Both the position numbers and the translations under genes were made by a program. The notes below the pieces were generated by a model. It searched no databases, was not told where the DNA came from, and saw only the letters and a list, made by a program, of their open reading frames with translations. Shown in pieces: positions 1 to 64,000 of a stretch of DNA of 64,000 nucleotides (its first letter is position 1; every line of letters begins with the position of its first letter). The stretch is from Larkinella humicola (GTDB lineage: Bacteria; Bacteroidota; Bacteroidia; Cytophagales; Spirosomataceae): NCBI RefSeq assembly GCF_008727875.1, contig NZ_VTWS01000008.1, positions 248,001 through 312,000 on the forward strand. Direction: 5' to 3'.

Positions 1-353
1 TCGTAAGCCAGCAAATCTTCGGTATGGCAGTCGTGGTCGGACAGGCTGGCAATCTTGAAATTTTCGTATTTCTGCCGAATCAACAGGGCTTTGATGTGAT
101 TCAGTATTTTGTATTTGACCGCTCCAAATAAATATTTCTTCAGGTCTTCAATCTGAATGATCTCCCGCCGTTCCCACAAGTCGACGAAAAGGTCCTGAAC
201 CAGTTCCTCAGCGTTCTCCTGCGAATACAATTTCTTCCGGGCCACCCCAAAAAGTGGATGCCAGTATTTGCGGTAAATCGCCTGAAAAGCCTCTTCGTCC
301 CCAGTTTGGAAGAGTTTTACCAAAACGGCATCACATAAAACCGAGTAGTCCAT
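1..353 (-). CDS. ECF RNA polymerase sigma factor, N-terminal part (runs off left edge)
   Basis: Reading the minus strand from the ATG whose complement is at 351-353 gives about 117 codons with no stop before the window edge. The protein starts MDYSVLCDAVLVKLFQTGDE and contains the region-2 signature EELVQDLFVDLWERRE at about residues 49-64, typical of Bacteroidota family-1 extracytoplasmic sigma factors. Such factors direct RNA polymerase to promoters of TonB-receptor loci and are held by FecR anti-sigma proteins. Region 4 lies outside the window. The gene points away from the FecR-like remnant at 729 and the SusC gene at 1199, whereas sigma, FecR and SusC normally run in one direction (compare 33798-39279). 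A function in controlling module A is therefore possible but unproven. The family call is secure; the regulon is unknown. Confidence 0.9.
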   Translation of the reverse strand, partial: MDYSVLCDAVLVKLFQTGDEEAFQAIYRKYWHPLFGVARKKLYSQENAEELVQDLFVDLWERREIIQIEDLKKYLFGAVKYKILNHIKALLIRQKYENFKIASLSDHDCHTEDLLAY

Positions 354-728
354 AGAAGATAGCGATAGTGGGTCTGCCTGAACATTTTTGCGGAGGATAC
401 TCCCCAAAAAGAATAAATTATTATTCTAAGATTCCCATTTTATGCCTGCACGCTATCCTGTACTTACCTGTGTTTACGTACCCGTAAAATGAGTCGCATT
501 AAGCCAGCACTTGGTTTCGTCCTATTTTAGTTTGGCATTTTCTTACCGGCTGGGCGTAGCCTCTAGCCCCCTCCTATAACAAAACAAAGAATTTTTAGGA
601 ATTCCTGTCACAATAATATAAATATTTAATTATTTAACAGTACGATTTGCGGTTTCTCTTTTCAAGATTGACGTAACGGTATAGTCAATCCTTTTCCTCT
701 ACCAACGATTCCGGGTTTGTGACTGAGA
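354..728. other. Intergenic region between divergent sigma gene and FecR remnant
   Basis: This 375-bp gap separates two genes that point away from each other, so it should hold promoters for both. I see an A/T-rich stretch around 585-650, a short AGGAATTCCT palindrome at 597-606 and scattered TTTG tracts, but no clean TTTG-N19-TAnnTTTG promoter. No ORF in it is convincing. Confidence 0.5.
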
Positions 729-980
729 ATGCAAACGAATCACAAAAGCTTTTTGGAACTGCTTCAGCGCTACATGGATGGCGTCTGTTCATCTGAAGAA
801 AAACAGATGATGGACTATTGGTATAGTTTGCTGGATCAGGATCACGAAGAAAAAACCGGTAGCCTTTCCAGACAGCAACTGGAGGAACTGCTCTGGACGA
901 AAATTCAGCACCGGGTTCAGCGGGAAAACGAAACTGATACTCACACAATCAATCTCAAATGGTGGCAGCATGACGGATAA
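729..980 (+). pseudogene. FecR-type anti-sigma N-terminal remnant (or stand-alone anti-sigma domain)
   Basis: The 83-residue product has the look of the cytoplasmic N-terminal domain of FecR anti-sigma factors (DUF4880-like): ELLQRYMDGVCSSEEKQMMD at about residues 9-28, then a WY pair and a terminal helix rich in Leu and Glu. A full FecR, such as the 375-residue protein at 34516, continues into a transmembrane helix, a periplasmic FecR domain and DUF4974. Here translation stops just where the WW preceding the membrane helix would start. No FecR-like sequence follows in the next 200 bases before the SusC gene. The simplest reading is a deletion remnant of a FecR gene that once sat upstream of SusC. 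A functional soluble anti-sigma domain for the divergent sigma factor at 1-353 is the alternative. Confidence 0.6.
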
Positions 981-1146
981 AGCCCAGTTGCTCCAAGACC
1001 TTTTCCTTTTTTTCACTAAACCCAAGACCTATGCGTACGACCCTCTACCGATGCCCCCGAAAGTGGCCCAACCGATTCTGATCGGCTCCGCCATGATTTG
1101 CTCTTTTCCGTTGAATCAAGCACCGAACTTTCTGACTGTAAGCTAG
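970..1146 (+). CDS. Small hypothetical ORF overlapping the FecR remnant
   Basis: An ATG at 970 opens a 58-codon frame that overlaps the end of the FecR-like ORF by 11 bases and stops at 1144-1146. That is 52 bases before the SusC start. The product begins MTDKAQLLQDLFLFFTKPKT and includes a proline-rich middle and a weakly hydrophobic segment. I do not recognise it. The overlap resembles translational coupling, which is the main reason to list it. It may equally be non-coding debris from the deletion that shortened the FecR gene. Confidence 0.25.
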   Translation: MTDKAQLLQDLFLFFTKPKTYAYDPLPMPPKVAQPILIGSAMICSFPLNQAPNFLTVS

Positions 1147-1198
1147 TTCGTAAACAGCAAAAAATTACCCATTGTTCTACTTCCTTAACAAAAAAGCA

Positions 1199-4100
1199 AT
1201 GAAAAAACGCTTACAATTCATACCCATACCGGGTACTTTCATTCGGGCTTCGCTCCTGTTGTGCCTGTTGATGCTGGCCGTAACGGGTCTGTATGCGAAT
1301 GAAAATGCCCCCCTCGACCGGCCCATCACCGGCACCGTTAAAGATGAAAAAGGCGAAGGATTGCCAGGTGTCAGTGTCGTGCTGAAGGGCTCCACCAAAG
1401 GAACGTCCACCAATGCCGACGGCAGCTACCGCCTGGATGTTCCGGAGAACAACGCCACCCTGATTTTCTCCTTTGTCGGCTACCTGTCCAAAGAAATTTC
1501 GGTTGGCAACCAGACCCGTGTCGATGTTCAACTGGCGACCGACAACAAGGCACTCGAAGAAGTGGTTGTTGTGGGGTACGGTTCACAGCGGAAGCAGGAT
1601 ATTACCTCCGCCGTCTCGGTGATCAGCATGAAAGACATCGGCGAGCAGCCTTCCAACAACATGAACCAGTTGTTGCAGGGCCGGGCCGCGGGTGTGGTCG
1701 TAAAATCGAAGAGCGGTGCGCCCGGCGGTGTCTTCGAGGTGCGGGTTCGGGGTGTCGGTTCGTTGGGGGCCGGTAGCAATCCGCTGTATGTCATCGACGG
1801 TTTTGCCGTCGGAACCGACGTTGGACAAAACCTGAACCCGAACGACATCGAGAGCATTTCCGTCCTGAAAGATGCCGCTTCGACGGCTATTTATGGAGCC
1901 AGAGGTTCCAACGGGGTGGTTTTGATTACGACGAAGAATGCTAAAGAAGGAAAAACGAACATCAACTTTTCGCTTGATTACGGGATTCAGTCGCTTCCAA
2001 ACAGCCGGCGCGTAAAAATGCTGAACGGCGTGGAATTTGCGCAGTTCAAAAAGGAAATTTTTGAAGATCAGATCCGGATTATTCAGAAACGGGAGCCAAC
2101 CCTCGAAGAAGTTCCCATCGGTTTTCGGTATCCGGAACAAACCAAATACTCAACCGACTGGTACGGCCTGATCCTGAACAATGGTGCGCCCTACACCGAT
2201 GCCAACTTAACGATTTCTTCCGGTCAGGGGCCGCTCAAAGCGCTGCTGTCGGTCGGTTATTACAAGGAAAACGGCGTGATTAAAGAAACGAATTACGACC
2301 GGATTTCAGTGCGGTCCAACCTGGGCGGACAAGTCAACAAGTTCATCAATGTTGGTTTGAACATCAACGGAACGTATACCCGCCAAAAGCTGGCCAGTAC
2401 GGACGGACGGAGTGCCTTGCTGGGTGGTGCCCTGCTGATGGACCCGCGCGATACGCCTTACAACCCCGATGGCAGTCTAAAACCGTATAGCAACGGCGTC
2501 GATGGTGTTTTCGGCTTCCCGAATCCGCTGTTTGTGTTGAAAAATGCGCTCCGCAGAAGAAGCATTGCCGACCTGTTGACCAATGCTTTTGTCGAAGTTA
2601 CGTTTCTGAAGGATTTCAAATTCAGAACGTCGGCGAACGTTAAACTGAATAACAATACGTACAAAGAGTACATTCCGTCGACCATCGGTGCGTCGGTGGC
2701 AACAGGAACGGCCGGTGCTCCTCCGCGGATTGCCACCGAAAACGACAATACCGCCGAATTGATCAACTACTCGCTGGATCAGTTGCTGACCTATGTACCC
2801 AAAATTGGCGAACAGCATAACCTTGATTTTTTGGTGGGGTACACGGCTCAGCAGGAGCGCGTACGGGCGTTTACCGGAACCGGTAATACCTTCCCGGATG
2901 ACCTGGTTCCGTATCTGGGAGCCGCTTCCATCCGATCTGCCACTTCCTCCGAGTTTGGCTGGGTTAACCTGGCAGCACTGGCCCGCGTAAACTATTCTTA
3001 CAAAGACAAATACTTGCTTTCGGCTTCGTTCCGCCGGGAAGGCAGCTCCCGGTTTGGGGCCAAAAACAAGTACGGAAATTTCCCGGCCGCTTCCATCGGC
3101 TGGCGCGTGACGGAAGAGTCGTTCATGCCCAAAACCGACTGGCTGACCGACCTGAAACTCCGGGCGAGCTTTGGGGTGACGGGGAACAACGACATCGGTA
3201 ACTACCCCAGTCTGGCCTTCGTGGGCGCTAACAACTACATCCTGGGCAATGCGTTTGCCGCCGGGAAAGTGGTCAGTTCGTTCGCCAACTCCGAGCTGAA
3301 ATGGGAGAAATCGAATCAGTTGGACATCGGGATGGATCTGGCTCTGTTCAACAACAAGCTGACGTTTAACCTCGAATACTACAAAAAGATTACCAACGAC
3401 ATGCTGTTGCCTATTTCGATTCCGGCCGTATCCGGTTTTACCACCAGCTTGGCCAACATCGGGAAAGTACAGAACAAAGGAGTTGAAATCGGTGGTGATT
3501 TCCGGACCAACATCGGGCAAATCAATTTCCGCACCAATGCCAACATTACGTTCAACCGCAGCAAGATTCTGGCGATCAAAGGCGCGAACGACATGCTCTG
3601 GTATGGTGGTTTCTACGGCGGTTACAACGTTCAGAAAGTGGGACGGCCCATCGGGATGATCTATGGCTACCGGAAGTTAGGCATTTTCAACACCCAGGCT
3701 GAAATCGATGCCGCTCCGAAGCAGGACGGTGCCATTCCGGGCGCGATGAAATTCTTCGACGCCACGGGCGATGGTGTTATTTCCTACGATACGCAGGATA
3801 TGGTGGAAATTGGCAATCCGAATCCGGCGTTCACCTGGGCCTGGACCGTGGCCGCCGACTACAAACGCTTCGACCTGAACATTCTGTTTGTGGGTGCGCA
3901 CGATTTTGACGTCTACCGGAACATCGAGGCTTCAACGATGAACATGGATGGTGTATTTAACGTATTGGACAAAGCGAAAGATCGCTGGCGGTCACCCGAA
4001 AATCCGGGTTCCAATCCAAACGCGAAAAACTCACAGGGCGGCACCAGCTACTTCAAATGGTCGCGGGAAAGCAGCGAACGGTATGTTTACGACGGCAGTT

Positions 4101-4324
4101 ATGTCTGGCTGAAATCCATCACGCTGGGCTATACACTTCCTAAAGTGAAATCCATTCTGAGCGACGCGCGGATTTTTGTGACCACCAACAACCTGTTCCT
4201 GTTCACGAAATACCCCGGTAACAACCCGGAAGCGGGCGTACGCGGTGGCACCGAACTGAACAACGACGACGAGTCGTATCCGATTCCCAGAACATTCGCT
4301 GCTGGTCTCAAAGTAAACTTCTAA
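1199..4324 (+). CDS. SusC/RagA-family TonB-dependent outer membrane receptor (module A)
   Basis: A 1041-residue outer-membrane transporter that, with the SusD lipoprotein encoded next, imports oligosaccharides or other large ligands using TonB energy. A signal peptide covers about residues 1-34. It is followed by a carboxypeptidase-D-regulatory-like domain (ITGTVKDEKGEGLPGVSVVL, about 43-115), the TonB box EEVVVVGYG near 120-128, a plug domain containing PLYVIDGF, and a long beta-barrel ending in a C-terminal aromatic strand (AAGLKVNF). I chose the ATG at 1199 because it gives MKKRLQF plus a normal signal sequence. An upstream TTG at 1172 would add nine residues that do not look like a signal peptide. 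There is no STN domain, so a FecR relay is not built into this receptor. The substrate is unknown. Confidence 0.95.
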   Translation: MKKRLQFIPIPGTFIRASLLLCLLMLAVTGLYANENAPLDRPITGTVKDEKGEGLPGVSVVLKGSTKGTSTNADGSYRLDVPENNATLIFSFVGYLSKEISVGNQTRVDVQLATDNKALEEVVVVGYGSQRKQDITSAVSVISMKDIGEQPSNNMNQLLQGRAAGVVVKSKSGAPGGVFEVRVRGVGSLGAGSNPLYVIDGFAVGTDVGQNLNPNDIESISVLKDAASTAIYGARGSNGVVLITTKNAKEGKTNINFSLDYGIQSLPNSRRVKMLNGVEFAQFKKEIFEDQIRIIQKREPTLEEVPIGFRYPEQTKYSTDWYGLILNNGAPYTDANLTISSGQGPLKALLSVGYYKENGVIKETNYDRISVRSNLGGQVNKFINVGLNINGTYTRQKLASTDGRSALLGGALLMDPRDTPYNPDGSLKPYSNGVDGVFGFPNPLFVLKNALRRRSIADLLTNAFVEVTFLKDFKFRTSANVKLNNNTYKEYIPSTIGASVATGTAGAPPRIATENDNTAELINYSLDQLLTYVPKIGEQHNLDFLVGYTAQQERVRAFTGTGNTFPDDLVPYLGAASIRSATSSEFGWVNLAALARVNYSYKDKYLLSASFRREGSSRFGAKNKYGNFPAASIGWRVTEESFMPKTDWLTDLKLRASFGVTGNNDIGNYPSLAFVGANNYILGNAFAAGKVVSSFANSELKWEKSNQLDIGMDLALFNNKLTFNLEYYKKITNDMLLPISIPAVSGFTTSLANIGKVQNKGVEIGGDFRTNIGQINFRTNANITFNRSKILAIKGANDMLWYGGFYGGYNVQKVGRPIGMIYGYRKLGIFNTQAEIDAAPKQDGAIPGAMKFFDATGDGVISYDTQDMVEIGNPNPAFTWAWTVAADYKRFDLNILFVGAHDFDVYRNIEASTMNMDGVFNVLDKAKDRWRSPENPGSNPNAKNSQGGTSYFKWSRESSERYVYDGSYVWLKSITLGYTLPKVKSILSDARIFVTTNNLFLFTKYPGNNPEAGVRGGTELNNDDESYPIPRTFAAGLKVNF

Positions 4325-4335
4325 TTGACACAGAC

Positions 4336-5829
4336 ATGAAAAAAATAACCGCTATAGGTACGCTGCTTTTTTGTCTTGCCCAGTTTTCGTGCAAAGATGA
4401 TATGCTGGTCACCACCGACCCGACCCGGATTGGTACGGACCTTTTTTACAAGAATGAAACCCAGTTGCTGCAGGCACTGAATGGCGTATATGGTCAGCTA
4501 CAGACCATTACCGGCTCGGCCTACATTTTTCAGGAGTTTCCGTCGGACAATACGACCCTCGATTTCAACCCGCTCGACCGCGGGGGAGCGGCTGGCTGGG
4601 AGGCTTTTGAGTTTTCGACCGTTAACCAGGGAAATGGTGAAATTGCGAACGTCTGGAACCAGTATTATTCCATGATGTACAACATCAACTATGCGCTGGA
4701 AAAAATGGAGGGGAGCACGGTCGATGCAGCCGTAAAAGGTCCAATTGAAGGCCAGTTGAAGTTCATTCGGGCCTACGGTTACTTCAATATGGTTCAGTAT
4801 TTTGGTGATGTTGTGCTGGTTACGAAGACGCTGGCCAATCCGGATCCCGCTTTTGATCTCACCCGTTCTCCGCAGGCTGAAGTCTGGGCACAGGTTGAAA
4901 AAGATCTGAAAGAAGCCGTTGCGCTGCTACCAGCTACGTACCCGGCAAACCAGTTGGGACGGGTGACTAAAGGGGCCGCCCTGAGCCTGCTGGGCAAATC
5001 GTATCTGACGCAGAAGAAATACGCCGATGCCGTTACTACCCTGAAGCAGGTCACCGGGTACACTTTGAACCCGCTTTATGCCGACAATTTCAACCCGGCG
5101 AAGAAAAATGGCCCCGAATCCATCTTTGAGATTCAGTATCAGGGCGGCAATGACCTTGGCGAGCAAAGTAACTTCGCGTACCTGTTTGCCCCCCGGCTGT
5201 CGGCCGGTGCCGTGACCGGTTTTGCCAACACCACGCCGAGTGGCCGGAACATTCCGACCAACGACATGATTGCGGCCTATGAAACCGGCGACTTGCGCAA
5301 AGATGTTTCGCTGAAAACCAGCTATACCTTGAATGGCACTGTGGTCCCAATCCCATACATCATTAAGTTCACTTACCCCCACACGATTACGGGCCGGACG
5401 GACAACAACTGGCCGGTGTTGCGGTATGCCGACGTGCTGCTGATGCTGGCAGAGTCAATCAACGAAGCCACCGGTCCATCGGCGGAAGCGTTCGATTACC
5501 TGAACCAGGTGCGCAAGCGGGCGGGTCTGGCGGCCAAAACCGGTCTGGATAAGGTTGCACTCCGTGACGCGATCATGAAAGAACGCCGGGTGGAACTGGC
5601 GTTTGAAAATCACCGCTGGTTTGATTTGCGGAGAACGAAAACCCCGGCCGAATTAACCGCTTTCATGAACGCCTATGGCGCGAAAGAAAAAGCAAAACCG
5701 ACCGTCGACCGGGGTGGTATTGCCTTCAACGCGCTGGATTATGTGTATACGGACAACGAATATTACCTTCCGATTCCGGCTCCACAAATTCTGATTAGCA
5801 GCAAATTGACCCAAAATCCCGGCTACTAA
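4336..5829 (+). CDS. SusD/RagB-family nutrient-binding outer membrane lipoprotein (module A)
   Basis: This 497-residue protein starts 12 bases after the SusC stop, the normal SusC-SusD order. The signal peptide ends in AQFSC, so Cys19 is the likely lipidation site and the protein should sit on the cell surface as the lid of the SusC channel. SusD hallmarks are visible: TPR-like helices in the first half (GQLKFIRAYGYFNMVQYFGD near residues 138-157) and the C-terminal NQVRKRAGL and KERRVELAFENHRWFDLRRT motifs. It ends with the usual LTQNPGY. SusD proteins bind glycans but the sequence does not show which. A weak 10-bp inverted repeat follows the gene. Confidence 0.95.
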   Translation: MKKITAIGTLLFCLAQFSCKDDMLVTTDPTRIGTDLFYKNETQLLQALNGVYGQLQTITGSAYIFQEFPSDNTTLDFNPLDRGGAAGWEAFEFSTVNQGNGEIANVWNQYYSMMYNINYALEKMEGSTVDAAVKGPIEGQLKFIRAYGYFNMVQYFGDVVLVTKTLANPDPAFDLTRSPQAEVWAQVEKDLKEAVALLPATYPANQLGRVTKGAALSLLGKSYLTQKKYADAVTTLKQVTGYTLNPLYADNFNPAKKNGPESIFEIQYQGGNDLGEQSNFAYLFAPRLSAGAVTGFANTTPSGRNIPTNDMIAAYETGDLRKDVSLKTSYTLNGTVVPIPYIIKFTYPHTITGRTDNNWPVLRYADVLLMLAESINEATGPSAEAFDYLNQVRKRAGLAAKTGLDKVALRDAIMKERRVELAFENHRWFDLRRTKTPAELTAFMNAYGAKEKAKPTVDRGGIAFNALDYVYTDNEYYLPIPAPQILISSKLTQNPGY

Positions 5830-5857
5830 AGGAAAGTGCAGGATAGTTAATCGTAAA

Positions 5858-5920
5858 AAATGCACCTTATTGGATGGATTAATGTTAAATTAGGATTGAT
5901 CCATGCAGTGAGGTGCATTT
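5858..5920. repeat. Imperfect hairpin downstream of SusD (module A)
   Basis: AAATGCACCT (5858-5867) is repeated in inverse orientation as AGGTGCATTT (5911-5920). A weaker GGATGGATTAAT/ATTAGGATTGATCC pairing lies inside. There is no T-run after it, so it may be an mRNA-processing or partial terminator structure that lowers expression of the PSD1 gene relative to SusCD. Confidence 0.4.
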
Positions 5921-5953
5921 CCTATAAACCCGTCAACTAATCCCTATTACAAA

Positions 5954-8314
5954 GTGACCATTTTGACAGAATCCTTTTGGCTTTGGCAGTTTCTGGGTCG
6001 TCTGCATCCGTTGATCGTCCACTTTCCGGTCGGTTTGCTCTGCGTGGCCCTGTTGTTGGAAATCATTGGCTGGTCCCGCAAATCCAACGATATGCGCGCC
6101 GGTATTACGGCCCTGGTCTGGATCGGTGCCATCAGTTCGGTAGTAGCCGCGGTCCTGGGGCTCATTTTAATTAATCAGGAAGAATACGGCGGAGACACCG
6201 TCACCATTCACCAGTGGTCGGGACTTACCACCATGGCCCTGGCCATTGTGACCGGATTTGCGCTCCGTTCGGGCCGTCTGGCGCTGTACCGGAGTCTGTT
6301 GTTTCTGACGGTTTTTGGCGTCAGCATCGCCGGCCATTATGGGGCCTTACTGACCCACGGCGAAGACTATTTGACCAGCGTTCTGCCTTTCGGTAAAGAT
6401 GCGAAAGCCCCTTCGACCACCGACCCGAATCTGGCCTTCATCAGCAATACCACTCAACCGCTTACCGACAAACAGATCGAGGACCTGAACCTGGAAGTCC
6501 GGTCGATTCTCGCTCACAATTGCTACAGTTGCCACAGTGCCACCAAAACCAAAGGAGAGCTGCGGCTGGATAAGAAAGAATTGCTCTTCAAAGGGGGCGA
6601 AAACGGCGTCATTCTGAAAGCCGGTCACCCCGAAGACAGCGACATGATCCGGCGGGTGAAACTGCCGGCTGGCCACGACGACGCCATGCCAACCAAAGGC
6701 AAGCGACTGACGGACAAAGAAATAGCAATCCTCGAATTCTGGATCAAACAAGGCGCCCCCTGGCCCAGCGGTGCCGAAAAAAGCATTTACCGCGTGGCCG
6801 CTCTGGAACCCCGGATGCCCGCAATTCCGGCCGCTACCGGCGATCTGATCAACCCGGTCGACCGGTTTGTCAACGTTTACTTCCAGAAGAACAAAGTGGC
6901 CTGGAAAACCGTCGTCGACGACCGAACCTACCTGCGCCGGGTGTATCTGGACGTGGTTGGTTTGCTGCCGACGCCCGATAAAATTGCCTCGTTTACGGCG
7001 GATACCCGCCCGAACAAGCGGGAAATTCTGGTGACCGAACTGCTGAACCGCAACGAAGATTACGCCCAGCACTGGATCACGTTCTGGAATGATGCGCTGC
7101 GCAATGACTATTCCGGAACCGGTTACATCACCAAAGGACGCTTCGACATTACGAAGTGGCTCTATAGTTCCCTCAAAACGAATAAACCGTACAACCAGTT
7201 TGTGCGCGAGCTGATCAGCCCGACGGAAGAATCGGCGGGCTTTATCAAAGGCATCAAATGGCGCGGAACGATCAACTCGAGCCAGAGCACCGAAATGCAG
7301 GCGGCTCAGAACGTGTCGCAGGTGCTGCTGGGACTGAATCTGAAGTGCGCTTCGTGCCACGACAGCTTCATCAGCGACTGGAAACTGGCCGACGCCTACG
7401 CTTTCGCCAATGTGTTTTCCGACACCACCCTGGAAATTCACCGTTGCGACAAGCCGACGGGCAAAATGGCCAGCACGGGTATTCTGTTCAAAGAGCTGGG
7501 GACCATCAACGGGAAAGCCCCCACCGAGCAGCGGCTCCGCGAACTGGCCGAGTTTATGGTGCAGCCGAAAGATGGCCGACTCTACCGGACGCTCGTGAAC
7601 CGGATTTGGGCGCAGTTGATGGGCCGCGGTCTGGTCGAACCGGTCGATATGATGGACAATGAACCGTGGAGTCAGGATTTGCTGGACTGGCTGGCGTCTG
7701 ATTTTGCAGCCAACGGTTACGACATCAAGCGATTGATGACCACCATTCTGACCTCGAAAACCTACCAGTTGCCATCCATCAGCGTGAAAGATCCGGCTCT
7801 GCTCACAGCGCCGACCTTCGTGTTCGAAGGCATGGTGCGCCGTCGGCTTTCGGCCGAGCAGTTTGCCGACGCCGTCAGCATTGCCTTTAACCCGGTTTAC
7901 GGGGATTCTTCGCTGGCTACCAAGCTTTTACCGGAAACCATCAAACAGGAAATTCCCTTCCCGCGGGCGTCTCTGGTGAAAAACGACCCCTTCCTGACCG
8001 CTTTGGGACGACCCAACCGCGAAACCGTCAGCACCAGCCGGACCTCGCAGGCCAATTTGTTGCAGGCATTGGAGCTGACCAACGGGGCCAAGTTCAACGA
8101 CGCCCTGAAAAAAGGCGCGCAGATCTGGAAAGCCAAATATCCTTCGTCGGACCTGATCGTGAAAGAACTCTATCGAAACGCTCTGGGACGTGAACCACAA
8201 CCGAAGGAGTTGGCCGTTGCCGAGAAAATTGTCGGCAAAACCCCCAGTATCGAAGGCATCCAGGATCTGGTCTGGGCCATTAGCTTACACCCTGAATTTC
8301 AGTTGATCAATTAA
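5954..8314 (+). CDS. DUF2231-cytochrome c-DUF1549-DUF1553 (PSD1-type) membrane protein
   Basis: A 786-residue multidomain protein. Residues about 8-140 form a DUF2231-like membrane unit with four hydrophobic segments, beginning FLGRLHPLIVHFPVGLL. A PSCyt1-type cytochrome c domain follows with haem motif CYSCH (C190-C193-H194). A DUF1549 (PSCyt2) domain (about 300-500) carries a second haem motif CASCH (C465-C468-H469), and DUF1553 occupies the C-terminal third. Such proteins are abundant in Planctomycetes and have no established reaction. The two c-haems imply periplasmic electron transfer. The start is a GTG at 5954, since the first in-frame ATG falls inside the membrane domain. It is followed by a DUF1501 gene, as are the PSD1 genes at 27733 and 41101. 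Unlike those, it is membrane-anchored by fusion to DUF2231 rather than by a lipid. Confidence 0.85.
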   Translation: MTILTESFWLWQFLGRLHPLIVHFPVGLLCVALLLEIIGWSRKSNDMRAGITALVWIGAISSVVAAVLGLILINQEEYGGDTVTIHQWSGLTTMALAIVTGFALRSGRLALYRSLLFLTVFGVSIAGHYGALLTHGEDYLTSVLPFGKDAKAPSTTDPNLAFISNTTQPLTDKQIEDLNLEVRSILAHNCYSCHSATKTKGELRLDKKELLFKGGENGVILKAGHPEDSDMIRRVKLPAGHDDAMPTKGKRLTDKEIAILEFWIKQGAPWPSGAEKSIYRVAALEPRMPAIPAATGDLINPVDRFVNVYFQKNKVAWKTVVDDRTYLRRVYLDVVGLLPTPDKIASFTADTRPNKREILVTELLNRNEDYAQHWITFWNDALRNDYSGTGYITKGRFDITKWLYSSLKTNKPYNQFVRELISPTEESAGFIKGIKWRGTINSSQSTEMQAAQNVSQVLLGLNLKCASCHDSFISDWKLADAYAFANVFSDTTLEIHRCDKPTGKMASTGILFKELGTINGKAPTEQRLRELAEFMVQPKDGRLYRTLVNRIWAQLMGRGLVEPVDMMDNEPWSQDLLDWLASDFAANGYDIKRLMTTILTSKTYQLPSISVKDPALLTAPTFVFEGMVRRRLSAEQFADAVSIAFNPVYGDSSLATKLLPETIKQEIPFPRASLVKNDPFLTALGRPNRETVSTSRTSQANLLQALELTNGAKFNDALKKGAQIWKAKYPSSDLIVKELYRNALGREPQPKELAVAEKIVGKTPSIEGIQDLVWAISLHPEFQLIN

Positions 8315-8322
8315 AAATCACG

Positions 8323-8355
8323 AAACCTGTTAGGTCTTGGAGACCTAACAGGTTT
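8323..8355. repeat. Perfect 15-bp inverted repeat between PSD1 and DUF1501 genes
   Basis: AAACCTGTTAGGTCT (8323-8337), loop TGG, and its exact reverse complement (8341-8355), followed by TTAAAA. The same kind of CCTGTTAGGTCT palindrome is, to my recollection, a common dispersed intergenic element in Bacteroidota. Here it fills the 55-bp gap between two co-transcribed genes and could stabilise or attenuate the mRNA. Confidence 0.75.
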
Positions 8356-8369
8356 TAAAATAGAACACC

Positions 8370-9803
8370 ATGAAGAACAGTTGGAACAGACGGGAATTTC
8401 TGCAACGCGCCAGTGCCGCTACGATGGCCGCGTTGGCGGCAGGGGCTCCCATGGCAAGCCTCCTGTCAGGCTGTAAAACCAAGAAAATCGGCCAAACCGA
8501 CGGAACCGCCGACACGGTTATTCTGCTTTGGATGGCTGGCGGCATGGCCCATACCGAAACGTTTGATCCGAAGCGGTATACGCCTTACGAAAAAGATATG
8601 GAGGGCAACCGGGTGCTGAGTACGTTCAAATCGGTTCCTACGGTTTTGGACGGCATTCATTTTTCGGAAGGTCTCCAGTCCATCGGCAACGTCATGGACA
8701 AAGGGACGCTGATTCGCTCGTATGTCTCGGCCGACCTGGGACATATTCTGCACTCGCGTCACCAGTACCACTGGCACACCTGCTACGAACCGCCCCAAAC
8801 CGTGGCGGCTCCGCACATCGGCTCCTGGATTGCCAAAGAGCTGGGGCCCAAAAACCCGGTGATTCCGGCCTTCATCGACATCGGCCAGCGGTTTACGGTG
8901 GGCGAAGCGGAAGAACTGAAGGCATTTCATACCGCCGGTTTTCTGGGCAATGAATTTGGCCCCTTCTTCATTCCTGACCCCAGCCAGGGGCTGGAAAGCG
9001 TCCGGCCACCGGTGGGCATGAACGCCAGCCGGTTCGAGCGTCGCAACCAGCTCTACAACGATCTGGTGAGCAACAGTCCGATTGGTGAATTTGGTAGTGA
9101 TTACCAGAAAGAATCGCTCAAGCGGTCGATGGAACAGGCCTATATGCTCCTGAATTCACCGGAAGCCAAGGCGTTCGACCTGAGCACCGAGCCGAAAGAA
9201 AGTTATGACATTTACAATACCGGCAAGTTTGGGCTGGGGTGTCTGCTGGCACGTCGGCTGACGGAACAAGGTGCCCGGTTCATCAGTGTAACGACCGAAT
9301 ACGAACCCTTTAAAGGGTTCGACACGCACGAAAACGGCCACACCCGGATGGTCGATATGAAGAAAATGATCGATGGGCCTATTGCCCAACTCATCAAGGA
9401 TCTGGATAAAACCGGGCATCTGGACCGGACGATGGTGATTCTGGCCAGCGAGTTCAGCCGCGACATGATGGTAGAAGGCCGCCCCGGCGAAAAAGTGAAG
9501 GAACAAGTAAATCAGCCGGACATTCTCTCCGACATGAAATTCTACGGGATGCACCGCCACTTTACCGACGGAGCTTCCGTGCTCATGTTTGGCGGGGGCA
9601 TCAAGCGGGGGTTTGCGTATGGAAAAACCGCCGATGAACGGCCCTGCAAAAGCATTGAGAACCCGGTCAAAATTGACGGTATCCACCAGACTATTTACCA
9701 CGCATTGGGCATCTCACCGGATACCCAGTATGAAATTGAAAAACGGCCTTTCTACACAACGCCTGACGGAAAAGGGAAAGCCGTTATGGAATTACTAGCC
9801 TGA
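8370..9803 (+). CDS. DUF1501 family protein, probable Tat-exported lipoprotein (module A)
   Basis: A 477-residue member of DUF1501, a family with an alkaline-phosphatase/sulfatase-like fold whose reaction is not established. The N-terminus has the twin-arginine motif NRREFLQ (Arg7-Arg8) and a hydrophobic stretch, then LLSGC, a good lipobox with Cys35. It is therefore probably folded in the cytoplasm, exported by Tat and lipid-anchored. This suggests a metal or other cofactor is loaded before export. The histidines and acidic residues in SRHQYHWHTCY (about residues 129-139) and in the GFDTHENGHTR segment (about 315-325) look like metal ligands. The sulfatase CxPxR formylglycine motif is absent. 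It lies 55 bases after the PSD1-type gene, and the same pairing occurs twice more in this window. Confidence 0.85.
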   Translation: MKNSWNRREFLQRASAATMAALAAGAPMASLLSGCKTKKIGQTDGTADTVILLWMAGGMAHTETFDPKRYTPYEKDMEGNRVLSTFKSVPTVLDGIHFSEGLQSIGNVMDKGTLIRSYVSADLGHILHSRHQYHWHTCYEPPQTVAAPHIGSWIAKELGPKNPVIPAFIDIGQRFTVGEAEELKAFHTAGFLGNEFGPFFIPDPSQGLESVRPPVGMNASRFERRNQLYNDLVSNSPIGEFGSDYQKESLKRSMEQAYMLLNSPEAKAFDLSTEPKESYDIYNTGKFGLGCLLARRLTEQGARFISVTTEYEPFKGFDTHENGHTRMVDMKKMIDGPIAQLIKDLDKTGHLDRTMVILASEFSRDMMVEGRPGEKVKEQVNQPDILSDMKFYGMHRHFTDGASVLMFGGGIKRGFAYGKTADERPCKSIENPVKIDGIHQTIYHALGISPDTQYEIEKRPFYTTPDGKGKAVMELLA

Positions 9804-10203
9804 TTCACACCATTCGTTTGTCCTGCTCCCAACGCGTTGGGAGCAGGACAAAAAATCCCCCCAGCTAAAAAAACAGGCTTTTTTACTCAAAACAGTAGAG
9901 TAAAGGATAGTCATTGACTTGCCTTTTTGTTAATTGAACTAATTTTATAAATACTTGCAATTTGCTCATTCAATTAATTGGATCATAGTGATTTTTCCAC
10001 GTGATTTATTAATCCGAAGCAAGACCATCCCTGTAACCTGAAATGTACATTTAACCACTTATCACCATGTGTTAATCAAAACCCGTTAGAAAAACCTATG
10101 ATGCTGAGTCGTCATGGTTTCAGCGACCGGATCGATGCTTGACGAGAGCATCTTTTTTGAACCCTGGGACTTCAAGATCCCTAAACCTTCCAACATCTCT
10201 ATT
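9804..10203. other. Intergenic region upstream of the module B SusC
   Basis: This 400-bp gap contains the hairpin at 9817-9852 and an A/T-rich stretch (about 9920-10015). In the stretch TTTTTG tracts and TATAAATACTTG could form a promoter, although no exact TAnnTTTG is seen. A frame open upstream of the SusC ATG (from 10114) is leader sequence, not coding. Confidence 0.5.
9817..9852. terminator. Strong hairpin after module A DUF1501 gene
   Basis: GTCCTGCTCCCAACG (9820-9834) is directly followed by its exact reverse complement (9835-9849), and the pairing extends through TTT/AAA to 9817-9852. It lies 13 bases after the DUF1501 stop. The flank on the plus strand is A-rich rather than T-rich, so this is a strong structure ending module A but not a textbook intrinsic terminator. 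Confidence 0.65.
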
Positions 10204-13200
10204 ATGAAAAAACGCATTACCTCATTGGGCAACTCCCAACGCTATGCAAAACAGCTCCTGGTACCGTGCCTGTTCGCAAGCTTATTCACCACTCCCGCGT
10301 GGGCCAATACCGACGGGAATAAAAATGGCCTGGAAAACAGGGCAACGTTAAACCGGGCTGTTCTCGTGGCTGATGTTACCGGCAAGGTAACCGATGAAGC
10401 CGGCACCGGTTTACCGGGTGTCAACGTTGTGGTAAAGGGTTCCAGCTCCGGAACGACCACCGACGCGGAAGGCCGATTCAGAATCTCCGTACCGGGCGAA
10501 AGAGCCGTTCTGGTATTCAGTTCGGTGGGGTATCTGAAACAGGAAATCACCGTAGGAAGCCAGACCAGCCTGACCATTAAACTGGTTCCGGACGATCAGA
10601 CACTGTCGGAAGTCGTCGTCGTGGGGTATGGTAGTCAGTTGAAAAAAGAAGTAACCGGTGCTGTTCAGACGGTTTCGGCCAAAGAACTGAAAGACATCCC
10701 GGTTTCGCAGGTCACTCAAAAATTGCAGGGTCGTCTGGCCGGGGTACAAATCAACCAGACCACCGGTAAACCCGGACAGGGGATGTCGGTTCGGATTCGG
10801 GGGCAATTGTCGGTTTCGGCCGGTAGTGACCCGCTGTATGTCGTCGACGGTTTCCCGATTACCGGTAGCATTGGCGCCATCAACCCGGATGAAATCGAAG
10901 ACATTACGGTATTGAAGGATGCGTCGTCTACGTCCCTGTATGGGTCCCGGGCCGCCAACGGCGTGGTGCTGATCACGACCAAACGCGGAAAAGCCGGGCA
11001 GACCAACGTGAGTTTCAGTGCTTTTTATGGGATGCAGCAGGTACCGGAAAAAGGCCGGGTAAAAATGCTGAATGCCGTTGAATTTGCGCAGTTTAAGAAG
11101 GAATTCTACGAAGACCAGAACCAGGCGGTTCCGACCGAATTTCAGAATCCGTCGCAATACGAAGGAAAGGACAACGACTGGTATGGTGCCTTGCTGCGGA
11201 AAGCCCCCATTCAAAGCTACAACCTGAGCATTTCGGCCAACACGGAAAAATCCAGAACGTCCATCGTTGGCGGTATTTTCAACCAGGAGGGTGTGGTGCT
11301 CAACAACAAGTACCAGCGGTATTCACTCCGGATGAATACGGATTATGACATCTCCGAAAAAGTCCGGGTGGGCTTCAACGTGGCCCCGCAGTATGTGTTC
11401 GACAACACGCCCCGAACCGACGGCGACCGCGGAACCGGTATTCTGTTCAACGCCCTGCATACCTGGCCGGTGATGCCGATTTACGATGCCAACGGCGATC
11501 TGACCAAATTCAATCAGTTTCCGGGCAGCACGGGTAACATTTTTGCCTACCCGAACTGGGTACGCGCTGCGGAAGAACTGGTCAACGAAACCAAACAGAC
11601 CAAGCTGCTGAGCAATGCGTATATTCAGTATAGTCCGATCAAAGGCCTGAACCTCAAATCGACCATCAACGTCGAATTTGAAAACAACAAGTTTTTCTTC
11701 TTCAACCCGTCGACGGCCACCAGCGCCATCAACGTTCCGATTCCGACCACCGCCGTTTCGATCCGGCAGAGTCTGGAAAACGTAGGCTGGCTGAACGAAA
11801 ATACGGCGACTTACTCCCGGAATTTTGGCGATCACAGCTTTGAGTTGCTGGGCGGTTTTACCAACCAGCGGTATCGCCAGGAGTTCTCACGGGTTCAGGC
11901 CGACACCTACGCCGACGACCGGCTACCAACGATTCAGGGTGCCCTCAACATCAACCGGGGCGGAACGATCAATGGGGTGAACGAATGGACACTGACTTCT
12001 TATCTGTCGCGCCTGTCGTATAATTTTAAAGGGAAATACCTGTTTACGGCAGCTATTCGGAGCGATGGTTCTTCCCGGTTTGGGACCGCCAACCGCTGGG
12101 GTACGTTCCCATCCGTTTCGGCGGGCTGGGTTATCTCGGACGAAGATTTCCTGAAAAGTACACCACAGGTGTCCTTTGCCAAACTGCGGGCCAGCTACGG
12201 GGTAATCGGTAACAACAACATCGGTAACTACACCCAGTATGCGCTGGTGAACAACACCACCAATGCGGTTTTTGGAAGTACCGTTGCCACGGGTGCTGTT
12301 GTTACATCCCTGGCAAACAATAACTTAGGCTGGGAAACAACCAAACAATTCGATTTGGGCTTAGACTTGGGTCTGTTCAACGACCGGGTTCAGTTTACGT
12401 ACGATTACTACACGAAACGGACAACCAACTTGTTGTATGCCGTTCAAATTCCGCAGGAAGCCGGTTTCGGCAACTTCAACGACAACATTGGCGAGATTAA
12501 ATTCTGGGGCCATGAATTTGCGTTGACCACCCGGAACACGGAAGGAAAACTGAAATGGACGACCAACGCCAACATCTCGTTCAACCGCAACAAGGTGGTA
12601 GAACTGGCTCCGGGCATCGACCGGGTCTACGGTAGCTTCCACATCACACAGGTAGGGCAGCCCTTCGGTCAGTTTTATGGACTGGAAAAACTGGGGTATT
12701 ACACGAGTGCAGAAGAACTCGCCAACTCCCCCATCATTCCGGGCCGCTCGGCAATCGGTACCATTAAAATGCGGGATGTGAACGGCGATGGCGTCATTAC
12801 CTACGGCGGTGATGCGGATGACCGGACCATCATCGGTACGCCATTTCCGAAATTCACCTACGGGATCACGAACAACCTGACCTACGGCAACTGGGATTTC
12901 TCCATCGTCGGTTCCGGTTCGTATGGCAACCAGCTCTGGGTTCGTCACCTCTACAGTACGGCCAACCTGGACGGCGTTTTCAACATGGTAGCGGGGGTTA
13001 AAGACCGCTTCCGGGTAAAGAACGACCCCATTACCAACAAGGCAACCACGGTCATTACGCAGGGGAACGGTCAGTTTGGCGCCACCAATAACGGAGGAAA
13101 CTTCACCGGTATCGAGCGCGACTGGAACAGCACGCAATTCCTGGCGGATGCTTCGTTTTTCACGATCAAAAACATTACCCTCGGCTACAACATTGGCGCG

Positions 13201-13404
13201 GTCAACAAATTCTTCAAGTCGGCCCGTCTCTATGCTTCGGTTCAGCAGGTGTATGTATTCACGAAGTATACGGGTGGACCGAACCCCGAAACCAGCGCCC
13301 AGGGCGACGGAAACGGCGACGGTGGTAACTTGAGCCAGGGAGTTGACTTCTCCAACTACCCGGTTCCACGTACCTATACACTCGGTGTCAATCTGAATTT
13401 CTAA
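10204..13404 (+). CDS. SusC/RagA-family TonB-dependent receptor (module B)
   Basis: A 1066-residue outer-membrane receptor. A signal peptide covers about residues 1-34 (cleavage near PAWA-N). A carboxypeptidase-D-regulatory-like domain (DVTGKVTDEAGTGLPGVNVV, about 57-76 onwards) is followed by TonB box SEVVVVGYG near 135-143, a plug with PLYVVDGFPI and a barrel ending GVNLNF. The ATG at 10204 was chosen because it begins MKKRIT with a proper signal sequence. Upstream in-frame codons from 10114 encode a hydrophilic leader unlike a signal peptide. It lacks an STN domain. It is followed at 30 bases by its SusD partner and then by a long run of sugar-oxidation and transport genes, so a glycoside substrate is likely. 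The exact ligand cannot be read from sequence. Confidence 0.95.
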   Translation: MKKRITSLGNSQRYAKQLLVPCLFASLFTTPAWANTDGNKNGLENRATLNRAVLVADVTGKVTDEAGTGLPGVNVVVKGSSSGTTTDAEGRFRISVPGERAVLVFSSVGYLKQEITVGSQTSLTIKLVPDDQTLSEVVVVGYGSQLKKEVTGAVQTVSAKELKDIPVSQVTQKLQGRLAGVQINQTTGKPGQGMSVRIRGQLSVSAGSDPLYVVDGFPITGSIGAINPDEIEDITVLKDASSTSLYGSRAANGVVLITTKRGKAGQTNVSFSAFYGMQQVPEKGRVKMLNAVEFAQFKKEFYEDQNQAVPTEFQNPSQYEGKDNDWYGALLRKAPIQSYNLSISANTEKSRTSIVGGIFNQEGVVLNNKYQRYSLRMNTDYDISEKVRVGFNVAPQYVFDNTPRTDGDRGTGILFNALHTWPVMPIYDANGDLTKFNQFPGSTGNIFAYPNWVRAAEELVNETKQTKLLSNAYIQYSPIKGLNLKSTINVEFENNKFFFFNPSTATSAINVPIPTTAVSIRQSLENVGWLNENTATYSRNFGDHSFELLGGFTNQRYRQEFSRVQADTYADDRLPTIQGALNINRGGTINGVNEWTLTSYLSRLSYNFKGKYLFTAAIRSDGSSRFGTANRWGTFPSVSAGWVISDEDFLKSTPQVSFAKLRASYGVIGNNNIGNYTQYALVNNTTNAVFGSTVATGAVVTSLANNNLGWETTKQFDLGLDLGLFNDRVQFTYDYYTKRTTNLLYAVQIPQEAGFGNFNDNIGEIKFWGHEFALTTRNTEGKLKWTTNANISFNRNKVVELAPGIDRVYGSFHITQVGQPFGQFYGLEKLGYYTSAEELANSPIIPGRSAIGTIKMRDVNGDGVITYGGDADDRTIIGTPFPKFTYGITNNLTYGNWDFSIVGSGSYGNQLWVRHLYSTANLDGVFNMVAGVKDRFRVKNDPITNKATTVITQGNGQFGATNNGGNFTGIERDWNSTQFLADASFFTIKNITLGYNIGAVNKFFKSARLYASVQQVYVFTKYTGGPNPETSAQGDGNGDGGNLSQGVDFSNYPVPRTYTLGVNLNF

Positions 13405-13433
13405 GCCAGAACGAAGGGAATTAAACTCATTTA

Positions 13434-14954
13434 ATGTTGATCAGAATGAAAACAAACCATATAGCAGCCTGGCTTTTAGCGATTGCTCTGGCGGGTTGCA
13501 AAGGAGATTTTTTAAGCGTAGTGCCCGAAACCGCTCTGAGTTCGGCCACCTTTTTCATCAAAGAAGCCGACTTCCAGCAGGCCGTAAACGGCGCCTACGT
13601 ACCCCTCCGCCAGATGTTCAACGAACGGGCGTGGGTTCTGGAAGAAATGCACTCCGACAATACCTACTACGGCCGTAATACACTGTACGGGGCGGTCGAT
13701 CCGACGGAAAACGTAGCCGACTTTGCCGTTCCGACGGCCAACGGGGTGACGGCCAATGACAACGTTCTGGTGCAATACCGTCTGAACTATCAGATCATTG
13801 CCCGGACCAACCAGATCCTGACCACGATCGACGCGGTGAATTTCGCGGCCGAGTCCAAGAACAACCTGAAAGGCCAGGCGTATTTCCTCCGGGCCTTTGC
13901 CTACTTTGATCTGGTTCGTTTGTTCGGCAAAGTGCCCCTGCACCTGACCCCGGTTACGGGTCGTGAGGATGCCGCGTTGCCGCTGGCAACCACTGATCAG
14001 CTCTACGCGCAGGTTGAGAAAGATGCCACGGAAGCCAGCAAACTGTTGCTCAACAAGGCTAAACAGGAAGCAGGACGGGCCACGTCGGGAGCGGCCAAAA
14101 CGCTGTTGGCCAACCTCTACATTACCCAGAAAAAATGGGCCCAGGCTGAAGCATTGCTGAAAGACGTGATTACCAACGACGGGTATTCGCTGATGCCGGA
14201 TTACAACAACGCCTTTGCGTTTACGGCGACCAACAAAAACAACGCGGAATCGGTTTTTGAAGTCCAGTATATGGAAGGATCGGCGGGTTATAACGGCAAC
14301 CAGATTTACCGGTTTATCCCCTCCCCCATCACAGCCGATGAGATTCGGCCCATCACCGGCACCTCGAACGCACAGCCGACGTCTCAGGAAAGCAATAACA
14401 TTCCGACCCCGGATCTGATTGCGGCTTATGAAGTGGGTGACAAACGGAAAGACATCTCCATCGGCTACGTAACGTTGAGCCAGAGTTTGCGGGAGAACAA
14501 AACGTATCCATATATCAAGAAATACGCCCGGACCCACTCGCTGCACAACAATACGGGTCAGAACTGGCCGGTGTATCGCTACGCAGAAGTGCTGCTGTTC
14601 ATGGCCGAAGCCCTGAACGAACAAGCCAAAACCGCCGATGCGGCCGTTTACCTCAATCAGGTGCGCACCCGGGCGGGGCTGGCGGCAACAACCGCCAATT
14701 CGCAAACCGCCATGCGGGAAGCCATTTTCAAGGAGAGACGCGTTGAATTGGCCTTCGAAAACAAACGGTGGTTCGACCTGACCCGGACGGGGCGGGTGAA
14801 AGAGATCATCGGCGCATACGGTGCGCGGGTGAAAGCCAATCCGCAGGATTATTATTTCCCGAAAGGAGCCGTTCCTCCTCCAAATGCCTTCACGGTTTTG
14901 GATGATTATTACGGTCTGCCGGCAGTTGAATCGGCGTTGACGCCCAATTTTTAA
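13434..14954 (+). CDS. SusD/RagB-family outer membrane lipoprotein (module B)
   Basis: A 506-residue SusD homologue 29 bases downstream of its SusC. The lipobox LAGC gives Cys22 (Cys18 if the second ATG at 13446 is used, which would also leave a good signal peptide MKTNHIAAWL). Typical elements are present: GQAYFLRAFAYFDLVRLFGK in the helical half, NQVRTRAGLAA, and KERRVELAFENKRWFDLTRT near the C-terminus. The family binds polysaccharide at the cell surface and closes the SusC barrel. The gene ends just before a strong hairpin, so the SusCD pair can probably be made at a level different from the dehydrogenase gene that follows. Confidence 0.95.
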   Translation: MLIRMKTNHIAAWLLAIALAGCKGDFLSVVPETALSSATFFIKEADFQQAVNGAYVPLRQMFNERAWVLEEMHSDNTYYGRNTLYGAVDPTENVADFAVPTANGVTANDNVLVQYRLNYQIIARTNQILTTIDAVNFAAESKNNLKGQAYFLRAFAYFDLVRLFGKVPLHLTPVTGREDAALPLATTDQLYAQVEKDATEASKLLLNKAKQEAGRATSGAAKTLLANLYITQKKWAQAEALLKDVITNDGYSLMPDYNNAFAFTATNKNNAESVFEVQYMEGSAGYNGNQIYRFIPSPITADEIRPITGTSNAQPTSQESNNIPTPDLIAAYEVGDKRKDISIGYVTLSQSLRENKTYPYIKKYARTHSLHNNTGQNWPVYRYAEVLLFMAEALNEQAKTADAAVYLNQVRTRAGLAATTANSQTAMREAIFKERRVELAFENKRWFDLTRTGRVKEIIGAYGARVKANPQDYYFPKGAVPPPNAFTVLDDYYGLPAVESALTPNF

Positions 14955-15268
14955 GGTTCCTTATCCGACCGGTTTCGTCGCTGAAACCGGTCGGATGGTT
15001 CAATTTACCCATGACCCGAGTTTTCAGTGTGCTTTCTTTTTTATTCAATCAGTAAGAAGGCTTTTCTTTTACCTTATTATACCACGGTTTAGCCGCCGGG
15101 AATACGTTCAACGCCAAACCCAACTAACCCGGAGCCGCAAGGCCCATTTTATCCAGTCAGCAGTATCGTATAGAATTGAACCATCTCGCAGAACTGACAC
15201 CCTACTCAACGGCTTTGCCCGACGTCCGGGTCGACAAGCATTTTTTACTGTATAAACCCTAATTACTT
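14955..15268. other. Intergenic region between SusD and the PVC-type dehydrogenase
   Basis: This 314-bp gap begins with the hairpin at 14963-14996. The rest is pyrimidine-rich around 15025-15080 and ends in an A/T-rich stretch before the ATG at 15269. A frame at 14995-15255 shows no recognisable protein character and I do not call it. A promoter for the following operon is plausible but not identifiable. Confidence 0.5.
14963..14996 (+). terminator. 14-bp perfect hairpin after module B SusD
   Basis: ATCCGACCGGTTTC (14963-14976), loop GTCGCT, then the exact complement GAAACCGGTCGGAT (14983-14996), nine bases after the SusD stop. There is no long T-tract, so it may act as a partial terminator or an mRNA 3'-end stabiliser. 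Confidence 0.65.
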
Positions 15269-17962
15269 ATGTTTTCTACGTACAGATCGGTCAAGTTAAT
15301 TCTATCGGTCTCGGCACTTGCTCTAGTGGGCGTTTCGTGGGTCGGTTTAAACTACCCGGAAACGAACCGGCAGGGGGCCGAAAGTCCGAAGGTCGACAAA
15401 CTAAAACTACTGCCCGGTTTCAAGGCAGAACATTTGTACAGCCCTTCCGAAAATAACCAGGGTTCCTGGGTTTCGATGACATTCGACGACAAAGGGCGTA
15501 TGATCACTTCCGATCAATATGGTGGACTTTTCCGGCTCAAAATTCCGGCAATCGGTTCCGGTTCAACCAAACCAACCGTCGAAAAGCTCAGCGTTAGCAA
15601 GGATACATTAGGAATGGGTTATGCTCAGGGGTTGCTGTATGCGTTCAATAGCCTCTATGTCATGGTCAACAACCGGTCAAACCCCCGTTTTCCCAAATCC
15701 AGCGGTTTATACCGCCTGCAGGATACCGACAACGACGATCAATTCGACAAGGTAACCTTGCTGAGAGAATTGAAAGGGGAAGGCGAACACGGTCCGCACA
15801 GCATCGTGTTGTCACCCGATAAAAAATCACTGATTGTGGTGGCAGGTAACCACACCGACGTCCCCCCGATGGATGCGTATCGGCTTCCTTCCAACTGGAA
15901 GGAGGACAACCTGTTTCCGCTCATCAAGGACCCACGCGGCCACGCCAACGACCGGATGGCCCCCGGCGGCTGGGTTGCCACAACCGACCCCGAAGGCAAG
16001 CGCTGGGAACTGCTCGGCGCCGGTTTCCGGAACGAGTTTGATGTGGCATTTAACGAAAACGGTGATATGTTCACCTACGATTCGGACATGGAGTGGGATT
16101 TTGGCACGCCCTGGTATCGCCCGACCCGGATTTGCCACGTTCCCAGTGGGGCCGAATTTGGCTGGCGCACCGGGAACAGCAAATGGTTACCCGGCAATCC
16201 GGACAACTTACCGCCCTTGCTGAACATTGGTCAGGGTTCGCCGACCAACGTGTTCTACGGAGCGAATGCGAAGTTTCCCCAAAAATACCGCCAGTCCCTG
16301 TATGCGTTTGACTGGAGTTTCGGGATCATCTATTCCATCCACCTGAAACCGAAAGGTGCAACCTACGAGGGCGAGCGGGAAGAATTTATCTCGGGCTCGC
16401 CACTTCCACTCACGGATGGCTCGATTGGCCCCGATGGTGCCATGTATTTTCTGGTGGGCGGTCGCCGGCTGGAGTCCGATCTGTACCGGGTTTATTACAA
16501 CGGTTCTGAATCCACTTCGACCACCCCGCTGACACCAACCGTTACGGCGGAGCATAAGCTCCGGACCAGTCTGGAACAATACCACCTGGAACCCAACCCG
16601 GCAGCACTGGCAGCCGCCTGGCCCCACCTGAGCCACCCGGACCGGTTTGTTCGCTATGCTGCCCGGATTGCGGTTGAACACCAGCCCGTAGCCCAATGGC
16701 AGGAAAAAGCCCTCAGCGAAACCAACCCGCAACGGGCCACGCAGGCCATTGTTGCTCTGGCGCGGCAAGGCAGTGAATCCGCCAAAAGCGGAGCCATCAA
16801 TACCTTGTTGAAAATTAACTTCGCTCAACTTCCGGAGTCGCAACAATTTGACGTTCTGCGGGCATTTGAATTGATTTTCCTGCGGATGGGTGCGCCGGCC
16901 GATGCCGACAAGGCCAAAGTCATTGCGTATCTGAATCCTCATTATCCGGCCAAAACCGCTTTGATGAACCGGGGTTTGAGTAAGGTATTAATTTACCTGG
17001 AAGCACCGGGCGTAGTTGCCAAAACCCTGGCGTTGATGGACAAAAAAGACGAGCCGGGTATGGCCGACCTCAATCTGACCCCGGCGACGGCCTCTTCGGA
17101 CCTCATTCTGCGCAACCCCCAATACGGATTGGATATTGCCAAAATGCTGGAAAAAGTACCACCGTTGCAACAGACCTATTATGCTGTCATGTTGAGCCGC
17201 CAGGAAACCGGCTGGACTCCTGAACTGCGGAACAAGTATTTCACGTGGTTTGGCAATGCCTTCAAATACCAGGGCGGTCGCAGCTACGTAGGCTTTATCG
17301 ACCGGGCCCGGAAACTGGCGCTGGCACATGTTCCCAAAGATCAGTTCGACAAATACAACAAAATGTCGGGAGCAGATTTGCTAACGACAAACGGAAATGA
17401 TCTGGCAATGGGCTACGCTCCGAAAGGACCGGGTCGGCGCTGGCAGCTCGACGACGCCGTTGCGGCTGTTGGGACGGAATTGACGGGACGGAATTTCGAA
17501 GAAGGCAAAAAAATCTATGGTGCTATTCTGTGCAGCCGTTGCCATTCCATCCAGGGGGCAGGGGGTGACATCGGCCCGGATCTGACGCAACTCGGCACCC
17601 GGTTTTCGAACAAGGACATGCTGGAAGCGATCATCAACCCGAATAAAGCGGTTTCCGATCAGTATGCATCCACGATCTATTACCTGAAAAACGGACAGTC
17701 GGTATTGGGTCGGCAGCTTTCGGAAGACAAGGTGAATTACACCATCTCGCAGAACCCGTTTGCACCGGATCAAACCCGGAAAATTCCGAAGAAAGACGTT
17801 ACCTCCACCAAGTATTCCACCGAATCGGTCATGTTACCGGGTCTGATCAACAGTTTGAACCCCGAGGAACTGAAAGACTTGATGGCGTATCTGAAAGCCG
17901 GTGGCAATCCCGAAAACCCCGTCTACAAAGGCGGAACCGGAGCCACAAAAGGAGATAAGTAA
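15269..17962 (+). CDS. PVC-type membrane-associated dehydrogenase with C-terminal haem domain
   Basis: An 897-residue exported protein with an N-terminal signal or anchor segment (about residues 8-26). It then has a six-bladed beta-propeller of the GSDH/PVC-dehydrogenase kind (about 45-410, including GEHGPHS and GAEFGWR), a HEAT-like helical middle and a C-terminal haem-binding domain with CSRCH (C755-C758-H759), GPDLTQLG and the AIINPNKAVSDQYAS segment. The layout matches proteins annotated as putative membrane-bound dehydrogenase or haem-binding domain proteins, common in Planctomycetes, Verrucomicrobia and Bacteroidota. Oxidation of a sugar with electrons passed to the haem is the inferred role; substrate and cofactor are not established. 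It opens the operon-like run that continues into DUF1080 and sugar isomerase genes. Confidence 0.85.
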   Translation: MFSTYRSVKLILSVSALALVGVSWVGLNYPETNRQGAESPKVDKLKLLPGFKAEHLYSPSENNQGSWVSMTFDDKGRMITSDQYGGLFRLKIPAIGSGSTKPTVEKLSVSKDTLGMGYAQGLLYAFNSLYVMVNNRSNPRFPKSSGLYRLQDTDNDDQFDKVTLLRELKGEGEHGPHSIVLSPDKKSLIVVAGNHTDVPPMDAYRLPSNWKEDNLFPLIKDPRGHANDRMAPGGWVATTDPEGKRWELLGAGFRNEFDVAFNENGDMFTYDSDMEWDFGTPWYRPTRICHVPSGAEFGWRTGNSKWLPGNPDNLPPLLNIGQGSPTNVFYGANAKFPQKYRQSLYAFDWSFGIIYSIHLKPKGATYEGEREEFISGSPLPLTDGSIGPDGAMYFLVGGRRLESDLYRVYYNGSESTSTTPLTPTVTAEHKLRTSLEQYHLEPNPAALAAAWPHLSHPDRFVRYAARIAVEHQPVAQWQEKALSETNPQRATQAIVALARQGSESAKSGAINTLLKINFAQLPESQQFDVLRAFELIFLRMGAPADADKAKVIAYLNPHYPAKTALMNRGLSKVLIYLEAPGVVAKTLALMDKKDEPGMADLNLTPATASSDLILRNPQYGLDIAKMLEKVPPLQQTYYAVMLSRQETGWTPELRNKYFTWFGNAFKYQGGRSYVGFIDRARKLALAHVPKDQFDKYNKMSGADLLTTNGNDLAMGYAPKGPGRRWQLDDAVAAVGTELTGRNFEEGKKIYGAILCSRCHSIQGAGGDIGPDLTQLGTRFSNKDMLEAIINPNKAVSDQYASTIYYLKNGQSVLGRQLSEDKVNYTISQNPFAPDQTRKIPKKDVTSTKYSTESVMLPGLINSLNPEELKDLMAYLKAGGNPENPVYKGGTGATKGDK

Positions 17963-17965
17963 ATA

Positions 17966-18043
17966 ATTGCCCCGTTCCCCTAAAGGGGACTTCTGCATCC
18001 GGATTTATCTGTATCCAAGTCTCTTTCAGGAGAATGGGGCATT
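17966..18043. repeat. Imperfect palindrome, degenerate relative of the CCCCTAAA element
   Basis: A left arm of about 25 bases (17966-17990, containing CCCCTAAAGGGGAC) pairs imperfectly with a right arm at 18019-18043 (GTCTCTTTCAGGAG followed by AATGGGGCATT), giving a mismatched stem. A small CGGAT/ATCC pairing sits in the loop. The left arm shares CCCCTAAAGGGGAC with the element at 40926-41021. Confidence 0.5.
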
Positions 18044-18073
18044 CGTTGTTCAAGTGTAAAAATTAAAAATGCG

Positions 18074-18862
18074 ATGTTGAAAAAAGCAAAGTATAGCTTC
18101 CTTCCAGTTGGATTTCTCCTGGTGGCCGTCCTAACCGGCGGTTTGACCACCGGCTGCGTAGGGCAAACGAAGAAAGAAAAGAAAGAGGGTTTCGTAAAAA
18201 TATTCGACGGAAAATCCCTGAAGGGCTGGGATGGCGATCCGGTTTACTGGAAAGCCGAAAACGGCAATCTGGTGGGGGAAATCACGCCAACCACCCTCCT
18301 GAAAACCAACTCATTCATCATCTGGAAAGGCGGTCAACCGGCCGACTTTGAACTGAAAGGCGAATTCAACATCACCGAAAGCGGCAACTCCGGCATCAAT
18401 TACCGCAGTGAGCAACTAACCGACATTCCGTTTGCCCTGCGGGGGTATCAGGCCGACATCGACGGTGCCAGCCGCTACACCGGCCAGAATTACGAAGAAC
18501 GCAAACGGACAACGCTGGCGTATCGCGGTCAGAAAACCACCATCAAGCCCTACACCGGCCCCGCAACGCCGGAAGGAATTCGGTCCAACGTCAGCAAAAA
18601 TGCCTGGAATGGCCTGACCGTAACCGGTTCACTGGGTAGTTCTGACTCCTTAAAGGCTTTTATTAAGAAGGAAGACTGGAACACGTTCCACCTGATCGTG
18701 AAAGGAAATAAACTGCAGCATTACATCAACGGGATTCTGATGAGTGAAGTGACGGACGAAGATACTGTCAACGGAGCCGCTAAAGGCCTCTTGGGTGTTC
18801 AGGTACACGTCGGACCGCCCATGAAGGTGCAATACCGCAACCTAATGCTGAAGCAGTTGTAA
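18074..18862 (+). CDS. DUF1080 (3-keto-disaccharide hydrolase family) probable lipoprotein
   Basis: A 262-residue single-domain protein. A signal peptide ends at TTGC (Cys28, a somewhat atypical lipobox), followed by a Lys-rich linker and the DUF1080/PF06439 domain from about residue 40 (FVKIFDGKSLKGWDGDPVYW) to the end (KVQYRNLMLKQL). The fold is a concanavalin-like beta-sandwich. Characterised members act on 3-keto-glycosides, and the Pfam entry carries the name 3-keto-disaccharide hydrolase. Location between a periplasmic dehydrogenase and sugar isomerase/dehydrogenase genes fits a step on C3-oxidised sugars in the periplasm. An aspecific carbohydrate-binding role cannot be excluded. A palindromic repeat separates it from the next gene. 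Confidence 0.85.
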   Translation: MLKKAKYSFLPVGFLLVAVLTGGLTTGCVGQTKKEKKEGFVKIFDGKSLKGWDGDPVYWKAENGNLVGEITPTTLLKTNSFIIWKGGQPADFELKGEFNITESGNSGINYRSEQLTDIPFALRGYQADIDGASRYTGQNYEERKRTTLAYRGQKTTIKPYTGPATPEGIRSNVSKNAWNGLTVTGSLGSSDSLKAFIKKEDWNTFHLIVKGNKLQHYINGILMSEVTDEDTVNGAAKGLLGVQVHVGPPMKVQYRNLMLKQL

Positions 18863-18872
18863 ATAATTGGTA

Positions 18873-18980
18873 TCCGGTTTACGGTATTCGGTTTACGGTG
18901 CGGTTCCCCGCCGGGACTGACACGAGCGAAAAGCATGCGTCAGCCCACTGTAAACTGAATACCGTAAATCGTAAACGATA
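18873..18980. repeat. GTTTACGG palindromic element, copy 1
   Basis: The left arm contains GGTTTACGGTATTCGGTTTA, and the right arm is its imperfect complement (CTGTAAACTGAATACCGTAA, then ATCGTAAAC). The core has GCGTCAGCCCAC. It fills the gap between the DUF1080 and DUF4432 genes. Related copies are at 21295-21393, 22453-22550 and 55183-55268. It is the most diverged of the four copies. Confidence 0.8.
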
Positions 18981-18987
18981 CGTAGTT

Positions 18988-20043
18988 TTGACATCACCAA
19001 ACTGGCATAAAAAACTTTCTCATCCGGCCCAATGGGGAGGCATCGAAACCGCCGTGCTTGACAACGGCGCCGGACGAGGCACCCGAGTTGCCTGGATCAA
19101 TACTGGCACCGGACTCCGTTACAAAGTGGTGATCGACCGGGCAATGGACATCGCCGACGCGTTTTACAACCAGCACGGTCTGGCCTGGCTGAGTCATTCC
19201 GGGATCACCCCCCCGCAACCGTTTTCGGACAAAGGCATCGACTGGCTCCGCACGTTCAACGGCGGCTTGCTCACCACCTGCGGCCTCACGCACGTGGGTG
19301 GCCCCGAATCGGATGCCTACGGCGAACGCGGTCTGCATGGTGAAATCAGCAACATTCCCGCCGAAATCGTTTCCATCATTCAGCCCGACCCCGCCCTGGG
19401 GAAGCTGGACATGAGCATTACGGGCATCATTCGGCAAACGCGGGTTTTCGGCCCCAGCCTCGAACTCCGGCGCACGATTTCGGGAACGCTCGGCCAGCCG
19501 ACAATCCGGATTCACGACGAAGTGATCAACCGGGCTAACACCCCGGCCCCGCACATGCTGCTGTACCATTTCAATTTCGGCTGGCCGCTGGTCGATGAAG
19601 GTACGGAACTAGTGTGGCAGGGGTCGTGGCAACCCCGCCACCCGGATCAGGAATACAAAATTTTCGTAGAAGGCAACGACTTCAAAAAATGCCCGGCCCC
19701 ACTGGACGACCACAGCGGTTTTGGTGAGGAAGTCGCCCTCATCGACCCTACGCCGGACGCCGATGGCTGGTGTACCACCGGGCTCTACAACGCCCAACTC
19801 GGTTTTGCCCTGTCGATGCGGTTTCAGAAGGCGCAATTGCCCTGGCTGACCAACTGGCAACACTGGGGCGCGGGTGAATACGTAACGGGCATCGAACCGG
19901 GAACCCACACGCCCATGGGACAGGCCAAAGCCCGGGAGTTGAACGAACTCATCTTTCTGGCACCGGGCGAAAGCCGCCAGTATGAAGTCGAACTGTCCAT
20001 TTTAACCGAACAGGACTCCATCACGCGTTTTTTAGGAAAATAA
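18988..20043 (+). CDS. DUF4432 family protein, aldose-1-epimerase-like fold
   Basis: About 351 residues if translation begins at the TTG at 18988. Codons upstream, back to a GTG at 18898, lie inside the palindromic repeat and encode non-conserved sequence, so that longer start is unlikely. The mature region starts TSPNWHKKLSHPAQWGG and reads through RYKVVIDRAMDIADA and GLTHVGGPESDAYGERGLHG. These are typical of DUF4432, a galactose-mutarotase-like beta-sandwich family found beside sugar catabolic genes. No signal peptide is seen, so it is cytoplasmic. A mutarotase or epimerase role for the imported sugar is inferred. It is followed 29 bases later by the mannose-6-phosphate-isomerase-like gene, indicating one transcript. 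Confidence 0.8.
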   Translation: MTSPNWHKKLSHPAQWGGIETAVLDNGAGRGTRVAWINTGTGLRYKVVIDRAMDIADAFYNQHGLAWLSHSGITPPQPFSDKGIDWLRTFNGGLLTTCGLTHVGGPESDAYGERGLHGEISNIPAEIVSIIQPDPALGKLDMSITGIIRQTRVFGPSLELRRTISGTLGQPTIRIHDEVINRANTPAPHMLLYHFNFGWPLVDEGTELVWQGSWQPRHPDQEYKIFVEGNDFKKCPAPLDDHSGFGEEVALIDPTPDADGWCTTGLYNAQLGFALSMRFQKAQLPWLTNWQHWGAGEYVTGIEPGTHTPMGQAKARELNELIFLAPGESRQYEVELSILTEQDSITRFLGK

Positions 20044-20072
20044 GTTTAGGTAGATTAAAAAGTGATCCTTTC

Positions 20073-21296
20073 ATGGAAACAACCGAAAAAGTGAGTGTAG
20101 CTCAAAAAGCATTAGAACAGGGACAAGGCATTCTGCGGCTGGCTCCGACCTGGGTGCCGCGGTCTTTCTGCGTACCCGGACGCCGGATCAAGTTGCACCC
20201 CGATGATTATTACGTGCTGGGCGGTGAACGCGGTGGCATCGACGAACGCTGGCTGTCCTCAACAACCCCCGCCAAAAACGGCCCGCTGACCGGCGAAAAC
20301 GAAGGCTTGAGCCAGGTGGTGTATTCGGACGGAACCACCGAAGAGAAAATCTTGCTGAAAGATGCCATCGATGAGCTGAAAGGCGACCTGATTGGCGACC
20401 GGCTCTGGAACGAATACGGTGCGTGGCCGATGTATTCCAAGTTTTTCGATAACATGGGGCCACTCCCCCACCACCTCCACCACAACGACGAGCAGGCTGC
20501 GCTGATCGGTCAGTTGGGAAAACCGGAGGCCTATTATTTCCCCCCGCAACTGAACAACCACGGCGGTGATTTTCCGTATACATTCATCGGTATTGCCCCC
20601 GGCACCAGCAAGGAGCAGATCAAGGAATGCCTGCAGAATTTCACCAAAGGCGATAATAAAATCACGAATTATTCGATGGCGTACCGGCTCGAACCGGGAA
20701 CCGGCTGGGATGTTCCGCCCGGACTGCTCCACGCACCGGGCAGTTTGTGTACCTACGAACCGCAGAAAGCATCGGACGTTTTCGCGATGTACCAGTCGCT
20801 GGTCAACGAAGCCATCATTCCGGAAGAACTGCTCTGGAACGGCACCCCAAAAGACCGCATCGGCGACTACGACCAACTGATGGAAGCCATCGACTGGGAC
20901 CTGAACGTCGATCCGCAGATGATGGCCAACCGGTACATGGTTCCGAAACCGGTGAAAGATACCGCCGAAATGGAAGCCGAAGGCTACCGCGAAGTCTGGG
21001 TTTGCTACAAATCGGACGCGTTCAGTGCCAAGGAATTGACGGTATTACCGGGACAAACCGTAACCATCAAAGACAGCGCGGCTTACGGCATTATCGTGAT
21101 GCAGGGACACGGCAAAATGGGCGTTTGGGACATCGAAACCCCGGCCCTGATCCGCTACGGCCAATTGACCAACGACGAGTTTTTCATCAGCGAAAAAGCG
21201 GCTGTCGAAGGCGTTACGATTGTCAACCCGTCGTCCACCGACCCCATCGTCATGCTGAAACACTTCGGCCCGGCGAATCCTGATCTAGTATTGTAG
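20073..21296 (+). CDS. Class I mannose-6-phosphate isomerase-like cupin protein
   Basis: A 407-residue cytoplasmic protein with the phosphomannose-isomerase type I/cupin layout. The motif PLPHHLHHNDEQA (about residues 130-142) supplies metal-binding His residues. The later segment GTGWDVPPGLLHAPGSLCTYE contains a further His, and a second cupin barrel lies near the C-terminus (TVLPGQTVTIKDSAAYGIIV). True ManA enzymes isomerise mannose 6-phosphate and fructose 6-phosphate. This subgroup occurs with DUF4432 and TIM-barrel isomerases and may act on a different, perhaps unphosphorylated, sugar. The stop codon at 21294-21296 touches the start of the second GTTTACGG element. The fold is clear; substrate is uncertain. 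Confidence 0.75.
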   Translation: METTEKVSVAQKALEQGQGILRLAPTWVPRSFCVPGRRIKLHPDDYYVLGGERGGIDERWLSSTTPAKNGPLTGENEGLSQVVYSDGTTEEKILLKDAIDELKGDLIGDRLWNEYGAWPMYSKFFDNMGPLPHHLHHNDEQAALIGQLGKPEAYYFPPQLNNHGGDFPYTFIGIAPGTSKEQIKECLQNFTKGDNKITNYSMAYRLEPGTGWDVPPGLLHAPGSLCTYEPQKASDVFAMYQSLVNEAIIPEELLWNGTPKDRIGDYDQLMEAIDWDLNVDPQMMANRYMVPKPVKDTAEMEAEGYREVWVCYKSDAFSAKELTVLPGQTVTIKDSAAYGIIVMQGHGKMGVWDIETPALIRYGQLTNDEFFISEKAAVEGVTIVNPSSTDPIVMLKHFGPANPDLVL

Positions 21297-21393
21297 TTTA
21301 CGGTTTTCAGTTTACGGTTTTCGGTGGCTACGCGCGCTCTGAATGCGTCAGCCACCGAAAACCGTAAACCGTAAACTAAAAACCGTAAACCGC
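21295..21393. repeat. GTTTACGG palindromic element, copy 2
   Basis: AGTTTACGGTTTTCAGTTTA with a further CGGTTTTCGG forms the left arm. The right arm is the complement, with AAACCGTAAAC repeated. The core is GGTGGCTACGCGCGCTCTGA followed by GCGTCAGCCACC. It overlaps the stop codon of the upstream isomerase gene and ends about 28 bases before the next ATG. Confidence 0.85.
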
Positions 21394-21420
21394 ATAAAAA
21401 CCTTAAACCATATACCCTTC

Positions 21421-22452
21421 ATGAGCACGAATAATTATCCTAAACTCCACAACGCCACCTGGCCTGGTGTTGTCGGAAAAGGACCGGATTCTGAACCCCT
21501 GATTCCAATCGACACGATGCTGGAACTGACAGCGGCTGCGGAAGTAGACGGAGTGAAGTTCGACGGCGTCGATGTCGGTCTTTTCGATCCCAGCATCGAT
21601 ATCAATGACCCGAAAGAGGGGGCTAAAAAACTAGCCGACAAAGTAGCCGCGCACGGTCTGGTGATCGGTTCGCTGGTGGCTCCCATCTGGGGAGGCCCGG
21701 TTTTGGGGACGAAAGAAGACCGCGCCGTTTTTGTCGACATGGTGCGCAAAGCCTGTCAATATGGTCAATACCTGAAAGAAATCGGCATTCGGCCTTATGG
21801 CGTCATTCGCATCGACTCCGCCAGCTCGCCCGAAGTCTGGGCGGCCGATCCGGTTGGAAACACCAAAATCATTGCCGAAACGTTCCGCGAAGCCTGCGAT
21901 GTGGCGGCTGAATACGGCGAAAAACTGGCGGCTGAAGGCGAAATCTGCTGGGGCGGTATGCACAGCTGGCGGGCGATGCTTGACACGCTCGAAGCCGTCG
22001 ATCGGCCCAACATGGGCTTTCAGGCCGATATGTCCCATACCTTCCTGTATCTGTTGGGCTACAACAGCCCGCAGGACCGGATTTTGCCTGCCGATTTTGA
22101 GTGGAGCGACCGGGCCACGCTGGAAGAAGGTCTGAAAAAACTGACCAACGCCCTGCGCCCCTGGACCATCGACTTCCACGTCGCGCAAAACGACGGAACC
22201 GTTCACGGAACCGGCTCGCACGACAAAACCGGTCGCCATTGCCTGGCTACCGACCCCAACGGCAAACTGGACATCGCCCACGACGCGGGCTACTGGCTGC
22301 GCGACGATACCGGTCAATTGACCAAAGCCTTCAAACACATCTGCTGGGATGGCTGTATGTTCCCGAACGAGGTTATGTATAAACAACAGACCTGGAACGA
22401 CATCCTCGCGGCTTTGATTAAAGTCCGTAATCAGCACGGCTGGTCAGAATAG
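21421..22452 (+). CDS. Sugar phosphate isomerase/epimerase-type TIM barrel protein
   Basis: A 343-residue cytoplasmic protein of the xylose-isomerase-like TIM barrel superfamily (AP endonuclease 2-like). It starts at the ATG at 21421 ([20 protein letters not shown]). Upstream in-frame codons belong to the repeat element. Segments [13 protein letters not shown] near the N-terminus, [11 protein letters not shown] in the middle and [13 protein letters not shown] and [20 protein letters not shown] later carry the Glu/Asp/His residues expected for a divalent-metal isomerase site. Members act as isomerases, epimerases or, in C3-oxidised sugar routes, as 3-keto-sugar processing enzymes. Its neighbours (Gfo/Idh/MocA downstream, DUF1080 upstream) favour the last idea. 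The reaction remains inferred. Confidence 0.8.
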
Positions 22453-22550
22453 GGTTACGGTTTTCAGTTTACGGTTTTCGGTTGGCTGACGCCAGCTTTA
22501 ACAGAATGCGTCAGCCAACCGAAAACCGTAAACTGAAAACCGTAAACGAC
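22453..22550. repeat. GTTTACGG palindromic element, copy 3
   Basis: Left arm GGTTACGGTTTTCAGTTTAC plus GGTTTTCGGTTGGCTGACGC, right arm GCGTCAGCCAACCGAAAACC followed by GTAAACTGAAAACCGTAAAC. The arms pair almost perfectly, leaving a loop of roughly 15-20 bases. It begins directly after the stop codon of the TIM-barrel gene. Confidence 0.85.
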
Positions 22551-22576
22551 AAACTCTAAAACCATAAACTGAACGA

Positions 22577-23740
22577 ATGGCAACGAAAAAAGAACTCAGA
22601 ATTGGATTGATCGGGACCGGTTTCATGGGCCGGACGCACTCCAACGGATATAATCGCGTACCCAATTTTTTCCCTGAACTGGAATACACCCCGGTTTTGA
22701 AGGCGGTTTGCTCGCGCAACGCCGAAAAAGTACAGGCTTTTGCCGATCAGTGGGGCTACGAATCCATCGAAACGGACTGGAAAGCCCTGATCGCCCGGAA
22801 TGACATCGACGCGGTGGACATCTGTACACCGAACGACACCCACGCTGAAATTGCCATTGCTGCGGCTGCGGCAGGTAAAATGATTCTCTGCGAAAAACCG
22901 CTCTCCCGCAATCTGGCCGAAGGTGAACAGATGGTGGAAGCCGTTGACAAAGCCGGGGTTGCCAACACGGTTTGGTACAACTACCGTCGTCTGCCCGCCG
23001 TTTCGCTGGCCAAACAGATCGTGGCTTCCGGGAAACTGGGCCGGATTTTCCACTACCGCGCCAACTTTTTGCAGGACTGGACCATCAATGCCGACGTTCC
23101 ACAGGGCGGCACCGGCACCTGGCGCATGGACCTGGAAGCCGCTGGTTCGGGCGTAACGGGTGATTTGCTGGCCCACTGCATCGACACGGCGATGTGGATC
23201 AACGGCGGCATTACGGATGTGTCGGCAGTAACGGAAACGTTTGTGAAAGAACGGATGCACGCCCTGACCGGGAAAGTGCAACCGGTTGGCATCGACGACG
23301 CCTGTATTTTTCACTGCCACTTCGAAAATGGTTCGCTGGGTTTGTTTGAATCGACCCGCTATGCCCGTGGTCATAAGGCGTTGTATACGCTTGAAATCAA
23401 CGGTGAGCACGCGTCGATCCGTTGGGATTTGCATGACCTGAACCGCCTGGAATACTTTGATCACTCCGACGAGTCGATTGTGCGCGGCTGGCGTTCCATC
23501 CACGTCACAGACGGCGACCAACCCTACATGGACAAGTGGTGGGTGCCGGGTCTGGGCATTGGGTACGAACACGGTTTTGTGCACCAGGTGGCCGATTTCT
23601 TGAAAAGTTTAGAAACCGGTGAGCCTTGTTCACCCACCTTCAAAGACGCGCTGGAAACCCAGAAAGTGTGTGAAGCCGTGATCAATTCCGCCAAATCGAG
23701 AAGCTGGCAGGATACGGGCGTCGAATGGACGGAGAAATAA
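22577..23740 (+). CDS. Gfo/Idh/MocA family oxidoreductase
   Basis: A 387-residue NAD(P)-dependent sugar dehydrogenase. The Rossmann motif [12 protein letters not shown] is at about residues 10-21. ICTPNDTH and the CEKPLSRN (EKP) signature follow near 80-110. The C-terminal alpha/beta domain begins around 135 and includes [16 protein letters not shown], which supplies the His/Asp pair used in catalysis in this family. There is no signal peptide, so it acts in the cytoplasm. Family members oxidise or reduce a sugar hydroxyl, often at C3, and a role on a sugar brought in by the ABC importer encoded next is likely. It follows the TIM-barrel gene across a palindromic repeat, so a shared transcript is plausible. 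Confidence 0.9.
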
Positions 23741-23805
23741 CACGTATTTATAACAGCCCCCGGTTTTAACCAGGGGACCAATCACCGAATCATACCGTAC
23801 AAACC

Positions 23806-23856
23806 AAACCGTTTTAACAGTTTCCGAATCATACCGGAAAACCGTTAAAACGGTTT
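23806..23856. repeat. Hairpin upstream of the sugar ABC importer
   Basis: AAACCGTTTTAACAGTTTCC (from 23806) pairs, with one or two mismatches, with CGGAAAACCGTTAAAACGG and TTT (23835-23856), around loop AATCATAC. It lies 66 bases after the oxidoreductase stop and could terminate or separate that gene from the importer. A related 16-bp AACGGTT-TT-AACCGTT palindrome is at 45128-45143. Confidence 0.6.
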
Positions 23857-23883
23857 TGATTTAGCCATTAGTTATCCCTCATT

Positions 23884-23903
23884 CCCACGGTTTAAACCGT
23901 GGG
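23884..23903. promoter_or_regulatory. Perfect 20-bp palindrome just upstream of the ABC importer start
   Basis: CCCACGGTTTAAACCGTGGG is an exact 20-bp palindrome ending eight bases before the ATG of the ATPase gene. In the mRNA it would form a hairpin over the ribosome entry region; as DNA it could be an operator. Similar palindromes occur as dispersed REP-like elements in many genomes, so repeat origin is equally likely. Confidence 0.55.
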
Positions 23904-23911
23904 CTGTCGTT

Positions 23912-25402
23912 ATGAATCCCTACTACATTCTCACCGTACGCGGATTGACCAAAACTTTTTCGGGCGTCAAAGCGCTGGATCAGGTGCAGTTGAACCTGCG
24001 GAAAGGCGAGGTTCATGCGTTGATGGGCGAAAATGGGGCCGGAAAATCCACCTTCATGAAGATTCTGATTGGGCTTCACACGCCCGATTCCGGGGAAATC
24101 GTCTTCGAAGGCAGCGAATTAAAAGCCAGTGATGTGAACGAGGTTCTGAAAAAAGGCATCTCGATGATTCACCAGGAGATTCTGATCGTTCCGGAACTGA
24201 CCGTTGCCCAGAACATCTTTTTGGGCCGGGAATCGAACCGGGGCTTCTTTAGCTGGATCGACGAAAAAAAACTGAATCAAAAAGCCGGTGTTCTGCTGGA
24301 GCAAATGGGCGTCACGATTTCGCCCACGACCCCCATGAAATACCTCAGTGTTGCCGAAATGCAGATGGTTGAAATCGCCAAAGCCATTTCCAACGACGCC
24401 AAAGTGATTATCATGGACGAGCCGACCTCCGCGCTGTCCGACAAAGAAGTGGCTACCCTCTTCGGCATCATCCGGGATTTGAAGAAAAAAGGCGTCGCCA
24501 TCATTTACATTTCCCACAAAATGGACGAAATATTTGAAATCTCCGACACCATAACGGTCTTGCGGGATGGCAACTACATCGACACCAAACCGGCCGCCGA
24601 GCTGGACACGCCAACGCTGATCAAGCTGATGGTGGGCCGGGAAATCGAGAACCTGTTTCCGGCTTCGGTTGCGCAGAAAGGCGCTGAAATTCTGTTAGTT
24701 AAAAACCTCAGCCGTGCCGGGAAATTTTCTAATATTACGTTTGCGGTTCACGCCGGGGAAGTGCTGGGTATCGCCGGTTTGATGGGCGCGGGCCGCACCG
24801 AAATTGCCCGTGCCATTTTTGGCCTGGACCCCGTTGACAGTGGTGAAGTATATTTGAAAGGAAATCAACTTATTATCAAGACTCCACAGGATGCCATTCG
24901 ATCCGGCATTGGGTATGTTAGCGAAGATCGGAAAAAACTGGGGTTTATTCCCGGCATGTCGGTAAAGCACAACATGACGCTGGCGAGTCTGCCGAACCAC
25001 GCCAAAGGCCTGTTTATTCAGGACAAAAGCGAGACGGCAACGGCGGCCCAAATGATCGCTGACCTGCGGATCAAAACCGCCGGAGCGGATCAGAAAGTGA
25101 CATTTCTGAGTGGTGGAAACCAGCAGAAAGTTGTGATTGGAAAGGTATTGCTGGCGTCACCGGACCTGGTTATTCTGGATGAACCGACACGCGGAATTGA
25201 CGTGGGGGCCAAGTTTGAAATTTATAAATTGATTAATCGGCTGGTTTCCGATGGCATTGCCGTGATCATGATTTCGTCCGAATTGCCCGAAATTCTGGGC
25301 CTGAGTGACCGGATTCTGGTGCTGTCGAAAGGAAAACAAACCGCTTTACTGACCAAGGCAGAAGCGACGCAGGAGACCATCCTGCAGTACGCCGTGCATT
25401 GA
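23912..25402 (+). CDS. Sugar ABC importer ATPase, RbsA/MglA type
   Basis: A 496-residue fused ATPase with two nucleotide-binding domains, the form used by carbohydrate CUT2 importers. The first domain has Walker A GENGAGKST (39-47), a non-canonical signature YLSVAEMQ and Walker B VIIMDEPTSAL. The second has a degenerate Walker A GLMGAGRTE, a canonical LSGGNQQKV signature and Walker B LVILDEPTRGIDVG. This asymmetry is normal for RbsA/MglA/XylG proteins. It drives uptake of a monosaccharide with the permease at 25426 and the binding protein at 26640. No ribokinase or other sugar-specific kinase lies nearby, so ribose cannot be assumed. Its position after the Gfo/Idh/MocA gene ties it to the same catabolic route. 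Confidence 0.93.
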   Translation: MNPYYILTVRGLTKTFSGVKALDQVQLNLRKGEVHALMGENGAGKSTFMKILIGLHTPDSGEIVFEGSELKASDVNEVLKKGISMIHQEILIVPELTVAQNIFLGRESNRGFFSWIDEKKLNQKAGVLLEQMGVTISPTTPMKYLSVAEMQMVEIAKAISNDAKVIIMDEPTSALSDKEVATLFGIIRDLKKKGVAIIYISHKMDEIFEISDTITVLRDGNYIDTKPAAELDTPTLIKLMVGREIENLFPASVAQKGAEILLVKNLSRAGKFSNITFAVHAGEVLGIAGLMGAGRTEIARAIFGLDPVDSGEVYLKGNQLIIKTPQDAIRSGIGYVSEDRKKLGFIPGMSVKHNMTLASLPNHAKGLFIQDKSETATAAQMIADLRIKTAGADQKVTFLSGGNQQKVVIGKVLLASPDLVILDEPTRGIDVGAKFEIYKLINRLVSDGIAVIMISSELPEILGLSDRILVLSKGKQTALLTKAEATQETILQYAVH

Positions 25403-25425
25403 ATCATTACGCATCCTAAACCTGA

Positions 25426-26409
25426 ATGGAAAACCCTGTTCAAACCGACCGCAACCCGGTTGGGATATCGACCAAAAAACGCATCCGGGGGATCGGCCAA
25501 TACGGTATTTTCATTGCCTTCATCCTGATTTGCCTGGTTCTTTCGGTCGTCACGCCCAAATTTCTGACGGTTTCCAACCTGACGATTGTTGTCACGCAGG
25601 TGTCGATCAATGCGCTGCTGGCCTTTGGGGTTACGTTTGTGATCATTACGGGCGGCATTGATTTGTCCATCGGTTCCATCGTGGCCGTTACGAGTGTGGT
25701 AGCCGCGTCCTTCGCCCATCCGGATACCTATCCCGTCGTCGTACCCATTCTGACCGGTTTAGCCGCCGGTTTGATCCTCGGTGCGTTCAACGGGTTGGTC
25801 ATCACCAAAAGCAAAGTGCCGCCTTTTATTGTGACACTGGGAACCATGACCATCGGCCGGGGCCTGGCCCTCATTCTGAGCAAGGGCCGTCCCGTGTCCA
25901 ACCTCTCTGATTCCTTTAATTTCATCGGTGGCGGGCATCTGCTGGGCATTCCGACCCCGATTCTCATCCTGATCGTGTTTTTTATCATCTGCTCGGTGGT
26001 GCTCAAAAAAACCGTGTTGGGCCGCTACATGTACGCCGTGGGTGGCAATGAACAGGCCGCTCAGGCATCAGGCATTCAACTGAATAAAGTCAAAATGGTG
26101 GTATACACGCTTTGCGGAGGACTCGCGGCTCTGGCCGGTATCTTGCTGACGTCGCGCATCACCACGGGCCAGCCCAACGCCGGCGTCGGTTTCGAGCTGG
26201 ACGCGATTGCGGCCGCCATCATCGGCGGAACCAGCACCTCGGGCGGAACCGGCACCATGACCGGAACGCTGATTGGGGCGTTGCTGATCGGCGTCATCAG
26301 CAACGGGCTGGATTTGATGAATGTTACCTCGTACTACCAGCAGGTCGTGATGGGCGTTATCATCATCGGAGCCGTGGTTCTGGATAGTTTGAATCAACCG
26401 AAAAGCTAA
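25426..26409 (+). CDS. Sugar ABC importer permease, RbsC type
   Basis: A 327-residue inner-membrane protein with about eight to ten hydrophobic segments and the CUT2 permease signature GGIDLSIGSIVAVTS near residues 69-83. The TSTSGGTGTMTGTLIGALLI segment lies towards the C-terminus. It begins 23 bases after the ATPase gene. The cytoplasmic N-terminus is short and basic (TKKRIRG) before the first membrane helix. It forms the membrane channel of the importer. A nested palindromic element separates it from the binding-protein gene, which may allow differential expression. Confidence 0.93.
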   Translation: MENPVQTDRNPVGISTKKRIRGIGQYGIFIAFILICLVLSVVTPKFLTVSNLTIVVTQVSINALLAFGVTFVIITGGIDLSIGSIVAVTSVVAASFAHPDTYPVVVPILTGLAAGLILGAFNGLVITKSKVPPFIVTLGTMTIGRGLALILSKGRPVSNLSDSFNFIGGGHLLGIPTPILILIVFFIICSVVLKKTVLGRYMYAVGGNEQAAQASGIQLNKVKMVVYTLCGGLAALAGILLTSRITTGQPNAGVGFELDAIAAAIIGGTSTSGGTGTMTGTLIGALLIGVISNGLDLMNVTSYYQQVVMGVIIIGAVVLDSLNQPKS

Positions 26410-26410
26410 T

Positions 26411-26578
26411 AGTTTACAACCCCGGAGGGGTTAAATGTCAATAGCCAATTGAAAAGTCCATGTGCAAAGCCCCGGCAGGGGCGTACTGAAGGCAAATCCA
26501 TTTTTAGGACGCCCCGCCGGGGCTTTGAGGTTTATGGAAAACGTTCTATTGACATTTAACCCCGCCGGGGTTTGAACT
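26411..26578. repeat. Nested inverted-repeat element between permease and binding-protein genes
   Basis: Outer arms of about 33 bases (26411-26444 and 26546-26578) include GGGGTTAAATGTCAATAG and its complement. Inner arms AAAGCCCCGGCAGGGGCGT (26466-26484) and ACGCCCCGCCGGGGCTTT (26509-26526) pair with one mismatch or bulge. The whole can fold into one long hairpin starting just after the permease stop. Its GC-rich CCCCGG boxes resemble a dispersed Bacteroidota intergenic repeat. Confidence 0.8.
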
Positions 26579-26639
26579 GAATCAGTTTAACAGAAATCAA
26601 GTTTACAAACCTTGCACGGAACAGGAACAATAAAACAAG

Positions 26640-27593
26640 ATGAAACCAATTACCTTCTTTTCTATTTTTGTTACCTTCTTCACTACCAGCCTGCTAACAG
26701 GTTGCAATCAATCTTCATCGGGCGAAAAAACCGGCGAAACCGGCGACAAAAAACTGACCGTGGGCGTGACGATGCTCAGCATGCAGAACGAGTTCATTGT
26801 CAACGTCAGTGACGAGATCGACAAAAAAGCGAAAGAATCGGATGTGGAGTTGATTACCGTCGATGCCGAGCGGTCGGCTTTGAAACAGATTGAGCAGGTG
26901 GAGAGCTTCATTGCGCAGAAAGTCGATGTGATCATCATGAATCCCTGCGAAGTGGAAGCCAGCTCGCCCGCGGTGACGAAGGCGTTGGCCGCCAACATCC
27001 CGATCATCAACGTCAACTCCGAAACCACCGCCAAACCGTCGGCCTTCATCGGTTCCGACGACGTGGAATCCGGACGGATTGCGATGAAGTTCATTGCCGA
27101 AAAACTGGGCGGAAAAGGCAACGTCGTGATGATGCACGGCTACATGGGCCAGGCGGCTCAGATCAAACGCGAACAGGGTGCGCGGGAAATTCTGAAACAG
27201 TATCCGAACCTGAAACTGATTGCCCACCAGACCGGCGAATGGGACCGGGCGAAGGCCATGTCACTGATGGAGAACTGGATTCAATCGTACGGCACAACCA
27301 TCAACGCGGTTTTTGCCCAGAATGATGAAATGGGCATGGGTGCCGTCAAGGCATTAACCGACGCCGGATTGAAAGAAAAAGTCATCGTGGTCAGCATCGA
27401 TGCGATTCCAGATGCGTTGCAGGCTGTCAAGAAAGGGACGCTCGATGCCACGGTTTTTCAGAATGCCGAACAGCAGGGCGCCAAAGCCATCGAAACCGCC
27501 ATCAAGATTGCGAAAGGTGAGGCCTACGCGAAGGAAACGTTGATTCCATTCCAGTTGGTAACCAAAGAGAACTTGGCTAAATTTATGAAATAA
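26640..27593 (+). CDS. Sugar ABC importer substrate-binding lipoprotein, RbsB type
   Basis: A 317-residue periplasmic-binding-protein-like domain (Peripla_BP_4). The signal peptide ends in LLTGC with Cys22 as the lipidated residue, then an acidic/Gly linker precedes the domain starting KLTVGVTMLSMQNEFIVN. Segments VDVIIMNPCEVEASSPAV and IPIINVNSETT are typical of the ribose/galactose-binding fold, and NAVFAQNDEMGMGAV is the conserved second-lobe motif. It captures a monosaccharide for the permease. The lipid anchor replaces the soluble periplasmic form of proteobacterial RbsB. Specificity cannot be assigned by eye. Confidence 0.93.
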   Translation: MKPITFFSIFVTFFTTSLLTGCNQSSSGEKTGETGDKKLTVGVTMLSMQNEFIVNVSDEIDKKAKESDVELITVDAERSALKQIEQVESFIAQKVDVIIMNPCEVEASSPAVTKALAANIPIINVNSETTAKPSAFIGSDDVESGRIAMKFIAEKLGGKGNVVMMHGYMGQAAQIKREQGAREILKQYPNLKLIAHQTGEWDRAKAMSLMENWIQSYGTTINAVFAQNDEMGMGAVKALTDAGLKEKVIVVSIDAIPDALQAVKKGTLDATVFQNAEQQGAKAIETAIKIAKGEAYAKETLIPFQLVTKENLAKFMK

Positions 27594-27732
27594 TATCACT
27601 ATGGCACCAAATTGTATCATCTATTGTTACATTATTTCACGAAATTGGACGCGTTTTTAGCGTAACACCAACGCTTCACATCTTCCTAAACCAGTAGGAT
27701 TCTTCAACTACTACCGAACTAATTTATTTCCT

Positions 27733-30057
27733 ATGCTTAAGCAGTCCTTTTATTTGATCGGTGTTTTGGCAAGTGTTCTCGGGGTGATCCAGGCCTGCAA
27801 TACGGGTTCGACGCATGGCGTTGAGGACGAAAAGTTGCCGGATGTCGTTAGTTATAATTTCGATATTCGCCCCATTCTGTCGGACAAATGCCTCGCCTGC
27901 CACGGCCCGGATGCCAACAAAAGGGAAGCCGGTTTGCGGCTCGATGTGGCCGAAAGTGCCTTCAAAGCGCTGGCCGAAAACCCGACGGCTCACGCGCTGG
28001 TCGCCGGGAAGCCCGAATTGTCGGAGGCTTTCATGCGAATCACTACGCAGGATACATCCCTGCTGATGCCTCCTCCGGCGTCCAATCTGAAGCTCTCTAC
28101 CCGCGAAATCAACCTGATCGAAAAGTGGATCAAGCAGGGAGCGAAATACGAAAAACACTGGGCGTTTGTGGCCCCTAAAAAACCGGCTGTTCCGGAGGTT
28201 GACCAGACCGACTGGCCCAAAAACGAGATTGACCATTTCATACTCCACAAGCAGGAGCAAAAAGGATTGGCTCCCAATGAAGAGGCTGATAAAGAACGGT
28301 TGTTGAAACGGTTGAGCCTGGATTTGACCGGTTTGCCGCCGTCGCTGCCCCTGATGGATCAGTTTCTGGCCGACAACAGTCCGAATGCCTACGAAAAAGC
28401 CGTCGATCAGTTGCTGAAAAATCCGGCCTACGGCGAAAAAATGGCCCTGCACTGGCTCGATTTGGCCCGCTACGCCGATTCGCATGGTTATCAGGACGAT
28501 GGCTACCGGACGCAGTGGCCCTGGCGCGATTGGGTGATCCACGCGTTCAACAAAAACATGCATTACAACGACTTCGTCACCTGGCAATTGGCCGGGGATT
28601 TGTTGCCCAATGCCTCGAAAGAGCAACTGCTGGCGACCGGTTTCAACCGGAACCATAAAATTACGGAAGAAGGCGGGGTTATTCCGGAAGAATACCGGAT
28701 CATGTACGTCACGGACCGGACCGATCTGTTCGGAAAAGGGCTCATGGGCGTCACGATGGAATGTGCGCACTGCCACGACCATAAATACGACCCGTTCTCC
28801 CAGAAAGAATATTACCAGCTCTTTGCGTTCTTTAACAACGTGAAAGAAGTGGGGATCGAATCGGTGATTGGCGGCCCCGAAACCTACGCCAAAAAACCGC
28901 TGATGGAAATCAGTGACGACGAGGTCAAAAACATCCTGACGTTTGTTAACAAACCAGATACCAACCGCCTGATTGTGTCGGTCATGGGCGATATGGACCC
29001 CGATACGATGCGCAAAACGTACATCCTTAAGCGGGGTGTTTACGACGCGCCGGGCGACGAAGTGGAACCCGGAACGCCGTCGTCCATTCTGCCTTTCAAC
29101 AAAAACTATCCTAAAAACCGCCTGGGCCTTTCGCAGTGGCTGTTCGACAAAAAAAATCCGCTGACGGCCCGCGTGTATGTCAACCTGTTGTGGCAGGAAT
29201 TCTTCGGGAAAGGCATCGTCAAAACCTCCGGCGATTTCGGGATGCAGGGCGATCTGCCGTCGCATCCGGAATTGCTGGACTGGCTGGCCGTCGATTTTAT
29301 GGAGCACAACTGGGACATCAAACGACTGGTGAAACAGATGGTGACCTCGGCTACCTACCGCCAGTCGGCGGTGGTGACGCCCGAAAAGTTGAAAAACGAT
29401 CCCGACAATGTCTTGCTGGCGCGTGGCCCCCGCTACCGGATTCCCGCCGAGTTCATCAAAGACCTGGTGTTGTCGAGCAGCGGTTTGCTGAACAGGAAAA
29501 TTGGTGGTCCCAGCGTCAAACCGTATCAGCCCCCCGGCTTGTGGGAAGGCGCGACTTCGGGCCGCGGGCTGCTGTCGACTTACAACCAGGATCACGGGCC
29601 GAGTCTGTACCGCCGGGGCATGTACACGCTCATCAAGCGAACCGTCCCCCCCCCCTCGATGGCCATTTTCGACGCCAGCAACCGGGATTTGTGTGAGGTG
29701 AAACGGTTGAAGACCAACACGCCTTTGCAGGCTTTGGTGATGATGAACGACCCCACAGTGCTGGAAGCGTCCCGCGTGCTGGCGGCCAATCTGTTGCAGG
29801 AAAACAGCGCGTCGAAGGATAAAATCAGCAAGGCGTTCCGCCTGATTGTGGGTCGAAAACCCAAAGAAAAGGAAATCGACATGCTGACGGCCTATTACGA
29901 AAAAGGGCTGAAGGAAATCAAAAAACCGGTCGCGGAAAAGGCCCTGGCAGTGGGCGAATACCCGATTCCGGAGAAAGTGGACAAGACGAAACTGGCCGCG
30001 ATGATGCGGGTGATTTCGACAATTTATAACCTGGAAGAAACCATTACAAAGACGTAG
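27733..30057 (+). CDS. PSD1-type haem lipoprotein (PSCyt1-DUF1549-DUF1553), copy B
   Basis: A 774-residue lipoprotein (signal peptide ending IQAC, Cys22). A PSCyt1 domain carries haem motif CLACH (C53-C56-H57) followed by GPDANKREAGLRLD. A DUF1549 domain (about 160-365) includes the LSLDLTGLPP motif and a second haem site CAHCH (C344-C347-H348) before DHKYDPFSQKEYY. DUF1553 runs from about 458 (KNRLGLSQWLFDKKNPLTAR) to the C-terminus. Family function is not established; two c-haems and periplasmic lipid anchoring suggest an oxidase or electron-relay role. The stop codon shares its last base with a GTG reading into the next gene, so the DUF1501 gene is closely coupled. The copy at 41101 is closely related in sequence and layout. 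Confidence 0.9.
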   Translation: MLKQSFYLIGVLASVLGVIQACNTGSTHGVEDEKLPDVVSYNFDIRPILSDKCLACHGPDANKREAGLRLDVAESAFKALAENPTAHALVAGKPELSEAFMRITTQDTSLLMPPPASNLKLSTREINLIEKWIKQGAKYEKHWAFVAPKKPAVPEVDQTDWPKNEIDHFILHKQEQKGLAPNEEADKERLLKRLSLDLTGLPPSLPLMDQFLADNSPNAYEKAVDQLLKNPAYGEKMALHWLDLARYADSHGYQDDGYRTQWPWRDWVIHAFNKNMHYNDFVTWQLAGDLLPNASKEQLLATGFNRNHKITEEGGVIPEEYRIMYVTDRTDLFGKGLMGVTMECAHCHDHKYDPFSQKEYYQLFAFFNNVKEVGIESVIGGPETYAKKPLMEISDDEVKNILTFVNKPDTNRLIVSVMGDMDPDTMRKTYILKRGVYDAPGDEVEPGTPSSILPFNKNYPKNRLGLSQWLFDKKNPLTARVYVNLLWQEFFGKGIVKTSGDFGMQGDLPSHPELLDWLAVDFMEHNWDIKRLVKQMVTSATYRQSAVVTPEKLKNDPDNVLLARGPRYRIPAEFIKDLVLSSSGLLNRKIGGPSVKPYQPPGLWEGATSGRGLLSTYNQDHGPSLYRRGMYTLIKRTVPPPSMAIFDASNRDLCEVKRLKTNTPLQALVMMNDPTVLEASRVLAANLLQENSASKDKISKAFRLIVGRKPKEKEIDMLTAYYEKGLKEIKKPVAEKALAVGEYPIPEKVDKTKLAAMMRVISTIYNLEETITKT

Positions 30058-30062
30058 TGATC

Positions 30063-31517
30063 ATGGAAAAGGAAATCTTAGAACACGGCTTTAATTTCAA
30101 CCGGCGTCGCTTCTTATCCCGCTTGAGTTTAGGACTGGGCAGTGCGGCTTTAGGATCGCTGATGATCCCCGATCTGTTTGGCGGCAACAGTACCGATGAA
30201 GAAGGGCTTACGCCCGGCATTCCGCATTTTGCGCCCAAAGCCAAACGCGTTATTTACCTGTTCCAGAATGGTGCGCCGTCGCAGCAGGAATTATTTGATT
30301 ACAAACCCAAGCTCCGGGAAATGCTGGGGCAGGAAATTCCGCCGTCGGTGCGGGGAACACAACGGCTGACCGGGATGACCGCCAACCAGGCGTCGTTTCC
30401 GCTGGTGGGATCATTCGTGAATTTCAAGCAGTATGGTCAGTCGCGGGCGTGGGTAAGTGACCTGTTTCCGTATACCGCTAAAATCGTGGATGATCTATGC
30501 ATCGTGAAATCCATGTTTACGGAAGCCATCAACCACGATCCGGCGCTCACGTTTCTGCAAACCGGCTCGCAGCAGGGCAACCGCCCGAGCATGGGGTCTT
30601 GGCTGAGCTACGGGCTGGGCAATGAAAACAAAAACCTGCCGAATTTTACGGTGCTGCTGTCACGCGGCATCGGCAACGGGCAGGGCGTGTATTCCAAGCT
30701 GTGGTCGAACGGTTTTCTGGATTCGATTCACCAGGGCGTGCAGTTCAGCAAGGGCGAAGATCCGGTGTTGTACCTGCGCGATCCCGAAGGCATGGACCGG
30801 CACGCGCGCCGGGATATGCTGGACAATCTGGCGGAACTCAACGATCTGGCGTATCAGGAATTTGGCGATCCGGAAATTACGGCCAAAGTAAAACAATACG
30901 AAATGGCGTACCGGATGCAGACGGCGGTTCCGGAAGTAATGGACCTGTCGAAAGAACCGGACGATATCATCAAGCTCTACGGCCCGGACTGTCTGGTGCC
31001 CGGTACGTTTGCCGCCAACTGCCTGCTGGCCCGGAAGTTATCCGAAAACGGCGTGCGGTTTGTGCAGTTGTATCACCAGGGCTGGGATCAGCACGGCAAC
31101 CTGCCGTTCGAAATTGCCAAACAGGCCAAGGACGTCGATCAGGCGTCGGCGGCTCTGGTGACCGACCTCAAACAACGCGGTTTGCTGGACGAAACGCTGG
31201 TGATCTGGGGCGGTGAATTTGGGCGGACCAGCTACACCCAGGGCAAACTGACGGCCGACAACTACGGACGCGATCACCACCCGCGCTGCTTCACGATCTG
31301 GATGGCCGGGGGTGGTATCAAACCCGGAATGGTGTACGGCGAAACGGATGAACTGGGCTATAACATCGCCCAGAATCCGGTTCACGTCCACGATTTTCAG
31401 GCGACGGTGTTGCACCAGTTGGGTCTGAATCACGAAAAATTGATTTTCAAACACCTGGGTCGCCGGTACCGTTTGACGGATGTTTCCGGCAAAGTGGTCC
31501 GGGATATTCTGGCCTGA
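30063..31517 (+). CDS. DUF1501 family Tat-exported protein, copy B
   Basis: A 484-residue DUF1501 protein with Tat signal FNRRRFLSRLSLGLGSAALG (about residues 12-31). The ATG at 30063 was chosen by comparison with the paralogue at 43455, which also begins MEKE; a GTG at 30057 overlapping the PSD1 stop would add two residues. Residues RVIYLFQNGAPSQQELFDYK open the alkaline-phosphatase-like fold. The segments HQGWDQHGNLP, WGGEFGRT and GRDHHPRCFTIWMAGGG carry the His/Asp clusters that look like metal ligands. No lipobox follows the Tat region, so unlike the protein at 8370 it is probably soluble in the periplasm or held by the uncleaved signal helix. It is presumably the partner of the preceding PSD1 protein. 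Confidence 0.88.
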   Translation: MEKEILEHGFNFNRRRFLSRLSLGLGSAALGSLMIPDLFGGNSTDEEGLTPGIPHFAPKAKRVIYLFQNGAPSQQELFDYKPKLREMLGQEIPPSVRGTQRLTGMTANQASFPLVGSFVNFKQYGQSRAWVSDLFPYTAKIVDDLCIVKSMFTEAINHDPALTFLQTGSQQGNRPSMGSWLSYGLGNENKNLPNFTVLLSRGIGNGQGVYSKLWSNGFLDSIHQGVQFSKGEDPVLYLRDPEGMDRHARRDMLDNLAELNDLAYQEFGDPEITAKVKQYEMAYRMQTAVPEVMDLSKEPDDIIKLYGPDCLVPGTFAANCLLARKLSENGVRFVQLYHQGWDQHGNLPFEIAKQAKDVDQASAALVTDLKQRGLLDETLVIWGGEFGRTSYTQGKLTADNYGRDHHPRCFTIWMAGGGIKPGMVYGETDELGYNIAQNPVHVHDFQATVLHQLGLNHEKLIFKHLGRRYRLTDVSGKVVRDILA

Positions 31518-31559
31518 TCAGTACCCTACTATTCCTAACCCACTGGATTCCTTGTTGTG

Positions 31560-33731
31560 ATGACTAAAAAGGTCAAAAGTCTGGCCGAGCAGGCGTTGTT
31601 TGCTTCAGCCATTTTTATTCTGTTTCTTCTGCTTTTCGAGAGTAAGATTGTGGTGCCGACCTGGGTGCAGCCCCTTGGGCGGATGCACCCGCTCTTTCTC
31701 CATTTCCCCATCGTGATCCTGTTGCTGGCGATGGCAATGGAACTGTTTCGGTTCAACGCTTCGTATGCCGCTAACGAGTTTTACCGCGGTTTTTTATCCA
31801 ACTTGCTCCTGGTTGGCGTTTTATCAGCCGGTATTACGGTCATCATGGGCCTGTTTCTGTCCAAAGAAGACGGTTATTCCGGAGAAGTGTTGCAGTGGCA
31901 CAAATGGTCGGGCGTCGGCCTGTTCTACCTCTCCTGCCTGATTTACTGGAGCCGCAACCGGGATTGGTACCAGGCCACGGTGGCCCGATCGGGGGCCATT
32001 CTGGCCGTTGTTTTCCTGATCGGCGCGGGGCATTACGGGGCGGTTTTAACGCACGGCGACAACTTCATTACCGGCCCGATCAGCAACCCGACCGTTGAAC
32101 CGGTGGCCCTCGATCAGGCGCTGGTGTTCGACCACGTCATTCAACCCATTTTCCAGCAGAAGTGCATCAGTTGCCACAATCCGGAGAAGCTGAAAGGCGA
32201 ACTGAACATGGCCGACGTCGATGCCCTGCTGAAAGGCGGCAAATCCGGCAAACTGTTCAAAGCCGGTTTCCCCGACCAGAGCCTGTTGCTGCAGCGTATT
32301 CACCTGCCGCTGGAAGAGAAAAAACACATGCCGCCGACGGGTAAAACACAGTTGACGGCCGACGAAATGACGCTGCTGGCCCTCTGGGTGAAAAGCAAAC
32401 CGGATTTCAAGAAAAAGGTCATCGATTTACCGCCCACCGATTCCTTACGGCGCATCGCTGCCACCCTGCTCAAACCCGCCGAACAGCAGGAAGCGGTCTA
32501 TGAATTCGATGCGGCTGATGAAGAAACCGTGCAGAAGCTCAACAACGATTACCGGACGATTGCCCCCCTGGCCCGGGAGTCACCGGCCCTGGCGGTCAAT
32601 CTGTATAACCGGAACACGTATTCCGTGGATAAACTGAAGGAATTGAGCGACATCAAACAACAGGTCGTTTCGCTGAGTCTGAATAAATTACCGGTGAAAG
32701 ATGCGGATCTGAAAACGATTGCCCAGTTTGAAAACCTGCAAAAGCTGGACCTGAATTTCACCGACATCACCGGCAAAGACCTGAACGAACTGGCGGCTCT
32801 GAAACACCTCAACACCCTGACCTTGTCGGGCACCAAAGTAACGTATGCCGACTTGCAGAAACAGATCGGCGATTTCAAAAGTCTGAAAACCGTCTCGCTC
32901 TGGGAAACCAAACTGTCGGTTTCTGAGATTCAGCAATTGCAAAAAGCCAATCGAAACATCGCGTTTATTGCCGGCTTTAAAGACGACGGCAAAGACCCGA
33001 TCACGCTGAACCCTCCGCAGATTAAAAACAGCTCGACTATTTTTGACAAACCGACGGCCCTGCAACTGAAACACCCGATCAAAGGCGTTCAGATCCGGTT
33101 CACCACCGACGGCACCGAGCCCGACAGCATCCACTCGCCGGTTTTCAACAACCAGACGGTGTTGACCGACATGACCACCATCAAGGCCCGGGCGTTCAAA
33201 GATGGCTGGTTTGGCAGCAGTACGGCCACCTTCGATTTTTATAAAAGTGCCTACAAACCCGACAGCGTCAATCTGTTGCTGCCGCTCAACCGCGTTCACC
33301 AGGCCGAGGGTGCCAAATCGCTGTTTGACTACAAACTCGGCACGTTCAACGCCAACAGCCCGGCCTGGGCCAACAACTGGACGGGCGTTCGCAACAACGA
33401 CATGGTGCTGGTGGCCGAATATAAAAAACCGGTCACGGTTTCCTCCGTGGCCCTGCGGATCATGGTGGAAGAAGCCACGGGTATTTTTCCGCCGGGCACC
33501 GTCGAAATCTGGGGGGGCGACAGCCGCGAGCAGATGAAACTGCTCACGACGGTCAGGCCGAAAATGCCCGTCAAAGGCGAACCGCACGAATTAAAAACCG
33601 TTAGCTGCCCCTTCAAACCGCAAACCGTCGCGTACCTCAAAGTGGTTGCCAAACCGTGTACGCTGCCCGAATGGCACGGCGGAAAAGGAAAACCGGGGCT
33701 GGTGCTGGTGGATGAGATGTTTGTGAATTGA
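31560..33731 (+). CDS. DUF2231-cytochrome c membrane protein with LRR-like and CHB_HEX domains
   Basis: A 723-residue protein. An N-terminal signal/anchor helix and a DUF2231-like four-helix unit (about residues 10-165, LGRMHPLFLHFPIVILLLAM) are followed by a cytochrome c domain with CISCH (C202-C205-H206) and the heme-distal MPPTGKTQLTADE. A leucine-rich-repeat-like stretch spans about 350-460 (LQKLDLNFTDITGKDLNELA). A chitobiase/hexosaminidase C-terminal-like module follows at about 490-570 (TTDGTEPDSIHSPVF), then a discoidin-like C-terminal domain. The first two parts correspond to the N-terminal third of the protein at 5954. I take the ATG at 31560; a GTG three bases earlier is also in frame. 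It probably passes electrons into the membrane while the extracytoplasmic part binds carbohydrate or protein partners. Confidence 0.8.
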   Translation: MTKKVKSLAEQALFASAIFILFLLLFESKIVVPTWVQPLGRMHPLFLHFPIVILLLAMAMELFRFNASYAANEFYRGFLSNLLLVGVLSAGITVIMGLFLSKEDGYSGEVLQWHKWSGVGLFYLSCLIYWSRNRDWYQATVARSGAILAVVFLIGAGHYGAVLTHGDNFITGPISNPTVEPVALDQALVFDHVIQPIFQQKCISCHNPEKLKGELNMADVDALLKGGKSGKLFKAGFPDQSLLLQRIHLPLEEKKHMPPTGKTQLTADEMTLLALWVKSKPDFKKKVIDLPPTDSLRRIAATLLKPAEQQEAVYEFDAADEETVQKLNNDYRTIAPLARESPALAVNLYNRNTYSVDKLKELSDIKQQVVSLSLNKLPVKDADLKTIAQFENLQKLDLNFTDITGKDLNELAALKHLNTLTLSGTKVTYADLQKQIGDFKSLKTVSLWETKLSVSEIQQLQKANRNIAFIAGFKDDGKDPITLNPPQIKNSSTIFDKPTALQLKHPIKGVQIRFTTDGTEPDSIHSPVFNNQTVLTDMTTIKARAFKDGWFGSSTATFDFYKSAYKPDSVNLLLPLNRVHQAEGAKSLFDYKLGTFNANSPAWANNWTGVRNNDMVLVAEYKKPVTVSSVALRIMVEEATGIFPPGTVEIWGGDSREQMKLLTTVRPKMPVKGEPHELKTVSCPFKPQTVAYLKVVAKPCTLPEWHGGKGKPGLVLVDEMFVN

Positions 33732-33797
33732 AAACAGGCCAGTGAAGACACGCACGCTTTCAAGTGTTTAGAACCGCATGTTACCGGGTAATGGCAT

Positions 33798-34406
33798 ATG
33801 GATCAGAAGAAACACCCCTTCAATCGACCCGCAGAACTTGTTGTATGGCAACAGTTTTTGTCAGGCGATACCGTGGCTTTTGCCTATCTGATGTCTTCTC
33901 ATTTTCAGGTTCTGTTTCGGTATGGCAGTAAATTTTCGAAAGACAAGGAGTTTGTCAAGGACTGCATTCAGGACCTGTTTCTGATCATTTGGGAACGTCG
34001 TGACCGACTCAGTGCGGAGGTGGCGGTAAAGCCCTACCTGATGGCGTCGCTCCGACGGCTGATGAACCGCAGCGGACAATCCCGAACCGGATTATCGGAC
34101 GAACTTCCCAGCGATAACGAAGAGGTATTTGATATTGAATATTCGGTCGAAGAGGAGTACATTGAACAGGAAAACGTCCGGGTCATCACCCAACGTTTCA
34201 AAAAGCTGCTGAATGAACTTCCCAAACGGCAGAAGGAAGTTATTTATCTAAAATTCTTTCAGGAAATGGACCGGAACCAGATTTCGGAGGTGATGGACAT
34301 TTCTCCCCAAACGGTATCCAATCTGCTTCAGATTGCCATCAGACAACTAAAGGAATACTGGAAAGTGGAATTCTTAACGCTGCTTCTGGCCCATTTTTAC
34401 GGATAA
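33798..34406 (+). CDS. ECF RNA polymerase sigma factor (module C)
   Basis: A 202-residue sigma-70 family factor of the Bacteroidota ECF group. Region 2 contains VKDCIQDLFLIIWERRDRL (about residues 53-71). Region 4 contains LPKRQKEVIYLKFFQEMDRN followed by the helix-turn-helix QISEVMDISPQTVSNLLQIA. It is followed by a FecR gene and an STN-containing SusC, the classical trans-envelope signalling set. Ligand binding by SusC would be sensed by the STN domain, relayed by FecR and lead to release of this sigma factor, raising expression of the SusCD genes. The start ATG at 33798 is 66 bases after the preceding stop. No promoter resembling the housekeeping type was found. Confidence 0.93.
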   Translation: MDQKKHPFNRPAELVVWQQFLSGDTVAFAYLMSSHFQVLFRYGSKFSKDKEFVKDCIQDLFLIIWERRDRLSAEVAVKPYLMASLRRLMNRSGQSRTGLSDELPSDNEEVFDIEYSVEEEYIEQENVRVITQRFKKLLNELPKRQKEVIYLKFFQEMDRNQISEVMDISPQTVSNLLQIAIRQLKEYWKVEFLTLLLAHFYG

Positions 34407-34515
34407 CCGGACCAGGTCAATTGGCAAGATTCTATTTTTTTTCAAAATAATTCTACTTCTTTTGGTATCGCGGCCGTGATTTCGTCTATCGTATGGTATA
34501 GATGCACAGGTAGGT

Positions 34516-35643
34516 ATGGATCAGTACAGAAGTTTCAAAACCGGCGATTTTGTCTGGGATCCTTTTTTTCGGCAGTGGGTTCTTTCGCCCAGCAGCGAGA
34601 CGGATTTCTTCTGGCATCAATGGATGCAGGAAAATCCGGACCGCGCCGACCGGATTCACGAGGCCCGAACCGTTGTGCTGTCTCTTCAGGTAAACGAACC
34701 TACGCTGCCCGCACACGAAATTGAGCAGGTTGTCAAATCGACGATTTCCAGAATCAATCAGCCGTCATCCTCAACTCCGGAATACAGGCAGCGGCCTTTA
34801 CCGGTTTATAACCGTAGCTGGTTCCAGATAGCCGCGTCGGTAAGCCTTATTCTGCTGGCAGGATGGCTGGCTTTCCCCTATCTCCGTTCCGAGCGGCCTT
34901 CCACCCGGTTGGATGCGCCCTCCACGATTGCTACCAATCAGACATCGGCCGTTGCCGATACCGCGAATACCTCATCTTACCACGTCGTGATCCACCTCGA
35001 CGATGGCAGTAGCGTTACCCTCGCGCCCGCCAGCCGGATTCACTACGCCAAAAACTTTTTAACCTCCAAACGGGAAGTCTACCTCACCGGAGAAGCATTT
35101 TTTGAAGTCGCCAAAGATCCGGCCCATCCTTTTTTAGTTTATGCCAATGGACTGGTTACCAAAGTTTTAGGAACCAGTTTTACAGTGAAAGCCTACGAAC
35201 GTTCGCGGGAAGTGATCGTTGAAGTGAAGACCGGACGCGTTTCGGTGTTTGCCCAGTCGGACCCCAGAGCACAGGAGAAAGCCGTCAACCGCGAACTGGA
35301 CGGGGTCGTTCTTTCGCCCAATCAGAAAATTGTGTATAAAACCGATGAGGTACGGATGCGAAAGACCCTGGTGGAAAAACCCGTGTTGCTCAAGACCGTT
35401 GTTCAGCCTTCGTTTCACTTTGAAGACAAACCCGTGAGCGAAGTTTTTGCTGCGCTCGAAAAAGCCTACGGTGTTCCGATCATTTATGACAAAGACCTGA
35501 TGATGGACTGCCCCTTAACGGCTTCCCTGGACAGTATGGCATTATATGATCAGCTAACCATTATCTGTAAAGCCATTGAGGCCCGGTATGAGCTGGTGGA
35601 AGGGCAAATTGTTATTCACGGCAAGGGATGTAAAACGAATTAA
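34516..35643 (+). CDS. FecR-family anti-sigma factor
   Basis: A 375-residue single-pass membrane protein. The N-terminal cytoplasmic anti-sigma part (about 1-95, with WVLSPSSETDFFWHQWMQEN) is followed by a transmembrane helix at about 102-123, a periplasmic FecR domain (VVIHLDDGSSVTLAPASRI to about residue 270) and a C-terminal DUF4974 domain (FHFEDKPVSEVFAALEKAYG). It holds the sigma factor encoded upstream and relays the signal from the STN domain of the SusC at 35890. This intact protein is the reference for judging the 83-residue remnant at 729 as truncated. The gene begins 109 bases after the sigma gene. Confidence 0.93.
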   Translation: MDQYRSFKTGDFVWDPFFRQWVLSPSSETDFFWHQWMQENPDRADRIHEARTVVLSLQVNEPTLPAHEIEQVVKSTISRINQPSSSTPEYRQRPLPVYNRSWFQIAASVSLILLAGWLAFPYLRSERPSTRLDAPSTIATNQTSAVADTANTSSYHVVIHLDDGSSVTLAPASRIHYAKNFLTSKREVYLTGEAFFEVAKDPAHPFLVYANGLVTKVLGTSFTVKAYERSREVIVEVKTGRVSVFAQSDPRAQEKAVNRELDGVVLSPNQKIVYKTDEVRMRKTLVEKPVLLKTVVQPSFHFEDKPVSEVFAALEKAYGVPIIYDKDLMMDCPLTASLDSMALYDQLTIICKAIEARYELVEGQIVIHGKGCKTN

Positions 35644-35826
35644 AGCGTACCTGTCAAGCGGGTTTATAAACTGGCTGAATTCTTTTTCTGATCGAAATAA
35701 CCTAAACCCTTAAAACTTTATGCGGTATGATGATCCCAAAAACCTGCAATCTGAAAAGGTGCCGGGCTGATTTCGTTCGATCCGGTTAACTTCCAACGCT
35801 TCCTTTCAAAACTGCTTTTCATGCTA

Positions 35827-35844
35827 CTCCCCGAAAAAGGGGAG
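35827..35844 (+). promoter_or_regulatory. Small hairpin in the SusC leader
   Basis: CTCCCC (35827-35832), loop GAAAAA, GGGGAG (35839-35844), within the 246-bp FecR-SusC gap and 45 bases before the SusC ATG. A leader RNA structure is possible. No promoter of recognisable form was seen in the rest of the gap. Confidence 0.35.
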
Positions 35845-35889
35845 CCTGGGAAACTATTGCCTGTTCAAACTCCTATACCCTTAACTTTT

Positions 35890-38800
35890 ATGAAAAAAAC
35901 CATACGGTATCAGCAGTTCGTCTATCGAATCGCCTGCCGAACGCTGGGTCTTACTGCGATTCAGACCTTGTTCGCTTTTTGCTTCGCCGGTCTGGGCTAC
36001 GCCAGCGACGGCATAGCCCAGTCGCTTCTTAATCAGAAAATCACGGTCAGAGCGCAGGAAATGGAGATTAAAACCGTTCTGAGCCAGGTGGAACGGCAGG
36101 TAGACGTCCGTTTTGTGTTTAGCTCGAAACTGATTCAATCCAGCCGGAAAATCACCCTTTCTGCCGAAAACAAACCGCTTCAACAGGTACTGGACCACAT
36201 CCTGAGCCCGCTGGGCTTGCAGTACGAACTGACCGGAAAAGTCATTATTATCAGACGCGAAGAAGCGGCACCGCTACCACTCCCGCCGGTGGGCCAGGTC
36301 GCCCCCAAGCGTACGGTTTCCGGAAAAGTGCTCGATGAAACCGGCAAAGGATTACCCGGTGTCAGTGTCGTTGTGAAAGGAACGCAGCGGGGTACGATTA
36401 CAAACGGAGAGGGGGATTTTCAGATGGAAACGGAAGACAATGCCATCCTCGTTTTTAGCTTCGTTGGCTACAAAAGCCAGGAAATGACCGTGGGCAACCA
36501 GAGCACCTTTTCCATTACGCTTGCTCCGGAAGACCGGGCGCTGGAAGAAATCGTGGTGGTGGGCTACGGAACGCAGAAACAACGGGAAGTCACCGGTTCC
36601 ATTGCATCACTACCCGCGGCCCAACTGGAAGACCAGCCGGTGGGTCAGTTGGCTCAAAAGCTTCAGGGACGCATTGCCGGTGTCCAGATCAACCAGGCTT
36701 CGGGCACACCCGGCAGCGGAATGGCCATCCGGATTCGCGGGGCGGCCTCCATCAATGCCGGTAACACACCCCTGTATGTGGTCGACGGCTTTCCGATTGT
36801 GGGCGGTATCAACAACATCAACCCCAACGAAATCGAAAATTTCTCCGTCCTGAAAGGCGCTTCGGCGGCTGCTTTATACGGTTCGCGGGCGGCCAACGGC
36901 GTGATTCTGATTACCACGAAACAGGCCAAAGAAGGCCGGACCACCATCCAGTTCAGCGCCACCTACGGCCTTGCCCAGGTTCCGCAGCGGGGGCGGGCCA
37001 AGCTCATGAATGCGAAGGAGTTTTTGCAGGACCGGAAGGAAATTTTTGAAGACAAAATTAAATACGAAGGCTACACGGGCGGCATACCGGAGCTGTATCA
37101 AAACCCCGAAGCCTATACCGGGAAAAGCACCGACTGGTATAACGAACTGTTGCAGACAGGCGGGCAGAACAGCTACAACCTTTCCATTTTGTCGAACAAG
37201 AACAATTTCAGTTCGGCCACCACTCTCGGCTATTACAAGGAAAAAGGGGTGGTATTGAACACCAATTACGAGCGGTTTTCACTGCGGTCTAACAATCAGT
37301 ACAAGATCAACGACTTCGCCCGGGTCGGCATCAACATTGCCCCAACCTATCAGCGCAGTCTGAATCAGGAAACCGACGGTTTTTACAGCACGCTCTATTC
37401 GGCCATCATCACGCCCCCCATCTTTTCGCCCGATGACAAAAACCCCGACGGTTCTGTCAAACTGAGTTTTACCGGACCGGGGCTTTTTACGTTTCCGAAC
37501 TGGAAAAAAACCTTGCTGGAAACCACCAACCGGACCAACTCAACCCGGATTTTGAGCAATGCCTACGCCGAGATCGACTTTCTGAAAAATTTCCGGTTTA
37601 AAAGCTCCCTCTCGCTGGATCTGGAGAGCCGCAAACAGCGGATTTTCAACCCGTCGACGGCGGGTGGTATTTTTGCGCCCCCGCCCAAACTGGCCACCGG
37701 CTCGTACGAAACGAATGAATATACCTCGTGGCTGACCGAGAACACCCTCAATTACAGTAAATCTTTTGCAACAGACCACCATGTTGAAGCGCTCGTGGGG
37801 TATTCGGCCCAGCAGTTCCGGCAGGAAACCAACCGGCTCACGGGCACCAGCTTTCCGGACGATGCCGTTACCTGGATCGACGCGGCTGCCATCAAAAACG
37901 GAAACAGCAGTTCCACCGAATGGTCGTTGCTCTCGATGTTTAGCCGGGTGAACTACAACTACAAAGGAAAATACCTGCTGGCCGCTTCCATTCGCCGGGA
38001 TGGCTCGTCGCGGTTTGGGTCGGCCAACCGCTGGGGTTCGTTCCCCTCCCTATCGGCGGGCTGGATTATTTCGGACGAAAGTTTCGCTCAGAAATGGAGC
38101 AGCGTGAGTTACCTGAAATTACGGGCCGAATACGGAGATGCCGGCAATTTTAACATCGGTAATTACAGCCAGTTTGGTAACATCGTCTCCACCAACTACC
38201 TGTTCGGAAACGCCCTCGTGCAGGGACGAAGCCCCAACACGATCGGGAATACCAGCCTGACCTGGGAAACCACCACCGGGATGGACATTGGGCTGGATGT
38301 GGGGCTGCTGAACGACCGGATTTCGCTGACGGCGGATTATTACAACAAAAGAACCAAGAACATGCTGTATCAGGTGGATATTCCGACGGGTACCGGTTTT
38401 TCCAACATCCAGGACAACATTGGCGAATTCCATTTCTGGGGGTATGAATTTGGCGCCACCACCCGGAATCTGGTTGGTACGCTGAAATGGACCAGCGATT
38501 TCAATATTTCGTTCAACCGAAACAAGGTCATCAAGTTAGGAACCAACGACACGCCCATCGGCGGCATCGGTAATTATTCCAGCACGATCTGGAAAACCGA
38601 AGTGGGCCATCCGATCGGGCAGTTCTACGGCTATGTGTTCGATGGCATCTACAAAACGCAGGAGGAGTTTGATTCGCAGCCCAAACACAGCACGTCCAAG
38701 GTGGGCACCATGCGCATGAAAGACATCAACGGCGACGGCATCATCAACACCCTGGATAAAACGTACATCGGCAACCCCAATCCGAAATTTGTGTATGGCA

Positions 38801-39279
38801 TCAACAATACGTTTGCCTACAAAAACCTGGATCTGAATGTTGTGATTTCGGGGGCCTACGGTGGAAAAATGTACTATGCGCTGGCGGAATGGACCGAAAC
38901 CCTGGAAGGGATTTTCAATGTCGAAACGTACATGAAAGACCGCTGGCGGTCGCCCGAAAACCCCGGTGCCGGTATTGTTGGACGGTCACTGTCAGGAACC
39001 ACCGAATTTCCGCGTAATGTGCAGGACCGTCTGGCGCTCGATGCTTCGTACCTGACCGTAAAAAACATCACACTGGGCTACACCCTGCCGAAAGTATCGC
39101 GCTACATCACCAAATCCCGGATTTTTCTGAGTGTGCAGCAGGCGCTGGTCTTGACCAAATACAAAGGAGCCAATCCGGAAGCCAGTTTCAACGGGTTGAG
39201 CGGCCTGAGCGAAGGGGTCGACATCAGCCCGTATCCGGTTCCACGGACGTTTGCGCTGGGCCTGAATCTGAATTTTTAA
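35890..39279 (+). CDS. STN-containing SusC-type TonB-dependent receptor (module C)
   Basis: An 1129-residue receptor with an extra N-terminal signalling domain. Signal peptide about 1-44, STN domain about 50-122 (ITVRAQEMEIKTVLSQVERQ and the VIIIRREE end), carboxypeptidase-D-regulatory-like domain about 142-215, TonB box EEIVVVGYG near 219-227, plug with PLYVVDGFPIVGG, and barrel ending GLNLNF. I chose the ATG at 35890, which begins MKKTIRYQQF and a signal peptide; an in-frame ATG at 35821 would place a hydrophilic 23-residue leader before it. The STN domain contacts FecR, consistent with the sigma and FecR genes directly upstream. It is the only receptor of the three SusC proteins built for self-induction. 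Confidence 0.95.
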   Translation: MKKTIRYQQFVYRIACRTLGLTAIQTLFAFCFAGLGYASDGIAQSLLNQKITVRAQEMEIKTVLSQVERQVDVRFVFSSKLIQSSRKITLSAENKPLQQVLDHILSPLGLQYELTGKVIIIRREEAAPLPLPPVGQVAPKRTVSGKVLDETGKGLPGVSVVVKGTQRGTITNGEGDFQMETEDNAILVFSFVGYKSQEMTVGNQSTFSITLAPEDRALEEIVVVGYGTQKQREVTGSIASLPAAQLEDQPVGQLAQKLQGRIAGVQINQASGTPGSGMAIRIRGAASINAGNTPLYVVDGFPIVGGINNINPNEIENFSVLKGASAAALYGSRAANGVILITTKQAKEGRTTIQFSATYGLAQVPQRGRAKLMNAKEFLQDRKEIFEDKIKYEGYTGGIPELYQNPEAYTGKSTDWYNELLQTGGQNSYNLSILSNKNNFSSATTLGYYKEKGVVLNTNYERFSLRSNNQYKINDFARVGINIAPTYQRSLNQETDGFYSTLYSAIITPPIFSPDDKNPDGSVKLSFTGPGLFTFPNWKKTLLETTNRTNSTRILSNAYAEIDFLKNFRFKSSLSLDLESRKQRIFNPSTAGGIFAPPPKLATGSYETNEYTSWLTENTLNYSKSFATDHHVEALVGYSAQQFRQETNRLTGTSFPDDAVTWIDAAAIKNGNSSSTEWSLLSMFSRVNYNYKGKYLLAASIRRDGSSRFGSANRWGSFPSLSAGWIISDESFAQKWSSVSYLKLRAEYGDAGNFNIGNYSQFGNIVSTNYLFGNALVQGRSPNTIGNTSLTWETTTGMDIGLDVGLLNDRISLTADYYNKRTKNMLYQVDIPTGTGFSNIQDNIGEFHFWGYEFGATTRNLVGTLKWTSDFNISFNRNKVIKLGTNDTPIGGIGNYSSTIWKTEVGHPIGQFYGYVFDGIYKTQEEFDSQPKHSTSKVGTMRMKDINGDGIINTLDKTYIGNPNPKFVYGINNTFAYKNLDLNVVISGAYGGKMYYALAEWTETLEGIFNVETYMKDRWRSPENPGAGIVGRSLSGTTEFPRNVQDRLALDASYLTVKNITLGYTLPKVSRYITKSRIFLSVQQALVLTKYKGANPEASFNGLSGLSEGVDISPYPVPRTFALGLNLNF

Positions 39280-39299
39280 TCGTATCGAAAATCAAAGAC

Positions 39300-40838
39300 A
39301 TGAAAAAGCTCCTGTATCTATCGCTTTTAACGACCCTGCTCCTGATGGGCTGTTCCGAAGATTTTCTGGAACGCGTGCCGGAAAGCTCCGTCACCTCCGG
39401 TAATTTTTACCAGACCGAAGCCCAGTTCGAACAGGCCATGGTGGGTGCCTACGCGGCTGTCCGGGACGCCAAAGGATCGATTGCCGCCTGGTGCATGGGC
39501 GAGATGCGATCGGACAACACGCACCTTGAGTTCAACAACACCAACCGCGGACCGGCCTACATCGAACGGGAATACACCGATTTCTTTCTGGATGATGTGA
39601 CCAGTACGCTCGTCGCCGACAAGTACAACCGGTGTTACGTCGGCATTGCCCGCGCCAACAGCATCATCGACTATTTGCCTAGCGCGGGGCTGAGCCAACA
39701 GGTGGCCGACCGGCTGACGGGGCAGGCCCGGTTTCTGCGGGCGTTGTTTTACTTTGATCTGGTACGGTATTTTGGCGGGGTTCCGCTGTACCTGAAAGCC
39801 GTATCGGGCGCCGGTGATGCCTATCTTCCGCGTTCGTCCGTCGACGAGGTGTATAAAGTCATTGTCGACGATCTGAAAGACGCCATTGCCAAACTACCGG
39901 CACCGGCGTTTCCGCAAACGGGACGCGCCACGCAGGCAGCGGCTAAAATGCTGCTGGCCGATGTGTATCTGACGCAGAAGAATTTTGCGCTGGCCGAAAC
40001 CGAACTGAAAGGGATTACCCCGATGGGCTTTTCACTCCTGCCCGACTATGCCTCGGTTTTCAGTTTGTCGAATAAAAACAGCCGGGAGTCGCTGTTCGAG
40101 ATTCAGTACCAGCAGGGCAATCAGGGGCAAAACAGCAACTTTCTGTATCCGTTTCTGCCCCTGGCTTCGGATGTCAGCAAGATCACCGGCATCACCTCCC
40201 AAAACCGCCAGGGGGGCGGCTGGAACGTGCCGACGTTCGAGATGATCGGCACCTACGAACCCGGCGACAAGCGGCTGGAAGCGTCGATTGGCATTGCGGA
40301 AGGCACCGGCGTGGTGGGCGATATGGCCATTGAAACCCTGAAAAGCCCGGTTGGCTACGTCAAACCGGCGGGTAAAAGGGCGTACCCGTACATCAAAAAG
40401 TACCTGCACGCCCACAGCCTGGAGCAGAATACCGACGACAATTTCCCGGTTTATCGTTATTCCGATGTGCTCCTGGGGCTGGCCGAGGCCCTCAATGAAC
40501 AAAATAAAGGTGCCGAAGCGCTGACCTACCTAAACCCGGTTCGGGTGCGGGCGGGTCTGGCCCCGTCGACGCAAACCAGTCAGGCGGCTTTGCGGGACCT
40601 GATCGCCCACGAACGGCGCGTTGAATTTGCCTTTGAAAACAAACGGTGGCTGGATTTGGTCCGCACCGGCAAAGCCATCGAGGTGATGAACAAGAACGGG
40701 GAGTACATCAAGGCGTTTCATGCCGGCGAATCGTATCTGCCCGGTACCAGTTACGCAGTGACCCAGAACCGTCTGCTTTTTCCGATACCCAACCGCGAAA
40801 TATTAATCGGAAAGCTGCAACAAAATCCGGGTTATTAA
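39300..40838 (+). CDS. SusD/RagB-family outer membrane lipoprotein (module C)
   Basis: A 512-residue SusD homologue starting 21 bases after its SusC. The signal peptide ends LLMGC (Cys18), followed directly by SEDFLERVPESSVTSGNFY, a common SusD N-terminus. Conserved elements include TGQARFLRALFYFDLVRYFG, NPVRVRAGLAPS and HERRVEFAFENKRWLDLVRT, and the C-terminus ends LQQNPGY. It captures the ligand at the cell surface. The intergenic region after it contains two palindromic elements before the PSD1 gene, so the downstream pair may be expressed at a lower level. Confidence 0.95.
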   Translation: MKKLLYLSLLTTLLLMGCSEDFLERVPESSVTSGNFYQTEAQFEQAMVGAYAAVRDAKGSIAAWCMGEMRSDNTHLEFNNTNRGPAYIEREYTDFFLDDVTSTLVADKYNRCYVGIARANSIIDYLPSAGLSQQVADRLTGQARFLRALFYFDLVRYFGGVPLYLKAVSGAGDAYLPRSSVDEVYKVIVDDLKDAIAKLPAPAFPQTGRATQAAAKMLLADVYLTQKNFALAETELKGITPMGFSLLPDYASVFSLSNKNSRESLFEIQYQQGNQGQNSNFLYPFLPLASDVSKITGITSQNRQGGGWNVPTFEMIGTYEPGDKRLEASIGIAEGTGVVGDMAIETLKSPVGYVKPAGKRAYPYIKKYLHAHSLEQNTDDNFPVYRYSDVLLGLAEALNEQNKGAEALTYLNPVRVRAGLAPSTQTSQAALRDLIAHERRVEFAFENKRWLDLVRTGKAIEVMNKNGEYIKAFHAGESYLPGTSYAVTQNRLLFPIPNREILIGKLQQNPGY

Positions 40839-40866
40839 CGCGGAATGTAGGTAAAAAACACGATTA

Positions 40867-40916
40867 ACCTGTTTTATGAATGAGACGCTCCAGGGCGGTT
40901 TGTTTATAAAACAGGT
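40867..40916. repeat. 11-bp inverted repeat after module C SusD
   Basis: ACCTGTTTTAT (40867-40877) and ATAAAACAGGT (40906-40916) form a perfect stem with a 28-base loop, followed by CTTT. A further AATAAAACAGGTC occurs near 41058, so the arm is present three times in this gap. Confidence 0.6.
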
Positions 40917-40925
40917 CTTTCGCTT

Positions 40926-41021
40926 TTGCCCCTAAATCCCCTAAAGGGGACTTGAACGCGGAATTTTCCAGATGCTAAAGTCCGGCTCCGGCCGCCCGGC
41001 CTTTAGGGGATTTAGGGGCAA
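40926..41021. repeat. GCCCCTAAATCCCC palindromic element, copy 1
   Basis: Perfect 22-bp arms (40926-40947 and 41000-41021) containing GCCCCTAAATCCCCTAAAGG and its complement surround about 52 bases that include GTCCGGCTCCGGCCGCCCGG. The element lies between SusD and the PSD1 gene of module C. A second copy in the opposite orientation is at 53007-53068. Confidence 0.8.
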
Positions 41022-41100
41022 TTTGTAAGTTCAACAGAATTATTAGACGTAAGTCCTAATAAAACAGGTCATTTAAATTTTAGTCAGTCCAGACGTTACA

Positions 41101-43449
41101 ATGAAAAGGCTTTCTTATTTGCTGTTCATGGTGGCCGGTGGTGCAGGTGCTTTCCAATCCTGCTCTACGGGCTTGTCGAGCGGGTCAGCGGAGGAGAAAC
41201 TACCGGAAACCGTCAGCTACAACTTTGACATTCGGCCCATTCTGTCGGATAAATGCCTGGCCTGCCACGGACCGGATGCCAACAAACGGGAAGCCGGTCT
41301 GCGGCTCGATGTCGCCGAAAGCGCCTTCAAAGCCCTCGCCGAAAACCCGACGGCCCACGCGCTGGTGGCCGGGAAGCCCGAACTGTCGGAGGCTTTCCGG
41401 CGCATTACTACGCCGGATACCTCCCTGCTGATGCCGCCCCCGTCGTCCAACCTGAAGCTCTCCACCCGCGAAATCGACCTGATTGAAAAGTGGATCAAAC
41501 AGGGGGCGAAGTACGAAAAACACTGGGCATTTGTGGCTCCCAAAAAAACCGCCCTGCCGCCCATCGATCAGACGGAGTGGCCACGGAATGAAATCGATTA
41601 TTTCATTCTCCACAAACAGGAGCAGAAAAGGCTGGCCCCCAACGAAGAATCCGATAAGGAACGCCTGCTCAAGCGCGTCAGTCTGGACCTGACCGGATTG
41701 CCGCCCACCTTGTCGATGATGGATCAGTTTCTGGCCGACAACAGTCCAACAGCCTACGAAAAAGCGGTCGATCAGTTGCTGAAAAGTCCGGCCTACGGCG
41801 AAAAAATGGCGCTGCACTGGCTGGATCTGGCCCGGTATGCCGACTCCTACGGCTATCAGATGGATAATTTCCGGACGCAGTGGCCCTGGCGGGATTGGGT
41901 CATTCATGCCTTCAACCAGAACATGCCGTACGACCGGTTTATCACCTGGCAACTGGCGGGCGACCTGCTGCCCGTACCGCCCGGTGGTGCATCCAGCAAG
42001 GAGCAACTCCTGGCCACCGGTTTTAACCGCAACCATAAAATCACCGAAGAAGGGGCCGTCGACGAAGAAGAATACCGGGTGACCTACGTGACCGACCGCA
42101 ACGACACCTTCGGCAAAGGGCTGCTGGGCATCACGCTGGAATGTGCGCATTGCCACGACCACAAGTATGACCCGTTTTCGCAGAAAGAATATTACCAGCT
42201 CTTCGCCTTTTTCAACAACGTCGATGAAATGCGCTCCAAATACACGGCCATCGACCCCGATGTCGGCAAACCGGAGTCGTATGCCAAAAAACCGCTGATG
42301 GAAATCAGTAACGACGACGTAAAGAGCCTGTTAAAGTTCATCAACAAACCGGACACCAGCCGCCTGATTGTGTCCGTCATGGGCGATCTGGACACGCTTC
42401 GCAAAACGTACATTCTGAAACGGGGGGTTTTCGATGCTTACGGCGACGAAGTACAGCCCGGCACTCCCGCGTCCATTCTGCCTTTCAATGCTACTTATCC
42501 CAAAAACCGGCTGGGACTGGCCCAATGGCTGGTTGACCGGAAAAATCCGCTAACGGCCCGCGTTTATGTCAATCGCATCTGGCAGGAATTCTTCGGGCGG
42601 GGCATTGTCAAAACCGCCGGCGACTTCGGCATGCAGGGCGAGCTTCCTTCCCATCCGGAACTGCTGGACTGGCTGGCCGTCGACTTTATGCAGCACGGCT
42701 GGAACATCAAACGGCTGGTCAGGCAGATCGTCACATCGGCCACCTACCGCCAGTCGATTGTCGTTACGCCCAAAAAGCTGCGGGCCGATCCGGAGAACGT
42801 GTTGCTGGCCCGGGCACCGCGTTACCACCTACCGGCCGAACTGGTGAAAGATCTGGTGCTGGCCAGCAGCGGTCTGCTCAACCGGACCATCGGTGGCCCC
42901 AGTGTAAAACCGTATCAGCCAGCCGGTCTGTGGGAAAGCGCCACCGCCGGGGGCGACGGCATGTTGTCGACCTACAACCAGGATCACGGCCCGGCTTTGT
43001 ACCGGCGCGGCATGTACACGTTCATCAAGCGAACCGTTCCGCCCCCCTCTATGGCCATTTTCGATGCCAGTAACCGCGACCAGTGCGAGGTAGGACGGAG
43101 CAAAACCAATACGCCTTTGCAGGCCCTGGTGATGATGAACGACCCCACGGTGCTGGAAGCCTCGCGGGTGCTGGCGGCCCGTCTGTTGCAGGAAAACACC
43201 GGGATGGAAACCAAAATCGGCAAAGCCTTCCGGCTGATTGTGAATCGAAAACCGACCCAGCCGGAACTGAGCGTACTCGTGACCTATTTCGGGGAGGAAA
43301 TGCAAACGATAAAAACGACGGAGATTGAAAACGTGCTGGCCGTCGGGGAGTATCCGGTTCCCGAAAAGATCGATAAAAAGCGGCTGGCGGCCCTGATGCG
43401 CGTGGTATCGATGATTTACAACCTGGAAGAATCCATTACTAAATCCTGA
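41101..43449 (+). CDS. PSD1-type haem lipoprotein (PSCyt1-DUF1549-DUF1553), copy C
   Basis: A 782-residue lipoprotein (signal peptide ending FQSC, Cys21) collinear with the protein at 27733. Its haem site is CLACH (C52-C55-H56) in PSCyt1, with a second site CAHCH near residues 347-351 in DUF1549 and DUF1553 in the C-terminal 40 percent. Long stretches are identical or nearly so to copy B, such as NFDIRPILSDKCLACHGPDA. Differences cluster in the signal peptide and in a short insertion (VPPGGAS) before the second haem. They also appear around residues 370-385, where this copy reads MRSKYTAIDPDVGK. Two copies differing mainly in surface segments suggest the same chemistry on different partners or substrates. 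The DUF1501 gene follows after five bases. Confidence 0.9.
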   Translation: MKRLSYLLFMVAGGAGAFQSCSTGLSSGSAEEKLPETVSYNFDIRPILSDKCLACHGPDANKREAGLRLDVAESAFKALAENPTAHALVAGKPELSEAFRRITTPDTSLLMPPPSSNLKLSTREIDLIEKWIKQGAKYEKHWAFVAPKKTALPPIDQTEWPRNEIDYFILHKQEQKRLAPNEESDKERLLKRVSLDLTGLPPTLSMMDQFLADNSPTAYEKAVDQLLKSPAYGEKMALHWLDLARYADSYGYQMDNFRTQWPWRDWVIHAFNQNMPYDRFITWQLAGDLLPVPPGGASSKEQLLATGFNRNHKITEEGAVDEEEYRVTYVTDRNDTFGKGLLGITLECAHCHDHKYDPFSQKEYYQLFAFFNNVDEMRSKYTAIDPDVGKPESYAKKPLMEISNDDVKSLLKFINKPDTSRLIVSVMGDLDTLRKTYILKRGVFDAYGDEVQPGTPASILPFNATYPKNRLGLAQWLVDRKNPLTARVYVNRIWQEFFGRGIVKTAGDFGMQGELPSHPELLDWLAVDFMQHGWNIKRLVRQIVTSATYRQSIVVTPKKLRADPENVLLARAPRYHLPAELVKDLVLASSGLLNRTIGGPSVKPYQPAGLWESATAGGDGMLSTYNQDHGPALYRRGMYTFIKRTVPPPSMAIFDASNRDQCEVGRSKTNTPLQALVMMNDPTVLEASRVLAARLLQENTGMETKIGKAFRLIVNRKPTQPELSVLVTYFGEEMQTIKTTEIENVLAVGEYPVPEKIDKKRLAALMRVVSMIYNLEESITKS

Positions 43450-43454
43450 CCGCT

Positions 43455-44912
43455 ATGGAAAAAGAACTGCTGGACCATTTGCTGACCTTCAACCGGCGTC
43501 GGTTTTTCTCGAAACTGAGTCTGGGCCTGGGCAGTGCTGCGCTGGGTTCGCTGCTGATACCGGATCTGTTTAGTAAAAACAGCGATTCCGACGAGCCTGA
43601 TTTCATTCCCGGAACCCCGCATTTTGCCCCGAAGGCCAAGCGGGTCATTTATTTGTTCCAGAATGGCGCTCCCTCTCAGCTCGAAACGTTCGACTACAAA
43701 CCCAAATTACGGGAGCTTTTTGGCAAAGACCTCCCGCCGTCGGTGCGGGGTGGGCAGCGACTCACCGGTTTTACGGCCACCCAGGCCTCCCTGCCCCTGG
43801 CCGGATCGTTCGTCGATTTCAAGCAGTATGGGCAGTCGCGGGCGTGGGTGAGCGATCTGTTGCCGCACATGGCCAGCATTGTGGATGATCTGTGCATCGT
43901 GAAATCCATGCACACCGAAGCCATCAACCACGACCCGGCCATCACGTTTTTCCAGACCGGTGCCCAGCAGGGCAACCGCCCGAGCATGGGGTCGTGGCTG
44001 AGCTATGGGCTGGGCAATGAAAATAAAAACCTGCCCAATTTCACGGTCTTGATTTCTCGGGGAAAAGGCAACAGCCAGGGGGTATATTCCAAGCTGTGGT
44101 CGAACGGTTTTCTGGATTCGATTCACCAGGGGGTGCAGTTCAGCAAGGGCGAAGATCCAGTGTTGTACCTGCGCGACCCGGAAGGCATGAGCCGCCAGTC
44201 GCGCCGAAAAATGCTTGACCGCCTGGCGGAATTGAACCAGTTGGCCTACGAGGAAGTGCATGATCCGGAGATCAATGCCAAAATCAAGCAGTACGAAATG
44301 GCGTACCGGATGCAAACCGCCGTGCCGGAAATTACGGACCTGTCGAAAGAACCGGACGACATCATCAAGCTCTACGGCTCCGACTGTCTGATTCCCGGAA
44401 CCTTTGCCGCCAACTGCCTGCTGGCCCGGAAGTTATCCGAAAACGGCGTGCGGTTTGTACAGTTATACCACCAGGGCTGGGATCAGCACGTCAATTTGCC
44501 CGTAGAGATTACCGGCCAGACCAAAGACGTCGATCAGGCATCGGCGGCTCTGGTGACCGACCTCAAACAACGCGGACTGCTCGACGAAACGCTGGTGATC
44601 TGGGGCGGTGAGTTTGGCCGCACCTGCTTCAGCCAGGGCAAGCTGACGAAAGAGAATTACGGTCGCGACCACCACCCGCGCAGTTTCACGATCTGGATGG
44701 CCGGGGGCGGTATCAAACCCGGCATGGTGTACGGCGAAACCGACGAATTCGGCTATAACACCATTGCCAACCCCGTTCACGTCCACGATTTTCAGGCGAC
44801 GGTTTTGCACCAGTTGGGCCTCAATCACGAGAAGCTGGTTTTCAAACACCTCGGCCGCCGGTACCGGCTAACGGATGTTTCGGGGAAGGTGGTGCGGGAT
44901 ATTCTGGCGTGA
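43455..44912 (+). CDS. DUF1501 family Tat-exported protein, copy C
   Basis: A 485-residue paralogue of the protein at 30063, with Tat signal FNRRRFFSKLSLGLGSAALG. The conserved HQGWDQHVNLP, WGGEFGRT and GRDHHPRSFTIWMAGGG segments carry probable metal ligands. DNA identity to copy B is strikingly high in blocks (for instance 44086-44176 against 30691-30781) while other parts have diverged. That suggests recent duplication or gene conversion. It starts five bases after the PSD1 stop, so the two are surely co-translated. The reaction is not established for the family. It is the last gene of the plus-strand cluster and is followed by a bidirectional terminator. Confidence 0.88.
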   Translation: MEKELLDHLLTFNRRRFFSKLSLGLGSAALGSLLIPDLFSKNSDSDEPDFIPGTPHFAPKAKRVIYLFQNGAPSQLETFDYKPKLRELFGKDLPPSVRGGQRLTGFTATQASLPLAGSFVDFKQYGQSRAWVSDLLPHMASIVDDLCIVKSMHTEAINHDPAITFFQTGAQQGNRPSMGSWLSYGLGNENKNLPNFTVLISRGKGNSQGVYSKLWSNGFLDSIHQGVQFSKGEDPVLYLRDPEGMSRQSRRKMLDRLAELNQLAYEEVHDPEINAKIKQYEMAYRMQTAVPEITDLSKEPDDIIKLYGSDCLIPGTFAANCLLARKLSENGVRFVQLYHQGWDQHVNLPVEITGQTKDVDQASAALVTDLKQRGLLDETLVIWGGEFGRTCFSQGKLTKENYGRDHHPRSFTIWMAGGGIKPGMVYGETDEFGYNTIANPVHVHDFQATVLHQLGLNHEKLVFKHLGRRYRLTDVSGKVVRDILA

Positions 44913-44931
44913 TGGATTGGATTGAAAGTAG

Positions 44932-44980
44932 TTGACAAAAAATCCATTGTTAGAAAAGATGACAATGGATTTTTTGTCAA
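44932..44980. terminator. Bidirectional terminator between convergent genes
   Basis: TTGACAAAAAATCCATTGT (44932-44950) and its exact complement (44962-44980) form a perfect 19-bp stem with an 11-base loop. The stem itself holds an A-run on the left and a T-run on the right, so transcripts from either side would end in U-rich RNA. It lies 19 bases after the module C DUF1501 gene and separates it from the minus-strand pair. Confidence 0.8.
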
Positions 44981-45155
44981 TGGCATCGGGCCTTTCAACC
45001 CCACGCACGACTGAACCGAGCAGCCGATGCGGTCATGGGATGTTGAAAAAATGCCGAATCTGCGTTCCATTGAACCAGCCCACGATTTGAATCGTAGGAA
45101 ACAGGACGTAAAACCGGCTACCAGCCCAACGGTTTTAACCGTTTCATTCCCGGCA

Positions 45156-46397
45156 TTACTCCACAATCCAGCGGCTTAACGTACTATACCGCCCCTCCAG
45201 CACGATCTTGTAAAAACCGGTGGGCAGTTTCGAGACGTCGATCACGGCTTTTTCGGCTTTGATGGGGAGTTCGTCCATCAGCAAATACCGGTCGCGCTGG
45301 CCTTCTTCGAAGTGGTTGGTGGTCGTAAGCCAGATTTTCACGGTGCCTTCCGGATCGGCGGCTTTCCAGCTCAGGGCGATTTTCCCGGCTTCTTTTTTCG
45401 CCGTCGGCTGGGTCAGCGATAGTTTGCCAGTAAGCGGAATACCATCAATCTCAAAGGCTTGCTCTTTCGGAATGGAAACCTGCAGGTGCCGGGCCAGCGT
45501 CGGCATGATGTCGACAATACCGGGGGTTGAATTTCGGAAATACGGATTCAGGTTTTTGGCATTCGTCACCATCCACGTGCTCCGCTCCCGCTCCGACTGC
45601 CCGCCGTGGTTTTTGCCGGTATCCGCACTCCGACCGTGGTCGGTCGTGATGAACACCTGCCAGTCTTCACCGAACGTTTTTTGCCGGTACTGCACGGCTT
45701 TCCACAACCGCCCCATCTGATCGTCCATCATCCGGATGGCCTCATGGAACCGCTCACCATCGCCGTACCGGTGGCCCATGTCATCCGTGTATTCCAGGTA
45801 CACCCACGACAGATCCGGGCTTTCCTGCCGAATGTAAGCCGCGGCTTCGTTTACCACTTTTTCGTCAATCTGGTGAATGTACAGTTTGTCTTTGTCGTGC
45901 GGAAAATGGAGCGTGTCCAGCTCAAACCCGTCGAACGAGTAGTCGAGCCGCAGGTGGCCCGTGGCCGGAAGTCCTTCGCCCACCAGTTTGGTGCGGTTGT
46001 CGAGCCAGGTTGAGAAAACGGCGGTTTTTTTCTGGGGATACTGCGATTCAAAAAACCGGAAGATCGTCCAGTACTGATAATTCGGGGCCTTGATGTCGTT
46101 GTCCCAGACGTTGTGTTTGTTGACCCACGTCCCCGTTAGCAGGCTGTTGTAGCCCACCGCCGAAATCGTCGGCGTCTGCGAATACGTCCCTTTTTGTCCG
46201 CCGACGTACGCCCGGACATAACCGCCTTCCCGGGCAATCGCGTCCAGATTCGGTTTGGCAATCTTTTCGATCACATCCGCCGAAATGCCGTCGACAATGA
46301 CAAACAACACCTTTCGCTGGCCCGGCTGACCAACGCTGGCGTGCGTCCTGACTAAACACAGAATCAGCAGGAGAACCGGTACAATCCGAGGCTTCAT
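45156..46397 (-). CDS. Alkaline phosphatase family protein (nucleotide pyrophosphatase/phosphodiesterase-like)
   Basis: A 413-residue secreted protein (signal peptide to about residue 23). The core has the type I phosphodiesterase/nucleotide pyrophosphatase pattern: VLFVIVDGISADVI with a metal-binding Asp at 36, a nucleophile region TYSQTPTISAVGYNSLLTG (probable Thr75 or Thr77), a DDMGHRYGDGE segment and TTDHGRS, which carry the remaining metal ligands. A beta-sandwich C-terminal domain of about 90 residues follows, resembling secretion or fibronectin-like modules (KIWLTTTNHFEE to the SRWIVE end). It probably hydrolyses a phosphodiester or phosphate ester in the periplasm. It begins seven bases after the RhaT gene, forming a two-gene unit. 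Confidence 0.85.
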   Translation of the reverse strand: MKPRIVPVLLLILCLVRTHASVGQPGQRKVLFVIVDGISADVIEKIAKPNLDAIAREGGYVRAYVGGQKGTYSQTPTISAVGYNSLLTGTWVNKHNVWDNDIKAPNYQYWTIFRFFESQYPQKKTAVFSTWLDNRTKLVGEGLPATGHLRLDYSFDGFELDTLHFPHDKDKLYIHQIDEKVVNEAAAYIRQESPDLSWVYLEYTDDMGHRYGDGERFHEAIRMMDDQMGRLWKAVQYRQKTFGEDWQVFITTDHGRSADTGKNHGGQSERERSTWMVTNAKNLNPYFRNSTPGIVDIMPTLARHLQVSIPKEQAFEIDGIPLTGKLSLTQPTAKKEAGKIALSWKAADPEGTVKIWLTTTNHFEEGQRDRYLLMDELPIKAEKAVIDVSKLPTGFYKIVLEGRYSTLSRWIVE

Positions 46398-46404
46398 CCG
46401 GTTT

Positions 46405-47442
46405 TTATTCCGCCAGATAATTCCCGATACCGACCACGACCGTCGAAAAGACCACGGTGGCTATTCCCAATGTGATGGTGCGCATGGTCTGCCGGTTGGC
46501 ACCCCGCCACTCGTGCAGATACAGCCCCCAGAAGCTGCTGAAGGCAATGATGAACGCCATGTGCAGGGTCCAGCCCGAAAACCGGTACTCGCCCATTTTG
46601 CTGTCGCCCATACCGTAGAAGAAGAATTGCAGGTACCACGTCACCCCGGCCATGGCGCAAAAAATGATATTCCGCACGGCGGGGGCCGTTACATTGCCGT
46701 AATCGGTATACGTTTTATTCTTGATATTGAGGTAGATACACCAGATGGCGTTGGTGGTCAAACCGCCCAGCAGGATGAACACGAGGGGCGCATTGTTCAT
46801 GTAGAGCGGGTCGGCGCCGTTCTGCACCGCCAGTTCGGCAATGGGTTGTCCGGCCGTTAGTCCAAACGAAAAACAGGCACTCATGATGCCCGAGAAAACC
46901 GCCACGAGAACGCCCTTTTTGAGATCAAATTCGGCGATGGTTTCTTTTTTCTGATCATCCGTCATCGACTTTTCCTTCATCATGCCGGCAATCCCGCAAA
47001 TTGAAATGCCCAGCACACAGACCGCTAAGCCCAGAATGATGACCTGACCGGACAATGTACTCATCAGCGTGCCGAATTGCCCCTGCCAGATGGGCGGAAC
47101 GACGGTTCCGAAAACCGCACAGAGCCCCAGTACAACGGCCATGCCCAGTGATAATCCCAAATACCGCATCGTCAGGCCGAACGTCAAGCCGCCGAACCCC
47201 CAGAGAACACCCCAGAAATACGCCCACCACTTGGTTTCGGTTGGCGCTTCGGCCAGTACGTTAAACAGATTCGGGACGGTGAGCAGACCAAAAATCAGCG
47301 GAGCAAACACCCAGGAGAAAATACCGCCCACGAGCCAGTAACTTTCCCAGGCCCAGCCCTGTACTTTTTTATACGGTAGATAGAAACTGCCGGAAGCAAA
47401 CCCTCCGAGCGCGTGCAAGACTACTCCCCAAATGACGGCCAT
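46405..47442 (-). CDS. rhaT: L-rhamnose/proton symporter family protein (RhaT)
   Basis: A 345-residue inner-membrane protein with about ten hydrophobic helices, matching the RhaT family in length and in the N-terminal pattern (WGVVLHALGGFASGSFYLPY, then KKVQGWAWESYW, VGGIFSWVFAP). I start at the ATG whose complement is 47440-47442, aligning with the usual RhaT N-terminus. A longer frame from 47511 would add 23 basic residues not found in the family. RhaT imports L-rhamnose with protons. No rhamnose isomerase, kinase or aldolase is in the window, so the substrate could be another deoxysugar. A GH95 alpha-fucosidase lies 8 kb away on the same strand. It is followed directly by the phosphodiesterase-like gene. 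Confidence 0.88.
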   Translation of the reverse strand: MAVIWGVVLHALGGFASGSFYLPYKKVQGWAWESYWLVGGIFSWVFAPLIFGLLTVPNLFNVLAEAPTETKWWAYFWGVLWGFGGLTFGLTMRYLGLSLGMAVVLGLCAVFGTVVPPIWQGQFGTLMSTLSGQVIILGLAVCVLGISICGIAGMMKEKSMTDDQKKETIAEFDLKKGVLVAVFSGIMSACFSFGLTAGQPIAELAVQNGADPLYMNNAPLVFILLGGLTTNAIWCIYLNIKNKTYTDYGNVTAPAVRNIIFCAMAGVTWYLQFFFYGMGDSKMGEYRFSGWTLHMAFIIAFSSFWGLYLHEWRGANRQTMRTITLGIATVVFSTVVVGIGNYLAE

Positions 47443-47615
47443 GTATAGTGATTTTTCAACAAATCTGTGTAGTTTCCGGAGAAAGACCTTCCTGCGCTCT
47501 CCTGAATTCATAAAGCAAAAAGTTGGTCTGGTCTAACGATACAGCCCCTGAACTATTTTTTTAGAAGACCGTACAGAGCAGGAGACCACGGTATAGTTAG
47601 CTCGTCCTAAGTCAA

Positions 47616-47623
47616 TACTTTTG
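47616..47623 (+). promoter_or_regulatory. Candidate -7 promoter element (TACTTTTG)
   Basis: TACTTTTG fits the Bacteroidota TAnnTTTG element. Transcription would start near 47630, just ahead of the hairpin at 47659. The matching -33 motif is not obvious, which lowers confidence. Confidence 0.4.
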
Positions 47624-47658
47624 CACCGTAGAATACTATTTCATCATAGGTTAGTAGG

Positions 47659-47697
47659 ATAAGCCCCTTAGATTTCTAATGGGCTTATTTTGTTTTT
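47659..47697 (+). terminator. Intrinsic terminator-like hairpin upstream of SDR gene
   Basis: ATAAGCCC, C, TTAGA, a two-base loop, TCTAA, T, GGGCTTAT is followed by TTTGTTTTT: a GC-containing stem with a U-rich tail in the plus orientation. No plus-strand gene ends here. It would therefore terminate a short leader or small RNA started near 47630, or act as an attenuator for the SDR gene 78 bases further on. Confidence 0.6.
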
Positions 47698-47774
47698 ACG
47701 ACTTCAGGTACCTTCCCCTCCCCTTTCTTTCAACTTTTTTCTAACCACAACACTCAACAGCGTGTTGGCCCCTC

Positions 47775-48485
47775 ATGAACAGTTTCGAAGGAAAAAACAT
47801 CCTGATTGTCGGTGCATCGTCCGGCATTGGTCAGGCAACCGCCCAACGGGTTCAGGCGGCCGGGGCCACGGTTTTTACGGCGGGTCGGCGACAACCCGCA
47901 GGCATTCAATCCACCCACCTGACGTGGGACGCCACCCAACCCGCGGAGTCCGACCTGAGCGGCTTGCCCGATACGTTACACGGGCTGGTGTATGCGCCCG
48001 GCTCCATCCGGCTGGCTCCCTTTGGCCGGCTGACCCTCGATCACTTTCAGGAAGATTTCACGCTGAACGTGCTGGGAGCCATCGCCATCCTGAAAACCGT
48101 CATGCCCGCCCTGCTTCAATCCAAGTCGGCCAGTGTGGTGTTGTTCAGCACGGTAGCGGCCCAACTCGGCTTCGGGTTGCATTCGTCGGTCAGCGTATCG
48201 AAGTCGGCGGTGGAAGGCCTGACGAAATCGCTGGCGGCCGAATATGCTCCGCACCACATCCGGTTCAACACCGTGGCGCCCTCCCTCACCGACACGCCCC
48301 TGGCACAAGCCGCCGGGCTGGTGTCGCCCAACCGGCTCGAAGCGGCTGGCAAACGGCATCCGCTGGGTCGCATCGGCACCTCCGCCGACATCGCCGGGAT
48401 GGTCACGTTTCTGCTGTCGGAGGAGTCCGGCTGGGTCACAGGCCAGATTCTGGGCGTCGATGGTGGAATGAGTACGCTCAAATAA
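47775..48485 (+). CDS. SDR-family protein with substituted catalytic tyrosine
   Basis: A 236-residue short-chain dehydrogenase fold. The cofactor motif VGASSGIG is at residues 12-19, and the C-terminal pattern GRIGTSADIAGMVTFLLSEE with GWVTGQILGVDGG is typical. The active-site YxxxK is altered: the codons at 48189-48203 give V139-S-V-S-K143, so the catalytic Tyr is Val. The usual NNAG motif is also absent (YAPGSIRLAPF instead). These changes agree with an SDR subgroup I recall with HxS...K motifs and the conserved APSLTDTPLA stretch, whose reaction is not known. It may be a non-catalytic or differently acting SDR. No partner gene is evident; the M16 peptidase gene follows after 64 bases. Confidence 0.85.
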   Translation: MNSFEGKNILIVGASSGIGQATAQRVQAAGATVFTAGRRQPAGIQSTHLTWDATQPAESDLSGLPDTLHGLVYAPGSIRLAPFGRLTLDHFQEDFTLNVLGAIAILKTVMPALLQSKSASVVLFSTVAAQLGFGLHSSVSVSKSAVEGLTKSLAAEYAPHHIRFNTVAPSLTDTPLAQAAGLVSPNRLEAAGKRHPLGRIGTSADIAGMVTFLLSEESGWVTGQILGVDGGMSTLK

Positions 48486-48549
48486 GCAAACCGCTTTCAA
48501 TCCTGCTTTTAATCCAGTTAATTTGTATAGATTTCATCAGCCTATACAA

Positions 48550-51447
48550 ATGAGAAAATTACGCTACGGCATCGGGCTTCTTGGCCTGATGCTGACCCAC
48601 CTGGCCTGGTCACAGACGAAACTCGTGGAAACCGTCACCCGCAAAGAGGGTGAACTGATTATTCCGTACCAGAAATACGTGCTGCCCAACGGGTTGACGC
48701 TGGTCATTCACGAAGACCATTCCGATCCGATTGTTCACGTCGATGTGACCTACCACGTCGGGTCGGCGCGGGAAGAGATCGGCAAGTCGGGGTTTGCCCA
48801 CTTTTTCGAACACATGATGTTTCAGGGCTCCGACCACGTGGCGGATGATGAACACTTTAAACTCGTGACCGAAGCCGGTGGCACCCTGAACGGGACGACC
48901 AACGGTGACCGCACCAACTATTTTGAAACCGTCCCCAGCAACCAGTTGGAGCGCGCGCTCTGGCTCGAAGCCGACCGGATGGGCTTTCTGCTGGATGCTG
49001 TGACCCAGAAAAAATTCGAAATTCAACGGGCGACCGTGAAGAACGAACGCGGTCAGAATTACGACAACCGCCCGTACGGTTTGTCCTATGAGTATACCGC
49101 CAAGAATCTCTACCCCTACGGCCACCCGTATTCCTGGCTCACCATCGGCTACATCGAAGACCTGAACCGGGTGAGTGTCAATGACCTGAAGAATTTCTTC
49201 CTGCGCTGGTATGGCCCCAACAATGCGGTTTTGACCATCGGTGGCGACGTGGACCCCAAACAGGTGGTGCAACTGACCGAAAAATATTTCGGCAGCATTC
49301 CGAAAGGCCCGGAAGTGACCAGAACCATTGTTCCGCCGGTGGTGGTCGACAAAGACCGCTACGTGTCGTACGAAGACAACATCCGGTTTCCGATGCTGCG
49401 GATTACGTACCCGACCGTGGCGCGTTTCCACCCGGACGAAGCCCCCCTGGACGCGCTGGCTCAGATTCTGGGCGGGGGCAAAAGTTCGTTGTTCTACAAA
49501 AACCTGGTCAAAACCGAAAAAGCCGTTCAGGCCAACGTCGGCCATCCGGCCAATGAGTTAGCCGGGGAGTTTACGTTCACAGTACTGCCTTTCCCGAACA
49601 TGCGGCTGGACAGTACGGAAACAATCGTCCGGAACACGCTGGCCGAATTCGAAGCCCGGGGTGTCACCGACGATGATCTCGCCCAGTTTAAAGCTACCCG
49701 CGAAGCCGACATCATCGGGTATTTGTCCAGTGTTTCCGGCAAAGTGTCCCAACTGGCTTCTTTCCAGACGTTTACCGGATCGCCCAACTACCTGCCGACC
49801 GAGCTGAAACGCTATCAGGCGCTGACGAAAGCCGACATCATGCGGGTTTACAACCAGTATATCAAGGGCAAAAAAGCCGTTATTCTGACGGTTTATCCCA
49901 AAGATAAAAAGGAAATTGTGGCGCACCCCGACAACTATACGGTTGCGACGGAAGGCTACAAGGCTCCGGATTACGGCTACGACGGCCTGAAATACGTCAA
50001 AGCGAAAGATTCGTTCGACCGGAGCAAAAAACCGGCTCCCGGTGCCAGCCCAACCCTGAAAGTGCCCCCGTTCTGGTCCGACAAACTGCCGAATGGTTTG
50101 AAAATGATCGGGACTAAAAACGACGAAGTGCCGAGCGTCACGCTGCTGTTTTCCGTCAAAGGAGGTCACACGCTATCGGCCAAAGACCCTTCCAAAGCCG
50201 GGATTGCCCAGCTTACGGCCGCTTTGATGAACGAAGCAACGCAGAACTTCAGCAACGAAGAAATCAACGCCAAACTGGAAAAATTGGGCAGTAACATCCA
50301 GATTTATGGCTCTACGGAAGAAATTCAGGTGTCGGTTTCGTCACTCACCAAAAACCTGGACGCGACGCTGGCGCTGGTGGAAGAAAAAATGTTCCGCCCT
50401 AAGTTTGCCACGGAAGACTTTGTCCGGCTGAAAAAACAACAGCTCGAACTGATCTCGAATCAAAGCACGCAGCCGGTGGTGATTGCCAACAAAGCCTACA
50501 GCCGCCTGCTCTACGGTGCGGACAACATCCGGGCGATTCCGACCAGCGGTACGGTTAAAACCGTTGAAAACATCTCGCTGGACGACGTGAAAGCGTTCTA
50601 CCAGCAGAATTTCTCGCCCTCCGTCACAAACCTCGTCATCGTAGGCGACGTCGAAAAAACCGCCATTCTGCCGAAGCTTGACTTTCTGAAAAAATGGGCC
50701 GCCAAACCGGTCTCCTTGCCCAAAGCACCCGTTGCCAAAAAAATCGACAAGACCCGTATCTATTTGATTGACAAAGACAAAGCCGCTCAATCGGAAATCC
50801 GGATCGGGTATTTGACGGATTTGCCGTACGATGCCACGGGCGAGTATTACAAAGCCGGGCTGGCCAACTACATCCTCGGCGGTGCGTTCAACAGCCGGAT
50901 CAACATGAACCTGCGCGAAGACAAAGGCTGGACGTATGGTGCGCGTTCGTCGTTTGGCAGCACCAAAACGCCCGGCCCTTTCACGGCCCAGGCCGGGGTG
51001 AAAGCAGCCGCTACGGATAGCTCGGTGGTCGAATTCATCAAAGAAATCACCAACTACGGCAAAACCGGGATTACGGAAGACGAACTGGCCTTCCTGAAAA
51101 GTTCGGTCGGCCAGCGGGATGCGCTGCGGTACGAAACCTCGTTTCAGAAGGCACTTTTCCTGAATCAGATCATCGACTACGATCTGCCGGGCAACTTCGT
51201 GGAGCAGCAGAGCCAGATTCTGCAAAAAATGACGAAGAAAGAAATCGACGCCATTGCCAAAAAGCGTCTGCCGGTCAACAACCTGATCATTACGGTGGTG
51301 GGTAATAAATCGGCTATCAAACCGGGTTTGCAGCGATTGGGTTACGAAGTCGTTGAACTCGATAAGGAAGGCAATCCGGCCGTGGCCGAAGGCACCGCCA
51401 CACCAGCCGCGCTGGGTGGCGCGTCGTCGACCAATCCAAAGAAATAA
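48550..51447 (+). CDS. M16 family zinc metallopeptidase, two-domain (pitrilysin-like)
   Basis: A 965-residue exported peptidase with a signal peptide (about 1-21, cleavage near AWS-QT). The N-terminal half has the inverted zinc motif HFFEH (residues 84-88) and the distal glutamate in KNERGQN (Glu166). The C-terminal half repeats the fold without the zinc site (AGIAQLTAALMNEAT), the standard active/inactive pairing that forms the M16 chamber. A C-terminal Ala/Thr-rich tail ends the protein. I start at the ATG at 48550, which leaves a good signal sequence; a TTG at 48523 would extend it by nine residues. It probably degrades peptides in the periplasm. Confidence 0.92.
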   Translation: MRKLRYGIGLLGLMLTHLAWSQTKLVETVTRKEGELIIPYQKYVLPNGLTLVIHEDHSDPIVHVDVTYHVGSAREEIGKSGFAHFFEHMMFQGSDHVADDEHFKLVTEAGGTLNGTTNGDRTNYFETVPSNQLERALWLEADRMGFLLDAVTQKKFEIQRATVKNERGQNYDNRPYGLSYEYTAKNLYPYGHPYSWLTIGYIEDLNRVSVNDLKNFFLRWYGPNNAVLTIGGDVDPKQVVQLTEKYFGSIPKGPEVTRTIVPPVVVDKDRYVSYEDNIRFPMLRITYPTVARFHPDEAPLDALAQILGGGKSSLFYKNLVKTEKAVQANVGHPANELAGEFTFTVLPFPNMRLDSTETIVRNTLAEFEARGVTDDDLAQFKATREADIIGYLSSVSGKVSQLASFQTFTGSPNYLPTELKRYQALTKADIMRVYNQYIKGKKAVILTVYPKDKKEIVAHPDNYTVATEGYKAPDYGYDGLKYVKAKDSFDRSKKPAPGASPTLKVPPFWSDKLPNGLKMIGTKNDEVPSVTLLFSVKGGHTLSAKDPSKAGIAQLTAALMNEATQNFSNEEINAKLEKLGSNIQIYGSTEEIQVSVSSLTKNLDATLALVEEKMFRPKFATEDFVRLKKQQLELISNQSTQPVVIANKAYSRLLYGADNIRAIPTSGTVKTVENISLDDVKAFYQQNFSPSVTNLVIVGDVEKTAILPKLDFLKKWAAKPVSLPKAPVAKKIDKTRIYLIDKDKAAQSEIRIGYLTDLPYDATGEYYKAGLANYILGGAFNSRINMNLREDKGWTYGARSSFGSTKTPGPFTAQAGVKAAATDSSVVEFIKEITNYGKTGITEDELAFLKSSVGQRDALRYETSFQKALFLNQIIDYDLPGNFVEQQSQILQKMTKKEIDAIAKKRLPVNNLIITVVGNKSAIKPGLQRLGYEVVELDKEGNPAVAEGTATPAALGGASSTNPKK

Positions 51448-51466
51448 GTCCGAAATTGAAAAGACC

Positions 51467-51508
51467 GTTACGCCAAAAGCCACTCCCCGGGGTGGCTTTT
51501 GGCGTAAC
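51467..51508. terminator. Hairpin terminator after the M16 peptidase gene
   Basis: GTTACGCCAAAAGCCAC and its complement GTGGCTTTTGGCGTAAC pair across a short CCCCGGGG centre (51467-51508), 19 bases after the stop codon. There is no T-run beyond the stem, but the T-run inside the right arm gives a U-rich strand. Confidence 0.75.
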
Positions 51509-51573
51509 TAGTGATTGCTGGGGTTGTTTCAGAACGCCCGGTATAAAAACCGTCAATAATAATTGGCCTGCCT

Positions 51574-51604
51574 CTTGCATCTTATAAATTTCTTTTTAAC
51601 TTTG
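51574..51604 (+). promoter_or_regulatory. Bacteroidota-type promoter for the DUF4153 gene
   Basis: CTTG (51574-51577) and TAACTTTG (51597-51604) are spaced by 19 bases, matching the TTTG-N19-TAnnTTTG consensus apart from one base in the -33 box. Transcription would start near 51611, leaving a leader of about 147 bases. Confidence 0.65.
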
Positions 51605-51757
51605 AATCACAAAGTACTTTTATAAAAACCAACAACTGGGTGCTGTTCGGAATACCGCTGAGATACTCTCCTTTAGTGCGGTACTGTTCGGAAAGGCTAT
51701 GGTCAACCTTTTTTACAAGCGCAGAAACAAATCGTATTCACTTTAAATTACTGTGTC

Positions 51758-53002
51758 ATGAAAGATGAAATTCTATCAAATCTCAACAACCCCGGACAGC
51801 TTGAGCGTTTGTATAGAGCCGACAAACCAACGTTTAAACGCGCCTTTAAAGCGTTGTATCCCGAACTGAAAGACAATGCTCTGCTCACCTTTTGGAATGA
51901 ACGAATCAATTTCACGCAGGAAGACATTTCGTGGGGCAGCCGCAAAGACCTGATCTTTATCCTGATTGCTTCTCTCGTAGCTGGTGGCATCGCCAAGTTA
52001 CCCGCACTTTTATCCATCGACAAGGAATTTTTTTACACCCGAAACATCGGTTTTATCATTTTCCCGGTTCTGGCATCCTACTTTGCCTGGAAGAATAAAT
52101 TATCGATGGGTAAGCTTATTTTTATAGCGATCTCAATCCTCGTAGCAATAGTTTTTATCAATTTTTTACCCGACGTTAAGAGAAGCGACACCCTGGATTT
52201 AGCGTGCATTCACGTTGTCTTATTTCTATGGTCGATACTCGGTTTCGCCTTTGTTGGTGAAACGGGCAATGCCGATGAGAAACGGCTTAACTATTTGAGA
52301 TACAACGGCGACCTGATCGTTATGACCACCCTCATCCTAATCGCCGGCGGCATCATGACCGGTTTAACCATCGGCCTGTTCAAGCTGATCGGTTTTGAGA
52401 TTGAAAAGCTTTATTTCGACTATTTTGGCATTTTTGGGCTTTCTGCCGCGCCCATTATTGGCACATATCTCACCCAGACCAATCCGCAATTAGTCGGTAA
52501 AGTTTCACCGGTAATCGCTAAAATATTCAGTCCGCTGGTCGTCGTCATGCTGGTTATTTATCTTATAGCCATCGTTTATTCCGGAAAAGATCCCTACAAC
52601 GACCGGGAGTTTTTGCTGCTTTTCAATGCGTTATTGGTTGGTGTTATGGCCATCATCTTTTTTTCCGTGGCAGAAACATCGAAGAGCACAAAAAGCCAGA
52701 TGGAAATCTGGGTTCTTTTTCTGCTATCGGTGGTCACGATCGTGGTGAATGGCATTGCGTTGTCGGCCATCCTGTTCCGGATTTCAGAATGGGGTATTAC
52801 GCCCAATAGAACCGCAGTATTGGGCAGTAATATTTTAATTTTAATCCATCTTCTGCTGGTAACGGCGCAACTTTTCAGGGTCCTTTCCAAAAAGACGACG
52901 ATAGCCAGCGTCGGAAAAGCCACCGCCTTCTACCTCCCCGTTTACGCCCTGTGGACCATCCTTGTGACCTTTCTTTTTCCGATCCTGTTTGGGTTTAAAT
53001 AG
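51758..53002 (+). CDS. DUF4153-like polytopic membrane protein
   Basis: A 414-residue integral membrane protein with a cytoplasmic N-terminal segment of about 65 residues (MKDEILSNLNNPGQLERLYR, a short helical region) and about ten transmembrane helices. The stretches LRYNGDLIVMTTLILIAGGI, LSAAPIIGTYL and YSGKDPYNDREFLLLFN look like the DUF4153 family in Bacteroidota, whose function is unknown. It stands alone behind its own promoter and is closed by the GCCCCTAAATCCCC element. Codon usage appears more A/T-rich than neighbouring enzyme genes, as is usual for membrane proteins. Confidence 0.75.
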   Translation: MKDEILSNLNNPGQLERLYRADKPTFKRAFKALYPELKDNALLTFWNERINFTQEDISWGSRKDLIFILIASLVAGGIAKLPALLSIDKEFFYTRNIGFIIFPVLASYFAWKNKLSMGKLIFIAISILVAIVFINFLPDVKRSDTLDLACIHVVLFLWSILGFAFVGETGNADEKRLNYLRYNGDLIVMTTLILIAGGIMTGLTIGLFKLIGFEIEKLYFDYFGIFGLSAAPIIGTYLTQTNPQLVGKVSPVIAKIFSPLVVVMLVIYLIAIVYSGKDPYNDREFLLLFNALLVGVMAIIFFSVAETSKSTKSQMEIWVLFLLSVVTIVVNGIALSAILFRISEWGITPNRTAVLGSNILILIHLLLVTAQLFRVLSKKTTIASVGKATAFYLPVYALWTILVTFLFPILFGFK

Positions 53003-53006
53003 AGTG

Positions 53007-53068
53007 TTGCCCCTAAATCCCCTAAAGGACGGGCGGCCGCTGCCGGACTTTAGGGGATTTAGGGGCAA
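53007..53068. repeat. GCCCCTAAATCCCC palindromic element, copy 2 (opposite orientation)
   Basis: Arms of 21 bases (53007-53027 and 53048-53068) containing GCCCCTAAATCCCCTAAAG and its complement flank a 20-base centre. That centre is the reverse complement of part of the centre of the copy at 40926-41021 (GTCCGG...CGGCCGCCCG). It follows the DUF4153 stop by four bases and may serve as its terminator. Confidence 0.8.
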
Positions 53069-53140
53069 AAAACGAAAGTCCTACTTGTATTAATCAAGGC
53101 CTGATCTTCTGCCCGTCCTGAAAAAAAAATCCAGAAATAG

Positions 53141-53171
53141 TTTGCACTTCATATACCGATCGGTATATTTG
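53141..53171 (+). promoter_or_regulatory. tetR promoter with TetR-type operator between -33 and -7
   Basis: TTTG (53141-53144), a 19-base spacer and TATATTTG (53164-53171) form an exact consensus Bacteroidota promoter. The perfect 18-bp palindrome ATATACCGATCGGTATAT (53151-53168) fills the spacer and enters the -7 box, so a bound repressor would block polymerase. The ATG of tetR starts five bases after the -7 box, implying a very short or absent 5' leader. Confidence 0.85.
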
Positions 53172-53175
53172 CACC

Positions 53176-53787
53176 ATGAAATTTACCCCGCGATCGGAAG
53201 CTACCCGCCAATTCATTATTGAAACTGCCGCCGGCATTTTCAACAAGAAGGGCTATGCGGGCACATCGCTATCGGATCTGACGGAGGCCACGCGGCTGAC
53301 GAAGGGTAGCATTTACGGAAATTTTGAGAACAAAGAAGACGTTGCCCTGGCAGTTTTCAATTTCAATGCCGCCCGCCGAAACAAGCTGGTTCGGGACCGA
53401 CTCAGCCGGGCCGCTCGCCCGAAAGAAAAGCTGCTGGCCTTTATCGATCTGTTCAGTCGGGACGAAATTCAGCACTTCCCGGAAGGCGGTTGCCCCCTGC
53501 TGAATGCGGGCGTTGAAGCCGATGATACGCACGAGCCCCTGCGGCAACGCGTAGCGGAAGAACTGATCGAAACCCAGACCGAACTGGCTTCCATCGTTCG
53601 GATGGGCATTCAGGCAAACGAGTTTCAGGCAGATACGGATGCCGAAAAAGCAGCCGTTGCGCTGGTTGCGCTCATTCAGGGCGGTATTTTCATTGCCCGG
53701 ACGACGCAGAACCCTTTTTATCTGGATACGGTGCTGGAAACCGCCCGGAAAATGGTGCACGACATCGAAACAAAATCAACACCTTAA
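53176..53787 (+). CDS. TetR/AcrR family transcriptional repressor
   Basis: A 203-residue regulator. The N-terminal helix-turn-helix covers about residues 8-55 (FNKKGYAGTSLSDLTEATRL and the KGSIYGNFENKEDVAL recognition helix end). The C-terminal ligand-binding part has the RDEIQHFPEGGCPLLNAGVE segment seen in TetR proteins with a TetR_C_16-like or related domain. It very likely represses itself and the SDR gene at 53860, because an identical 18-bp palindrome sits before each. The inducer is unknown; it may be the substrate or product of the SDR enzyme. Confidence 0.92.
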   Translation: MKFTPRSEATRQFIIETAAGIFNKKGYAGTSLSDLTEATRLTKGSIYGNFENKEDVALAVFNFNAARRNKLVRDRLSRAARPKEKLLAFIDLFSRDEIQHFPEGGCPLLNAGVEADDTHEPLRQRVAEELIETQTELASIVRMGIQANEFQADTDAEKAAVALVALIQGGIFIARTTQNPFYLDTVLETARKMVHDIETKSTP

Positions 53788-53792
53788 TTTTT

Positions 53793-53826
53793 TTTGAGCA
53801 CCAATATACCGATCGGTATATATTAG
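53793..53826 (+). promoter_or_regulatory. Second TetR operator and promoter upstream of SDR gene
   Basis: ATATACCGATCGGTATAT recurs exactly at 53804-53821. TTTG at 53793-53796 and TATATTAG at 53819-53826 give a near-consensus promoter with a 22-base spacer overlapping the operator, the same geometry as the tetR promoter. The SDR start is 33 bases beyond. Confidence 0.75.
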
Positions 53827-53859
53827 TTATCCAATCAATTCACAGTCTATTTTACAAAC

Positions 53860-54606
53860 ATGAAAACGCAGAACAACACGGTTTTAATTACGGGCGGCAG
53901 TGCCGGAATCGGTTTTGAAATCGCCAAATTATTTGCTCAGAATGGCAATCAGGTCATCATCACCGGCCGGAATGCTGAACGGCTGCAACAGGCCGCAGCG
54001 CAACTGGACAACACCACAGCCATCGTCTCCGACGTCAGCAATCCGGCCGATGTCGATCAGTTGGTGGAACGTTTGAACAAAGACTTCCCAACCCTGAATC
54101 TGGTCATCAACAACGCCGGGCGGGCGTTCTATTATTCTCTGTCCGAAGACGGCATTCAGGCGAGCGACAAAGCCGGGGAAGAAATGACGACGAACTACCT
54201 TTCCATCATCCGGCTGACGGAAAAGTTACTGCCGCTTCTGAAAAAGCAAAGTGAGGCCGCGCTGGTCAATGTCTCGTCCATTGTCGCTTTTGTTCCCGGC
54301 CACACCACGGCTACCTACTCGGCCAGCAAAGCCGCCTTACACGCCTATACGCAAGCGATGCGGTATACGCTGGCGAAAGATACATCTATCAAAGTGTTTG
54401 AATTGATGCCGCCGTTGGTCAATACTGATTTCTCGCAGGAAATTGGCGGCATCAACGGCATCTCGCCCACGGTGGTAGCCCAGGATCTGCTGACGGCCCT
54501 CGCAACAGACACCTATGAAATCCATGTCGGCAACACCGCAACGCTCTACAAACTCTTCCTCTCTTCACCCGAAGAAGCCTTTCTGGCGTTGAATACCGGT
54601 CGATAA
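53860..54606 (+). CDS. SDR-family oxidoreductase, DltE-like, TetR-controlled
   Basis: A 248-residue short-chain dehydrogenase with complete motifs: cofactor TGGSAGIG (about 11-18), NNAG in the middle, active-site Ser in VNVSSIVAF and YSASK for catalysis. It looks like the DltE-like branch (RLTEKLLPLLKKQSEAALVN, FELMPPLVNTDF) that is often paired with TetR regulators and acts on small carbonyl compounds. The substrate is unknown. It is cytoplasmic and forms a regulatory unit with tetR, with an operator before each gene. Overexpression on exposure to a reactive carbonyl or quinone-type inducer is the likely logic. Confidence 0.9.
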   Translation: MKTQNNTVLITGGSAGIGFEIAKLFAQNGNQVIITGRNAERLQQAAAQLDNTTAIVSDVSNPADVDQLVERLNKDFPTLNLVINNAGRAFYYSLSEDGIQASDKAGEEMTTNYLSIIRLTEKLLPLLKKQSEAALVNVSSIVAFVPGHTTATYSASKAALHAYTQAMRYTLAKDTSIKVFELMPPLVNTDFSQEIGGINGISPTVVAQDLLTALATDTYEIHVGNTATLYKLFLSSPEEAFLALNTGR

Positions 54607-54697
54607 AAGCGGTTTTTTTCCTGCCTTCGCAGACTATTCAGCACCTTTTTTTATGCCTATCTTTGGGCCATGGCGTTGAATCGGCCGCCTTACTGCT

Positions 54698-55177
54698 ATG
54701 GAAAAACCGTTGGTCAATGGCTCGTATCTGTTGGAAAAATTTCAGGGGAAAGGGGGCTGGACGTATGCCGCACTGCCCGAAGTGAAGCCGGATAAAAAAG
54801 CGTATTTCAACTGGGTAAAGGTGAACGGCACGATCGACGGTTACGAAATAAAAAACTACAGCCTGATGCCGATGGGCAATGGCAAACTGTTCCTGGCGGT
54901 GAAAGCCGAAATCAGGAAGCAGATCGGAAAGAAAGCAGGGGATTGGGTAGAAGTGGTCTTATATCCCGCTCAGGCTCCGGTTGATACGCAAAAAGACTTG
55001 CTGCTGTGCCTGGAAGACGAACCAACCGCCCATCAAACGTTTTTAAGCTACACCAAAGCCGAGCAAAAAGCGTACGTAGACTGGATCGATTCGGCTAAAA
55101 CGGAAGAAACCAAAATTGACCGCCTGGCCGAAACCATCAACCGGCTGTTGAGAAAGCAAAAGTTTACGGAGAAGTGA
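54698..55177 (+). CDS. DUF1905/YdeI-like (OmpD-associated) protein
   Basis: A 159-residue cytoplasmic protein. The first 100 residues fit DUF1905 (KGGWTYAALPEVKPDKKAYF, NWVKVNGTIDGYEIKNYSLM). The last 55 fit the YdeI/OmpD-associated C-terminal helix pair (TFLSYTKAEQKAYVDWIDSA and the INRLLRKQKF end). Function is not established; proteins of this group are linked with surface charge or bacteriocin tolerance in some bacteria. It starts 91 bases after the SDR gene and is followed by a copy of the GTTTACGG element, placed between it and the convergent NTF2-like gene. Confidence 0.82.
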   Translation: MEKPLVNGSYLLEKFQGKGGWTYAALPEVKPDKKAYFNWVKVNGTIDGYEIKNYSLMPMGNGKLFLAVKAEIRKQIGKKAGDWVEVVLYPAQAPVDTQKDLLLCLEDEPTAHQTFLSYTKAEQKAYVDWIDSAKTEETKIDRLAETINRLLRKQKFTEK

Positions 55178-55182
55178 AGGGA

Positions 55183-55268
55183 GGTTTACGGTATTCGGTT
55201 TACGGTGGCTGACGCATGCTTTTCTCTCGCGTCAGCCACCGTAAACCGAATACCGTAAACCGTAAACT
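55183..55268. repeat. GTTTACGG palindromic element, copy 4
   Basis: GGTTTACGGTATTCGGTTTA then CGGTGGCTGACGC form the left arm. GCGTCAGCCACCGTAAACCG then AATACCGTAAACCGTAAACT form the right arm, with a loop of about 15 bases. It is the most regular copy. It lies between convergent genes and touches the stop codon of the NTF2-like gene, so it may act as a bidirectional terminator. Confidence 0.9.
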
Positions 55269-55705
55269 TAAATCTTAACCGCCTGCCGGGCGAGCAATTT
55301 CCAGTCGCCTTTCTGCTTGACCCAAACCAGCAAAACCGAGAGTTTGACCGTACCGGCAACGCCCTTGTTGTTGGTCGTTCCCGATAACTTATGCCGCACC
55401 CAGGCGGTGTTATCGACGATGGAAACGCTCTGATCGGCCAGGTCGATCGTCACGAAATCAGACTCTTTGCTCACCAAGGCTTTAACAAAGGCGGTTTTGT
55501 CTTCCAGCAATCCATTCGAGTGTCCGTACGTCAGTTGATCGGTGACGAGGGATTCGAGCGTAGCCTGATCGGCATCGATAATGCCTTTCCGCAGCTTCTC
55601 GACGGCTTGCTCAACGGCCTGTTTTTCGTCTTTTTTACCGGGTTCGGTGGCCATCAGGTTACCGGTTACCAACAACAATACAAGCAGGCATTTCAGGGTT
55701 TTCAT
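55268..55705 (-). CDS. NTF2-like / DUF4440 family secreted protein
   Basis: A 145-residue protein with a signal peptide (about 1-19, ending NLMA-TEPGK). A single NTF2-like domain of the DUF4440 kind follows, with AVEKLRKGIIDADQATLESL at the start, LTYGHSNGLLEDKTAFVKAL and a C-terminal WKLLARQAVKI strand. Such domains are either small hydrolase/isomerase-like enzymes or binding proteins and the role here is unknown. It lies downstream of the GH95 gene on the same strand across a palindromic repeat, so the two may be co-transcribed. Confidence 0.8.
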   Translation of the reverse strand: MKTLKCLLVLLLVTGNLMATEPGKKDEKQAVEQAVEKLRKGIIDADQATLESLVTDQLTYGHSNGLLEDKTAFVKALVSKESDFVTIDLADQSVSIVDNTAWVRHKLSGTTNNKGVAGTVKLSVLLVWVKQKGDWKLLARQAVKI

Positions 55706-55735
55706 GGTCGTAAAAGAAAGGGTAACTCGTTAGGA

Positions 55736-55863
55736 ATAAGACAATAGAATAAAGAAGTGAGACAAAAGAGTAAAGAGGTGAGACAGGAGATCTGAGACGG
55801 AAAACGGGCGACTGATCTCCCTTCTCCGGTCTCTGTTCTCACTTCTTTACGCTTTTGTCTTAT
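55736..55863. repeat. Long imperfect palindrome supplying the GH95 stop codon
   Basis: The left arm (55736-55762, ATAAGACAATAGAATAAAGA...) pairs with the right arm (55836-55863, ...TTTACGCTTTTGTCTTAT) over about 27 bases with three mismatches. Inner pairs GGAGATC/GATCTCC and GAGACGG/CCGGTCTC extend it. AGTAAAGAGGTGAGACA in the left half directly repeats part of the arm. The right arm contains the stop codon of the GH95 gene. Confidence 0.75.
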
Positions 55864-58430
55864 ACACCCAGCAAAACATACGCTTTCCCCGGTTCCGTCG
55901 GAACGTCGTAGATATAAACGCCGTTGGCGGGGGTTTCGGGTTTGGTCGTTTGGTAGCGGTTTTCCGGCTGTTGAAAAAACGCATTCGGATTGGTGCCTTT
56001 GGCGGTTTGAAGCCGGGTTTTCCCATCGCCCTTCAGCGCACTCGTCACCCGCAGCCGGCAGTTGCCACCCAGCGCCGAGCGAACGGCCACGCGCGTCAGT
56101 TTGCCGTTTTTCCAGCTCATATCGAGTTCATAACCGCCCCGCGTCTTCATTCCTGTCACCTCGCCGGTGGCCCAGGCATCGGGCCGGGCGGGCAGCAGGT
56201 TGAGCAAACCGTCGTGGCTCTGCACCAGCATTTCACCAATGCCCGATGTGCCGCCAAAATTCCCGTCGATCTGGAACGGCGGGTGCGCACAGAACAGGTT
56301 GGGATAGGTGCCGCCCCCGTTGGCGTAATCGGTTCCTTCGACGCCCGTCAGCTTCAGCAGTTCGCGCAGGAGTTTGTAGGCATGATTGCCGTCGTGTAGC
56401 CGCGCCCAGAAGTTGATTTTCCAGGACTTGCTCCAGCCCGTTCCGCCATCGCCCCGGATTTCGAGGGTTTTGCGGGCTGCATCGGCAAACTGGGGCGTAG
56501 TCAGCGGAGAAATTTCGCGACCCGGATGCAGTGCATACAGGTGCGAAACGTGGCGGTGCTGCGGATCTTCGTCCTGCCAGTCTTTGTACCACTCCTGCAA
56601 ATTGCCACTTTTTCCGATCTGCAATGGAAACAGTTTGCTCTTTTTATCGGACAATGTTTTCCGAAAATCCGCATCAATTCCCAGTTGCGACGAAGCCTGA
56701 ATGACGTTTGAAAATACATCCCAGATCAGGCCCATGTCCATCGTGGTGGCCACGGAAACGGATTGCTTGACGCCTTTATCCGTGATAAACACGTTTTCTG
56801 GTGATGTAGACGGTGCTGTTACCAGACGTCCCTGCGGGTCTTCCACCAGCCAGTCGAGGCAGAACAAGGCCGCATCCTTCATCAGTGGGTAGGCGTAGGT
56901 TTGCAGGTATTTTTTGTCGCCCGTAAACAGGTAATGGTCGTAAAGATGCTGGCTCAGCCAGGCACCGCCCACCGCCCAGTTGGCCCACGACGGACTGCCC
57001 TTGCCCTTGTCGCCAACGGGATTCGACGCGCCCCAAATGTCGGAATTGTGGTGAACCGTCCAGCCCCGGGCGTTGTAAAAAGTCTTCGTGGTTTCACGAC
57101 CGGTTTTTGCCATGTACCCAATCCAGGTCAGCAAGGGCGTGTGCAATTCCGACAGGTTGACCATTTCCGCCGGCCAGTAATTCATTTCGGCGTTGATGTT
57201 GGTGGTATAGTTGCTGCTCCAGGGTGGTCGAACCATCGGATTCCAGAGTCCCTGGAGGTTGGCCGGTGGACCGCCGGGGCGGGAACTGGAAATGAGCAAA
57301 TACCGCCCGAATTGAAAATACAGCGTTTCCAGTTCCGGGTCGGCACCGCCTTCGGCATACCGCTTCAGACGTTCATCCATCGGCATATTGACCGCCGATG
57401 CGGTTTCCAGCGTAAAACTAGTGCGGTTAAAATACCGTTGGTAATCAGCTACATGAGCCTTCCGAAGCGCATCGACGGTTTTGGTGAGTGCTTTTTTCAG
57501 GTAGCCCTCAGCCAGTTGTTTTTCATCCCGCCCTTCCCGATCGGGGCATTTGTCAAAACCGTTGAAACTGGTAGCCGCCGTCAGCAACAGAACCGCTTCC
57601 GTGGCATTTTGGATGCGAATCCCCGCCGTATCGGTCGAAACCGTGCCATCCGTCGAGCGGACTTTCACCCGCCAGTCGAAACGCATGCCTTTGCATCCCG
57701 CAGAATCGCCGTAAATAACCGGTTTCGGATTGTAGTTGACGTAATTCGGATCCGCGTGGGCGGGGGCTTTTCCGCGAATAACCAATTCATCGCGCCCCTG
57801 TGCTGATTTCGTAACGGGATGCGGACTGCGGGCGGCTGCCGTTACCGTCAGCGCTCCTTTTTTATCCGCCGTCAGGCGCACGACCACGACCTGATCGGGT
57901 GCGGAGACGAAGATTTCGCGGGTATAGTTGACGCCATTTACCCGAAACCGGGTAGTCGCCGTGGCATTTTTTATATTCAGATCGCGGTAGTAATCCGTAG
58001 GTTGTCCCGAAAAATCCTGTTTCAATAACAGATCACCCAGCGGCTGGTAGGCTTCCGTATACAGCCCCTGCATGTGCTGCGTCAGTTTGGCGGCTGCTTC
58101 ATACTCTTCCCGGAAAAGGGCTTCCCGAATTTCGGGTAAATACTTGGCAACACCGGGATTGGGATTGCGATTGACCGGGCCGCCCGACCAAAGCGACGAT
58201 TCGTTCAACTGAATCAGTTCGTCACCGGCGCGGCCAAAAACCATTGCCCCCAGCCGACCGTTGCCTACCGGCAGGGCTTCGTTCCAGTTGCGGGCAGGCT
58301 GACGATACCAGATCGCCGACGGGTTTTGAGCAAACACCGCACGAATAAGCAACCACAACAAACCGGTCCAGATAAATCGTCGATTAATTAGGGAATGGAG
58401 TCTTCGAAAAAAAAGAATGAAAAAGGACAT
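55860..58430 (-). CDS. Glycoside hydrolase family 95 protein (alpha-L-fucosidase type)
   Basis: An 856-residue exported enzyme. A signal/anchor segment ends near AVFAQNPS, and the N-terminal GH95 domain begins WYRQPARNWNEALPVGNGRL with GAMVFG. The (alpha/alpha)6 catalytic domain includes NLQGLWNPMVRPPWSSNYTT, NINAEMNYWPAEM and GTGWSKSWKINFWARLHDGN, the conserved sugar-binding and catalytic segments. A beta C-terminal domain with LLPARPDAWATGEV follows. GH95 enzymes remove terminal alpha-1,2-L-fucose (some act on alpha-L-galactose). I start at the ATG complementary to 58428-58430; a TTG 27 bases upstream is also in frame. No SusCD pair is adjacent. The stop codon is inside the palindrome at 55736-55863. 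Confidence 0.92.
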   Translation of the reverse strand: MSFFILFFRRLHSLINRRFIWTGLLWLLIRAVFAQNPSAIWYRQPARNWNEALPVGNGRLGAMVFGRAGDELIQLNESSLWSGGPVNRNPNPGVAKYLPEIREALFREEYEAAAKLTQHMQGLYTEAYQPLGDLLLKQDFSGQPTDYYRDLNIKNATATTRFRVNGVNYTREIFVSAPDQVVVVRLTADKKGALTVTAAARSPHPVTKSAQGRDELVIRGKAPAHADPNYVNYNPKPVIYGDSAGCKGMRFDWRVKVRSTDGTVSTDTAGIRIQNATEAVLLLTAATSFNGFDKCPDREGRDEKQLAEGYLKKALTKTVDALRKAHVADYQRYFNRTSFTLETASAVNMPMDERLKRYAEGGADPELETLYFQFGRYLLISSSRPGGPPANLQGLWNPMVRPPWSSNYTTNINAEMNYWPAEMVNLSELHTPLLTWIGYMAKTGRETTKTFYNARGWTVHHNSDIWGASNPVGDKGKGSPSWANWAVGGAWLSQHLYDHYLFTGDKKYLQTYAYPLMKDAALFCLDWLVEDPQGRLVTAPSTSPENVFITDKGVKQSVSVATTMDMGLIWDVFSNVIQASSQLGIDADFRKTLSDKKSKLFPLQIGKSGNLQEWYKDWQDEDPQHRHVSHLYALHPGREISPLTTPQFADAARKTLEIRGDGGTGWSKSWKINFWARLHDGNHAYKLLRELLKLTGVEGTDYANGGGTYPNLFCAHPPFQIDGNFGGTSGIGEMLVQSHDGLLNLLPARPDAWATGEVTGMKTRGGYELDMSWKNGKLTRVAVRSALGGNCRLRVTSALKGDGKTRLQTAKGTNPNAFFQQPENRYQTTKPETPANGVYIYDVPTEPGKAYVLLGV

Positions 58431-58988
58431 GTGTTTAAAAGCCTTTGAAAGCTGCAAATTACTACACGAACAGGACTTTACAGCACATTAAACCACGCGC
58501 AAGCCTGATTCGGAGAAACCGTCACCGACCGTTCCCTCAATAGTTCTCTGATTAGCAGGAGATTACTGAAAAGAGATCCGCTTTTCGACCGGTTGAATTA
58601 AACGCCCGGTATCTCCGGCGGATTTGGGAATTCCTGAAACCGCCGGGAACGCCCCCTTTCACCGTTCGCTTTCCCGTTTCTCCGGAATCTCACCTCATTT
58701 CGCTCCGAATCGGGGCCGTCCCTTCGTCAAAAAGCGAGATAGTACCTTGGTGAGCAAAGGCGAATTGTTTCAAAATAAATAGGAATTATCTCAAATCCAA
58801 CCCGGCTTTCGGGCGATCAGACGGGGCTTTGCAGCAAACCCCAAAACCGTTTAATAGCAACATTATCAGACATTTAGGATTAAAACCTACGAATTTGCTA
58901 GTTCGTATCAGCTTTCTTCTCCATCCTATCCTGTTTGCCTGTGGTCTGTTTTTAACGACTCAGTCTACAGTCATCTCCCTTTTTTATC
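58431..58988. other. Intergenic region between divergent GH95 and TonB receptor genes
   Basis: This 558-bp gap between divergent genes should contain both promoters. I see no exact TAnnTTTG in a proper setting. Partial matches are TAGTACCTTGG near 58740 and TACGAATTTG near 58890. A frame open at 58829-59095 overlaps the receptor gene and has no protein-like features. No regular repeat was found. Confidence 0.5.
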
Positions 58989-61538
58989 ATGAAGGCAACC
59001 CTACACCACAACCAGAAATCACACAGGCTCTATTGCCAGGGCAGGATCGACTTCTCCATCTGGAGCCGTGGAGCATTCCCGGGCCTTTCAGTTAGGTTGA
59101 TCGCCCTGATCGGATTCTTTCTGCTGGCAGCTACCGAATCGCATAGCCAGACCACCCTGAACGGGATGATCCGCGACGGAACCGACAAACCGCTGCCGTT
59201 TGCAAGCGTGGCGCTGCTCAACGCCGTCGATTCGAGTCTGGCTAAAGGAACCGCCAGCGACCAGCAGGGGCTTTATACCTTTGAAAACGTGCGAACCGGC
59301 CGGTATGTGGTCCGGGCGACGGCAGTGGGCTACCAGAAAACGCATTCAACGGTGGTAGACGTCACCACCGGCGTGACCACCGTACCGCCCCTGGCTCTGT
59401 CTGAGGTTAGCAGCAAACTGGCCGAGGTGCAGGTAACGGCCAAAAAACCGTTTGTCGAGCAACAGATCGACCGTATGGTGATCAACGTAGCGAACAGCAT
59501 CGTCGGCAGCGGCAGTTCGGCCCTGGAAGTGCTGGAAAAAACGCCGGGCGTAACCGTCGACTACCAAAACGAACGACTCCAGCTTCGGGGTAAAGAAGGC
59601 GTTATCGTGCAGGTCGACGGCAAGCAGACCTACCTTTCCGCCCAGGATGTCATCGCCCTCCTGCGGAGCATGTCGAGCGACAACATCGATAAAATTGAGC
59701 TGATTATGAACCCTTCGGCCCGCTACGACGCGGCTGGCAATTCAGGCATCATCAACATCCGACTCAAGAAAAACGGCAATCTGGGGACGAACGGAACGGT
59801 ATCGGTTGCCGGGGGTTCGGGGCGGTTTGACCGGGAGCGGGGAAGCCTGCAACTGAACCACCGCACGCAGAAAATGAACCTTTTCGGCAATTACAGCCTG
59901 AACCGGGGCGGTAACTACTGGGATTTTCAGCTCGTCCGCAACCAGCCCGATCCCAGCCCGTCGGATGCCTTTCGGCGCAATCTGGTCAGCCAGTACTCCT
60001 ACCTGACGTTTCGGGATCTGGGCCAGAACGCCAAGGCCGGACTGGATTATTCGCCCACCAAAACCACCACCATCGGCGTCGTCTGGACGGGTTTCTGGAG
60101 CGATCACCGTGAAAAAGGTCCCGCTGGCGCCACGTTCCGGCGAAATACGGGCGGACCGGTTTATCTGCAAACGCAGACACATAAAACCTATGACGTGCTG
60201 AGTCAGAATCAGGTTGGCAATCTGAACCTCCAGCACGCTTTCGGGGAAAAGAAGGGGCAACTGACAATGGATGTCGACCTGGGCCATTTTACCCGGCAGT
60301 ATACCAACAGCCTGCTCACGGAAACCCTCGTTTTAACCAGCGGTAGCGAGGTGCAGCCTCCCGCCGGTGCGCTTCTGATTACGCAGCCGTCGACGGTGAA
60401 CATCCAGACGTTCAAAGCCGACTACAACCGAACGCTGTCGAACGGCTGGAAGCTGGAAACGGGCCTGAAAAGTGCCTTCGTGAAAACCGATAACGACCTC
60501 AGCCTGAGCAGCGGACCCGCCGGGGTGCTGGTGCCGGACCCGGCCCTGTCGAACCACTTTCAGTATACCGAGCGGGTCAATGCGGGGTACATCAGCTTCT
60601 CGGGGCAGTTGGGCCGTGGCGATGGCCCGAAGACTGAAATCCAGGCGGGTTTGCGGGCGGAGCATACGCATTCGGAAGGCAATTCACTGACCCTGAACCA
60701 GATCGTCGCCCGCGACTACCTGAAGTGGTTCCCGAGCCTGTTCGTGTCGCGTGCGCTGTCGCCCAACCAGACGCTGACCTTCTCGTATAGCTACCGGATC
60801 GACCGGCCAAACTACCAGAATCTGAACCCGGCGCGGGGGTATGTCGATCCGTATGCCTACAGCCAGGGCAATGCGTACCTGAAACCCCAGTTTACGCACG
60901 CGCTGGAGGGGAAACTCAGCTTCAAAAATGGCATTTTTACCTCGCTGGGAGCCAATTATACCACCGACCTCATGTTTTTCACCATCCATGCCACCGAAGG
61001 GAATAAGACGTACGTCACGATGGAGAATCTCGGCCGTTCGCAGGGCTACATCGGAACCCTGAGCTGGCCGGTAACCGTGATGAAAGGCTGGCAACTGCAG
61101 ACCAATGTGCTGGGCTACTACAACCGCTTCCGGTATCATTACGAAGGTACGATCCTGCAAATCGAGAACGTTGCGGGCCGGCTGAACGGCAACAATGCCT
61201 TCACACTGGGCCACGGCTGGACGGCGGAACTCAACGGCTGGGTTAGCTCCCCCGCCGTGAACGGCATCTGGACATCGCCCTGGCTGGGGGCGCTGGACAC
61301 CGGTATTCAGAAAGCGGTTTCGTCGGACCTCAAACTGAAATTCAGCGTTCAGGATGTGTTTCACACCAACCGGTTTCGACCCAGCGTCAACACCCCAATG
61401 GCCAACCAGAAGGGCGTTCTGACCTTCGATACGCGCATCGCCCTGCTCAACCTGACGTATTCGTTTGGCAACCAGCAGGTAAAAGCCGCCCGGCAACGGC
61501 GCTCCGGCTCCGATGACGAAATCCGGCGGACCAACTGA
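58989..61538 (+). CDS. TonB-dependent receptor, outer membrane beta-barrel family (non-SusC)
   Basis: An 849-residue outer-membrane protein. A hydrophilic 35-residue leader precedes a hydrophobic signal segment (about 36-54, ending ESHSQT). A carboxypeptidase-regulatory-like domain (about 57-135) is followed by a plug (EVLEKTPGVTVDYQNERLQL, VDGKQTYLSAQDVIALL) and a beta-barrel of the OMP_b-brl_3 kind found widely in Bacteroidota. There is no SusD partner, so it more likely takes up a small ligand such as a siderophore, metal complex or peptide. The unusually long leader is odd; the only downstream alternative start, a TTG at residue 37, would leave a signal peptide without basic residues. The C-terminus is basic rather than aromatic. 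Confidence 0.88.
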   Translation: MKATLHHNQKSHRLYCQGRIDFSIWSRGAFPGLSVRLIALIGFFLLAATESHSQTTLNGMIRDGTDKPLPFASVALLNAVDSSLAKGTASDQQGLYTFENVRTGRYVVRATAVGYQKTHSTVVDVTTGVTTVPPLALSEVSSKLAEVQVTAKKPFVEQQIDRMVINVANSIVGSGSSALEVLEKTPGVTVDYQNERLQLRGKEGVIVQVDGKQTYLSAQDVIALLRSMSSDNIDKIELIMNPSARYDAAGNSGIINIRLKKNGNLGTNGTVSVAGGSGRFDRERGSLQLNHRTQKMNLFGNYSLNRGGNYWDFQLVRNQPDPSPSDAFRRNLVSQYSYLTFRDLGQNAKAGLDYSPTKTTTIGVVWTGFWSDHREKGPAGATFRRNTGGPVYLQTQTHKTYDVLSQNQVGNLNLQHAFGEKKGQLTMDVDLGHFTRQYTNSLLTETLVLTSGSEVQPPAGALLITQPSTVNIQTFKADYNRTLSNGWKLETGLKSAFVKTDNDLSLSSGPAGVLVPDPALSNHFQYTERVNAGYISFSGQLGRGDGPKTEIQAGLRAEHTHSEGNSLTLNQIVARDYLKWFPSLFVSRALSPNQTLTFSYSYRIDRPNYQNLNPARGYVDPYAYSQGNAYLKPQFTHALEGKLSFKNGIFTSLGANYTTDLMFFTIHATEGNKTYVTMENLGRSQGYIGTLSWPVTVMKGWQLQTNVLGYYNRFRYHYEGTILQIENVAGRLNGNNAFTLGHGWTAELNGWVSSPAVNGIWTSPWLGALDTGIQKAVSSDLKLKFSVQDVFHTNRFRPSVNTPMANQKGVLTFDTRIALLNLTYSFGNQQVKAARQRRSGSDDEIRRTN

Positions 61539-61559
61539 CGGGTAGATATTGCGGTTTCT

Positions 61560-62246
61560 CTAGGCCTTGTTGTATACTTTCAAAACTGATTCACGCAGCA
61601 TCTGTCCGGCACCAAAAGTCACAAAATCAATCAGTTCGGCGATATCTTCGGGCTTTACCCAATTGGCCGGATCGGCGTCGGGCATGGCTTTGCGGTTGGT
61701 CGGCGTGTCGATGGTGCTCGGCACCAGAACCGTTGAAATTATATTCTTGTCTTTGCCGGCGGCATTGAGAATTTCGGACAACTGGATCACCAGCGATTTC
61801 GAGAGGGCATAGGCTACCATGCTCTTCCCGGCCGACGGAACCAGGGCCGGGCGGGCACCAATCAGCACAAACCGTCCGCCCTGCGCCTGCTGGCTCATCT
61901 GCTCAAAAACCGGGCGGGCCACCTGGTAGGTCGTCTGAAAATTCAGCCGGAACAGGTGGTCAATGGCAGCAAAATCGGTGTCCGTGATCGACCCCATCGC
62001 AAAACCGCCCACCAGCAGGATGGTCGCATCGATGCCACCGTGTTCGGCCACCACCTTCTGAACCAGGGCCCGACAACCCGCTTCGTCGGTCAGGTCAAGT
62101 TCGTGCGTCACCAGATTGGACTGCGCGTCGAGGGTGTGTCCGCCCGGTTCGAGGGTGGCAATGACGGTATGGCCGCTTTTCAGCAACTGTTGGGTAATGG
62201 AGCGGCCCAGACCACCGGCTCCTCCGGTCAATAATACGGTTGACAT
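61560..62246 (-). CDS. SDR-family oxidoreductase
   Basis: A 228-residue short-chain dehydrogenase. The N-terminal TGGAGGLGRS cofactor loop (about residues 7-16) is intact. The active site YALSK follows, and the sequence VPSTIDTPTNRKAMPDADPA is typical of the SDR loop controlling substrate entry. It is cytoplasmic with an unknown substrate. It diverges from the sugar dehydrogenase gene at 62360, and the 113-bp gap between them has mirror-image promoter motifs, suggesting coordinated control. Confidence 0.88.
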   Translation of the reverse strand: MSTVLLTGGAGGLGRSITQQLLKSGHTVIATLEPGGHTLDAQSNLVTHELDLTDEAGCRALVQKVVAEHGGIDATILLVGGFAMGSITDTDFAAIDHLFRLNFQTTYQVARPVFEQMSQQAQGGRFVLIGARPALVPSAGKSMVAYALSKSLVIQLSEILNAAGKDKNIISTVLVPSTIDTPTNRKAMPDADPANWVKPEDIAELIDFVTFGAGQMLRESVLKVYNKA

Positions 62247-62271
62247 AGGGTGTTGTGTTGATCAGGCTAAA

Positions 62272-62335
62272 AGTCAAATGTAAGGAATGGAACGGGCCTA
62301 TTCCAAAACAAAACCGGATTGAATTACATTTGACT
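62272..62335. promoter_or_regulatory. Mirror-image divergent promoter region
   Basis: AGTCAAATGTAA (62272-62283) and TTACATTTGACT (62324-62335) are perfect 12-bp inverted repeats. Each contains TACATTTG, the TAnnTTTG -7 box, pointing outwards: minus strand for the SDR gene and plus strand for the dehydrogenase gene. The minus-strand box has a TTTG -33 element 21 bases upstream (62304-62307); the plus-strand -33 box is unclear. Both start codons lie about 25-35 bases beyond their boxes. Confidence 0.7.
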
Positions 62336-62359
62336 AAATGAGTCGTCCCTAAACACGCT

Positions 62360-64000
62360 ATGAAAATAGTCCGTCTTTTTTTGCCACTGATCCTCGTTGG
62401 TATACTTTCGGCTGCTTTTCGGCAGGACCGCCCGACCGAAGCACCCGACGAACACCGGTTTCGGAAAGTGGAACTCACCGGCAACCTCCGCGATCTGGTC
62501 GAACTGGACATTGCCCCGAATGGCGATGTGTACTACATCGGCCACCGCGGTGAACTGTATGTCCACCGGATTGCGACCAAAGAAAACAAACTGCTTGGAA
62601 AAATCGATCCGCAGCCATCGGAAGCCACGCTGCAATCCATTGCCCTCGATCCGGGATTTATGCAAAACCGGCACCTGTATTTGTACTATGCCCCGAAAAC
62701 CCGCCAGAACGTCAACGTGCTGTCGCGCTTCACGCTCCGGGGTGATTCACTCGATCTGAGTTCGGAGAAGATGATGCTGGAAGTACCCGATTCGTGGGAA
62801 TGCTGCCACTCGGGCGGGGGCATGACGTTCGATCGACACGGAAATCTGTACCTGACCACCGGCGACAACACCAATCCGTTCGGCACCAATTTTGCCCCGC
62901 TCGACGAACGGCCCGGCCGGGAAATCTTCGATGCCCAGCGTTCGGCGGGCAACACGCACGATTTGCGCGGGAAGATTCTCCGGATTCACCCCGAACCCGA
63001 CGGCACTTACACCATTCCGAAGGGCAATCTGTTTGCCGATTCCAAAGACACCTTAACCCGGCCCGAAATTTACGTCATGGGCTGCCGGAATCCGTTTAAA
63101 GTGACGGTCGATCAGGACACGGATTTTGTGTACTGGAGCGAAATCGGCCCCGATGCCAGCGACACCGAATCGCGCGGCCCCCGGGGCTACGATGAACTGA
63201 ATCAGGCCCGCAAAGCCGGTAACCACGGCTGGCCGTTTTTCATCGGCAACAACGAACCCTATGCCAAGGTGGATTTTACGACAGATTCCGTCCTGTTTCA
63301 GTTCGATCCGCAGCATCCCATCAACACCTCGGTGAACAACACCGGTTTACGGGATTTGCCCCCGGCCCAACCGGCTTTTCTGGCGTATCCCTACGACGTG
63401 TCGACCGAACACCCGGAATTAGGCTCCGGTGGGCGAACGCTGGTGGCCGGACCGATTTACTATTTTGACCCGAAAAACCCCTCCCCCATTAAATTCCCGG
63501 CCTATTTCGACCGCAAACTGTTTCTGGGCGAATGGATGCGGAACTGGATGAAAACCGTGTCGTTCGATGACCAGAAAAACCTGAAAGCCATCGAATCGTT
63601 CATGCCTTCCACGGCTTTTCGCAAGCCGATTGCCATGCGATTCGGCCCGGATGGCGCTTTGTATCTTATCGAATTTGGAGCCTTGTGGGGTGGAAACAGC
63701 GATTCGCGCCTGGTCCGGATTGAATACATTGCCGGAAACCGTCCGCCGGTGGCGAAGCTGGAAAAAACGACCGAAGCTGGGGCCGTACCGTTGCCGGTTC
63801 AGTTTTCGGCCAAAAACTCGCTGGACTACGACAAAGACGACCAACTCACCTACCGCTGGTTCATCAACGGAAAACCGCTTAGCCAGACGACCGCCGACCT
63901 TTCCTACACGTTTCGGAAACCGGGCAATTACCGTGTCAAACTGGTGGTCAGCGACCGGGCGGGGCTGCGTTCGGCGACAGAAACCGTGGTGAATGCGGGC
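62360..64000 (+). CDS. PQQ-dependent sugar dehydrogenase-like protein with PKD domain (runs off right edge)
   Basis: An open frame of 547 codons from the ATG at 62360 to the window end without a stop. A signal peptide (MKIVRLFLPLILVGILSAAF) precedes a glucose/sorbosone dehydrogenase-type beta-propeller from about residue 40 (LVELDIAPNGDVYYIGHRGE, SIALDPGFMQN, CCHSGGGMTFDRHGNLYLTT, GKILRIHPEPDG). A PKD domain begins at about residue 460 (NRPPVAKLEKTTEAG onwards). The propeller region resembles that of the dehydrogenase at 15269. Similar Bacteroidota proteins continue into ThuA or cytochrome c domains, which would lie beyond the edge. It probably oxidises a sugar in the periplasm; PQQ use is inferred from the family. 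Confidence 0.88.
   Translation, partial: MKIVRLFLPLILVGILSAAFRQDRPTEAPDEHRFRKVELTGNLRDLVELDIAPNGDVYYIGHRGELYVHRIATKENKLLGKIDPQPSEATLQSIALDPGFMQNRHLYLYYAPKTRQNVNVLSRFTLRGDSLDLSSEKMMLEVPDSWECCHSGGGMTFDRHGNLYLTTGDNTNPFGTNFAPLDERPGREIFDAQRSAGNTHDLRGKILRIHPEPDGTYTIPKGNLFADSKDTLTRPEIYVMGCRNPFKVTVDQDTDFVYWSEIGPDASDTESRGPRGYDELNQARKAGNHGWPFFIGNNEPYAKVDFTTDSVLFQFDPQHPINTSVNNTGLRDLPPAQPAFLAYPYDVSTEHPELGSGGRTLVAGPIYYFDPKNPSPIKFPAYFDRKLFLGEWMRNWMKTVSFDDQKNLKAIESFMPSTAFRKPIAMRFGPDGALYLIEFGALWGGNSDSRLVRIEYIAGNRPPVAKLEKTTEAGAVPLPVQFSAKNSLDYDKDDQLTYRWFINGKPLSQTTADLSYTFRKPGNYRVKLVVSDRAGLRSATETVVNAG

Follow-up and report, generated by a model that had tools for sequence, protein, structure and literature searches.

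What do PSD1 (DUF1553) and DUF1501 proteins do when they are encoded beside SusC–SusD pairs? The literature and family listings found, in the portions available, assign no function to either family, and a search for DUF1501, DUF1553 and SusD together returned no publication; PSD1–DUF1501 pairs occur in many copies in Planctomycetes. We addressed the question with a stretch of 64,000 nucleotides from Larkinella humicola (the window), in which an earlier note had described the order SusC, SusD, PSCyt/PSD1 protein and Tat-signal DUF1501 protein as three repeated modules. With open reading frames called by longest-ORF rules, all nine genes were found in place and in this order. The SusC/SusD genes start at 1172/4336, 10114/13434 and 35821/39300, the PSCyt1–PSCyt2–PSD1 genes at 5954, 27733 and 41101, and the DUF1501 genes at 8370, 30057 and 43455. 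Their SusC plug, SusD, PSCyt1, PSCyt2, PSD1 and DUF1501 domains all exceeded the Pfam cut-offs, and inspection of the sequences revealed a twin-arginine motif near the N-terminus of each DUF1501 protein. The whole genome gave 10 matches for DUF1501, 9 for PSD1 and 70 for SusD.

Although the order occurs three times, the sets are unequal, and the region is composed of three different parts, all encoded on the forward strand. The first (1172–9803) is a SusCD pair followed by a divergent PSD1–DUF1501 pair. More specifically, SusC (1172–4324; Plug, CarbopepD_reg_2 and TonB barrel by Pfam) and SusD (4336–5829; SusD_RagB) precede PSD1f (5954–8314), in which a membrane DUF2231 domain is fused to PSCyt1 (CxxCH at residues 190–194), PSCyt2 (CxxCH at 465–469) and PSD1, and DUF1501f (8370–9803), a divergent, lipoprotein-like Tat protein. 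The second (10114–27593) is a separate and highly conserved catabolic operon, nine genes of which separate SusD from PSD1 in the second set. The third (27733–33731 and 41101–44912) consists of copies of a general PSD1–DUF1501 cassette. Its first copy encodes a lipoprotein-like PSCyt1–PSCyt2–PSD1 protein (27733–30057), a Tat DUF1501 protein (30057–31517) and, as a third member, C1LRR (31557–33731), which joins PSCyt1 to CHB_HEX_C/Fn3_assoc; the DUF2231 match of C1LRR (25.7 bits) falls just under the cut-off of 26.4 and its weak LRR matches are also under cut-off. Genes for an ECF-type sigma factor (33798–34406) and FecR (34516–35643) lie ahead of the third SusCD pair (35821–40838), whose SusC carries an STN domain; no locus examined contained a close relative of this SusC or SusD (best 49% and 47%). 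The pair is followed by PSD1 (41101–43449) and DUF1501 (43455–44912).

The PSD1 and DUF1501 proteins of the second and third sets are 79% and 85% identical and are therefore paralogues, whereas the PSD1 proteins of the first and second sets share 32% identity and an N-terminal DUF2231 domain was noted only in the former. In a SusD tree, all 12 SusDs that precede PSD1f, that of the first set included, formed one clade (97/94), the SusDs of the operon, with that of the second set, grouped separately (19 sequences; 84/100, not starred), and the third SusD stood apart. Three equal SusCD modules are ruled out by these identities and tree positions.

The two partner genes do belong together: DUF1501 followed within two genes in 80 of 84 PSD1 genes, which makes them a two-gene unit as had been claimed. 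Their supposed linkage to SusCD did not survive gene-neighbourhood statistics for the family at large. No SusD was found directly upstream of PSD1 in 40 general DUF1501/PSD1 loci of the family, nor in 15 loci around genes like C1LRR. Downstream, six of 59 general DUF1501 genes were followed on their own strand by a SusD no more than seven genes away. Anywhere within 20 kb, SusD was present in 5/40 general loci and in 4/20 controls (fixed positions in seven single-contig genomes), so that general linkage is ruled out by counts equal to background, an outcome that the earlier note itself had named as refuting; the former figure is really at least 6/40, as a SusD detected by Pfam at the L032 locus edge escaped the profile, which was iterated from three window seeds, and the controls may be undercounted too. 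These general loci were hand-picked from the best matches listed (eight from this genome and, limited to two per genus, 32 from other genomes), and they include two with DUF1501 and no PSD1 (L036 and L037), one with PSD1 and no DUF1501 (L038) and one matched by no profile (L048). In the DUF2231-fused subfamily, on the other hand, SusD lay directly upstream of PSD1 in 11 of 25 loci, and the arrangement of the first set is therefore not a product of chance. A DUF1501 gene was called in neither L099 nor L100 of the fused loci, and its absence from L097 is probably an ORF-calling error. The coupling to SusCD thus stands for this one subfamily.

The fused PSD1f is also coupled across genomes to the catabolic operon, for which the cupin gene CupinX served as marker. 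At a presence threshold of E ≤ 1e-60, PSD1f orthologues were present in 59 and CupinX in 65 of 291 genomes; counted as genomes and not as independent events, 57 had both, 2 PSD1f only, 8 CupinX only and 224 neither. The resulting phi is 0.90, against values of 0.48 and 0.50 reached by two decoy genes from the window. For the 46 genomes of the bacterium's own family phi amounted to 0.76, and for the 245 outside it to 0.83; per genome, at most three candidates were scored for PSD1f, C1LRR and GH95 and at most six for CupinX and a phosphodiesterase. The general gene C1LRR co-occurs with CupinX as well (phi 0.72), and the eight CupinX genomes lacking PSD1f imply that the latter is not strictly needed. 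The tie is partly positional. PSD1f lies within 20 kb of CupinX in 16 of the 57 genomes, which belong to four families (f1, f5, f12 and f19), and not within that distance in the other 41; within 10 kb it was found in only 4 of 53 named loci of at least 19 kb. No operon gene appeared among the listed PSD1f neighbours of L098, L099, L100, L126 and L128. In one genus with 11 genomes among the matches listed, seven had both genes and four neither, and in all seven the two lay on separate contigs or at a distance of 230 kb. Where the genes adjoin, the operon cytochrome gene comes directly after DUF1501f (L105, L109, L154 and L199, the first and last apparently being the same contig), after one further gene (L181 and L184) or, as in the window, after the second SusCD pair (L103 and L095).

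The content of this operon, of which the earlier note made no use, is the strongest clue to function. Its SusC (10114–13404) and SusD (13434–14954) are followed by SorbCyt (15269–17962), a PVC-type haem protein with a C-terminal cytochrome c domain (TIGR02603 above cut-off; Pfam Cytochrom_C). SorbCyt scored 66 bits against TIGR02604, under the cut-off of 122; members of that family have a β-propeller N-terminus, and no propeller domain was matched in SorbCyt. Next come a lipoprotein-like DUF1080 protein of the 3-keto-disaccharide hydrolase family (18074–18862), an aldose-1-epimerase-like DUF4432 protein (18898–20043; PF14486; PDB 3ty1, 8e-24) and CupinX (20073–21296), in which no signal peptide was seen. 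CupinX matched no Pfam or NCBIfam model, a PDB sequence search with it gave nothing informative, and its profile reached phosphomannose isomerases (PMI) only at E 0.07–0.08; beyond these weak matches, calling it PMI-like is our assumption. The 369-residue xylose-isomerase-like TIM barrel (21343–22452) matched PF01261 and no specific family model or PDB sequence, and the Gfo/Idh/MocA oxidoreductase (22577–23740; PDB 4h3v and 6a3f) is nearest to levoglucosan dehydrogenase, with 333.9 bits for NF052479 (LgdA) below a cut-off of 650; it is not the equivalog of BT_2158 (35.6 of 750 bits) or BT_2159 (32.3 of 650 bits). Lastly, an RbsA-type ATPase (23912–25402), an RbsC-type permease (25426–26409) and a lipoprotein-like RbsB-type binding protein (26640–27593) make up a sugar ABC importer. 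The order SusC–SusD–SorbCyt–DUF1080–DUF4432–CupinX–TIM–GfoIdh(–RbsABC) recurs in other genomes, where CupinX is 74–92% identical and variants carry additional TIM barrels and ThuA. Of the 53 long loci, 50 contain DUF1080, 51 DUF4432, 51 the TIM barrel, 52 the Gfo/Idh gene and 37 SorbCyt; some of the named loci are probably duplicates (L199/L105, L160/L138, L189/L141 and L229/L145). One of the operons, that of L146, has a sulfatase-like gene inside it.

By its match to PF06439 (3.8e-34), the DUF1080 protein belongs to a family found in 3-keto-glycoside pathways; none of the operon genes gave a Pfam match to a GMC-type dehydrogenase. Sugar-redox enzymes are present in the region 1172–44912, and the earlier remark that glycoside hydrolases are missing beside the SusCD genes is right for the 24 genes chosen for scanning there, among which Pfam recognised no glycosidase. 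The window does contain a GH95 gene, at 55860–58457 on the minus strand, 11 kb beyond the third set.

Two c-haem motifs, as previously proposed for PSD1, were present in 60 of 61 general proteins and in 25 of 28 labelled as fused; two of the latter had one CxxCH and one had three, and the 28 include two short PSCyt1 proteins (L045 and L046, 480 and 468 aa). In the predicted PSD1f model, the DUF2231 part forms four long helices with five conserved histidines. These sit in the N-terminal halves of helices 1 and 3 and the C-terminal half of helix 4, on the side from which the haem domain continues. Across 66 DUF2231–PSCyt1 proteins, His 18, 23, 86 and 128 were invariant and His 135 was kept in 65. 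None of the 113 Foldseek matches of this model in the PDB reached E ≤ 0.001. The DUF1501 model matched best a carrageenan sulfatase (9hh2, E 4.8e-8), with 194 of 701 matches at E ≤ 0.001, although among the 50 matches listed TM-scores were only 0.26–0.42 and rmsd values 8–19 Å; confidence was moderate (pLDDT 71 and 76 for the DUF1501 and PSD1f models together). PDB sequence searches with DUF1501 and PSD1 gave nothing informative. The predicted fold of DUF1501 is thus sulfatase/alkaline-phosphatase-like, which counts in favour of the earlier interpretation. A formylglycine sulfatase is ruled out, the motif C/S-x-P/A-x-R being absent from residues 41–200 of 84 of 85 DUF1501 sequences. A serine invariant in general DUF1501 proteins is alanine in DUF1501f.

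Based on these observations, we propose, with a probability of roughly one half or slightly less (0.48), that the window, over its first two thirds, encodes one system: a 3-keto-sugar pathway that is located in the periplasm, linked to cytochromes and supplied by SusCD. The first and second SusCD pairs would import a small glycoside into the periplasm, where cytochrome-c-linked proteins would oxidise it, most likely at C3. Candidate oxidisers are SorbCyt and PSD1f, a membrane-anchored di-haem protein working with DUF1501f, its putatively metal-binding partner of sulfatase fold. Electrons might then reach the quinone pool from the PSCyt haems via the histidine cluster of the DUF2231 domain. The DUF1080 lipoprotein may cleave the 3-keto-glycoside without a classical glycosidase; its family also includes the endo-xanthanase/lichenase THTE_1561, according to the available part of PMC9007349, and ordinary hydrolysis is therefore possible. 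RbsABC would import the 3-keto (or anhydro) sugar, which DUF4432, CupinX, the TIM barrel and the levoglucosan-dehydrogenase-like enzyme could epimerise, isomerise and reduce to a glycolytic sugar. The general-family cassettes that begin at 27733 and 41101 would have joined the locus.

Three other readings were weighed against this pathway. PSD1–DUF1501 might be a general periplasmic redox or hydrolase module with many targets, mostly accidental beside SusCD, leaving the operon alone to matter for sugar use. We regard this as rather unlikely: it accords with the background SusD linkage of general loci, with DUF1501 in at least 99 of the 101 family genomes and 10 matches in this one, and with the same-strand neighbours of general pairs, which recur only as PSCyt1 (15), DUF2231 (9) and LRR_4 (9; next family 4; 83 of 90 neighbours scanned, seven short ones dropped), but it leaves unexplained both the coupling of the fused subfamily to CupinX (57/59) and the SusD directly upstream in 11/25 fused loci.

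A pathway whose substrate is a levoglucosan-like anhydro-sugar or cyclic glycoside, with PSD1f–DUF1501f stripping a decoration (sulfate or phosphate) before uptake and no oxidation, appears improbable. The Gfo/Idh enzyme, the sugar ABC importer and the PF01261 TIM barrel resemble those of levoglucosan loci (PMC10066097, in the part available), and the predicted sulfatase/phosphonate-hydrolase-like fold of DUF1501 and the sulfatase-like gene in the L146 operon would suit removal of a decoration; against this, the sulfatase motif is missing as described, alanine replaces the conserved serine in DUF1501f, and two haems would be idle. Least credible is a reductive role, in which electrons from quinol reduce a periplasmic substrate; the direction of electron flow is inferred and cannot be read from sequence, yet DUF1080, if it acts like BT2157 (PMC9007349, in part), needs an oxidised glycoside.

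Returning to the proposed 3-keto-sugar pathway, a wider and more speculative, perhaps doubtful, extension is that PSD1–DUF1501 constitutes a new two-part periplasmic redox enzyme, made of an all-helical di-haem protein and a metalloprotein of sulfatase fold that has lost the ability to hydrolyse esters, and passing electrons from sugar oxidation to the membrane. The fused Bacteroidota version would be tied to one pathway and the Planctomycetes copies would be substrate-diversified relatives, forming, if this is true, an oxidative equivalent of the glycosidase repertoire. PSD1/DUF1501 function becomes approachable through the fused subfamily, with its phyletic and partly positional tie to an assayable operon in cultured genera. 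CAZymes are the usual marker of SusCD loci, and the recognition of these loci would have to be revised if a SusCD system can be linked to cytochromes and lack glycosidases.

Compared with the Bacteroides BT2157/BT2158 and Caulobacter LacABC systems, the window has a PVC-type cytochrome protein and PSD1f–DUF1501f instead of a GMC-type dehydrogenase, as LacABC presumably is, or a BT_2158/BT_2159 equivalog, and it adds SusCD pairs, CupinX, DUF4432 and RbsABC. Shared with them are a DUF1080 protein with lipoprotein-like signal, Gfo/Idh, a TIM barrel and redox neighbours; the available text of PMC9007349 describes the DUF1080 protein BT2157 as a 3-ketotrehalose hydrolase and that of Caulobacter as a proposed 3'-ketolactose hydrolase, and that of PMC11300592 describes BT2158 as a periplasmic glycoside 3-dehydrogenase. 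No literature joining a 3-keto pathway with SusD was found. The levoglucosan pathway LgdA–LgdB1–LgdB2–LgdC shares the LgdA-like Gfo/Idh, the PF01261 TIM barrel and the sugar ABC importer, but the 334 bits of the window enzyme fall short of the 650 set for LgdA, and the cytochromes, DUF1080 and SusCD are not mentioned in the part of PMC10066097 available. With classic Sus-type polysaccharide utilization loci the window has in common the adjacent SusC–SusD pairs and the sigma/FecR genes ahead of the third, whereas none of its 24 scanned genes was recognised as encoding a glycoside hydrolase, a lyase or an esterase, DUF1080 possibly excepted. The PSCyt/PSD clusters of Verrucomicrobia and Planctomycetes contain the same domain families, adjoining other families of unknown function, and the accessible portion of PMC5615132 does not mention SusCD, the DUF2231 fusion or a defined catabolic operon; its authors suggested that these clusters mirror glycosidases in carbohydrate use.

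Pfam scans of 24 genes chosen across 1172-44912 confirmed all nine genes named in the earlier note. The three modules that it describes are present; their PSD1 proteins are not all alike. The first PSD1 protein, PSD1f (5954-8314), was found to be a fusion, with DUF2231 at residues 17-131 followed by PSCyt1 (190-236), PSCyt2 (301-491) and PSD1 (530-758), and shared 32% identity with its counterpart in module 2 (27733), vs 79% between the PSD1 proteins of modules 2 and 3 (41101). The latter two start with a lipoprotein-like signal and carry no DUF2231, and their DUF1501 partners (30057 and 43455) are 85% identical. The second pair is followed by C1LRR (31557-33731), which contains PSCyt1 and CHB_HEX_C domains, a DUF2231 match barely under the cut-off and a weak LRR match. 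Nine genes separate the SusD of the second SusCD pair (10114/13434) from the second PSD1. They encode SorbCyt (15269-17962), a PVC-type cytochrome c protein (TIGR02603 above cut-off, TIGR02604 below), DUF1080 and DUF4432 proteins, an unnamed cupin and also a TIM barrel, a Gfo/Idh protein nearest to levoglucosan dehydrogenase, under that model's cut-off, and an Rbs-type importer. An STN domain was seen only in the third of the window's three SusC proteins. Right after module 3 lies a type I phosphodiesterase gene (45156-46397, minus strand; present in 68 of 291 genomes), beside a RhaT-like permease gene (46405-47511, minus strand). The 7.86-Mb host genome holds 10 DUF1501, 9 PSD1 and 70 SusD matches, and by coordinates a DUF1501 match adjoins eight of the nine PSD1 matches.

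PSD1 and DUF1501 had been proposed to form one enzyme system coupled to SusCD. The two-gene unit proved general, as DUF1501 lay within two genes after PSD1 for 80 of 84 PSD1 genes; DUF1501 itself was present in 99 of 101 genomes of the host's family. Frequent domains in same-strand neighbours of the pairs (83 of 90 scanned) were PSCyt1 (15), DUF2231 (9) and LRR_4 (9). Linkage to SusCD was examined at 40 general DUF1501/PSD1 loci, 32 from other genomes and eight from the host's own, and at 20 fixed-position controls, in stretches no longer than 20 kb. A same-strand SusD directly upstream of PSD1 was found in none of the 40, and one within three genes upstream in a single locus of the host genome (L034). 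SusD occurred anywhere in the stretch in 5/40 by count (at least 6), vs 4/20 controls; for 15 loci with C1LRR homologues the figures were none upstream and two anywhere. SusD is thus no commoner near general pairs than in controls, and the claim of a general SusCD linkage fails. Downstream, a same-strand SusD lay within seven genes of 6/59 general DUF1501 genes (L061, L091, L093, L094, L116 and L117). Two of these loci, L116 and L117, reproduce the order PSD1-DUF1501-C1LRR-sigma-FecR-SusC-SusD of window positions 27733-40838; since their SusC and SusD share only 40% and 33-34% identity with the third SusCD pair (35821-40838), the gene order recurs there without an orthologous transporter. At another locus, L048 (G042:C3:446500-466400), the DUF1501 match (455866-457134, minus strand) lies inside an open frame of 1561 aa and is perhaps part of a fusion protein; the ORF rules took overlapping plus-strand frames, and the family profiles gave no match there.

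The SusCD linkage could be retained for the DUF2231-fused subfamily. PSD1f orthologues (E <= 1e-60; 51-77% identity) were detected in 59 of the 291 genomes of the order, and SusD stood directly upstream in 11 of 25 loci examined, from seven genera and three families. In a SusD tree of 44 rows these 11 proteins and the window's first SusD (4336) formed a clade of 12 (97/94). The second SusD grouped with its relatives (19 in all; 84/100, not starred), mostly encoded beside the cytochrome gene, and 13 rows, including the third SusD, stood apart, several on long branches. Seven loci (L091-L094, L097, L108 and L130) have a general PSD1 directly after PSD1f and its partner DUF1501f (8370-9803 in the window), and C1LRR further on; a DUF1501 was called between the general PSD1 and C1LRR in all except L097.

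The distribution of PSD1f closely followed that of CupinX (20073-21296), a gene of the catabolic operon begun by the second SusCD pair. CupinX was present in 65 of the 291 genomes; 57 had both genes, two PSD1f alone, eight CupinX alone and 224 neither (phi 0.90). Two other window genes, used as decoys, gave 0.48 (the phosphodiesterase) and 0.50 (GH95, 121 genomes), and C1LRR (75 genomes) gave 0.72. The corresponding counts were 38, 0, 3 and 5 for 46 genomes of the host's family and 19, 2, 5 and 219 for the 245 outside it. One genus with 11 genomes listed was split into seven with both genes and four with neither; within it the phosphodiesterase (phi -0.04) and GH95 (0.45) split differently, and C1LRR was present in 11/11. 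PSD1f and CupinX lay within 20 kb, start to start, in 16 of the 57 genomes. The cytochrome gene directly follows DUF1501f in L105, L109, L154 and L199 (the last apparently on the same contig as L105), lies one gene beyond it in L181 and L184, and beyond the second SusCD pair in L103 and L095; in L104 a short ORF separates DUF1501f from DUF4432-CupinX. L154, with both units side by side, is from Fibrella forsythiae; the CupinX operon is also present in Dyadobacter fermentans and several Spirosoma, where PSD1f was sought within 10 kb.

In 20 further CupinX loci the order SusC-SusD-SorbCyt-DUF1080-DUF4432-CupinX-TIM-GfoIdh(-RbsA-C-B) recurred with variants. In L138 the cytochrome and DUF1080 genes are missing from their usual positions. 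One branch, which comprises L139, L140, L144, L145 and loci of Dyadobacter (L172 and L194 among them), has DUF1080 as the first gene of the operon, extra genes within it and no cytochrome gene immediately ahead. Variants carry added TIM barrel, ThuA and alpha/beta hydrolase genes; the extra genes of L144 are two TIM barrels, ThuA and one alpha/beta hydrolase. The named loci derive from the best 80 of 576 matches, and among the 53 of these that span at least 19 kb we found DUF1080 in 50, DUF4432 and TIM in 51 each, GfoIdh in 52, SorbCyt in 37, RbsB in 23, SusD in 22 and, within 10 kb of CupinX, PSD1f in four. Near-full-length CupinX matches in the order were 74-92% identical to the window protein, two partial matches 80 and 64%, and mean column identity was 81% (17 rows). 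A phylum sample of 296 genomes held a CupinX relative in 18, exceeding 500 bits in 10. In one genome a sulfatase-like gene (L146:16351-17703; best NCBIfam score 139.5 bits, below cut-off) lies between the SusD and cytochrome genes.

The PSD1f model (pLDDT 76, pTM 0.69) was largely helical, and none of its 113 PDB matches reached E <= 0.001. Across 66 DUF2231-PSCyt1 proteins, His18, 23, 86 and 128 were invariant and His135 was present in 65. In the model, helices 1 and 3 carry these residues in their first halves and helix 4 in its second half, on the side leading to the haem domain; residues 131-163 were poorly modelled. We infer that the cluster holds haem or a metal. The DUF1501 model (pLDDT 71) had its best match at E 4.8e-8 and resembled sulfatases, phosphonate hydrolases and LtaS, with TM-scores of 0.26-0.42 among the rows listed. 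His159, Asp343, His345, Glu386, Arg389 and His407 were invariant in 38 aligned sequences; Ser74 was invariant in the 25 general sequences and replaced by Ala in 13/13 partners of the fused subfamily. The FGly motif was absent from 84 of 85 DUF1501 sequences. DUF1501f may be a substrate- or metal-binding partner and not a hydrolase. PSD1f, DUF1501f, SusCD and the operon would together constitute a cytochrome-linked 3-keto-sugar pathway. Co-occurrence and position support the participation of PSD1f; whether it would act as a dehydrogenase or an electron carrier is a guess.

A search of the open-licence literature found no paper joining DUF1501, DUF1553 and SusD. Excerpts on freshwater Verrucomicrobia describe PSCyt genes adjoining families of no known function, and say that the PSCyt genes may be a counterpart of glycosidases in carbohydrate utilisation (PMC5615132). 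In those on DUF1080 proteins, BT2157 is a 3-ketotrehalose hydrolase, a Caulobacter member is a proposed periplasmic 3'-ketolactose hydrolase acting after a membrane-bound dehydrogenase, and another is an endo-xanthanase/lichenase (PMC9007349); BT2158 is described as a periplasmic glycoside 3-dehydrogenase (PMC11300592). In levoglucosan loci an LgdA-type Gfo/Idh protein occurs together with TIM barrels and with an ABC importer (PMC10066097). The membrane-anchored haem protein PSD1f accompanies the operon in 57 of its 65 genomes in the order, and it is on this together with the gene content that we base the reading of the whole as such a pathway: compared with the 3-keto-glycoside (DUF1080) and levoglucosan loci, as these excerpts present them, the operon unites traits of both and adds a SusCD pair.
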